NCBI GenBank assembly: GCA_000310025.1
Contig: FN649743.1
Coordinates: 2,686,918-2,734,440 of the forward strand
DNA: 47,523 nt
Source: Ectocarpus siliculosus
Taxonomy: Eukaryota > Sar > Phaeophyceae > Ectocarpales > Ectocarpaceae
Direction of reading: 5' to 3'
A model generated the notes under the pieces. It worked only from the letters and a program-made list of their open reading frames with translations. It was not told the DNA's origin and did no database searches. The stretch's first letter is position 1. The number at the start of each line of letters is the position of its first letter. Below are positions 1 through 47,523 of this stretch, piece by piece. The translations under genes were made by a program, and so were the position numbers.

Positions 1-821
1 AAAAAAACCCCCCCCCCCCCCCCCCCCCCCGCCCCCGGTGTTTGCCATCGGGGTTGGGTTTTCGTCGCTTGGCAACGACGTTGTAAAACAAGCCAATTCA
101 CTTCGTGAACTCGGCAACCAGGTTACCGTTTTTTTTTTTACCGTTTTTTTTTACCTCGTTTTTTTTTTTGGCGGTAACCATAATGGTGGTCGAGTAGATC
201 ATGTTGTGCGGGGTGGAGAACCCTCACTCCGCGCAAGGGGGATGATCGCACCACGTTGTGTTAAAATGGTCAAGCATCCTCGAGGCAGTTACACAGTGCT
301 TTACAACTGTCTCTGGAAGTGAAAGCACCAGAAAATAAATTAAGTCATACGAAGCTGTCATCCGTACGCAAGGAAGTAAGCACAAGATGCCGAACACCCT
401 TAGCAGGATGCAGCTCACCCTTCATGCGACTCGCCAAATACCTCACGGCGCTTCGCGCTTGGTGATGTGAGAGCCTGGTCCGGTGAGAACCCGGCGTGCT
501 CCGTCCCGGCTTTGTAGGGATGCGAGGTCAATGGTCTAACGACTACGGCATGCACGACTATGAGTACACCCCCCCCCCCCCCCCCGAGTTGTTGGTTCGT
601 GCGTCCACGCTGCCGTTAATGTCTTGTCGTTCGTTCCACCACAGGAAGACGGACGATTTGTTTTGGTGAAAAACCACGAAAACATATTTTGTCAGTTCGT
701 AGTCGTACGGCGGAGTGCATGGATGGAGACGTCGATAACTTGTGCGGGGGCACGAAATGGAGCCGTGATGCCGTGCACACTTTCTCGTTATTAGATTTGT
801 TACCGATGTTTTACTCACAAG
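1..821. other. Low-complexity start of window, no gene seen
   Basis: The stretch opens with an A run and a C run (about 8-30), then poly-T tracts near 129-170, which look like the poor end of a contig. Short open frames on both strands show no domain or convincing splice structure. The only recognisable element is a dispersed repeat at about 484-585, listed separately. Confidence 0.5.
484..585 (+). repeat. Dispersed repeat ending in poly-C, copy 1
   Basis: This segment contains ATGGTCTAACGACTACGGCA followed by a GCATGCACGACTATGAGTAC block and a C homopolymer. The same order of blocks occurs inverted at about 24811-24893, also ending at the homopolymer. The two copies differ by scattered substitutions and a short indel. 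It may be the end of a larger mobile element. The family is not recognised. Confidence 0.6.
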
Positions 822-945
822 CTTGTACCGCCCGCCGATGTCGTCGCCCTCTGCCGTGTTGAACGAAAATCAGGGAGAATACCCAAATCGTTGTGGGAGC
901 TCCCCAGTCTGCGCGTGGTGGCTCTGCACAAGAACAAGTTCTCAG
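822..945 (+). CDS. Leucine-rich-repeat exon, partial gene
   Basis: The open frame contains GRIPKSLWELPSLRVVAL followed by HKNKFSG. This fits the plant-type LRR pattern (SGxIPxxLxxLxxLxxLxLxxNxFSG) for about one and a half repeats. It ends on a good donor (TCAG|GTGAGA at 946). The start is less certain: an AAG acceptor at 821 gives a 124-nt exon beginning in phase 0 and ending in phase 1. No further LRR exon was found downstream before the NBR1-like gene, and upstream is low-complexity DNA. It may therefore be the remnant of a broken LRR gene or an isolated exon. LRR proteins bind ligands or partners, but nothing here shows which. Confidence 0.45.
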
Positions 946-1490
946 GTGAGATGGGTTAAGCACCTTGGTACATGCACGTTTCCCTCCCTAGCAGCCCCTT
1001 GGCGCGTTCATCCTGTTGGCGTGCGTCCGCAGCGTTGGGGTGCTTTTACAAACGCCGACGGAGGAAATAAGACGCCGTAGCAAAGGTGTGGTAATTTTTC
1101 CTTGAGGGGATGGGGGGGGGAGGGGGGCGGTTTTGTTTGTCCCAGCAAGCGCAACGTCCCCCTCCTAGGTAGAAGCCAATTTCCCGTTATTGAGACCACG
1201 CGAGTGCAGCGGATTCTCGTGGTCGGGGGACAGGGCGGCAACAGGACCACGAGGCAATGGTGCCGCTGCCGTGATGATGGTTCGGCGGCCGCAAGGCCGC
1301 ACCGTAGTTGATCGTGTGTTGTGCGCGCGTTTCTTTTTACTTCTTCAGCCGTCCTAAACTTTTTTGGTGCTTTCGCCCCCAACAACATCCCTGACACGTT
1401 TCTCCCGACGGCTCGCCTGCCCCACGACAACGTCCGTCTTCAGCCACCCCTCCGGCGAATTTCGCGCCCGCGCTACCCGTCCCCCTTTCA
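946..1490. other. Intergenic or intronic DNA between LRR exon and NBR1-like gene
   Basis: It holds a purine/G-rich run near 1105-1130 and a pyrimidine-rich run near 1326-1345. Frames in this stretch lack recognisable domains. It could be promoter DNA for the gene beginning at 1491 or an intron of an LRR gene. The sequence does not decide. Confidence 0.35.
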
Positions 1491-3456
1491 ATGGAGGGCG
1501 CAGCTGGTGGCGCGCCCAAGCCACCTCCACGGCGGCGTCGCTGCCTTGCGGTGCGTTTGTATCCGTTCCCCCATTGTATTCAGCACGAACTACCATGGGG
1601 GCGTATATCCGTATAGCGGCGGGATGCCGCGTGAAGGCGTGTTGGACGTTGCTCGCTCTTTGTTGCTTTTGACTTGTACGGGGGACTGGTTTTTCTTGCG
1701 ATGCATTTAAGTCGGGTGGGTTTCGGGGATGAGGCGGCCGGTGTTGTTTAGAAGGTCGGTCGGTCGGTCGGTGTCGAGTGACTCGTGTCGCCGAAGCGTG
1801 CTTGGTAATCCCGCTGCCTTGATGGCATCGCTATAGCTGCGTTTCCCCAAAGAGAAGTTCGGGTGCCCTGGGCGCAGGGACTCGCGTGGGCAGCGACGAC
1901 GTCACTTGCGCCTCAAACGCAAACCCGCTACGGAATTCGTCACGTGCCATCGGACTCTCAATAATTGGCGTGGCGCAGTGGCTGAACTTGTAGCAGAGCT
2001 ACGGGCTAGATACCCCGCTCGACGCCCCTCCTCTAGACTCTGGTCATGTTGCGGACCTTGCGCGTGCCTGCGGGGCCCCAAACACCAACAAGCGTTTTTT
2101 TTTTTTTTGCCACACACCCTGCCCGCCCTGTCGTTTTCGGTGGCGTTTCTACCGTGTTCCCTTCCAGGGCAAGGTGGAGGCGTGCCATCCCGGCCGCATA
2201 GAGCTGTACGACGGAGAGTGGTTCACGTGCTCGTGGAAGATCTGCAACAGCGGAGGGCTTGTTTTCCCCAGACACACCAGGCTCTCCAGGGTAAGCCGCG
2301 ATGGGCATATAATATGCCACTGTTCGGCGGTTGGACGGACTGTGCGGCGAAAAAAAGAAGGGTGTTCATTTTTCGTTCTAAAGGCGTTCGAGGGTAGAAG
2401 GGGTTTGTCGCCCCGGCACGAGGTGACTGACAACCACGAGCACGTTATCTGTCTTGAACGGAACAGCTGTTCGGTTGCCTTTTGTTTTACTGTACGGCGC
2501 TGCTTGCTGTCCTCGCCGTAGTCTTGAGCTGCCGCTGGTGCCAGAAGAAAAGGTGCGGGTGTTGCTGCTGGGTGATGAACGCGGCGGGGCAGCGGTGTGA
2601 CGTTCCGGTTGTTGTCCATTTTTATGGCTGGCGTTCTGCGACCGAAGAACGTACCGACGCGCTCGCCTGGCTTTTTTTTGTTCTTTCTCACTCGTGAAAA
2701 TGGAGAATGGACCGACACGCTCGCTTTTATGTTTGTTTCGCATTTCTTCTATAATAACTCTCGTCGAAACTGCACCGTGATGGTTCGTTCGCGCTCGCGT
2801 TTTTTTTTTTTTCCTGGGCGGTTATTTTCGGTCCCGCAGTCCAGCGACGAGTATTCCGGCATCGGAGGGGCTGAGTTTGTCATGGTCAACCCCCTCAGGC
2901 CTGGAGAGGAGCAGGTCGTCAGCGTCATGCAGCAGGCGCCAAACCATGTGAGCGGGACAGATACCGGTCTTGCGGGGGAATGTAGTGATGCAAGGGTATG
3001 AATTGGCGCCGCGAACCGTACGGTCTCGCCCAACTTGGCGGCGTGCAACGATAGTATTTTTTCGCCCTGGAGGAAGGCGGCACAGAGACGTTGACAATGC
3101 ACGCGGGCGTACGTTGTCTAACCTCCCCTGCCGGTTTCGTGTTTGTGTCTGAAACTGCCGTCGTGCATGGCGGCCTGCAGGAGGCGTGGTGTAAGGACGA
3201 GTGGGCCCTTGTCGGCGAGGGCCTGGACTTCTGGGACGAGGACGACGCGAAGGCTCAGACGCCCACCATCACGGTCATCATGCGCGGCAGCGGCGCCGAG
3301 AAGAGCGCCGACATGAACGCCAACCTGCCCACGCTTGCCAACACGGTGTTCGTTGCGGCCAGGCAGCGGCACCGATCTTCCACCTACTCCTCCGGATCCT
3401 CTCACCGCTATTCCGTCAGCCTTGAGCCTCCTCCTCCTCCGTACTCCTTCTCTTGA
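1491..3456 (+). CDS. Small protein with NBR1-like Ig domain and PPxY tail (4 exons)
   Basis: Proposed exons are 1491-1550, 2168-2290, 2840-2947 and 3181-3456. All junctions are phase 0 (donors GTGCGT, GTAAGC, GTGAGC; acceptors TTCCAG, CCGCAG, CTGCAG), and together they give 188 codons and a stop. Exons 2-4 follow the pattern of the NBR1 central Ig-like domain. That pattern is a WxxxWKICNSG strand near residues 38-49 (compare WxxxNxGxxxWP), PGEE at 82-85 followed by a hydrophobic strand ending in AP (94-95), and WALVGEGLDFW at 105-115. The tail is Ser/Tyr-rich and ends in PPPPPYSFS, a PPxY motif that WW domains bind. In NBR1-type proteins the Ig-like domain serves protein binding in selective autophagy or chromatin-related complexes. 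No PB1, ZZ or UBA domain is visible here, so the role is open. Exon 1 is the weakest part. The first intron holds a GGTC microsatellite near 1755-1775. Confidence 0.55.
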
Positions 3457-6400
3457 GACACCCGGGTGCGCGCGCCCTTGGTGGACCCGCGCGTAGGGGT
3501 CCCCGCCCCAGGCGAGGGAGAGCACGACTACCGACGAAGAGCTGCGGGACCGGCTTACAGTTCGTTCGATGCGCGGAAGAGGCTCATGAACAGTCAGAAA
3601 ACGGCTGTCTAGCCTCGAACAATTTGGGGCCTGAGCTCTTGACAGAATTGTTCACCACCCCCCGAAAAAATAAAATGTCCACGCTAGAGATACCCGCTTA
3701 AAGTGGACTTGTTGACGTCGTGACAGTGAGTACCTGGTTGATATGTAATTGACTTGTTTGATAATGTTTTTACGCCTTATGCACGGAGAAGGCAGGGACG
3801 TCAGCCGGAACAATAAACGCGTTTTTAACGGAGACGGTGTCCGCGTTTAGTTTCGCCAGGCGAACACGAACAAATTGCCGAGTTTTTGACGGGACTACAA
3901 GGGATGGATGCGAGTACTGGCCCTCTCGGCAGTGGTAGAATTTATGTGGGAGATGTGAGTGAACGACGCGTGGCTGTTTGGTGTGTGGTAGCGTGATGTA
4001 GCGGGCGTTGGCGATGCCTCACCACGGTGAGACATCGAGGCCGCGACGTTCTCCGATCGGCCTTCTGCGGCGTCAATTTCTGCGTACAGAGGCGTCGTCG
4101 GAGTCGCAGAGAACGGTTGAACCGGAAACGCCACCCGCAGCAATGGCTTTGGTGGGGAGTGCCCTCTGGAGCGAGCCTCAAAGGCGCGGCATGATTTTCA
4201 CACTCATGCGGCCCTTCCGCGCCCTTCCCCCTGGTCCGTGAACATGGCACGTACCCTTCAGAGTTGTAGTACTGTGGGGCTATTTACATGTTGACTCTAC
4301 TTGTCAGAATTCATTGTTTGAGCTTGTTTGAGATTTTCTGGCTTGGCTTTGCAGTCCAAGGCTGTATATTATTTTGTTGTTTGTCTTCTTGTATGGATCT
4401 TTCCCGCTGCATGGTCGCCGTTGGCCTGGTGAGTCGTTTTAGGCGTTCCATTGTAACGGCGCTGGGTGTAAAAATATTTTTGAGAGAGCGTGGGACAGGG
4501 GGGGCAACCTTGGTTCATTTTTTTGGCACCGAGGCGGATTTAAAAAAAAATCACGGCGATCGAGTTGACCTTAAGTTTGTCATATCCTGTATCAACTCGG
4601 GTGCGCTTACAGGAGACTGCCCGTATTGCCTGATGTCCCCGGTGCGCGATTCCCTGCTGAAATATTTCCTGGTTAGTGATAGACCCGACAACCTACGTTG
4701 TCTGCTCACACGCCATATACAAACGGCGCGCAAAATGTGGGTTTGCAGGATCATGTCGAGTACACTATTAGCATCTTGCTGATGGCGTGAGTGTTTAGGT
4801 TATGGCCGCGTGCACTTTAAAACGGAAGGAAGTGAGTGTGATGTGAGTCGAAAGCTCATTAGTTGTTGGTATCCGTGTAGGATACAAAAGTTGCTTGTGA
4901 ATCATGTTCGGAGTATTTATGTCGACAATGAATTTCCTTCTTTGCGTCCGTTTGGTCTTCAACTTTATGTTCGGGTCTGCCCTGTTCTGCATTATATTTT
5001 CTGTAGATCGTGGAACTCTTCAATAATTATCTTCGAAGGTCAGGCATTAGATCATTCTTTTGAGCTGTTTTTTGTTGTATCACACGGTAGCTTGCATACC
5101 ACATTGGGTAACTTGTATCACCAGAGCGAAGTTGACTCATTTGCCTTGAAGAACGAGTAGAAAATACGGGGATAGATAGCGGTGAGTAGAGTTTTCTTTT
5201 TAAGACAATATATAGCGAAACCTCCTGTCTCTGTCTGTTGCAACGTTCTTGGCGTAGTCGTTTCGCCCGGCGTGCTTCTTGTGCCAAGTTCCATTTATTT
5301 TGGGGCGCGGACTTGCACATGTGTTCCATAATATTACCCTTGGCTTGTCGTTCTTCTTGCCGCTGTTCGCATGGAACGCAAACAAACAGACTCGGCGTTA
5401 GACAACAGACACACCAGCAGTAAGTAGCAGTCTAGCCGAATTAACAACCTATCTCCCCATCTAGTAAGTCATGCTCGGCAGAGAGAGAGATAACTCGGAT
5501 GATGATCCCGTCGTTTTGGGCGACATATATATATATATGGACCATACCCACACCCGTGTTCAACATCCATTCGTATTCTATAACCAACCGACGTCTGATG
5601 GTAAAAGTCTGAATGTGTTGCACATACAACACCTTGGGACACCCGCAACAATCATATGCATACCTGGTACTTGTTAATTTGCCAGCGATGTTCAACTCCC
5701 AAGTGACCAGATTTTTTCAGTGTCTTCATCTTCCTGTCTGCTTGTGTGTGGCTCGTCTCATCGATTTTGCTACTGATTTTGCTTATTATAAATCGCCTTG
5801 TACAAACTACAGAATGAATAGAGGCCCAGCTTGACCAGCACCGATGCTGAAAGGTCTCAAACAGAGATCGAAATGTGGTGGAGACCACACACACGCACAA
5901 AATCGTCGGACGCCACGCCGTTCACCTGTTATACAATTACCTCGATGGCCTCCAAATCTGCAGTTAGTTGAGCCCATCCATGGTCGGGAAGCCCCTTTTG
6001 CACATTCCCAGTTTGATCCCTACCGCAAGCCTCCCATTGTGTTCGGAGCAGCCGGCATTCGGATCCCTGCCGTGGTACCACATATATAACCCCTCCGATA
6101 GGACTTGAGGCAAGGCGGGAAGGCTGTATCGGATTTCGTGCTAAGGTGCTCTCCCATATTGACCTCGTGGCTGACACACATCGTCTTCGCTGCTGATCGC
6201 TGTACATCCAGGTGGGTAATTTCTACGTGTTGTATCCTTCGCCGTACTCCGTAACATGTCCACACCACTGCTCCACACGGAGAGACCAACTGCTACTCGC
6301 TGCTGCTGCTGACCTTCATGACGGATGCTCTACAACGTTATTACGACATGGCTGCGACAAGATATTATCTCGACAAACCGCTCTGAGGAACACCAGGGAA

Positions 6401-7100
6401 GCTGACAACAACCACCACATTGGATGTAAATCGTTTGAAAACTTTCCGTGCTCTACTGATGGTGTTTACCAACACCCAACATAACAGGAAACAAGCTAAC
6501 ATGCTACAAACTGACTGCTATGCCCTACCTACCATGCACCAGGTATACCATTCTCATCTACTGCTGTAAACATCACTGATACGTTACCCCAAAGGATCAA
6601 AAACGGTTTAATTTGTAAATTCAAAAATGGCGGGAAACACCTGCTGTCCATGAAATTCAAAAATCTGTAGATGATACTGCTGCAGACTTCGTTCGTTCCA
6701 TCTTCCATGATGTTTGCAATATATTATTCCTAATATGTTCAATAAACCAGCAAGCTTTCAATAGACACTGCGCCGTGTCCCCTGTGAAGGTTACATTTTA
6801 CAATACACGACACAACGGAGGGATTCTCCCCGATATTTTGTCGTTGACCCAGTAGAGAAGTACAGGGGATGTATTGTAAAATGTAAGTTACCTATACAGT
6901 ACAGATGGTTTTGTACTTAGTTGGCACCACCAGCTGGCATCACTGGTGGTATAAATCATCAGTGTATAGACTTAGAAAGACTCGAAATAAGTCCAGTACC
7001 CAGCCGGTTTCCTTCCACTCACTGAAAAGACTCCACCACATCCCGTTCGACTCTGTGGGTATATCTCGAATGGGTAGTCTTTCTGTGTGTGTTTTCCCGC
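3457..7100. other. Gene-poor stretch
   Basis: No open frame here carries a recognisable domain or a chain of splice sites with consistent phase. It contains an AT microsatellite at about 5525-5538 and a 17-bp inverted repeat at 6791-6886 (listed separately). The base composition turns AT-richer after about 4280, unlike the GC-rich gene upstream. The 3'UTR of the NBR1-like gene should lie in the first few hundred bases. Confidence 0.4.
6791..6886. repeat. 17-bp perfect inverted repeat around a 62-bp spacer
   Basis: TTACATTTTACAATACA at 6791-6807 returns as its exact complement at 6870-6886. The outer flanks also mirror loosely (GGTTAC outside the left arm, GTTACC outside the right). This could be the terminal inverted repeats of a very short MITE or a transcript hairpin. 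No function is assigned. Confidence 0.6.
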
Positions 7101-7822
7101 GATCGCAGTACCTCCTCTGAAAATTCCAGGAAACGCCTGCATACATATTATATCTCGGTTTTCCAAAGTCTAACTGCAGTACGAAACTACCATCATAAAT
7201 AAATTAACCGTCCGCAGCGGTCGCTTGTGGACAATGTTAGCAGCTGAGATTGTAGACCTTTCGATACACTACAGACTACTAGCGGTCCGCGATTTTCCAA
7301 ACGATCCTTCTATCATCGAGTTCGGTGAGCTACATACAAGCTGCTGCTGTGCGGTCCAATTTTGAAACGCTTCAAGCACCTTTCTTTGCCTAAAGGCTGG
7401 ACATGCATATATATACATGACCCTAGGCATTCAAATCGACAATGGCGACCAGCTGGATATGTGAGGGAAGAGCGGCGCTGAAGTTCGCGGCCCCATACAC
7501 TCACATAGGCCGTGATTCGTGTTCACCGTGTGCTTGAAGCGTTTCAAAATTGGACCGCACAGCAGCTTCAAAAATCTAGCTTGTAGCTCACCGAACTCGA
7601 TGATAGAAGGATCGTTTGGAAAATCGCGGACCGCTAGTCTGTAGTGTATCGCAAGGGGTACAACCTCAGCTACTAACATTGTACACAACAAGCGACCGCT
7701 GCGGACGGTTAATTTACGATGGTATACTTTCGTACTGGAGTTAGACTTTGAAAAACCGAGATATATATGCAGGCGTTTCCAGGCGTTTCCTGTTTTTTTG
7801 AAGAGGAAGTAAGTACTGCGAT
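7101..7822. mobile_element. Fold-back (MITE-like) element
   Basis: Left arm about 7101-7380 and right arm about 7530-7822 are imperfect inverted copies. Anchor blocks are GGAAACGCCTGCAT near 7130 against ATGCAGGCGTTTCC near 7767, AACCGTCCGCAGCGGTCGCT near 7206 against its complement near 7693, and GTGCTTGAAGCGTTTCAAA near 7530 against the arm near 7360. The outer ends match through GCGATCGCAGTAC against GTACTGCGATC. The spacer is about 150 bp and no transposase is encoded. Indels and substitutions between arms indicate an older insertion than the one at the window's right end. Confidence 0.7.
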
Positions 7823-8169
7823 CCCCAGTGCGTCCTTAACATTAATTAGCCAACCCTCACCGTTACGACCGGCAGTTTTATTTTGGACACACGAAGAAAG
7901 ACTGCAGTTTTGCACGTCGTCACCATTCAGCAAGGTTCTTGGCGCATAATTTGGCTGGGTGTGGGTAGCTACTCCACGTTGGTACGACACCACCGTAGAT
8001 TCCGGAACGACTGGTGAAAATGCCGTTGCAGGTTGCTACAGGCATCATGTAGTGTAGTAGCGGTGGCCTGTTAGTTGTTGATTGAGGAACAACAACGCAC
8101 AACAATCTGAGGCGCTGCGATTAGCAACAACAATGAACGTCGACGGGCTGTTTATTGAAACAACAATAT
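7823..8169. other. Spacer, nothing recognised
   Basis: Short frames only, without domains, splice chains or repeats that could be matched inside the window. Confidence 0.35.
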
Positions 8170-9150
8170 ACATACACACCAATCAGTGCTGCTGCCTGTG
8201 TGCGACGCGTGCGGAATTTCGAATTTTATTTCGGAACCCATCTACTGCTACTACTGCTACTGCTGTAAACAGCAGTAACCTACGTCACAAGAGGTTATTA
8301 TTAGCTAGGTGTGGGCTCACACGACGTCTTTTCCGACCCTGTCTGTATGTGGAGACCGCCGCCTTCGCAAGAAAAAATGAAACATCCCCGCAGCCTCCCT
8401 GTGTGCCCCAAGATGATCTTGTCGCCGCCGTGGCACACAGACAGGTTCAACCAGTCAATGTAGCCGCAGTCGAGCCTCCGCTGTCAGGCTAGCTTCACGC
8501 AGCATGGTCCAAGGGGAGTCACCGCCACTGCTATCGGAGACTCACAGGCTCGCACCAGTACATTCATGCAGATTGCGCCGCATCCTAAATATTTTTGTTT
8601 GTTTTCCGCCGCATTTGACCGGTCGCCTGTCACCTGTCACGGCTGGACGCCCGTGTCACAGAGGTGTCTCCTCGGTTTATGTACCCGCTGCCGATCCTGC
8701 TTTAGCAACCACCGCCGCTGCAGCTGCTTCTACTGCTATCATCGCCACAGATTTTGCTTCCCCTGCCGACATGTAGACCGCCATGGAGACCGAACCGCTG
8801 GCGCCACAAATAAATGCTGACCGATTCAAACACACGAAACGACCAGGCACCACCATCCATCTGCCCATGAAGCGTTCACGGTCCATACCACATTTTCCGC
8901 GAGTTTTCTTTCGCTTTCACGAACAGAATATCGGCTCCTCCACTCCTCGCGGGGCCTATGCCTCACCGCAACCACACACCTCCTCACCATCCAGCGACGT
9001 GCATCGACATCCAGCCAATATCCTACATCGTACTACAACGGAAGAAACCGTGGAAGCGGCAACACTGACTGCCTGGTGGGTGTTGGCCGAGAGAGAGAGG
9101 AGGAGTGCCAGCCGCGCCAAAGGAGCGATCTTTGGGCCTGTGTTCTGACG
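8170..9150. repeat. Dispersed repeat family, copy 1 (approximate limits)
   Basis: Blocks such as GTGTCTCCTCGGTTTATGTA, CCCGCTGCCGATCCTGCTTT and CCAGCGACGTGCATCGACAT reappear in the same order and with many changes at about 23390-23960 and 41390-42010. The blocks are a (CTG/GCT)-rich stretch, a CATATCATTTTCCG-type block in the other two copies, and a CCAGCGACxxGxATCxAxxTCCAGCC block. The order suggests fragments of one transposable element family whose type cannot be told from these pieces. Frames through the region are open for 85-135 codons but show no known domain. Confidence 0.5.
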
Positions 9151-9256
9151 AACGAAGACGAATATAGGTGGGAAGAATATGTAACGTGTACATATGCGAG
9201 ATGAGGGAGAGATGAGGGTAAACGGCTTTGTGGCAGCGGGGGGGGGGCTTTGCACT

Positions 9257-9919
9257 CATGTAACACTCCGAGTCCGATAGGCGGTTGTGATCTTATCTAT
9301 GTATCTCCAGGGCTCAAATCCGCCTTCAACTTGCTCGTCTCTGTAGTAGGTAGTAGGTGGCTTTTCCTGTGATGATATATATATATATTGGAGGCCTGTC
9401 GTCTCATGAACTGATGATTGATTGTGATGATTCATGTATGCATGTGGAACGTGCGTTTGACCACATGATGATGATTATTTCTCCCGTGATTGATCTCGAA
9501 CTCCAGACCAGCACGGCGGACAATTCGAGCCTTCTCTGGGTAGCCTCGGCGCTGTATACAACAAGTAGAGGAATAATCGGCCCACCGAGGTCTGCGCAAC
9601 CTGCGACAAAGCAATACCTCTATAGGAAGAAAGTGGAAGTTTCTTGACAAGTTGTGTGATTAGCCCCTTCATCCGTCGTCGCGACGATGTTATCCCGCAA
9701 CACGCCAGATGGCGACCAATTATCAATTATCAAAGGCACATTGAACTCAACGCCCAACCGCACCGGGGAGACCCGGTTCCTTCCGCGACGAACATACACA
9801 GACAGGCATATAATTTGTCGCACAGCAACCAAGGCAGGCCGCAGATCTTCAACCCACAGAAAAAAAAAACATCACTTGCTTGCATCACACATTTTTTTCG
9901 TACAAACGTAGAGAAACCT
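9257..9919. other. Spacer with AT microsatellite
   Basis: It contains an AT run at about 9375-9389 and an A run near 9861-9869. No gene or structured repeat was recognised otherwise. Confidence 0.35.
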
Positions 9920-9985
9920 TTCTGTGTGACCGCGGATTGGAGTGAACAGCACAACGCGATGTGAAGTGAAGACCAAAAATAAAAA
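9920..9985 (+). mobile_element. 5'-truncated SINE, 3' end only
   Basis: The segment TCTGTGTGACCGCGGATTGG through GTGAAGTGAAGACCAAAAAT matches the last about 75 bp of the full SINE ending at 21682. In both copies the block is followed by an A-rich tail. Truncation at the 5' end is typical of reverse-transcribed insertions. Confidence 0.65.
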
Positions 9986-10729
9986 GCGTATTTCTTCATT
10001 TGACAGCCGCAATCAATTCAGCTGCGAGCTGTCCACACCACCATTGTTCCACACATCCGTACGTACTGTACCAGGAATATTGCGCGCGTCAAATATAGCG
10101 TCCTCCTGCCCAGAAACATACTATTTCGTCCTCCTGCCCGGAAAAAATAATCAATCGTCTTGAGGTGTTGTTGTTGTTGTTGTTGTGTTCACATAAAAAC
10201 CGTTCCGATCTCTCCTCGACACAGTATCTTCGTCTGTCCGTACTGATCAAACACTTGACCGAGCGATTCCCGTGATCACAGAATAACTTACCTAAAAGAG
10301 GCATTCTCAAACAAAATGGACCCGCCAATTTCAAACCAACGACCGATAGTCCGAGGCCCTCCGCTCCCCTCTACACACGCGCTATGTGGAGCAGAAATGA
10401 TTAAAAATATCACTGACCAGAGAGAGAGAGAGGTGCATCCCCTGGTTCAATCTTGGTGAGAGAAGGCCGTCCGGGGAAGAAACGGACAAAAGAGATCGAA
10501 AAAGAAAAAGAAAACGAGGCAGGATAAAATAGAATCGACTGACAGACATAAATTAAGGACACAACCCTCAAGCCAACGAACACAGTCAGGGCCTCCAGCA
10601 GCAGCCATGGCATGTTATCACTCGTGGGGGGGTTGATACAATGGTGCGATCCCGGGAAGGGAGGGGGGGAATCGGCGAAGGAGCTCAATTCGGCCTATGC
10701 CGCTTCACGCGGTCCCGTTCTTCTCGGTT
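9986..10729. other. Spacer with simple repeats
   Basis: A GTT/TTG microsatellite lies at about 10165-10187 and a GA run at about 10419-10433. The last part may include the 3' end of the LINE-type element that follows on the minus strand. No gene seen. Confidence 0.35.
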
Positions 10730-13075
10730 TCATTCGTCCCTCGCCGCCTCGTCTCTGCTGCCCCCCTCTCGCTCCCTCGGTTGTTGCAACATATCTGTAC
10801 TGTTGCTGATCTCCTTGTCTCGTTTCAGCGCTGGTCGTCGGCTATCCTCCTCTTCACCCTTGTGCCAGACGGTCATGAACCTCTCAGCTCCCTGCCGTAC
10901 CCCCGTATGACATGGTACCCCCCGCTCCACCTTCGCTGCGTCCGTCCAAACATATTTCGGGACTCCGAACGCACATGGCCTGTCGTCCGTTGATCTGTGC
11001 GTAGACCTGAACGCCTTGAGATCGTCCTTCAGGCACATCAGCCAGTTCTGCTCCGGGCATCCATTGCGTGGGTTCTCTCCACCGACCAATTCGCCGAACA
11101 TCAGCCGTTTCGGGCGTCGCCAGTCCGGCTGCCTTGCCAGTGCTTCCGCGAACAGTAGGCGTCGTTGCCGAACGGTGGTTTCCACGCTCTGGCACCCGAC
11201 CCTCAGAGTCTGGGCGTACGGGAGTCGGCGATAGGTGCCCTTCTTACGCTGGTGCCCGACAACTCGCCGGAGAAGCCGGTGGTGTATCGACAGCAACACC
11301 TGGTAGTGGTCACCACGTGGGGGCCCATGTCATGCAACCGTACAGCAGCGCCTCCATCGCCTCCGCTTGGAATAGGCGGGTCCTTGAGTCGAAACGGTGC
11401 TTCCGGTCTGTCGAAGAGCTCCCGGCCATATATCCTGACGCACGCCCACGCTGCTCTGCTCCTGTAGTCGATCGCCCGGGTGAGGTCGCCATGTTCGTTA
11501 ACGAGGCCACCTAGGTACTGAAACTCCGTCATCTGGGCGTACTTCTGTCCCGCTGCTTCGAAGATCAGCAGTGACGGTGGGGGGCGGCGTCGTTGGCTGG
11601 TCCTCCTCCCTTACGCTGATCAGGAGCGTCTTCGTCTTCTTCTCCGACACCGTCAGCCCGAACTCCCCAAACACTTCCACGATGACGGTCATCATTCTCG
11701 CCAGTCCGTCGGTGGACTTCGATACAACGCCGACATCATCGGCATTCAGCATCCCCCATGCCGCCTTCCGCACTTGAGGAAGTGGTGTTCCCGGCCCTGC
11801 CCCCGCCTCCTCCGCCACGAGCTGCACCAGGTTCCGCAGAATAACACCATCCTCGCTGAAGCGATTGATAACGACCTCGAGAGCTGCGGCGAAGAAGATG
11901 TTGAACAGCAGTGAGGACGGCACACACCCTTGTCGCAAGCCCTGTGTGACCCAAAACCAGTCCGATAGCTCTCCGTCGTCCATGCGCACCCGGACTTGCA
12001 TTCCGTCGTAGAATCGGCGGATGACCGTGAGAGTCTCCGCGGGAATCCCGGCCCGGGCCAGCACGTTCCACAGCAGCTCTCGATCCACCGAGTCATTAGC
12101 CTTCTGAAGGTTGATGAAGCACATGTAGAGGGGTATTTCCCTTCTCCGCCCCAGCTCCTGGAGTCGGCGAACGACGCGCAGCATGTCGACGGTGGATCGC
12201 CCAGGTCGGAAGCCGCACTGCTCCTCCCAGAGGATGCTGTTGGCTTCGCAGAAGGCACGTATTCGGTTGTTGATGATCTTGACGGGGACCGTTGCCTAGT
12301 TGAGATAGTAGCGATATCCCCCTGTAGTTGTTACAGTTGGACAGGTAACCCTTCTTGTGCAGTAACTTGATTGTTGCGTCCTTCCACTCTTGCGGGATAT
12401 CTCCTCCTCTCCACATGTTATCGAGGATGGCATGTAGGTGCTCCAGGACGATGGTTCGTCGTGTCATCGATCTTGAGCACCTCGGCAGGCAGGGAGTCAT
12501 GGCCGGGTGCCTTCCAGTTCTGCAGGCCTTTCGTTGCCCGATCCGCCTCCTCAAGGTCTGGCGCCGCTCCCAACCGTCGAGTGGCACGTGTCGCCGGTCG
12601 CTGCGTCACTTTGTTCGATGACGTCTGGGTTCAGGGCGAGGGGCATGGTGTTGAGGAGGGTGCCGAAGAATCTCGCCCACCGCTGGAGGATGTCATCTTT
12701 GTTCTGGAGCAGCTCACCATTCTCATCTGGGACGAACTGCTGCCCTCCCGCTAGTCTCCCGTTGAGGCCCACCGATGTCTTGAGGTTTTTATTATAGAGT
12801 CCTCTCGTATCTCGCTCCTTGCTGATCGCTTAGATTTCCGTCACATATTTGTCCAGGTGGGCGTAGATTCCCGTTTCGACTGTTGCAGCCCCTCCCTTAC
12901 AGGGTTCTTTGAGAGTCCTCCATGCTGCTGAGGTCCGGTTGCTCTTCCCCGCGCCGCGCGCTTCTCGCCGCTTGGTAAGGGCCCCCTCCAAGGCTGCTCT
13001 CGTCTCTGGGGTCTCACGTGTGTCGTCTCCGCGGTTCTTCGGGTCGTATCGCCCTCGCCGCTTCGAGGAGAGCAT
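10730..13075 (-). mobile_element. Decayed LINE-type (non-LTR) retroelement
   Basis: Successive minus-strand frames carry, from right to left, pieces of a non-LTR retroelement ORF. They are a basic N-terminal stretch (13075-12830), a segment with [15 protein letters not shown] (near 12500), a segment with [17 protein letters not shown] and NNYRGISLL (near 12400-12310), and the reverse transcriptase core (12184-11498). A C-terminal region follows, with TEFQYLGGLVNEHGD (near 11520) and RRLLFAEALARQ (near 11150-11120). The pieces lie in different frames, so there are several frameshifts, and an in-frame TAG sits just upstream of the [12 protein letters not shown] segment near 12290. No endonuclease domain was recognised, so the copy is probably 5'-truncated or decayed. 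Confidence 0.85.
11498..12290 (-). pseudogene. Reverse transcriptase domain with damaged active site
   Basis: The frame holds the order expected of a LINE reverse transcriptase: [12 protein letters not shown], then motif A as [13 protein letters not shown], then TQGLRQGCVPSSLLFN, then motif C as LNADDVGVVS. In active enzymes motif A reads FxDxxKAxDS and motif C (Y/F)ADD. Here the first catalytic Asp is Asn, and the aromatic residue of motif C is also Asn. With the stop upstream and the frameshifts on both sides, this copy should be inactive. RT would copy element RNA at the genomic target site. The copy lies about 1.7 kb upstream of gene 1, on the opposite strand. Confidence 0.85.
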
Positions 13076-14794
13076 TGGTGAACTCGGTCTATATCTCCGG
13101 GGTAGTGGTCGTTTGCTCGCCCAGACGTTGGTCGCGGTCGAGGAGGAACCGGTCAGTCACCGCCCATCGCGTTGCTTCAACCTGTAACTCCGGCCGGCTG
13201 AACTGCTTCTGATTCGGCTTGGTCCGAACCTCTGAGTTGTGGGCGAGCCTGCCACCGAGGTTATTTCACCATGTTGTGATCTGAGGCCGCCTTGACTGGG
13301 CGTGCCGGCTGGGGAATGACAACCCGTTAGACACTAGGCCGCGGTGTGCCTGCCTCGTTGGGATGTAGTGGTTGCATCGTTTTTGGCTCTTCGTTTCTGA
13401 TGCGATCGTTGGAACTGTATGGCACAAGTGCAGTTTGGCTGAAGTTTCTCTGCGTGCAGGCAAGAAGACCTGCTACATCTTAGGTATGGTGACGGAATAA
13501 CAAACGAAAAGAACCTCCAGCCCGAACGCAGATGATGAGCTGCCCGCCAAATGGCCTGGCTTTGCACCCTGCTTCTGCTCTCCACTCTCTTTGGCTGTGT
13601 GTGTCTGTCTTCTGTTCTCAGTTTGACTCACTCTCTCTCGCTCTCTCGCTCTCTCTCCTGGCGCACTGTATTAGCATCGACCACGCTAACCGGCTGAACA
13701 ATGAAAAGACGTCGTCAGTATCAGTGCGATTGAAAACAAAATGCTTCTCAAGGCCACCGTCTGGGACCCTGTGACAGGGCGTCATGGGGAAGTCTACGCT
13801 ACTCTCTGGATTAATGACAGATACCGTAGCAATAACAGAAGAAATCTGCACGTTGTTACCATGGCGGCTATTACTTTGGACGCGCGTTCGATTTGGAATG
13901 CTCTCATCGTATTCCCTGCATTTTCTACGGCCACTCTCGTCGCCAACACTCCCAATTTTTGCACGTCCTCTCCAGTCCCGCGACGTTTGTTGTGATGAAG
14001 GTGATCTGGCTCAAACCCTTTGGTCTCTTTCACGCCATGTTTTCCTCCTCCATCATGGCCTTCATCCTGTTTCTTCCCTTCCCCTTTCCTTCATCTCCGT
14101 CACGCCAACATAACTACCCTCAAGCAATCCTTATCACGTTCACCAGAACAACTACTGAAATCCCAACCTATTGGCCGGGGTGGAAATTGGTCGGTCATTA
14201 GTGTGTGTGTTGGCATGTGATTCCTGTCAGACCACATGCATGCATAGATGCGTTGAACAGCGGAAAAAATGAAAAATATACAAAACCGTTGACCGTCGGA
14301 TAATGTAGAAAGACAAGATACCATTGAATACTACCGAGTGTCCTGGTATGCGCGTTGGATGTGTGTCCTACCGACTTAGGTTCGAAAACAAACGTGGTTG
14401 GTCCCGTGTTTTGGGGCACCGAGAATCGAAGTTACAAGCAGCCGCGACGCTCCATCTGGCCTTTACAACCTCAGAAAATATTTTGTTTAGCATTGACAGC
14501 CTCAGAAAAAAATTATTTAAAAACACCCCATAGTCTATGTATTTTTTATGGGTAGGAACGCCTCGCTGCCAAATAAACTCAGTCGCATCGCCGGCTGTTC
14601 GCGATGAGCACACTTTGCCACGGTACTTGGCGATCTTCGGGGCGTGCATGCCCCTGAGAAGGAAGCGGGAGAAATGATTTCGTCCTGCCAGAAAGAAGTG
14701 CCGAACAGTGATAGAGCCTCGGATCCAATACTTCGACGAGAAGAACGGAGGACACAATAATTCAGGTATGCTTCCTTCTCGTTTTACACAGGCC
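13076..14794. other. Region upstream of gene 1
   Basis: It holds a CT/TCTCTCGC low-complexity run at about 13627-13657 and short frames without domains. The last 200 bp should include the promoter and 5' leader of gene 1. A pyrimidine-rich TTCTCGTTTTACACAG acceptor stands directly before GCCATG, and the same arrangement precedes gene 2, so both genes probably have a 5'UTR intron. Confidence 0.4.
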
Positions 14795-14879
14795 ATGAAG
14801 ACGCAATGGGAGCTGGGTGCGCTGGTCACCGCTGCTTGCTTCAGCACTGCGTCGGGATACACAACAACCACCTTTTCCG
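14795..14879 (+). other. Gene 1 exon 1: signal peptide
   Basis: ATG at 14795 opens MKTQWELGALVTAACF, a short basic start and a hydrophobic core, then STASGY as a plausible cleavage region. The donor is TCCG|GTAAGC and the exon ends in phase 1. Gene 2 exon 1 begins MKPRWELGALLTVPCF, so the start codon and signal are conserved between paralogues. Confidence 0.8.
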
Positions 14880-17800
14880 GTAAGCATTTCTACCGTACAG
14901 ATGAGGTCCTCGTTCGTTTTCTTAATGCCTCATTTTGCGGGAGGCTCGAGGCTCCAAACCAACAGCCTGGCCCACTCTTCTTGCTCGAGCTGGACCCGGT
15001 AGTAATGCAGGAACCTGTTGCGCTCCTGATACGGCCGAGCGATTCTCCCACCAACTCATGCTCCCGTCCCAAGCCTAACGAGTAGTCCGAGCTGCAGCAA
15101 CAATATTCCAAGGTCGGCGGCCGTTCACGCCTGGATGCGAACCCGTCCCGAATTTTCCCAGAGATGTATCTACATTAGGCGCCCGCATCTACGTCACCGT
15201 GTTGGTCCAGAAGGCCGAATCCGTCGCTCTAGCCGCGGGACATGGCTGCATCGACAGGCACAGCGGATTTCTTCGAGATTTGTCAACCCTAACACTACGG
15301 AATAACACATCATTCGTTAACGCAACGACAGCAGCAACAATCAACAACACTACCTCCTTGGGGAGAGGTATGAATCTGGTGCGACTCAAACTTCCCGTGA
15401 TCATCTCTCGCTGCCGGAGTTGCCGTCTTTCATGCCCTCCCCGCTATCTACCTCGCGTCTTCCACCCCGCGGGTAGGTCTGTCTCTCCACCCCCAACACG
15501 CTGTTGGTCACATGGTCGATCTCGGTCAAAGACGACTCATAATATTTTCAGTTGACGACCCTCGTCAGGATATTGTGTTGCCCCCCTGTAGGACTCCGAA
15601 CCGTATCGCTGACAATCCCGCCGCTCTTGGGCACCTGCTTGCTCAAGCTGGCGTGTCGGAACTAAGGATCGGTTCTTATGACTACTGCAGTTTGCAAGAT
15701 GGAAAACGGAAAATGGTCAGAACTCGGATTGACGAACGAAAGAACGACACAGTGAGGTAGACCACCAACCACGTACGACTTTGTTTGTTCTATGGAAGTT
15801 TTCGCGGGCAAGCTGTGGATAAAACTGCCGAACAAACGATTGGCGCAGGGTGAGGTATTCGACAACAAGTGACGTGGGATGGAGGTAGTCCAGCAGGAGA
15901 AAACCCGTTGGCAAGACTTGGGGGCTCCAAGAAACGCATTCGTAAACAAACAGAGAGCCAAGCACGGTGGTGTTGTCTACATCTGCTCGTAGGAGCAACG
16001 CTTCGTCTCGAAATCCATATATTTTCAGCGCCGGCATGCCGAGGCAAGGGCCAAAAAGAAATGTGCACAAGTAACTCGTTGATCCGTCCTCCAAACGGCG
16101 TCGTTCGACCAGCTGCAAGGCCACAACCGAGGGGTCGTTGTCTCCGGCATTTGGAGGCGACTTTGCCCCGTGTGCCCGCCGTGTACCGCTTCAATTCCAT
16201 TGCTTACCGCACGAAAGTTTGGGTAACTCAACCGGGCTCCAGGTCAGTGATCGAGGAAAAGCCGCCACAGGGAAGTACGGGTGGGACCACAGGCCGTAGC
16301 TGGAGGCCTCATCCGAAATTCAATACTTACATTATATAGTCCTCTAATAGGTCAAGAGCAGTAATGCAACAGATCAATGCCTGCCAGCAAGCCTTATCAC
16401 CTGTCCAACGAAACCGCACTCCCCGATCCCGCTCGACCTTGAACTGCTGTGCAGATTGCTACCAAGAATGGATCAGTGATGGAATGTGCGACTCATGTGA
16501 GTGGCTGTTCTTGATGTGTTCCCTCGCTTCTAACGATGCAGTCAGATAGACGGACGGGGTGCTCTTGAGTTTTGCCCGCGTGTTTCAAACAACGTTTGGC
16601 GTGTGCGCCAGATTGCGCATAGCCATGAGTCGGCCGTTCCTCTCGGTGACGCCGCTGTTCCACGGTGAACGGAGGTACGTGGAGCCCCTCCATCTTGCAG
16701 AATGGAAATTTAGTTGATGGAGCTATTGAAACATTTGCTGTGTCGTTTGTCCAAGGATTTCTATTCGTAGTGAAGACTTGTGGCGAATTCATTTCCTACT
16801 TTGGAATAAGGGTCTGAACCGGTTTCTCTGCACGGCGGGTCTACGTGCGGAATTCACACCGTGCGGTGAGCACGCGAGAAGGCATCCCCCATATGTAAGA
16901 ATGGTGCCCCACAACTTCTCGTTTTATGGACTGCACCTGGCACTGCGCGACTATATATCAATTATTTAGGGAGAGGAGCAACAATATTGGCGCGTTCTTT
17001 GCTACAAGCTAATTGAACCGTTCGAAGCAAACAACTGCCCTCAAGGCCCGGGTTGAGCATGAGGAAACCGACACGCCATTTTTGCCGCACTACTCTCTGC
17101 GATACGCCTCTGTCTGTTTCCTGCCGCTTGTTGCCGTTCCTACTGTGATTCCCATTTGACCACGTCGATTCAGCAGCAATAGCGTGAGTGGGCGGAAACG
17201 TCTGCATTAGAAACTATAGGAATATTTCACGGTTGAGGCGCAAACTATGCTGTCTACGACATAGAGTGGCTGGAACACCCGCATCCAGGTGGATTAAGTG
17301 AAGAATGCAACCCGGAGAAAGAACGTCCCCCTGCATTTCGGGATGTTGAATCGTGATGTTGTTCCGTTTTTGCTTTTGACTTCGCAGCGAACAACAATTC
17401 CGGCTGCGAATACGACGGCGGCGACTGTGAGTGAACTACTAGCGAGAACCGGGCCGGCTTTGGGCGTGGTCTTAACAAGGGCCTTCTCGAAGAGCGAGCC
17501 ACATTCTTTGTTGTTCTGCCGTACTGATTGGTCGCAGGATTAGCCAGCTGTTAGATGCCCATGTCAGTGTTGTCGCCCTAATCAAATTCAAAACAATATT
17601 GGAACCGCCGTGAATCTTTCTCAAATAACAGCCGCGTTTGTCAACTTGATCGAGCAGACGGACTATTTGGACGCCCAATCTTTCTTGGTGGCGGCTTGTG
17701 CTCCATACTGCCGTCGATTGCGTCGGGAATGCTTCTGTAGAGATGGTGCTTTTAGGTTCTGTTGTGGTCGTGATCCCTCAACCAAATTTCCAGCGAAGCC

Positions 17801-20409
17801 GGCGGTTGGTCATATTTTCGCATGTGTTGCGTTCCATCTTCAAAATATCCATTGAGCACTAAGTTCGTTGCAATCTGTCACCGGCAACCTTTTCCCCTGC
17901 GATGTCGCTGAATCTCGAGGCTGCTCATGTGACTGCTTCGACGACACCTACGAGTGCGGTACTGACGGCTTCACCTGCCTCGATCCATCATCGTCCTGCA
18001 CCTGTAAGCCGATGCTGGCGTCATGCCTTTGTTTCGTGATCGATAGCTGAAATAGGGCGCAGCGGCTGGTGTCATTTCTGCCCAGGCGCTACCACCGTGG
18101 GTCAGCCCTATGTGTCAAGACCCTTGTTAGAGCGATATGAGATTGGTGTGAACTAGCTCTCGACAGAAGTAAGTACTAAACGCTCTAGACACATACGTAA
18201 AGGTGGACGTTTGGCAACGATGTTTTCCTCGGGCGATACGTCTCGACAGTCCCGGCTTTTCACACGGTCAACATGACCTCTTCTTCTGTGCTTCTCCCAC
18301 TGTCCTAGGATGTTGTTCAATTGTGCTGGTACAACCCCGTCTTGGTTGAAAAAGGGGAACCCTAAAAAATGGTGTCAACCGTGTTGCTTTCAGGCAGCAT
18401 TGGGCAAAGAATGTACGCAGATACAGACACCGACAGGTTTTTGCATGAACCGTTGGCTGGCGTTACCCTGGAAATCAAACAAGTGCAGTTTTTCCCCGTG
18501 ATTCCTTCCACCCTTTCCCTTGTTCGTTTTTCAACTGATGTGTAAGTTTGAAAATTCGTTCGTCTCCGCGCCTGGACGAATCTTGCTCGACGATGCCACA
18601 TTCGTTTCAGATCACCATTACTATGACGACGATGGCGACCTCTACGACAGCCCAACCTACGATTACGATGTTGACGACTTCGGAGACGACTCCTTCGATG
18701 ACACAACAGACGACAACTCTGTTGACAACTCGGAAGACGACTCCTACGACAGCTCAACCTCCGGCGCCCTTGATCTTGAAGGCGGCGGGATCCCCTCCGA
18801 TGATGGTAAAGGGCTTGGGGGTGCGATGGCCCGCTCGGCGCCTTTACTATTTATCGCACTGGGACGCCGAATCAACGGGCTATGAACACGTTTCAAAATC
18901 AGGATCGTGCGCATAAATAAGCAATGTAGAGCACTCAACTCCTTCTCTCGCTTTCGATGTGTTCGCTCTGAGAAATTCAATCAAAACGCCCGACCAATCG
19001 AGCGGGATGACGCCTATGCGTCCGTGTGCATTGTGACGTCGCCTGGATTTCGACGCTTTATTTCTCACCCTCCCGAATTCTGCTCTGAGTGCATCAGCCG
19101 GGGTCACACAGGGGGAAAGCCACAAACAGGGAATTGTGCTTCTGCGGTGCATGCATTTAATATGTTCGCAAGCAGCGTTGAGTCGTTCTTTTCCCTCGTC
19201 CATCACATTGTTGAAGCTCGTTTCCGCACAACCCCAACCCTCCCACGCTTGCCCTCCCACGCTTGTAGGGTATGCCCAAATGTGACACCATGGTGCCACA
19301 CAAGCTCGCGTCCAAACATTGAAACGTGTGAATTCTCGTTGCATCGACGTGACCTCATGAAAATACTGTGTCGCATCGTCTGTCTCTGTCCCTTGTAATG
19401 TTTCCCAACCTTCGCGTGGACACAACCGCACAACCTCGGTCACGGGCGGGACTGTTATCCGCCATCCATGTTGCCACCGATGTCGACGTTAGGCGATGAT
19501 GGAGGTAGGTTTCTCTTTCTGTTGTCGGCGTATATTAAAGCGCTGGAACGACGGTGGATTGCCAAAACAACTGCGCACTAGCACGTGGGCTTCGACTATG
19601 TAGAACCTTATCAATATCATACACTACACATCGCGTTTTCTGCGAGTTCTTGAACTTCCGGTTTTGTGCTGAGGATTTACCGGGCTACAAGAAGAAGTAT
19701 GTTGACGTCCAATGGGCAATCCGACGATCGTGTGTTCATGATCACGTAACACACCGAAACAATTAACCGAATACCATGTCGAGGAACACCGAATGGAATG
19801 CCTCACGGAGTGCACGTATCGCCCCAAAAGAACGGGAAGAGCGTGCTTTTGACAGTAAACAAGTTAGGACATCGTTATCTAGTATTATGCCGTTCTAGAA
19901 TTGAAACCGTGTGTGTTTTGGCTTGTTCCGTGCTTGGCCACTTGTTGAACAGCAGGCGAACAGTGTACGTAGCTTCCTCTATTGCCAACGGCTCGGCTTC
20001 TTCCTATCACAATTCTATCAACAACGCGTTCCATCCGTTGGTCACGTACCCTTTGCATCGCAACCTAGCAGCTCCGGTAGGCGCTATCGTCGGTGGAGTA
20101 GTCGGCGGAACGGCCTTTTTGGCTGCTGCCGCCGTATTGGTGTGCTTGTTCGTCACGTGTCGCCTCAAGTGCTCCAAGTGCTGCAGCTCCCCAGGCCCTC
20201 CTGCAGCTCCTGCTCCTCCTGCCGGTCACGGCTCAGTCCAAGCGACCACCAAGACGTTTCCTGGGCCTGCGGCCCCTGCTGCTGCCGCTCCCGCTAGTGA
20301 TCTTCCTCCTCCTCCGGCGTATGGCAGCTCTGACCACGGCGCGACGTCGACGGCAACCTCTGCGCCACCTGACACCCATCCAGTACACCAGTTTCCCCAA
20401 ATGAAATGA
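14795..20409 (+). CDS. Gene 1: type I membrane protein with one LNR-like module and PPxY tail
   Basis: Six exons are proposed: 14795-14879, 16455-16496, 17388-17426, 17920-18003, 18611-18805 and 20072-20409. All five introns are phase 1, and the exons sum to 783 nt (260 aa plus stop). Order in the protein: signal peptide (1 to about 21), LNR-like unit ending EYDGGDC (30-56), CxCDC cysteine domain (56-82), Asp/Tyr-rich acidic segment (84-148), membrane helix with GxxxG-like glycines (about 152-177), basic Cys-rich juxtamembrane RLKCSKCC, and a Pro-rich tail with PPAY at 229-232. The layout predicts an extracellular, calcium-binding cysteine module and a cytosolic tail able to bind WW-domain proteins such as NEDD4-type ligases. 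That role follows from motif knowledge and is not shown here. Gene 2 downstream is a paralogue in the same direction. An extra exon in the 1.6-kb first intron cannot be excluded. Confidence 0.75.
16455..16496 (+). other. Gene 1 exon A (first half of LNR-like unit)
   Basis: This 42-nt exon runs between TGTGCAG and GTGAGT, phase 1 at both ends. It encodes CYQEWISDGMCDS, matching the xDGxCD start of a Lin-12/Notch repeat. Confidence 0.8.
17388..17426 (+). other. Gene 1 exon B (DGGDC half of LNR-like unit)
   Basis: This 39-nt exon runs between TTCGCAG and GTGAGT, phase 1 at both ends. It encodes NNNSGCEYDGGD and is completed to C by exon C. This is the diagnostic CNxxxCxxDGGDC end of LNR repeats, except that the Cys before NNN is Ser. 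Confidence 0.85.
17920..18003 (+). other. Gene 1 exon C (CxCDC cysteine domain)
   Basis: This 84-nt exon has phase 1 at both ends, with acceptor TCTCGAG and donor GTAAGC. It encodes CSCDCFDDTYECG followed by FTCLDPSSSC. The Cys spacing is conserved in four copies of gene 2. No named domain was recognised. Confidence 0.8.
18611..18805 (+). other. Gene 1 exon D (Asp/Tyr-rich stalk)
   Basis: This 195-nt exon runs between CGTTTCAG and GTAAAG, phase 1 at both ends. It begins HHYYDDDGDLYDS and remains acidic for about 50 residues before turning to Gly/Leu. A second frame over the same bases is also open and Thr-rich, but it would run into a stop in the last exon. Confidence 0.7.
19493..19504 (+). 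other. Candidate 12-nt microexon in gene 1
   Basis: GCGATGATGGAG stands between TTAG and GTAGGT, is phase 1 at both ends and would add four residues. The block and its flanks (GCCACCGATxTCGACxTTAG before, GTAGGTTTCTC after) are conserved at the equivalent place in gene 2 (38389-38400). Leaving it out also keeps the frame. Confidence 0.35.
20072..20409 (+). other. Gene 1 last exon: membrane helix and Pro-rich tail
   Basis: The exon starts after a tandem acceptor (TAGCAG), so two splice choices three bases apart are possible and both keep the frame. It encodes PVGAIVGGVVGGTAFLA, further hydrophobic residues, RLKCSKCC, then a tail rich in Pro and Ala with LPPPPAYGSS, and ends at TGA. Confidence 0.85.
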
Positions 20410-21362
20410 GGTTTCTCTCGGGAATATCGACGAGACGGGGACATGAAAGGTGAAATACAGGTCGATTGGCAGGCCGCTAACTGTCCGGGAAGGCGGATCC
20501 CCAATCGAAGAGAGTTGCCAGCGGCCGGGCTCTGCTTGAGCAAAAGAGGCACTGCTACCCTCCGGTGTGTACGTATGGTTGGAGAGCATTGTCTCGCTCG
20601 ACCAATGGGTGTGGAGATTTCAAAATGTTGTTCGTTACGTAGTTCTTGCTCGTAGGATTGGCACGTTGACCGGCCTGTCGGCCGGTGTTGCTGCAGAGGG
20701 AGATTCCAGGTAGCGCCGCTTTCTACCACTAGGAGCGCAATCTGGGAGTGAAAAAAGTGGACCAAACTCACTTGCCTTCCCCCGAACTGTCCGCTATGAC
20801 GTCAAGCTTGCCCAGTACTTTTGTTCACATCATTTACACGAGGAGTTCAGGTCGTATCGCTTTCCAGGATGCGTGGATTGGAGTGCCCACATTCTTCGGC
20901 ACTCGCTCTTGTTTGTTTTTCACAACCCGTGCTTTATTTGCCTTTCACTGCAAAGGGACCTGTAGTAATTTCCTTCCATGTATATATTCCTCTTTTCTGG
21001 CTTTGATGGGCGTTGCTCTTGGATTCGCAGTGCTGGGTACTTTATTTAGGCAACACGTATGGACTCGCGAGTATCACTACGTATATTTGCTGAGGGTACT
21101 GTAGGTAGGTCATGAAAATACTAAAACGCTGTGCACCCACTACGAATAGACGCTGGACTGTTGTCCACGGAAAGTGATGAACCTGCATCGTTGGTTCAAG
21201 TTCAAAAACGAACGTGGTTGTTCCACGGCAAGCTCTGCTTAGCGTCCGCTTTAGTGTTTTTCCTGTTTCGAATAATTATTGCATTTGTAGCGATGTTTTT
21301 GTACAGCCTGGACGTGCCAGATGCAGTCTCGTCGGTCACTCACTGCTATACATTCCAGAACC
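20410..21362. other. Downstream of gene 1
   Basis: It contains the expected 3'UTR and a short GC hairpin near 20670-20688 (ACCGGCC, loop TGTC, GGCCGGT). No further gene recognised. Confidence 0.4.
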
Positions 21363-21682
21363 GGTCGCCCCGGTGGTCTAGGTGATATCCTCGAAACCTT
21401 CTAGAGGTCAGGTCAGGGGTTCGAATCCCGGCGTAAGCGAGCTTTTCCTGCAGAGTGAGTTTTTCTCTCGCTTCCGCTCCTGGCCTAGTGGATAGCGCTA
21501 GTTCGTGTGTGCACAGAAGGAAAGTGCTGAACTCTTCTCGCATTAAAAATCGAAGGAAACGTACCGCAGGAGGGTAGGATAGAGAGGGGTCCATCTGTGT
21601 GACCACGGGTTGGAGTAAACGGCACACTAGTGCTGTGAGCGCTGATTTGAAGTGAAGACAAAAAAAAAAAAGAAAAAAAAAA
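21363..21682 (+). mobile_element. tRNA-derived SINE with poly(A) tail
   Basis: A pol III A-box-like TGGTCTAGGTGAT at about 21373 and a B box GGGTTCGAATCCC at 21417-21429 form a tRNA-like head. A second A-box-like TGGCCTAGTGGATAGCGCTA lies at 21481-21500. The element ends in a poly(A) stretch at about 21660-21682. The anticodon arm does not fold well, so this is not a working tRNA gene. A truncated copy of the 3' end occurs at 9920-9985. Confidence 0.75.
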
Positions 21683-23389
21683 TCCCGCGGAGAGTCAGGG
21701 AGTCAGGGACGGGTGAATCGAACGGCCGTCTTAGAGCGTCCGCTGCCATCCGATAGTTCGTGTACTACAAATGAGAGCGTTCGTCGTGGTTTCAGCTTTA
21801 ATAAAAAACGAGGAACTGCCGGAGTCTGTTTCCAGTACGACCCCTTATACTGCTGGTACTCGACAGTCACCCGTATAATAGTATGTATGTATGTATGTAT
21901 GCATATGTCGTGTTTACAGTCTGCCGATAGATCGTCCCGCCGTTCCATCTCATCAGTGTTGGATGTTGGTCGGGCACAAGGGTTCGATGCAATACGCCCA
22001 TCGTATCGAGAAAAAAACACAAATACCGATATTTTGTTCGATATCCCGAAAATGGGTCGATACGTACCGAGTATCGATACTCGATATCGATACGGCTGTT
22101 TTGAAGGCCTCAGGTTACAAGAAGAGCGAGCGTTACGCAACTACACGTACCCTGGCACACCCAAACCCTTATCTGAAGTATACAGCAGTGCGCAAGACGT
22201 GCGCGCATGGTCTGGCGGCATGGAAGTAGTGGTGTTTGCCAGATGCCAGGTGTGTGCAGTTGAACACCACGAGCACAACAACAACAGCGGGCACACGTTG
22301 TGATGTGATGTTGCGCATACAAAACTGCATCGTGCAAGAGGCAGGTTGGTTGTGTATAGCTATGTCCACCAGATATATTTTACATTTTACAGTCAGTGTG
22401 CATGTGTGTATAGTGTATACACGTGTATACACGTACGCACTGTAACACCGCCGTACGGTTTCGATCGAATCAGTGCAAGCTCGGCTGCGAGCAGGAAGGA
22501 TTTCATGACAAAAAAACGCGGAAAAAACTCGAACACTTGGTTTTATATTATCTTACTATACCTTCAAATGCATGCAAAATTCTACCCACCAGTTGTGGGT
22601 GCCCAACAATCAGCAATGCACCTCGAGCGAGTATCAACATCTCATAACGCATTGCGATACCAACAGTTTTTCTGAACTTATCATGTGGCTTGCACCGCTG
22701 TTGTCAGTCACATATTTCCGACAAGAGAGGAGGGAACCGCGGGTGGTTGAATTAACCACTTTGCTGACAGACAGCTACGTAGCCAGACGCAGCTCCATGC
22801 ACTCACTCTCTGACTACCTACTTTCAGCACGGGCCACACCAAGTACTGGCGAAAACGGGTGCGCCCGATGCGAACATAGATAGCCACAGTCGATTTTCAG
22901 TACAACACGTCGCTCGCGACCGCATGCCGCCATTTGATTGGCCGCCGCCCACCGCCACCCAACCCCGCGACCTGCTTACAACTACGGCGGCCGAGTGCAC
23001 CACCAGATCATGTCGCTATTTATACTCAAGCCCGGCGGATACTCTACTTTCGATTCTTGTTTCCCTGCACCCGAACAAGGCCGGGCTGCTGCTAAAATGC
23101 TATGACTCCACTCACGTGGCGATGCTATTTCCGGCGTGATGCCGTGTGTCCTAAATACCTATCCCAACGCCCGCTGGGGCAGCAGGAGAAGCGATGCGCA
23201 GTTGACCGACGTCGAAAACGCGGAGAAAAATGTTTCTTTCTTGCGGCGCAACCGGTGTTCATGAACAATAATAGTAGGTGACGTCATCCGTCTGGAAGTG
23301 CCACCGGCAGGGTCAGCCTGTGAGCGACATCATGTCAAGAGGACAACAAGCGGCATACCCTCAGCAGTGGCGTGCGAAAACAGCGGCAG
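21683..23389. other. Intergenic DNA with simple repeats and palindromes
   Basis: It holds a GTAT tetranucleotide run (about 21882-21901), a cluster of ATCGAT/CGATAT palindromes near 22020-22100, and alternating GTATAC/CACGTG-type purine-pyrimidine runs near 22400-22440. No gene recognised. Confidence 0.4.
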
Positions 23390-23960
23390 TTGAAACGTGC
23401 CACTACTCGTGATTTATCGCCCATTCAACCAGGGCGGGATACTTTCTCTCCATGCTGCGCAATGCTGCGTGCAAGAGGTTGCTTGACGACGCAAGTTCGC
23501 GGCACGTAGAGGTGACAACAACAACACCACGACCAGCAGCGTCTCCTCGGCTTCTGTGCCCGCTGCCGATGCTTCTTCTGCCGTAGCCACTGCTGCTGCT
23601 GCTGCTGCCGCCGTCACTCCACAGCGTTCTGCGGCACGTGCCACATCTTGCGGCTCCGACATATGACGCATGCACGGATGGTCGCCACATCACCACAATA
23701 TCAATCGAGCGATCTCGTTCCGTATCATTTTCCGCGAACGTTCTTTCTACTGCTGGCAACTTATTGCACAGGCACACGCAGCGAGATATTTGCCACTGAA
23801 ACATCGGGCTCCACCTACCTGTGCTCAGCTCGGCGGGTGCCTCGCGCAACCTTCCACCGCCTGGTCGTCCAGCGACACGAGTCAAGCTCCAGCCACACCA
23901 GATCCAGCACTTCGCAGAAGAAACCGTTTGCGGCGGTAGCACCCCCTCCTGGGGCGTAGC
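23390..23960. repeat. Dispersed repeat family, copy 2
   Basis: It shares GTCTCCTCGGCTTCTGTGCC, CCCGCTGCCGATGCTTCTTC, the GCTGCT run, CATTTTCCGCGAACG and TCGTCCAGCGACACGAGTCA with the copies at about 8170-9150 and 41390-42010. There is no open frame with a known domain. Confidence 0.5.
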
Positions 23961-24810
23961 CAAGAGAGGAGGGTCAACAGCAAAGCGACCTGTTGAAGTG
24001 GGAAGGTGGGTGGGGGTTGGCTAGTTGAGGTACAGGTGGACAGGCCGTCTCGGACGTCAAGGCCGTGGCAGCAGGGGTCCTGTAGACCATGTTACACCCC
24101 GACTCACGTGTTGGAGTCCTGAACGTCTCGCAAGAGCGCAATATCCGTCTCCGGGACTGCTGAGTCTATGTACTATTGTACTCAAGTATGTATTAGCATA
24201 GGCTACAATCGACGTGGGGACAACACCTTTGGTCCTCATTCAGGACGACAGTTTTTTTCTCCCCATTCTTCACCTCATACTTTATGCTAGCTTGCGAGGG
24301 ATGGCATGCCTGTCTCCACCTTTGTACTCGGCAAGGGAGGACAGGGGTACGTGGGGAGCGCTTAATCTAGTGTGGGTGCTATGTAGACGGGCGGAGGAGT
24401 ACAAGGGCAGTGAGTGACAGGTTAGGATTGCGGGACGATGCGGCAGGTGTCCTGTACATACAGCAGGTGCGCCGCGTCGATTTTGTGCTGCGGTGGAAAG
24501 CGCCGTCCGAGGGGCAAACGCGAAGCGCGGAAGCACCTCAATCCCCGATAAAAGGAGACACCGGGCACAAGAGCTTGGTCGTCGAGGTCCGTTGAAGCAA
24601 GTGCAAGACCTCCTTTGGTATCCCGTCTACGACGCTCCTGCCCGGTATCCCGGTATACAGACATAGCCCAATCAAATTTCCCCGCCCAACGCTGCTGCTG
24701 TCTTTACTGCTGTATGCTTGTTGATGCATACAGGGCAAAGGGGGTACTGTACACGAAAAATAGTTTGTCCTCGACACACGCTCCATTTTTGTCATTGTGG
24801 GCCAGCCGAG
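23961..24810. other. Spacer, nothing recognised
   Basis: Only short frames, none with domains or a splice chain. Confidence 0.35.
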
Positions 24811-24893
24811 GGGGGGGGGTGTACTCATAGTCGTGCATGCCGTAGTCCTTAGACCATTGACTCTACAAGCCGGGAAGGAGCACGCCGGGTGAG
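24811..24893 (-). repeat. Dispersed repeat, inverted copy 2
   Basis: This is the reverse complement of the block at 484-585. It begins at a G run, then GTGTACTCATAGTCGTGCAT, then GCCGTAGTCCTTAGACCATT, then GGAGCACGCCGGGTGAG. Both copies abut a homopolymer, which may be part of the element's end. Confidence 0.6.
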
Positions 24894-24960
24894 TGCAATG
24901 CATTGTTGTGTACGAAATCGTATCCCCATTTGTGTGGGGTTCCCCTGCAATTTCAGGTGG

Positions 24961-25063
24961 AGGTTCTCGAATGCAGCGTCCCCCCAACGTTGGTGGGGGT
25001 GAGGTTCCCTAATGCAGAGGTTCCCCTTGCCCTGCTGTTCTGGGAAAAGGTTTCGTAATGCAG
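24961..25063. repeat. Three short direct repeats, AGGTTxxxxAATGCAG
   Basis: AGGTTCTCGAATGCAG (24961), AGGTTCCCTAATGCAG (25002) and AGGTTTCGTAATGCAG (25048) are spaced 41 and 46 bp apart. A related GGGTTCCCAAATGCAG occurs at about 26798 in the first intron of gene 2. These could be protein-binding sites or remnants of a minisatellite. Confidence 0.55.
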
Positions 25064-25559
25064 AGATTCCCACACGCGAATCCCGTGACCCTACTATGTA
25101 CCGCATCTGCACTCCACTACTGTACTTTTTCAACAGCAGCCCCGCCCTGCGCGTACTTCGATCTAACTTAAGATGCACTTACTAGGTGGTACTCGAAAAG
25201 GTGGCAGGTACTGTATGTACACTATTATTATTGGGAGACTGCCGTGCGATCAGCCCGCCAAGCAAACGAACCTGTTGATCTCTACCCGTTGGGGGTCAGA
25301 TTTTTCGTTTGTATTTTTTCCCGTCCGCTGTTTGTTCGTTGTCTGAAATTACATGTATTTGGGACGGCAATTGTTATTGTTTGGCCCTTGGGACGTTTAA
25401 AGGAAACTTGGATGCTGGGTGAGAGGGGGAAGCGACCGGTGTCGTGCTCTCCTTTGTTGTCAAGGAATTTACTACCCGTGTTCGTAAGAAAAAAACACTG
25501 CTGTTCAGAGATACCAACTTACCAACCGCTGCCTTGCCTAACGAGCACGCCACGCTACA
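25064..25559. other. Spacer, nothing recognised
   Basis: No domain, splice chain or repeat was matched here. Confidence 0.35.
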
Positions 25560-25735
25560 CTCTGCAGTAACGAACTCTCAAGAGCAGCCAGCGTAGACGG
25601 CTCGAACGTGAATACCGTCCCGATGCCTTAAGTCCCATCGTGCCGTGGGCTGGTCCATGCTGTCGGTTTCGTCCGGAAGACTGAGCTCGTCGTTCTGGCC
25701 GCGGGATGTGTCTGCGAAGAAAGCGGGCACCTCCC
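25560..25735 (-). pseudogene. Remnant copy of the transposon-linked 3' exon
   Basis: On the minus strand a TTCGCAG acceptor precedes DTSRGQNDELSLPDETDSM. This aligns with the start of the exon at 43101-43604 (DTARGQVDELSIVDEDDSM, also after a TTTGCAG acceptor), and the similarity continues to CAAGAGCAGC near 25577. The frame then stops, so the exon is truncated. The upstream part runs into the corrupted sequence by the gap. Confidence 0.5.
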
Positions 25736-25943
25736 CCCCCCCCCCCCCCCCCCCCCGGGGGTTTCCGGTTTTTTGCTTTTGGCCCCCCCCCCCCCCCCGG
25801 GTGGGGGGGGATCTCTTGGGGGGGCCCCCCCCCCGGGCCGCCTTTTGGTTTCCCCCCCCCCCCGGTTTTGGGGCCCGGTTCGTCCCTGTGGCCCGGGGGG
25901 GCCCCCCCCGGGGGGGGTTTTTTCCCTTTCCCCCCGTTGTCCC
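25733..25943. other. Corrupted basecalls: degraded duplicate of 26060-26265
   Basis: This stretch is homopolymer-smeared but aligns step by step with sequence on the other side of the gap. GGTTCGTCCCTGTGGCC matches CGTTCGTACCTGTAGCC, CTTTTGGTTT matches CTTCTGATCT, and TTTTTTCCCTTTCCCCCCGT matches TTTTAGTCCTTTCCCCCACG. It is best read as the low-quality end of a read covering the same locus, not as real genomic sequence. Confidence 0.8.
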
Positions 25944-26043
25944 NNNNNNNNNNNNNNNNNNNNNNNNNNNNNNNNNNNNNNNNNNNNNNNNNNNNNNNNN
26001 NNNNNNNNNNNNNNNNNNNNNNNNNNNNNNNNNNNNNNNNNNN
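25944..26043. other. Assembly gap of 100 N
   Basis: Exactly 100 N, a conventional size for a gap of unknown length. Given the duplicated flank, the contigs probably overlap and the gap is not real. Confidence 0.95.
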
Positions 26044-26564
26044 GTTTTCCCCCCCCCCCCCCGCCCCCCTCCGCGCGTTCCAGTATTTTGCATTAAGTCC
26101 CCCGCCCCCACCTCGAATGGGTGAAAATCTCTAGGGGTCGCCCACCCACGTGCCTGCCTTCTGATCTCGCAACCGCCGCGTCTTGGGGCTCCGTTCGTAC
26201 CTGTAGCCGCGGTGGTACACCCCACGGGCGGGTTTTAGTCCTTTCCCCCACGTTGCAACTAATGTCAAGTTGCTATAGTTTGAAAGTTTCGAGGCTGCAG
26301 TTTGTTGTACCGAATTCTTTGGTGCGGGCGCCTGCTGTAGTTGTAGGTTTAGTTCCAAAGATGCGCCAGGTAGGGGTTAGTCTCCTGACCTTCCTTGGAT
26401 CGACCGAGTGCATGTGATTATGCCTGGGTTCGCTGTACCCAACCTGTTTTAAGTTTGCAATAAAAAGAACATTTGATGACGAAGAACCGAAGCGGGTCGT
26501 ACGCCTGAGGTACATCGCATAGCATCTCCATTTTACCTTTGCGTCTTTCGTCTTTGGACAGGCC

Positions 26565-26652
26565 ATGAAGCCGCGATGGGAGCTGGGCGCGCTTCTCACC
26601 GTCCCTTGCTTCAGCGGCGCGCAGGGAGTCACTACTTATTATTCGTCGTCCG
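26565..26652 (+). other. Gene 2 exon 1: signal peptide
   Basis: The acceptor TTTGGACAG precedes GCCATG, as in gene 1. The exon encodes MKPRWELGALLTVPCF and SGAQGV, ends TCCG|GTAAGC in phase 1, and has an in-frame stop upstream of the acceptor, which supports this ATG as the start. Blocks of intron 1 (CCTCATTTTGCG-type and GGAGGCTxxxCTCCAAACC-type) are shared with gene 1. Confidence 0.8.
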
Positions 26653-29600
26653 GTAAGCGCTTGGTGCTACAAATGGGACTACCCCTGTGGGGGCCTCTCA
26701 TTTTGCGCTAAGCGCTAAGCTCGCGGAGGCTGCTCCAAACCGGGCTATCTTCGAATTTCGGCCAGGCCTATCCGGTTCTGGTTCTTATTCCTGCAAGGGG
26801 TTCCCAAATGCAGGTTGTCACTCTCCGGTGCCCGTGTTCGGCACTGGATGAGGCAAAAACAACGTACCATTCATATTTCGCCTAACCAAGTGATTTGCCA
26901 AGAAGTTCATCTCTCCGCGCCTAGCCCAACTTGCAGTAACGAATCGTCAAGGGCGGCGACCGTACACGCTTGGATGCGAGACCCGTGCCGTATTGCCACC
27001 GTGCATCTAGTCGTCCGCATCCATTTCTATCGTCTTCTTCTAGAAGGCCAAGTTCATCGCTCAAGCTCCCCGCGCGATTCCTGCATAGAGAACCACCAAG
27101 GGGCGTTTTCAAAAGTCAAAATGCCGTTACTGATTAGATATCAATCGACATGAAGTAATTAATGAATCCAACGACAACAACACATCCGGGAGAGGTATGA
27201 TTCCGATGAGAGCCAAACTTGACGATCCGTTTCATCGCCAAAGTTGCCGTCCTCCATGCCCTCCCCGCTGCAGTCCGCCACGCCTCACGGCGGTTAGGTC
27301 TGTCTCCCCGCCCAAAACACGCTGCGGGTCATACTATTGTAATAACCCCACTGGTAAATCTTGATCACGGAAGGTTCATCCCCCCCCGATCATGACCCCC
27401 GCCAGATTCGTGTGTTGGTCACCACAACTCTTTGGGACTCCATCACCCTGACCCTAGCAGTTCAGCCGAGCCTGTTGTGCGCCTAATTTGAGGGTCTTTG
27501 CTCAAGCTAGCTCTCTGGGACTTGGCATCGAATATTAGGAACCGCCAGAACGATACAGTGGGGTGCACACCACCAGTTGGCGTTTGTGTGGTCCACGGTA
27601 ACGTGTGCGCAAGATGGAGAAGTATGCCACAAACGCGATTTGGAGCATAGGATACGGTAGTCGGCAAAAAAATGACCTGCGTAGGAGGAGTGCGAGCAGA
27701 GGGAAAGGTCGCCGGCGAAGCTCGGGGTCCCAAGATAAATACATCCATGAACGAAAACGAGTGCCAAGAACGGTGTTGTTGCTCCATGTCCACTTGTAGG
27801 AGCAGTGCTTCGCGTCCAGAGGGGTCCTTTCTCAACGTTGGAGTGACCAAGGCAAGAGCAACCAAGTACATATAGCTTATTATCAGACCTCATCGCCTGT
27901 CCGACAAACCCCTCTCCCCGATGCCCTCTTCGACCTCAACGGCTGTACAGGTTGCACATCTTCGTTCATCGGTGATGGGTGGTGCGACTCATGTAAGTGG
28001 TAATTCTTGATGTTTCGGTACTGTCGTGAGGTGGGCAGACGGTGTTTGGTTTGGTGGCTTTTTTTTCCTGGCATGGTTCAACAGCGTTCGGCGGATGTAC
28101 AGAAATGCGCTTGACCATTGGTACGTCCGATTGGCCCAACGCCGTTGTGTCGAGCTATATGTTGAGCATGGTCGGTGCTGATGCCGTTCCACGGGGAACA
28201 GACGGTACTGGGAGCCACTTCAACCCCTAGACAGGAAATTTGGCCAAGGATCTGTTGAAACAGTTCGTCACTTCTGAACGAGTCTCGCTGCGTGGGCGGG
28301 TATGTATGTGTGGCGATGTCACTTCCTACTAGGAATTGGGCTTTGAAAGTTTGCTGAGTATGCCGGATGCGCTTCAGTAGTCCATACCGTAATGTGAGCA
28401 CACGAGAAAGGCATCTCCTATACGGAAGCATTGAACAACACTGTCAATTCTCGCGATGTTTCCACGTGCGGTGCCGTATATAAACCTGCAAAAGCGGAAG
28501 CTTAGACGCCCGTAGCAACCAAATGCCACCAAGGTCAAGGCTGAGCAACTGGAGACGGGTTGTCCCATCAAGTCCCAATCCTCTCTGGGATAGGACCCTC
28601 TCACCGCTCCTTGCTACACCTGCACCCCAATTGGCAACGTCGATTCAGCAATTGTGGCAACCCGTGTTGATGGAGACGCCTGCTCCTTTAGAATACATAG
28701 AAGTTCACATATTGTTCGGTTGAGGCGAACGCCGATGCTGGGTGCGTCTTAGCATGACGGGAACCCAGTGCGGGTTCCGTCAAGAGAAACAACACCCCTT
28801 CATTTTGAGACCCTGAGTCGTATGGTTGTTCCGTTCTTGCTTTGCATTTTCGCAGCGAACAACAATTCCGACTGCGACTACGACGGCGGGGACTGTGAGT
28901 AAACGACTAGCGAGAGCTGGACCGGCCTTGAGCATGGTCTGAACGAGACTCTTCTCGAAGAGCAAGCACCCCACCTTCGTTGTCATACCGTCATGATAGA
29001 TCGCCTGTTGCGAACATGGTTGAGTATTCTGCTGGATGCCCTTGTGAATTTCGCGTCGCGTAGTATCGGTTCAATATGTGTCTATTGAATCCTCAAGTCC
29101 CAACTCCAACGTTTTCTCAAATTTCAGTCGCGTAGCCAAGATGACCGACGCATGATGGGATGGTTCAACCATACGAGTTCTTCTGCGGCCGACCCCCCTT
29201 GCTTTTATTGAGTTGCCTCTTGAATCTTTTGCGAAATCGATGTCGGATGTCTACATCCTGTTGTGGTGGTGATCCCAGGACCTAATAGCTTTTCTGAGCA
29301 TCGGTGGTTGGTCATGTGTCCCCCCGTGTTGCTTCCCGTCTTCAAAACATCCTTTCAGAACTAATTCCGTCGCGTGCTGTCACCGGCCATCTTGTTCTCC
29401 GCGATGCTGCTAACCCTCAAGGCTGCTCATGCGACTGCCTCGACGACACCTTCGATTGCGGTGTTGTCGGCTTCACCTGCATCGATCCCACATCGTCCTG
29501 CTACTGTGAGCCGAAGTACTGATATCTGAAATAGTATGCAGCGGCAGCTGTGTGTTCGACCCACGCACTGCTGTCGTCGTGCATCATGTGTGTCGAGACC

Positions 29601-32600
29601 CTTGTATACTACATCGACCGATGTCAGATAGATGTGAGGTAGCCATTTGTCGACCGAGATATTGCTTCAACCAGTCGACCCGGACATGGAGGCGGGCATT
29701 TGATGGCGTTGGTGTACCTCGGGGTGGAAAGTCTCGACATTCTCGGTGACACTGTTCCACCCACGCTGACGCAGGTCTGGTCGGAAACTAACCCTATTTT
29801 CCGAGTATTGCCACCATGTTTCCCTCTCGCACGGCCAAGGCGGCCTCTACCGTGGTCACAAGAGCATTGGGCTCGACTCAGAAGTGGTGGTGTTCCTTTG
29901 GTTGTGAAAGGAATTTGGATGCAGAGCCCTGGGAATTGAACTGTATGGAGCACCTGAACGAAGACTATTGGCAGATGAAGACATGGGCAGCACTTCGAAG
30001 CATGTCCGTCTACCGTAGAACGGTAGAGTCTGCGACCACTCATCACCATCCCCGTCCCCCGGCTTTTTCGTTTGTCAATCGATACGGCGTGCGCGGCCGG
30101 AAAAACCGGGTTCGACGATGACACACCTACCTGCTGTCAGATCACCACTACTACGACGACGACTACTATGACGACGACGACGACATCTTCTTGGATGACG
30201 ACGACTCTGTGCCAACCTACTACTACTTGGATGACGACGACGGGAGCACCAGTAAGGGCGTTGTGGATGTGATCGCGCTCTCAGATGTTGAATCCGTGCC
30301 TTCCTGCATGCTTCTGCGTCTTGATGTCAAATCCACACCATCTAGGCCAGGGGTGAACGATGTCTTTTGTTGTAGCCACTCTCCACTTTTTTCAGTTTGG
30401 GTCGGCCGAGGGAGTGCGATAGGTTTTTTGTGTTTTTAGGTAACAGTTAGACATGTCTTGGTTTGCATAGGATATAGTGTGCAGATTCAAAATTGTATAT
30501 ACCTCTGAGTGGCATGCATATGCAGTAAAGACCGTACATGCTTGGACAGATACACTAAAAAAACACGGCGTTCTGCCGCACTGGCAACACCACAACGAGC
30601 GGTCACGCAGAATCGAAACCCCAGCGGGACGACGACCAACCGGAGGTGCATACTGGTAGTTACAGGATTGATTATGGTCAAGTCTGCTATAAACTACTCA
30701 TCGCATGTAAAATTTATCCGTTGTCTAAAGTTCATAGAGTACCGAACGGAAGGTAGGTGTGATCTGCGACGGCGACGATCTTCCCATCTGCACACGCTCG
30801 ACTTGCGACAGGCGCTGGCCGCATGTGTCCAACGCAAGAGCCAGACAAGTACACACAATCTAGTATGCCTCAACGCCTGTCTGACAAACAAACCCTGTTC
30901 CCGGATGCCCTCCTCGGCCTCAACGGTTGTGCAGGTTGCACAACTTCGTATATCAGTGACGGATTGTGCGACTCATGTAAGCGGCCGTTCTCGATTTGTT
31001 AGCTAGTGCTGATGCTGTCAGATGATCGGTGATGATGTCGTTCCACGGTACTGGGAGCCACTTGAACTTCTAGGCTGGGAATTCGCTAGAATGAGAATCT
31101 GGTCAAGGGGCCGCTGAAACAGTTGCTATGTCGTTTGTTTCACTTCGCCTCGGGATGGATATGCGGGGCGAGTTCGGATCGTCCTTGGCATTGCGTTTGA
31201 AATGTTTGCTGAGTATGCCGGATCTGCTTCACTAGCCCATGCCGTAAGGTGAGCACACGAGAAAGACATCCCCTGTAGGTAAAGCATTGAAAAACGCCAC
31301 CGCGGAGATTACGGCCTGCAACTAACTGTCAATTCTCGCGATGTTCCCACGAACGGTGCCGTATATACACCTTGAAACCCTGAAGGCAAGCTATGACACA
31401 ATGAATGGCATGGTTGTCGCGTTCTTGCTTTGCATTTTCGCAGCGAACAACAATTCCGACTGCGACTACGACGGCGGCGACTGTGAGTGACCGACTGGCA
31501 GGAGCTGGACCGGCCCTGAGCATGGTCTGAACAAGATGCTTCTCGAAGAGCGAGCACCCCACCTTCGTCGTCCTATCGTGCTGTTAGATCGCCTGTTGCG
31601 AACATGGTTGAGCATTCTGCTGGATGCCGTTGTCAGTGTCGCGTCGCGCAGTACCAAATTCAACACGTGTGTATGGGATCCTCAAGTACCCACTCCAACG
31701 TTTCTCAAATTTCAGTCGCGTACATAGTCAAGATGAACGGCGCCATACTTGGTTTAACCATACGAGTTCTTCTGCGGCGGACCCCCCTTGCTTTCATTGA
31801 ATTGCCTCCTCAATCTGTTGTGATCGCGATCCCAGGACCTAATAGCCAGTCCTGCGCATCAGCGGTTGATCGTCTTCCTCCACGTGTTGCTTTCCATGTT
31901 CAAAACATCCATCCAGAACTAATTTCGTCACGTGCTGTCACGGGCTATCTTGTTCTCCGCGGTGCTACCAAACCTCAAGGCTGCTCATGCGACTGCCTCG
32001 ACGACACCTACGAGTGTGGTGTTTTCGGCTTCACCTGCATCGATCCCACATCGTCCTGCTACTGTGAGCCGAAGTACTGATATCTGAAATAGTATGCAGC
32101 GGCAGCTGTGTGTTCGGCCCACGCACTGTCGTCGTGCATCATGTGTGTCGAGACCCTTGTGTACTAAATTGACCGATGTCAGATAGATGTGAGGTAGCCA
32201 TGTGTCGACCGAGATATTGCTTCAACCAGTCGACCCGGACATGGAGGCGGGCATTTGATGGCGTTGGTGTACCTCGGGGTGGAAAGTCTCGACATTCTCG
32301 GTGACACTGTTCCACCCACGCTGACGCAGGTCTGGTCGGAAACTAACCCTATTTTCCGAGTATTGCCACCATGTTTCCCTCTCGCACGGCCAAGGCGGCC
32401 TCTACCGTGGTCACAAGAGCATTGGGCTCGACTCAGAAGTGGTGGTGTTCCTTTGGTTGTGAAAGGAATTTGGATGCAGAGCCTAGGAAATTGAACTGTA
32501 TGGAGCACCTGAACGAAGAATATTGGCAGATGAAGACATGGGCAGCACTTCGAAGCATGTCCGTCTACCGTAGAACGGTAGAGTCTGCGACCACTCCTCA

Positions 32601-35600
32601 CCCCCCCGTCCCCCGGCTTCTTTATTTGTCAATCGATACGTATGTGTAAAAATCGGCGTGCGCGGCTGGAAAAACCGGGTTCGACGATGACACACCTACC
32701 TGCTGTCAGATCACCACTACTACGACGACGACTACTATGACGATGACGACGACATCTTCTTGGATGACGACGACTCTGTGCCAACCTACTACTACTTGGA
32801 TGACGACGACGGGAGCACCAGTAAGGGCGTTGTGGATGTGATCGCGCTCTCAGATGTTGAATCCGTGCCTTCCTGCATGCTTCTGCGTCTTGATGTCAAA
32901 TCCACACCATCTAGGCCAGGGGTGAACGATGTCTTTTGTTGTAGCCACTCTCCACTTTTTTCAGTTTGGGTCGGCCGAGGGAGTGCGATAGGTTTTTTGT
33001 GTTTTTAGGTAACAGTAGACATATCTTGGTTTGCATATAGGATATAGTGTGCATAGTATATATTACATAGTAAAGACCGTACATGCTTGGACAGATACAC
33101 TAAAAAAACACGGCGTTCTGCCGCACTGGCAACACCACAACGAGCGGTCACGCAGAATCGAAACCCCAGCGGGACGACGACCAACCAAAGGTGCATACTG
33201 GTAGTTACAGGATTTATTATGGTCAAGTCTGCTATGAACTACTTATCGCATGTAAAATTTATCCGTTGTCTAAAGTTCATAGAGTACCCAACGAAAGGAA
33301 GGCGTGATTTGCGACGGCGACGATCTTCCCATCCGCAGAGGCTCGGCTTGCAACACATGTGTCCAACGCAAGAGCCAGACAAGTACACACAATCTAGCAT
33401 GCCTCAACGCCTGTCTGACAAACAAACCCCGTTCCCCGATGCCCCCCTCGGCCTCAACGGTTGTGCAGGTTGCACAACTTCGTTTATCAGTAATGGCATG
33501 TGCGACTCATGTAAGTGGTCGTTGTCGATGTGTTAGCTTGTGCTGATGCTGTCAGATGATCGGTGATGATGTCGTTCCACGGTACTGGGAGCCACTTGAA
33601 CTTCTAGGCTGGGAATTCGCTAGAATGATAATCTGGTCAAGGGGCCGCTGAAACCGTTGCTGTGTCGTTTGTTTCACTTCGCCTCGGGATGGATATGCGG
33701 GGCGAGTTCGGATCGTCCTTGGCATTGCGTTTGAAATGTTTGCTGAGTATGCCGGATCTGCTTCACTAGCCCATGCCACACGAGAAAGACATTCCCTGTA
33801 GGTAAAGCATTGATTAACACCACCGCCAGTGTTAGAGACTGCAATTGTCAATTCTCGCGATGTTCCCACGAACGGTGCCGTATATACACCTTGAAACCCT
33901 GAAGGCAAGCTATGACACAATGAATGGCATGGTTGTTGCGTTCTTGCTTTGCATTTTCGCAGGGAACAACAATTCCGACTGCGACTACGACGGCGGCGAC
34001 TGTGAGTGAACGACTGGCGAGAGCTGGACCGGCCTTGAGCATGGTCTGAACAAGATGCTTCTCGATGAGCAAGCACCCCACCTTCGTGCTCCTATCGTGC
34101 TGTTAGATCGCCTGTTGCACACAAGGTTGAGCATTCTGCTGGATGCCCTTGTCAATGTCACGTCGCGCAGTATCAGATTCAACACGTGTGTATGGGATCC
34201 TCAAGTACCCACTCCAACGTTTCTCAAATTTCAGTCGCGTACATAGTCAAGATGACCGACGCATGACTCGATGGTTCAACTGGACAAGTTCTTCTTCGGC
34301 GAACCCCCCTTGCTTTCATTGAATTGCCTCCTCAATCTGTTGTGATCGCGATCCCAGTACTCACTAGCCAGTCCTGAGCATCAGCGGTTGATCGTCTTCC
34401 CCCACGTGTTGCTTTCCATCTTCAAAACATCCATCCAGAGCTAATTTCGTCGCGTGCTGTCACCGGCCATCTTGTTCTCCGCGATGCTGCTAACCCTCAA
34501 GGCTGCTCATGCGACTGCCTCGACGACACCTACGAGTGCGGTGTTGTCGGCTTCACCTGCATCGATCCCACATCGTCCTGCTACTGTGAGCCGAAGTACT
34601 GATATCTGAAATAGGATGCAGCGGCATCTGTGTGTTCGGCCCTGGCACTGTCGTCGTGGATCATAGCTGTCGAGACCCTTGTGTACTACATCGACCGACG
34701 CCAGATAGATATGAGGTAGCTATTTGTCGACCGAGATATTGCCGTAACCAGTCGACACCGACATGGAGGCGGGCATTTGATAACGTTGGTGTACCTCGGC
34801 GTGGACAGTCTCGACATTCTCGGTGACCCACGCTGACGCAGGTCTGGTAGGAATAGTGCATATTTTCCGAGTATTTCCACCATGTTTCCCTCTTGCACGG
34901 CCAAGGCGGCGTCTACCGTGGTCGCAAGAGCATTGAGCTTGAGTCAGAAGTGGTGGTGTTCCCTTGGTTGTGAAAGGAATTTGGATGCAGAGCCCCGGAA
35001 ATTGGAGCTGTATGGAGCGCCTGAACAAAGACTGTTGGCAGATGAAGACATGGGCAGCGCTTCGAAGCATGTCGGTTTACCGTAGAACGGTAGAGTCTGC
35101 GACCACTCATCACCATCCCCGTCCCCCGGCTTTTTCGTTTGTCAATCGATGCGCATGTGTATCATCCACCGCGTGCGCGGCCGGAAAAACTGGGTTCGAC
35201 GATGACACACCTACCTGCTGTCAGATCACCACTACTACGACGACGACTACTATGACGATGACGACGACATCTTCTTGGATGGCGACGACGGGATCACCGG
35301 TAAGACCGTTGGGGATGCGATGGTGCTCTCATAGGATGAACCCGTGCCTGTCTCTGCATGTTGATGTCAAATCCACACCATCTATTGTGGGGTAAACGAT
35401 GTTAATTGTTTACGCCACACCCCACTCATTCCAGTTTGGGCTGTCCGAGTGAGTCCAACAGGATTTAATTGGTCGAGGTAGTAGTAAACGTTATGCCCTT
35501 GTCTATGTATCTACTTTTTCTACGAGTTTCGAATTCTTCCCGGAGTTGGCAGTTTGAAACTTGGACAGCTTTATCGTGATGGATACCAACTTGTCAGACA

Positions 35601-38600
35601 ATTTAAAATGTTTTGTTCCTTGTTTCGTGACTTTTGGAGTCACGTGGAGTGAAGAACACTCTTAGTCACTTCTAGCCCTCAGAGTGTTGGCTCACAGAAA
35701 TCCATTAATACACCCACTACAGATAGACTTGTGTGGCAAAGATGTGTGCTTTTGTTTTGTTCCCGCCTATTCTGGAAGGCGACATATTCCCGTTTCGGAA
35801 CTTAGGATGGGCGCGCTAGCCGCGGTAATGCAGAGGGAAAGCCACGACAGGAGTTTCTTCTTCCTCACGATCCTTGAGCGGTGCATATTTATGGCGAGCA
35901 GCGATGAGCCGTTTATTTGAGTCTTTGATCTAGCCGTCGGAACTCGTGTACGCATGCGTTCGACTAGCCGTTGTGATTCCTATCTTCCAAACTTGTTTGG
36001 GCAAACCTTAATATGAGGGCAACGCAGAGGTTGGACCTCACGTCCAACGGTTGAATATTGTCAGGTTGCGAACGTAGTACCTCTCGGATGGCCAGTTCTC
36101 GCCCTCTCTTTGCTGATGTTGCGTGTCCTGCGGCCATGTTGTTCCGCTCACGAACGTTTTTTTTGTGATGTTTTCGCGAGCGGCAAGACCAACGAAGGCC
36201 GGCCCACGTGAAAGTCGTCGCATGCACGGTATTTGATAAAGGGTGCGCCGAAGCCGGCGCCCGGGTCGTGGCCAACCTGATAGTAGTGTCTGCGCGTGTC
36301 AATGTTTTGTGGGTGCTCGCCGCCATCGCCCGTGTTCTACTTGGCAAGCTAGCCAGGGAAAAATACTTCCCTGACATCCGTGGCTCGTTGGTGCTGCCAC
36401 TTGTTTGGCGACGCTCATTCCGCCCCTGCGCCTTCGCCGGCCGCCTTACCCTCTGCAGAACCTACTCCAGAGCCTTCTCCCGAGCCAACTCCGGCGCCTA
36501 CTCCAATGCCCGCTGCCGAACCTACTCCAGAGCCTATTCCGGAGCCTACTCCAGAGCCTACTGTGCCTACCGGTGAGAAATCTGTCGCTTCCTCGCGGCG
36601 TCGTCACCGTAACTTAAAGTCTTGAGGTGGCGATATTGCTTGTGCCATCCCCACCCGTGGTAGCTTCGTGAGCGGTGGTAAGCTCTCTCAAGGTTTCTTC
36701 GTTTCATCACAAAGGTGACGCTACGCGTGTTCGAACGAAGCCGTTTATACGAAGCAGACAGAAACACTGATAATTTCGACGCCCAGCAACTCCCCACCCC
36801 TCCCATCCCAGATGCCGTAGCGTTGACAGACGTTGTCTGCGTCCCGCGCGTCTTCTGTCGATTATTGCAGGGTGTATCTCGGCGGGTGATGGCTTGTGCG
36901 ACCAAGGTGTGTGACTGCCTTGAATTTCCGCCCGCAGGCACCAGAGAAGCAGGAGAATGCCTGGCGCGTGCTTTCTACGATGATTGTTGACACGAAATAG
37001 TTTTTTGGCGCTTTCCTCGACGATTGCTATCGTCGACCTTCACTGCTTTATATATGAGTGCTAGGTTGCCTTCCGTCGTCAACAAAACGGGATTCGATCA
37101 GCACCATGTCACGCCCGGGAGTGACGGTATGGCGCAACTTGTAAGCAGTTTGTATGCGGGTGACCACCCACAAGTACATCATCGATTTTTAAACAACCTG
37201 CTGTTTCGCACATCGACATCAACACCACGCTGTTGAGCAGTATGGACAAAATTTCGTCGCGCCGCCGGTTTATCTGATCGAAGTAACAGTGCCACTTGCC
37301 GTTGGGACCGCCTTGGTCCGTGGCACTTAGGAGCCACGCGATCTAGGCGCGTTGCTACGGCACCGACGAATGAGAAAATCCACTGGGGGAGCCCTCTCGT
37401 AATTATGCCCTCTTTGTCCCCTGTCGTGGTTATCCTTTGTCACAGCGAACAACAACGCGGAGTGCAACTGGGATGGAGGAGAGTAAGTTCGGCGTTGCAA
37501 GGGTTCTACGAAGCGTAGCACAAAAGGGTCTTTCCAAATACTTAAAGGGTTGTATTGTTATGGTGCGGTATCTTCCGTTGTTTTCGGCGATGACGCTTGA
37601 GGTGTTGTGATGAAGATTCCGCAGAACCGACGATGACTTGTGCAAACTGTCGCCGTAGCACCGTTTGCCGAAACTCACCCACGATTTGAAGCAAAAACGA
37701 TTTTCTGCTCATGCGTAGGCGTCCGATCCACTGACATTTCCACTCGTATTCCGCGTGCGATGCTTTCTCCCTGCTGTACAGCTGCTGCGAATGCGACTGC
37801 TCAGAACCTTCTATTGGGGAAGAGCTGTGTGGGAGTAATGGTTACGACTGCATCAACCCAGATTCATCATGTAGATCTAATGAAGGTATGCAAGAGTCTC
37901 GCTGCACTTGCCGCCAGGGGGCAGTACGTGTCGGAACCCATTGGCCCACTAGGCTCCCATTCGTTGCGCAATCCGTCCATCTTAGAAGTCTACAAGCTCA
38001 GCCGTATGTGCAGTAGGTCGACTTGGAAAATACCACCCCAAACTCTGGCTTGTATTCGTCTGTTTTCCCTTGTGTGGCCAGCGACTATGCATTGGTGGGT
38101 TTGGTCCATGGCCGGGGCAGGATTCTAAAACGCACGGGCACATAGCCTCGTGCTGCGGCGTTTTCCAGACACGAACTTTTAAAAGCAAAGCGGTTCGGTA
38201 ACCCAACACGAACGGCCGATCTTCTAACTGTCTGTGGTCTCCGCCATCTGACGTTGTGACGTTTTGATGTGACAACCCGTTCTTCCCGTTGCATCGTTTC
38301 CCCATCTTCTTGGCGATAACACAACCGCAACATGGGTTGCTGGTGGGGCTTTCCCGGTCGTCCCTGATGCCACCGATTTCGACATTAGGCGATGATGGAG
38401 GTAGGTTTCTCGTTCCTTTCTCGGCGCTCGGTTTCGAGCCATAAGACGGCCCTGGGCCGCAGTGATGATGGGCACGAATAAGCATTTATTTTCCTGTTGA
38501 ATTTTCCAGCGCCGTGTAGAGGACAGCATGCCCTGGGTTGCTTCTTGTTCGTGTTTGTGCGCTTTTCGGTTTCAATTTGTGTGGTGAAGGTCTTCCAGTC

Positions 38601-39407
38601 GGCCCTGCCCTCGCTGGGCATAGTCATGCTGCTAACGCAAGCAGCTAGCATCGTTGTTCTCGTCATGAAAACAAGCGGGCAGATGTGACTGTACAAGTTC
38701 GAGAAAGTATGCATGCGATGCACTACACTCACGCACTTTCTCTCGACCTCGGAAAGAGGACGGAGCGACCCAACGAGTATCATGAAACGCGTGATTAAAC
38801 TAGCACACGTTGGGTGCCACAAACTTCGACTGTTGCACCGTTTCGTCTAGAATTAGATATTTCCGAATTTGATTTTCTGAGCGTTTACTGAGTGCATGTT
38901 GGGGTCACACCCGTTCTGAAGCAAGCAAACACCGAACCATTCCTGTGTAGCCTCCTTCAATCACGGAGAGCTCGGCTCCATCCTCTTCTCACTCCGTTCA
39001 ACAACCCCCCCTCCATTGGCGCTCTGCCCTTGCATGGCAACCGAGCAGCTCCAGTGGGCGCTATCGTCGGTGGAGCCGTGGGGGGGACGGTGTTTTTAGC
39101 TGGTGCGGCCGCGTTGGCGTGCTTGCTCGCCACGGGTCGCCTGAAGTGCGGCAAGAGCCGCAGCTCCTCAACCTCTCCCGCCGTTCCTGCCGCTCCGAGC
39201 GGTGCCCCGGCGGCGGTCACAGGATCCGGTGGGTCTGCGGCCTCCTCCTCTGCTACCGCTCCTGCTCCTTCCGCTCCCGCTGGTGATCCTCCTGCTGCTT
39301 CCGGTGGTTTAGCACTCGATCCGATGTTGACTGTCCGAGAGGTTCCCGTCGCCAGAGCCACTCCTCCTCCGCCTTATGGCGAATCAAACCCCCCCTACAA
39401 GGGGTGA
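26565..39407 (+). CDS. Gene 2: type I membrane protein with four LNR-like modules and PPxY tail
   Basis: Exons proposed: 26565-26652; 27951-27992, 28856-28894, 29422-29505, 30141-30251; 30935-30976, 31444-31482, 31980-32063, 32710-32820; 33469-33510, 33963-34001, 34502-34585, 35225-35299; 36459-36572; 36871-36906, 37446-37482, 37782-37885; 39049-39407. They sum to 1530 nt, 509 aa plus stop, with no frame break. Every junction is phase 1 except the B/C junction of the last module (phase 2 on both sides). The protein order is signal peptide, three A-B-C-D sets, a Pro-Glu-Thr stalk, a diverged A-B-C set, membrane helix, and a tail with PPPPYGES. It is the expanded paralogue of gene 1, about 6 kb downstream in the same direction. 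Introns as well as exons of sets 1-3 are nearly identical, so the expansion is recent. Expected at the cell surface. Ligand and partner are unknown. Confidence 0.75.
27951..30251 (+). other. Gene 2 module 1 (exons A, B, C, D)
   Basis: Exon A encodes CTSSFIGDGWCDS, exon B NNNSDCDYDGGD, exon C CSCDCLDDTFDCG then FTCIDPTSSC, and exon D HHYYDDDYYDDDDDIFLDD then SVPTYYYLDDDD. Lengths are 42, 39, 84 and 111 nt, all phase 1 on both sides. A TGCTAAC branch-point-like site precedes the C acceptor. Confidence 0.8.
27951..30934 (+). repeat. Tandem unit 1 of gene 2
   Basis: Measured from exon A to exon A this unit is 2984 bp. Its second half (from exon B on) is almost the same as unit 2, including intron sequence. 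Its first intron is more diverged, so the copied block probably began inside the A-B intron. Confidence 0.75.
30935..32820 (+). other. Gene 2 module 2 (exons A, B, C, D)
   Basis: Exon A encodes CTTSYISDGLCDS, B is identical in protein to module 1, C has CSCDCLDDTYECGVFGFTC, and D is identical in length and protein to module 1. All borders are phase 1. Confidence 0.8.
30935..33468 (+). repeat. Tandem unit 2 of gene 2
   Basis: The unit is 2534 bp from exon A to exon A. Long stretches such as 32070-33000 match 29510-30440 nearly base for base, across an intron, exon D and the next intron. Small indels near 30430-30530 against 33000-33070 mark the few differences. Confidence 0.85.
33469..35299 (+). 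other. Gene 2 module 3 (exons A, B, C, short D)
   Basis: Exon A encodes CTTSFISNGMCDS. Exon B starts GG instead of CG, which turns the Ser at the A/B junction into Trp. C matches module 1 closely. D is only 75 nt: the 36 bases for the TYYYLDDDD part are gone, an in-frame loss, and it ends ACCG|GTAAGA. Confidence 0.8.
33469..35400 (+). repeat. Tandem unit 3 of gene 2, truncated
   Basis: The unit repeats the exon A to exon D part of units 1 and 2 with somewhat more substitutions. Similarity fades after about 35400, before the next exon A position, where unrelated intron sequence leads to the Pro-rich exon. Confidence 0.75.
36459..36572 (+). other. Gene 2 Pro-Glu-Thr stalk exon
   Basis: This 114-nt exon runs between CTCTGCAG and GTGAGA, phase 1 at both ends. 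It encodes repeated PTPEP/PEPTP units ending EPTVPT. Such Pro-rich, Thr-containing stretches usually form extended, often glycosylated spacers. Gene 1 has no equivalent. The frame stays open upstream of the acceptor, so a longer exon cannot be excluded. Confidence 0.65.
36871..37885 (+). other. Gene 2 module 4 (diverged exons A, B, C)
   Basis: Exon A (36871-36906) is six bases shorter and encodes CISAGDGLCDQ. Exon B (37446-37482) encodes NNNAECNWDGG with the Trp seen in animal LNR repeats. Exon C (37782-37885) encodes CCECDCSEPSIGEELCG then YDCINPDSSC. The B/C intron is two bases further upstream than in the other modules (GA|C against GAC T|GC), and both sides have shifted together, so the frame holds. 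This set has no D exon. Confidence 0.7.
38389..38400 (+). other. Candidate 12-nt microexon in gene 2
   Basis: The sequence, flanking TTAG and GTAGGT, and phase are the same as at 19493-19504 of gene 1. It would add four residues before the membrane exon. Conservation could also mean an intronic regulatory block. Confidence 0.35.
39049..39407 (+). other. Gene 2 last exon: membrane helix and Pro-rich tail
   Basis: It starts after the tandem acceptor GAGCAG and encodes PVGAIVGGAVGGTVFLAG, further hydrophobic residues, RLKCGKSR, then a long Pro/Ala/Ser tail ending ATPPPPYGESNPPYKG and TGA. PPPY near residues 497-500 is a PPxY motif. Compared with gene 1 the juxtamembrane Cys cluster is reduced to one Cys. 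Confidence 0.85.
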
Positions 39408-41389
39408 AGTGAGTAAACTTGTGAATTTCTGCGTTAGAGCATGACAACTACGGCAAAAGTTCCATTGGGCTGACAGGCCGCTGAGTGCCAGAGAAGGTAC
39501 AGACTGCGGAAAGGAGCGCGTCGCTAGCGTATGGGTTGTGCTTGACCAGACGAGACAATGCACAATACCTGCCGTGTATATATGTTTGGTGCGTAATAGT
39601 CTCGCTCAATACGTGCGGAGACTACTGGTTTAGCTTGATTGGTCGTTGCTCGGGAATGTACAAATCTGTGTCGGCCAACATTAGCAATTGTTCAAGTGGC
39701 GTTTGGTTTCTTTCATAACGTGCGCAATCCTTGCCGCAATCTAGATACTAAGTGCAAGTCGCACCCGCCTCTGTAGACAATTCAAGTTTGCATATTTTCT
39801 AAGCCAGACTTCGCCGTTTTCTTTGGTTTTTCACATCCCCGTGGTTGCTCGATTGGTTCGGGTAGTAGCGCCTACTACAAGATGCGTTGATCAAAGTTTC
39901 CCCATCCTTGGCCGATAATTTTCCCATCATAAGAGTAGGCGATATTTTTCCGAACCCGCGGACCTGTGCAGTTTATCCGTACTGCTTGGTTAACTTGGTT
40001 TTCAGTGCTTTGGTAGGGAGGGTCGTGCCGCCTGCGTCGTTGAAATTCACGGCTACGCGCGTAGCTCTACTGCCATGTGTGCGTCGGTAGACAGGTCCTA
40101 GGGTAGAGATGATCATGTAACGCGTCACTGTACATAGTAAGAGTAGAAAAACCAACGGGACCGACTGATGTAGCGGCGCGCTCTAGAAGTACATCCAGCT
40201 TTTGTGATGCGCTTGTAGCGGTATTGCGTACACCTGGCATGTGCCAGATGCAAAAAATCTGGTCCCTGCTTTACTGGCCAAGGTGAGACCTCGAAGAATG
40301 GTCGCGGTGCTGCCATCGGACGGTACGAACGTCAGAATCTTGTCGTCGTTGCTGTTGTCTTATCGACCCCCGTTGCATGTTTCTTGTGCCTCCTCGCGGA
40401 AGGGGCTATTAGAAGCGCAGAAAGAAGGGTGATGCAATGACTACGTCCATTGCCTCGAATAACGACATGCGATGCGCCATTAGTGCAGAGGTGCATTTGT
40501 CCGTGCAGCCTACATGTAAATAAATGTATACAACAAGCCTCGCGTCGTGAGCCGTGTCTCCCCCGCGGGATTCGTCGTCGTTCCGTTATGCGTACAAATT
40601 GCAGCAAAATTCATCCAAACGAGAGAGAGTGGACCTCTTCTTGGCCTCTGTCATCCACAGTGTACAAAAATGCACTTGCCACCACGTACAAGTTCTTCTG
40701 CAGTAGTACACCCGCAGTTCGGGAGATGGGTCTGTGACGGTGCGCACATTCATGCAGCACGTGGGACCTGAATGTGGGAATAAGGACCAGATTTGCGGGC
40801 TTTTCGGGCCCGGCAGCAGCCGGCAGCGGTCAATCAAATTGATATATATGGGCGTGCCACAGCGCGAAAGTTGCTGCTCCACTATGTCCTCTACTGATTT
40901 CCCATTAGAGTGAACATATTCTGAGCCGGAACGTGGTGTTCGAATATTATTACCTCAGGTCGATGATAATAACGTGTGGTCAATTAGGAAAAGATCGCCT
41001 AGCTCTCTTCAGCATCATCATCTCATCATTCATGCATGCCTCCAAGGTCCCTCGTCCACCACCTCATGGTCCTCCCCGCTCAATAATAACCTCTATCTCG
41101 GGCGAGTGGATTTCCCACGAGGTCGAACGGGACTTGCCCCATCTCCACGACCTCGATCTTCCTGTCCCATGCTTCCGTCGCCGTTGAACAGGCTCAACCG
41201 CCGTCCTCCCATCATGCCCGTCAACCGCCGTCCGCCGTCCTCCCGTCGTGCCCGGTGTCCCTGTCCAGTGCTTCCAGCTGGTGCCGCGCTGGTGTGCTGT
41301 CACCTCTGTCTACTCTTGAGACTACGAGCTTCAGTCGAGTCTCGCCCTGGTAGGAAGGGCGGGCAACTGCAGTTGCACCACCCAGCTAC
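39408..41389. other. Downstream of gene 2, no gene recognised
   Basis: Probably 3'UTR followed by intergenic DNA. A short imperfect tandem array of CAACCGCCGTCC-type units lies at about 41198-41260. Frames have no domains. Confidence 0.4.
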
Positions 41390-42010
41390 CATCGCCCTCG
41401 CCGCCATTGCGAGCGTGCCGCTGCTGTCCTCTTGCGACAGCAGACGATGTAGATCTACTACTACGTGTTCGGCGTGTTCATCCTCTTTCCTCCGTATTGC
41501 TAAACAGAGTACAGTATACTGAAGTACCTCATTTTTTTTACCTCATCCCCTTCGCTGCCGATGCAGCTGCTGCCCTAGCTGCTGCCACTTGTTGCTGCCG
41601 TAGCCGCTTCCAATACTACTTCTGCCGTAACATTGCTGCTACTGCTGCTGCTGCTGCTGTCTCTACCGCATGGGGGCACACACCGCTGCTGCGCGAAAAA
41701 ACGCATCCTTGTCCACACACATCAGAGGCATTTCGGTCCATATCATTTTCCGGGAGATTTCTCTGGCCTCTCCTCCGATGATGATGTGGCCAAGTAGTGC
41801 TTTTGTGGCAGAATATGTATAAAAAAAAAAACATTGCAGGTCTGCAGCGGCGGTTCTGGTTCATCCCTGGGCAACAAGGGCCTCTCTCAAGTGGCCTCCC
41901 TACAACCTTCCACCTCCTGAGCGTCCAGCGACGCGCATCGAGATCCAGCCAAGGTCCAACAGAGCATCTCATACAAGAACCGTTGTAGAAATCGTTGCAG
42001 CGGTACAACA
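41390..42010. repeat. Dispersed repeat family, copy 3
   Basis: It shares CGCTGCCGATGCAGCTGCTG, a CTG/GCT-rich stretch, GGTCCATATCATTTTCCG, and GCGTCCAGCGACGCGCATCG followed by AGATCCAGCC with the copies near 8.2-9.1 kb and 23.4-24.0 kb. Confidence 0.5.
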
Positions 42011-43100
42011 GCAGCCTAAGTCGGTGGCGTTACGAGTTGCTGGAGAGGAGGGGCTGCAGAAAGAAGTGCGTGTTCGGGAAGAATTCAACCAAATCGAGGC
42101 GGAAAGAAAGGTACGGCGGTGGGAAGCGAGCGAGATGTGGGTACCACAGACCATCCAGGACCTTCAGGCCGTTGCAGCCAGCAACGGATATGGCAGCAAC
42201 GGGTTTGTGCATTTACATGTATCGACAACCTGACAAGTTGCCTCTCAGGTCGTGCCATGCCTCAAGCGCAAAATCCGCCTCTTGGCCTGTTGGTGTACGT
42301 CGAAGTGTAGTTTTTTTTTTCTGGTGTCCCAGCTTGGGCGACCTGTCCTCATGAATTCCGGCAGCAGTAGGGGGGGCTATACGGCTGCATAAGTATGTCT
42401 GCCTGCCCGATATAAGGCCGGTGAAATCGCTTGGCACCGACTGTGCCTTAGGGCCGGTGGCGGAAGGCCGATGACGGCCTTCCCTCTTGAAGCGGTTATG
42501 GTCCCCCGCCTTCCCCCTCCGTAGGAGGAGTGACGCTACAGCAGTAGTACCGTGTTTCGCCGCATAGATCTATCTATCACATGTGCACAGCTAGTCTGTA
42601 GTGCACAGCCTCGCGGAGCTAATAGCCGCACGTACCCCCGACGCTGTCAGTGAAAGCACTACAGTACCCTTACCGAAACCCATGCCTTGTGCTCCGGGTG
42701 AGCTGTGCAACTTGCAAGACCGAACGCCAACATATGTACATACAGATGGCACCCGCACTTAAGAACCGCTTATTTTGGCCGAGGCGCGATGCTTATTGGC
42801 TGCCTCAAGTTGAGCACCTGTTCTTATTTTCAAAGTTCTTATTTCGAGCAGGCATCACCTATGATAAATGGGGTTCTTGTTGTTATTTCTACGCCGAGGG
42901 CCCCATGCAGAGGACACCGGTTTTATTCTCGGTGAATGCAACCTACTGAGAGCAGCGTGTTTCATAAAAAATCTTCGTTCAAAAGTCACCTCTCTGGATC
43001 CAACGCACCTAGTTTCCGCGATCACCATCGTAGGCAGGGTAGAAATACAGACGCGTCACAAGTATCGCCAAATGACGCATCATGGGCAACATTGAACCGT
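42011..43100. other. Spacer with one strong hairpin
   Basis: No gene recognised. It holds a T run at about 42311-42320 and the hairpin at 42462-42483. Confidence 0.35.
42462..42483. other. Perfect 9-bp GC-rich hairpin
   Basis: GGAAGGCCG, loop ATGA, CGGCCTTCC. It sits in a locally GC-rich block with repeated GGCCGGTG. It could be a structured RNA element or a mobile-element end. No transcript context is visible. Confidence 0.5.
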
Positions 43101-43604
43101 TTAGTGGTCCACAAAGGTCACATTTGGCGTGATTGTCCTGCCCGCTCTACTAACGCCTATCGCTCTACCAACGCCCTGCTCTTCGATGGCCGGACCTCCT
43201 CCCTGCTCTACGGTGCTACCCTCAAGCAAAGCCCACGACCCTACCACCGCATCCGGATCTCCACTGTACTTGTCCAACGGCAGCTTCATGCTGCGCGTAC
43301 GTTGGTCTAGCTCGAAATGCACACGGTAGTCGTAGAGGTGGCGGGTACGCTCCTGAGACTGCCGAGTGATCAGCCCACCAAACCATCCCATGCTCAGCTT
43401 AATGAGTACTCCACGCTGCAGCAACGAACTATCAAGAGCAGCAGGTTTAGTTGCTTGAACGCGAAAACCGTCCGGAATCTCCATGCCTCGAATCTCATCG
43501 TCCGGGCCCATGCTGTCATCTTCGTCCACAATGCTCAGCTCGTCAACCTGGCCGCGGGCTGTGTCTGCAAAGAGGGGCAATGCGAATCGCAGTAGGAAGT
43601 GCAA
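43101..43604 (-). CDS. Conserved exon next to transposase (unknown domain), partial
   Basis: A TTTGCAG acceptor opens a frame with DTARGQVDELSIVDEDDSM, then GVLIKLSMGWFGGLITR, RHLYDYRVHFELDQRTRS and KLPLDKYSGDPDAVVGSWAL. The acceptor and first residues recur at about 25560-25735, so this belongs to a repeated family. It lies 43 bp downstream (minus strand) of the frame carrying the transposase's acidic tail and may be its last exon. The other possibility is a separate element-borne gene. The domain is not recognised. A compact beta-rich fold is suggested by alternating hydrophobic residues, but that is inference. Confidence 0.4.
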   Translation of the reverse strand: MHFLLRFALPLFADTARGQVDELSIVDEDDSMGPDDEIRGMEIPDGFRVQATKPAALDSSLLQRGVLIKLSMGWFGGLITRQSQERTRHLYDYRVHFELDQRTRSMKLPLDKYSGDPDAVVGSWALLEGSTVEQGGGPAIEEQGVGRAIGVSRAGRTITPNVTFVDH

Positions 43605-43646
43605 CCGTCGTATTAAAACTGCTTTTCATCGCTACACACTACTGCT

Positions 43647-45420
43647 TCATCCGTGGAAACAACAACAACAGCAGCAGCAGCAGCAGCAGCAACAACAACA
43701 ACACCAACAATAACAAGGCTGAGGGGTGCAAGACACAACATCCAACTTGCCATCATCATCTTCGTCGGTGGAATCGCCGTCGTCCATGCCCTCCCCGCTG
43801 TCGCCCCCCTCTCTCCGATCCCTCTGGTAATCCCCCCCCTCGCTCCCTTCGTTGCCAGCCTCTGAAGGTTCCTCGTCGCCGCTGGAGTCCTCATCGCCCT
43901 TGAAGGTGTACGGCATGTCCAAACCCTCCAACGTGATTCTGTCCTCGCCAGAACCGTTCACTGTCATCGCCATGCCACACTTTTCGAAAAGGCGAAACCG
44001 GTATTCCTCGCGTCTGTCGAGAATTGCCATGCCTTCCCCAACCCATTGCGTGATCAGCACACACCGGTCAGACGCCGTCAACGCGCTGCCTTCCCACTTT
44101 TCGATGTTGTCCGACTGCTCAAGCCAAATGTCCAGTTGCTTCCCATCCTCGACCTTCAGCATGCGTCCGGCTCCTGCATCCACGGGCTGCAGCTCGTCCG
44201 TGGTGTTGGCCGGAAAATACCAGGCGAGAGTGTTGCATCCCTTTGACAGATACTCCTTAAACTCATCCGTCGTCTGCGCGTGCAAGTTGTCCATGAGAAG
44301 AAGCGTCCTTTCACGCGGGAGCTGACTCCTCCCGCGCATCAAGCTCGGGCGGTAGGACTTCCTGGCCCACTCCATGCAGAAGTTCTGGTCCGCCCACGCG
44401 TTCTGCTGGAAAAACACGTCCACGTTCTTGTGGTAAGCGGCCTTCTCCACCGGCGAGATCCGCTTCCCCGTGCCTCGGAAAATGACAGAAATGCGCATGA
44501 GCCTCTTACCCGGCCCAAAGATGACTTGCATGGTGCACTGCCTTTTCTCCAGACCAGCAAACGGCTGACTGATGGCTACACGCTTCGCGCCTCGTTGGTC
44601 CCACGTGGTCAGCAGCCCGGTCACAAACGGCAAAGGCACCTGGTCCACGTCCAAGCGTTCTTTCAGCTGGAACTGCCCATGCTCTTCTAGCGGGGTCTCT
44701 TCCGCCCCACCCGTCGACAGCGGCGCAGCCTCAGGGAAGACGAACCCCCTGCGTCGCACCGGTTCCTTGAGCAGCTTTCGAAATTTCCTGTGGAACCGCC
44801 GGATCTCCGGCAGGCGTTCCTCGACAGACTTGGGTCTTCAAGTTGCTCCGGCGCCGGTGTGAAAGACTGTGTCTCTTGGCCCACTTTTGCATCCACCTGA
44901 AGGACGGGCGAAACGCTGCCGCCCGGTCATCGGTAGGGTACATCTCCTGCAGCAGGTTGCGGTACGTGATGGTGAGCCAAAGGGTCGACATCTTCAGCTT
45001 CCTCTTGCGACGACGCAAGAAACGCTTGTAGAGCTCCTTCTCTGCCTGAGGAAACCACCGTTTTGGCTGCTGTCTCGCGAGTAGCGTCTTCGTCACGTCT
45101 TGTGCCGCACACCTCACGATCTTGTCCTCGTCCTTGGCCCACTTGCTGATAAGGCTGTGGTCGATTTTCATGTACGTTTCCAGGTACTTCTGGGGGGTGA
45201 GATGTTCGGCCTCGTATAGGGCTTTGGGGTCTTCCTGGAGGATTCGCAGTTGGTTGACCACGTGGGCTTTGAACCGAAAGTCGTACCGCGTGCGCTTAGC
45301 AGCGCCACGAGTCTCCTTGGATTTGACGGCGGTGAAGCCGTCGCTTTCCAAGTTGATGTGGGGCAGGTGCTTCCGCTGGAGGACGAACGAAGCCGCCCCC
45401 GTGGTTCTATCGATCTTCAC
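43647..45420 (-). pseudogene. Pogo/Tigger-like DDE transposase, frameshifted
   Basis: Two minus-strand frames overlap. The first (45420-44731) has a basic N-terminus and a CENP-B/Tc5-type helix-turn-helix region with FRPSFRWMQKWAKRHSLS. The second (44759-43647, open upstream in frame to about 44846) carries the DDE catalytic domain. Counted from its first Met it has D39 in LDVDQVPLPF, D157 in LLLMDNLHAQTT and D194 in ELQPVDAG, with 36 residues between the last two. The switch of frame lies near 44838-44850, where one extra base separates LKTQ from SVEERLPEIRRFHRKFRK, so the copy is probably dead unless frameshifting or an intron is used. The tail is strongly acidic and runs into a CAG/CAA microsatellite read as poly-Cys. 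Transposases of this type cut and paste their own DNA. Confidence 0.85.
43657..43712. repeat. CAA/CAG microsatellite
   Basis: AAC units, then about eight CAG units, then AAC units. On the minus strand this is read as a run of Cys codons at the end of the transposase frame, which is unlikely to be real protein. Confidence 0.85.
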
Positions 45421-46142
45421 GTGTCAACAACGCCCAGGCCCGGCGCGTTCCCAGGGCAGGACATTCCCTTTCGTGTTCTTTCCCAACATTCGCTGCAGCC
45501 GCACGCCGTCTAACATGTTTGCACTGCTGTGCATGGTTTTCACGTGGATACCGAGGCCTTGCAGATTCACGAAGGTCATGTAGCAGCGTTGGCAAGGTAC
45601 GCGGGGTTCCGGGGCCGGCGATGGGAAGTTGACACTGGATACAAGCTCTTCGACACCACCGCGAGTCCGTACAATCTGTTCGGCACGGTGAAAGGAGAGC
45701 GGAATCGTCGTTCAGATAGATAGGTGTTCTTTTTCAACGAGAGTTATAAGTGGAGTACGTCATCAAAGTGCTGTTGATGTGGCGCGGTCGACCTTGAAAA
45801 GAGCAAGAAGACTGCTGGCATTCGGACGTGGTGTAGGGCAAGCTTGGTTCGAATCTTCGATCACCACAACGGGGGTTATTGCAAAACGGGTTAGGGCCCG
45901 TATACATGCGTACAAAATCAGACGTGGGGAGAACAACAGCACGAACAAGGCTCTGGTGTGCGTTACAGAACAACGTACGTACATATTCAATCATGAGGTT
46001 GTTGCCTCTAAATCGTGGGCGAACGGGTTGTAGAGATCAAACGAAAAAAACCTGCAGCAATCACCAGAACGTGGGAGGGATGAGACAAGAAAATGGTTAC
46101 TGTATTTTCCACAAACAAGATATCGTCTGTCACAAGTAAAAA
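45421..46142. other. Region upstream of the transposase frame
   Basis: It may hold the 5' part and terminus of the transposon, but terminal inverted repeats could not be identified. No other gene recognised. Confidence 0.35.
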
Positions 46143-47477
46143 ATTAATTAATTGGGAAATAGACACAAGTGGGTATACCCACCCCTTTCTCGGACAAAAG
46201 TGGGTACTCGAAAATCCAGCGCGCGCGCACTCCATAGGCGACCCCCAAACGACTCAACACCCCATTCTGACACCTGGGCGACACAGCCAGGGACCATACA
46301 CAGCACGGGCATCGATTTTTACCCACTTTTAGGCACACCTTTGGCCCTACTACCGCCGACGCGCGCAAGGCCTCACCAGAGTGCCCACTTATGTCCGACA
46401 TCGCGGTGGGTATACCCACCGGCGTCAACTAATTTTTTCATGTACCCACTTGTGTTTGTATTTTGACCCACTTTTGTCCAAATTGTACCCACTTTTGTCC
46501 ACTTACGGACGGCGAAAATCGAGCGGAAATCGACCTCCACGTCACCGCACGGCAGAACATCGAATAGCCTCGGAACGTCTCAGAACCTCCAACACCGTAT
46601 CCATGACATCTTTCCTATCCATGGCTGCCGACTGCGGACCGACCACGGAGGAACATGTCAGAAACATGCCAGACCCCTTCAGTACCGGCACGGGAAGATA
46701 CCCGCGGCAAGCCTACCTACTGTTGCCGTGACGAGTCGGTGTGCACTCGTCGTGGTGGTTGGTGTTTTTGTGTGTGTGTTGTTACTGTTTGCGCGTCTTT
46801 TTGTTCTGTATGCGCGACCCGTTGGTTGTGTTGTCCGTTGTGTGTCACGCATTTATTTGTGGCGTGCCGTTAGTGCGCTGCTTGCCGGGCTTGCCGCTGG
46901 TATCTTCCCGTGCCTGGTATCTTCCCGTGCCGGTCGGTACCGAAGGGGTCTGGCATGTTTCTGACATGTTCCTCCGTGGTCGGTCCGCAGTCGGCAGCCA
47001 TGGATAGGAAAGATGCCATGAATACGGTGTTGGGAGGTTCTGAGACGTTCCGAGGCTATTCGATGTTCTGCCGTGCGGTGACGTGGAGGTCGATTTCCGC
47101 TCGATTTTCGCCGTCCGTAAGTGGACAAAAGTGGGTACAATTTGGACAAAAGTGGGTCAAAATACAGACACAAGTGGGTACATGAAAAAATAGTTGACGC
47201 CGGTGGGTATACCCACCGCGATGTCGGACATAAGTGGGCACTCTGGTGAGGCCTTGCGCGCGTCGGCGGTAGTAGGGCCAAAGGTGTGCCTAAAAGTGGG
47301 TAAAAATCGATGCCCGTGCTGTGTATGGTCCCTGGCTGTGTCGCCCAGGTGTCAGAATGGGGTTTTGAGTCGTTTGGGGGTCGCCTATGGAGTGCGCGCG
47401 CGCTGGATTTTCGAGTACCCACTTTTGTCCGAGATAGGGGTGGGTATACCCACTTGTGTCTATTTCCCTAATTAATT
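46143..47477. mobile_element. Large fold-back element with near-identical arms and GTGGGTA motif arrays
   Basis: The left arm (about 46143-46713) and right arm (about 46889-47477) are inverted copies differing by only a few bases and a 17-bp duplication (CACGGGAAGATACC block, twice near 46900-46937). The spacer is about 175 bp. Ends are AATTAATT on both sides, which may be target duplication or terminus. Each arm holds about eight copies of a GTGGGTA/TACCCAC motif, often as ACAAAAGTGGGTA, and two GTGGGTATACCCAC palindromes. No transposase is encoded, and open frames in it are mirror images of each other across the arms. Confidence 0.85.
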
Positions 47478-47523
47478 CATACAAATCTCGTCTGCCAAAA
47501 GTCGAAAATTAATTAAATTCATA

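Follow-up and report, generated by a model that had tools for sequence, protein, structure and literature searches.

Two adjacent genes of Ectocarpus siliculosus predicted to encode membrane proteins built from LNR modules with a six-cysteine cap

Brown algae gained multicellularity independently of animals and plants and, to our knowledge, little is known about their surface receptors. The window analyzed here, a stretch of 47,523 nucleotides of E. siliculosus DNA (contig FN649743.1), carries two adjacent genes that seem to be assembled from very small exons, which raises the question of what kind of protein they encode and how their modules have multiplied. Closed spliced frames of 783 and 1530 nt, originally predicted from signal, A, B, C, D, and membrane exons, could be rebuilt in gene 1 (14795–20409) and gene 2 (26565–39407), respectively, with GT–AG introns; the lengths become 795 and 1542 nt when a candidate 12-nt micro-exon is included in each. 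The open frames run through 7 exons in gene 1 and 19 in gene 2, the exon boundaries of both genes having been picked so that the frame stays open, and the predicted exons would be spliced as follows.

14795..14879, + strand: gene 1 first exon, 85 nt, putative signal peptide (by eye)
16455..16496, + strand: gene 1 exon A, 42 nt, N-terminal LNR half
17388..17426, + strand: gene 1 exon B, 39 nt, DGGD half of LNR
17920..18003, + strand: gene 1 exon C, 84 nt, CxCDC cysteine cap
18611..18805, + strand: gene 1 exon D, 195 nt, acidic linker
19493..19504, + strand: gene 1 candidate micro-exon GDDG, 12 nt
20072..20409, + strand: gene 1 last exon, 338 nt, putative transmembrane segment (by eye), PPAY tail
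26565..26652, + strand: gene 2 first exon, 88 nt, putative signal peptide (by eye)
27951..27992, + strand: gene 2 exon A1
28856..28894, + strand: gene 2 exon B1
29422..29505, + strand: gene 2 exon C1
30141..30251, + strand: gene 2 exon D1, 111 nt
30935..30976, + strand: gene 2 exon A2
31444..31482, + strand: gene 2 exon B2
31980..32063, + strand: gene 2 exon C2
32710..32820, + strand: gene 2 exon D2, 111 nt
33469..33510, + strand: gene 2 exon A3
33963..34001, + strand: gene 2 exon B3
34502..34585, + strand: gene 2 exon C3
35225..35299, + strand: gene 2 exon D3, 75 nt
36459..36572, + strand: gene 2 exon P, 114 nt, Pro/Glu/Thr-rich stalk of 12-nt repeats
36871..36906, + strand: gene 2 exon A4, 36 nt
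37446..37482, + strand: gene 2 exon B4, 37 nt, ending in phase 2
37782..37885, + strand: gene 2 exon C4, 104 nt, CCECDC cap, second subtype
38389..38400, + strand: gene 2 candidate micro-exon GDDG, 12 nt
39049..39407, + strand: gene 2 last exon, 359 nt, putative transmembrane segment (by eye), PPPY tail

The expectation that nearly all introns would be in phase 1 holds for both genes, since this phase is found in 6/6 introns of gene 1 (5/5 without the micro-exon) and 17/18 introns of gene 2 (16/17 without it), the sole exception being the phase-2 intron between B4 and C4. Internal exons are multiples of three throughout gene 1 (5/5); in gene 2 this part of the prediction applies to 15 of 17 and fails for B4 (37 nt) and C4 (104 nt), which are each indivisible by three and divisible in sum. 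Gene 1 contains one module and gene 2 four, with the proline-rich exon P between modules 3 and 4, and module 4 departs from modules 1–3 in exon lengths and phase. The terminal exon of gene 1 could begin at any of ten acceptors without closing the frame; the choice fell on the one whose position corresponds to that used in gene 2 and in the paralogues. The acceptor AG of the GDDG micro-exon is present in four of the six genes compared and missing in two, so this exon is not universal. The A, B, and C exon patterns with their splice sites each occur five times on the + strand, and never on the − strand or in 100 order-1 Markov sequences, counts that are no independent discovery test because the patterns were written after the exons were known.

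The modules, originally described as LNR-like, are outright LNRs in gene 2, which matches Pfam PF00066 with 47.9 bits (E 1.8e-12, four stretches; cut-off 21.2), whereas gene 1 reaches 20.9 bits (E 0.00048), just under the cut-off, and is filed with the LNRs because it resembles gene 2 and the paralogues. In all five window modules, exons A and B together form an LNR with four of the six Notch-type cysteines, a pattern that differs from the six-cysteine, three-disulfide Notch-type LNR, and carry the calcium motif DGGDC; the modules would be expected to bind Ca2+ and to form disulfides. Exon C follows DGGDC directly and encodes a cap with six cysteines, for which neither the Pfam scan of both proteins nor the NCBIfam scan, which covered gene 2, gave a matching model. 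Five of the cap cysteines are invariant in 14/14 aligned algal modules, and the sixth is restricted to the window type. The matches to Trypan_PARP and DUF1947 (Pfam) and to SslE and internalin K (NCBIfam) fall in proline-rich or acidic stretches, far under the cut-offs, and were discarded.

By sequence, the solved relatives are the LNRs of PAPP-A2, PAPP-A, GNPTAB, and Notch, and the module profile matches PAPP-A and PAPP-A2 across the LNR and beyond. According to the excerpt of the PAPP-A study considered here, the LNRs of this protein have one or two disulfides and bound Ca2+, and LNR3 participates in substrate and inhibitor binding (PMC9579167). PAPP-A LNR3 (PF00066, IPR000800), as far as it is described there, resembles the window modules in the DGGDC motif and its spacing, in having fewer disulfides than Notch, and in that residues past the LNR prolong its spiral. 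However, the window modules have a six-cysteine cap with a pattern of its own, for which no homology to the PAPP-A tail is claimed, and they differ from known LNR proteins, including PAPP-A, in the distribution of the module over three exons, the acidic linkers, and the predicted type I membrane layout.

Exon shuffling had been proposed from the exon layout, but the DNA of gene 2 tells otherwise, as it contains tandem copies of multi-exon blocks together with their introns:

28806..35466, + strand: gene 2 tandem array of ~2.5-kb blocks (A-B-C-D plus introns)

Positions 28806–32996 are 88.6% identical to 31394–35466, and the identity rises to 97.0% between 29506–30859 and 32064–33391; A-B-C copies 2 and 3 are 93.5% identical, and copies 1 and 2, 82%. 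Judged from this array, gene 2 has been enlarged via tandem duplication of ~2.5-kb multi-exon blocks, and shuffling of single exons is rejected, since the copies comprise several exons together with introns. An added block preserves the frame because phase-1 introns bound its exons. For the same reason, a block of modules 1–3 could be skipped without frame change, and alternative splicing of frame-neutral exons might then generate isoforms of a variable receptor differing in module number and recognition repertoire, as has been proposed for the brown-algal ROCO and NB-ARC-TPR genes; the 72-bp LRR exons of ROCO genes, all phase 2, are associated with exon shuffling and alternative splicing in the excerpt of PMC11378527. 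Nevertheless, this is rather unlikely: losing A, B, or C singly would presumably break the cysteine scheme, so that only whole-block skipping would be useful, and a single module is found in 4/5 genes of the window subtype with a module read (genes 1, 2, gamma, delta, and epsilon, the last at C18:3.0M on the − strand and assembled in part only). The likeness to the LRR exons of ROCO (PMC11378527, in the same excerpt) and to the TPR exons of NB-ARC-TPR genes, as cited therein, lies in frame-neutral repeat exons, variable copy number, and a proposed recognition role. However, ROCO genes encode GTPase proteins with one exon per LRR, and such one-repeat-per-exon, single-phase organization is not that of the window modules, which have three exons each, mostly phase-1 introns with one in phase 2, an apparent surface protein as product, and whole-block duplication.

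Independent support for the gene models comes from contig C69, where the two paralogues gamma and delta repeat the exon order and their frames close at 1065 and 1149 nt. In three pairwise alignments, the A, B, and C exons are 74–100% identical, without gap columns in A and B and with 0, 3, and 15 in C, and introns 1–3 are 50–72% identical with many gaps; against a stronger conservation of exons, introns 4–5 of gamma and delta (84–87%) are as similar as exons, and the D exons are only 61–71% identical. The first exon of gene 2 matches six places in the genome, genes 1 and 2 among them. The dN/dS ratio ranges from 0.19 to 1.01 over A+B+C (21 non-independent pairs, 20 of them below 1) and from 0.43 to 0.86 in the last exon (15 non-independent pairs), several values being close to 1, with 165 sites per pair. 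The values close to 1, together with copy beta (C69), which has only the first and last exons, lacks a start codon, and is frameshifted, and copy alpha, where nothing beyond a micro-exon-like stretch and a last exon was seen in the part searched, would suit a decaying tandem family in which gene 2, or both genes, are non-functional and the array drifts. We consider this unlikely in view of the frames open across 7 and 19 exons, even if the frame guided the choice of boundaries, and of the ten module cysteines, all retained in gene 1, units 1–3 of gene 2, gamma, and delta.

The search for relatives of A+B+C with a module profile extended the family well beyond the window genes, to which the module is not particular. 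It gave 104 matches at E up to 10, of which the 43 at E<1e-3 (one with an internal stop, some spanning the LNR alone or the cap alone) form 28 clusters in this genome, those of the window included. The analysis read 20 stretches around module matches and 13 pieces around closer paralogues. The module occurs in at least three exon layouts: 6 loci tested for it contain 7 places where a single open frame spans LNR and cap without interruption, and five further loci have the same module cut by exon boundaries at another point. The module-4 subtype (B of 37 nt, phase 2) is also present at C18:2.62M and C12. The exon-split fold is therefore neither a hallmark of the family nor ancestral, given these other registers and the uninterrupted, intronless bacterial frames.

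Related modules were found in 10/245 Marinimicrobiota genomes and in 0/244 of a control phylum, and we propose to group LNR and cap as an extended LNR common to bacteria and the alga. The bacterial locus L034 (Candidatus Neomarinimicrobiota MAG SI037_bin34) shares the LNR+cap module; its module 2 aligns with A+B+C at 55% over residues 1–55 and has all six cap cysteines. Aligned by hand with 12 algal caps, this closest bacterial cap, taken alone, outscores 20000/20000 cysteine-fixed shuffles; most other bacterial caps read are divergent beyond the first cysteines. The bacterial proteins differ from the algal ones in their large intronless open frames and, in L034, an LDLa domain. Structure prediction for two contiguous L034 translations and three window C exons gave a pLDDT of 38.9 and a pTM of 0.17 and was set aside. 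Among viruses, 23 stretches fit the pattern and none was confirmed. The Clostridia locus L035 was set aside as a chance match, only 12 residues around DGGDCCEC agreeing inside a 317-aa frame, which we take to be a dehydrogenase. Tentatively, LNR+cap may be an unnamed composite domain common to bacteria and brown algae, perhaps through lateral transfer, which the alga would have expanded into a large surface-recognition family with phase-1 introns at differing module points by subfamily, allowing frame-safe block duplication and perhaps alternative splicing. A cap common to bacterial and algal proteins suggests a domain boundary missed by the Pfam and NCBIfam scans.

As to function, both genes probably encode type I membrane proteins, a layout that is plausible for either product with signal peptide and topology read by eye, and most likely Ca2+-dependent surface- or matrix-binding receptors or adhesins. 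The predicted order would start with a signal peptide, followed by the extended LNR modules, a single one in gene 1 and four in gene 2, each a four-cysteine LNR with DGGDC capped by a six-cysteine segment; linkers that are acidic or rich in proline would lead on to a transmembrane helix and the PPxY tail. A Notch-type signalling receptor, with LNRs guarding a cleavage site and gamma-secretase freeing the tail, is very improbable: the LNR and single transmembrane segment, and the Presenilin, Nicastrin, and 16 Notch-domain genes among Ectocarpus gamete transcripts (excerpt of PMC3879662), would agree with it, but neither protein has any Pfam match to the EGF or ankyrin domains that define the receptor jointly with LNRs (excerpt of PMC2770060), and an acidic linker sets the single LNR of gene 1, gamma, and delta apart from the membrane. 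Those Notch-domain genes share an InterPro domain with the window genes, probably in the same organism group; the comparison, limited to that excerpt, leaves aside architecture, cap, exon layout, and module duplication, and no place among the 16 is claimed for the window genes. Notch-domain genes of Ectocarpus have thus been published; the literature search found no account of the six-cysteine cap or the three-exon layout.

In the surface receptor or adhesin proposed here, the modules would bind a partner outside the cell, their number in gene 2 having been altered by the ~2.5-kb duplications with the frame kept, and the PPxY tail may recruit WW-domain proteins controlling trafficking or signalling. 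An LNR family with countable, frame-neutral modules would offer a gene set with which to probe immunity, contact between gametes, or cell recognition. PPxY is present in 6/7 last exons read, the exception being the damaged copy beta, a count that omits the last-exon matches on C11, C12, C18:2.62M, and C18:4.29M. As the tail is rich in proline, short motifs of this kind would readily arise in it. WW domains give 75 matches in the genome at E<=0.001.

The two adjoining genes of the window seem to encode modular surface proteins, and their models read as follows.

14795-20409, forward strand: gene 1, seven exons with GT-AG introns and, counting a candidate micro-exon, a closed frame of 795 nt
26565-39407, forward strand: gene 2, 19 exons with GT-AG introns and, counting a candidate micro-exon, a closed frame of 1542 nt

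Omission of the candidate 12-nt micro-exon restores the sums of 783 and 1530 nt in the original prediction, whose claim that nearly all introns are phase 1 is borne out by six of six introns in gene 1 and 17 of 18 in gene 2, the phase-2 intron being that between exons B and C of the fourth module. Exon boundaries in both genes were picked with the open frame in mind, and in gene 1, where 10 acceptors of the last exon leave the frame open, the one at the position equivalent to that in gene 2 and in the paralogues was chosen. Each protein appears to comprise, in order, a signal peptide (by eye), one or more LNR modules, a linker, a transmembrane segment (by eye), RLKC, and a proline-rich PPxY tail. 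In gene 2, three similar modules and their acidic linkers are followed by a Pro/Glu/Thr stalk, formed by a 12-nt tandem repeat, and then by a fourth module of a different subtype.

Patterns for exons A and B (the LNR) and C (the cap), combined with splice sites, matched five times each in the window and never on its opposite strand or in 100 order-1 Markov sequences; these counts measure specificity only, because the patterns were derived from these very exons. Comparison among genes is better evidence for the exon models. On contig C69 of the same genome lie two further genes, gamma and delta, whose closed frames measure 1065 and 1149 nt and whose exon order is that of the window genes. Length modulo three is constant within first exons (the four read), D exons (six) and last exons (six). 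In three pairwise alignments, identity is 74-100% over exons A, B and C (no gaps in the first two; 0, 3 and 15 gap columns in C) and 50-72%, with many gaps, over introns 1-3. However, introns 4-5 of gamma and delta are 84-87% identical, and the acidic D exons, at 61-71%, are no more conserved than introns. The dN/dS ratio across A+B+C is 0.19-1.01 in 21 pairs (below 1 in 20 of them) and 0.43-0.86 for last exons in 15 pairs, which indicates mild constraint at most.

Gene 2 reads as having been enlarged by successive tandem duplication of blocks of about 2.5 kb, introns included, judging from its internal similarity: 28806-32996 and 31394-35466 are 88.6% identical, 29506-30859 and 32064-33391 are 97.0% identical, and the second A-B-C set shares 93.5% with the third and 82% with the first. 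One copy shows only the two end exons, the first and the last.

Contig C69, 13313-14679 (L005): copy beta, start codon gone and frame shifted

The last exon of beta and its flanks match gene 2 at 96% identity across 439 positions. This copy looks like a deletion derivative; thus, blocks may be lost as well. In C69 last exons at 8246, 28521 and 41799, proline-rich segments are duplicated within the cytoplasmic tail, so that tail length varies besides module number.

The Pfam LNR model scores 47.9 bits against gene 2 and 20.9 against gene 1, the latter slightly under the cut-off of 21.2, and the solved structures related by sequence are the LNRs of PAPP-A2, PAPP-A, GNPTAB and Notch. Whereas the Notch LNR has six cysteines, that of each window module has four; in this respect they resemble PAPP-A, whose LNRs have only one or two disulfides, fewer than in Notch, and bind Ca2+ (PMC9579167). 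The same paper reports that LNR3 of PAPP-A helps to bind substrate and inhibitor and that residues past it extend its spiral (PMC9579167). Exon C adds to the LNR a cap with six cysteines, five of them invariant across 14 algal modules. Pfam scans of both proteins gave no model for this cap, nor did NCBIfam scans of gene 2 and of the bacterial contig L034. Notch-domain genes of Ectocarpus (PMC3879662) and of a diatom (PMC8613185) have been published as domain counts, an LNR origin in the last eukaryote ancestor has been proposed (PMC2770060), and brown-algal ROCO genes are described as having exon-shuffled, alternatively spliced LRR exons (PMC11378527). In the open-licence literature searched, none of the entries listed names the cap, the exon layout or the bacterial modules, one listing covering 25 of 3,999 papers.

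The single scan of prokaryote genomes found L034, a MAG contig titled Candidatus Neomarinimicrobiota, in which a 1093-aa open frame (2281-5559) carries one LDLa domain and two LNR stretches, domains better known from animals. Its second module is 55% identical to A+B+C over residues 1-55. Algal contamination is argued against by the adjoining frame, which by its motif we take to resemble DnaG primase. A second contig of the same MAG also has a match. In this phylum, 10 of 245 genomes, this MAG among them, match at E≤0.001, with open frames of 384-3154 aa, and none of 244 do so in a control phylum, an empty result that alone carries little weight. Most bacterial caps read depart from the algal pattern past the first cysteines; the closest, that of L034 module 2 and the one covered by the test, fits 12 hand-aligned algal caps better than all 20000 of 20000 cysteine-fixed shuffles. 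The module could be shared either by descent or by lateral transfer. No viral relatives were confirmed.

A module search of the algal genome, with E allowed up to 10, yielded 104 matches. Those at E<1e-3 number 43, some spanning the LNR or the cap alone, and group into 28 clusters, those of the window among them, spread over 18 contigs. The LNR+cap unit occurs in at least three exon registers: the tri-exon form of the window, a single open frame (seven places in the six loci tested for that) and, at L016, L017, L026, L029 and L030, exons beginning shortly upstream of the DGG of one module, with 11 of 13 ends at G/GT, in would-be phase 1, after the CG of the next. Thus, intron positions differ within one constant domain. 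At these five half-shifted loci, each splice would restore an LNR shortly before DGGDC.

Both genes probably encode a Ca2+-dependent surface receptor or adhesin, the PPxY tail of which would recruit WW proteins; we infer the binding partner, the Ca2+ binding and a role in trafficking alike. PPxY is present in six of the seven last exons read, the exception being beta, and WW domains have 75 matches in the genome at E≤0.001.

EsV-1-7 cysteine repeats, none of which were found in 14 control genomes, are very abundant in this genome (880 first-look candidates, 150 scored), as would be expected of a brown alga. Two other elements lie in the window, the first of which probably belongs to a retroelement.

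11501-12184, reverse strand: reverse-transcriptase frame upstream of gene 1 (Pfam RVT_1, E 1.8e-14)
43650-45420, reverse strand: Tc5/pogo-type transposase in two overlapping frames (DDE_1, E 1.1e-12), with a weak HTH_Tnp_Tc5 match under its cut-off
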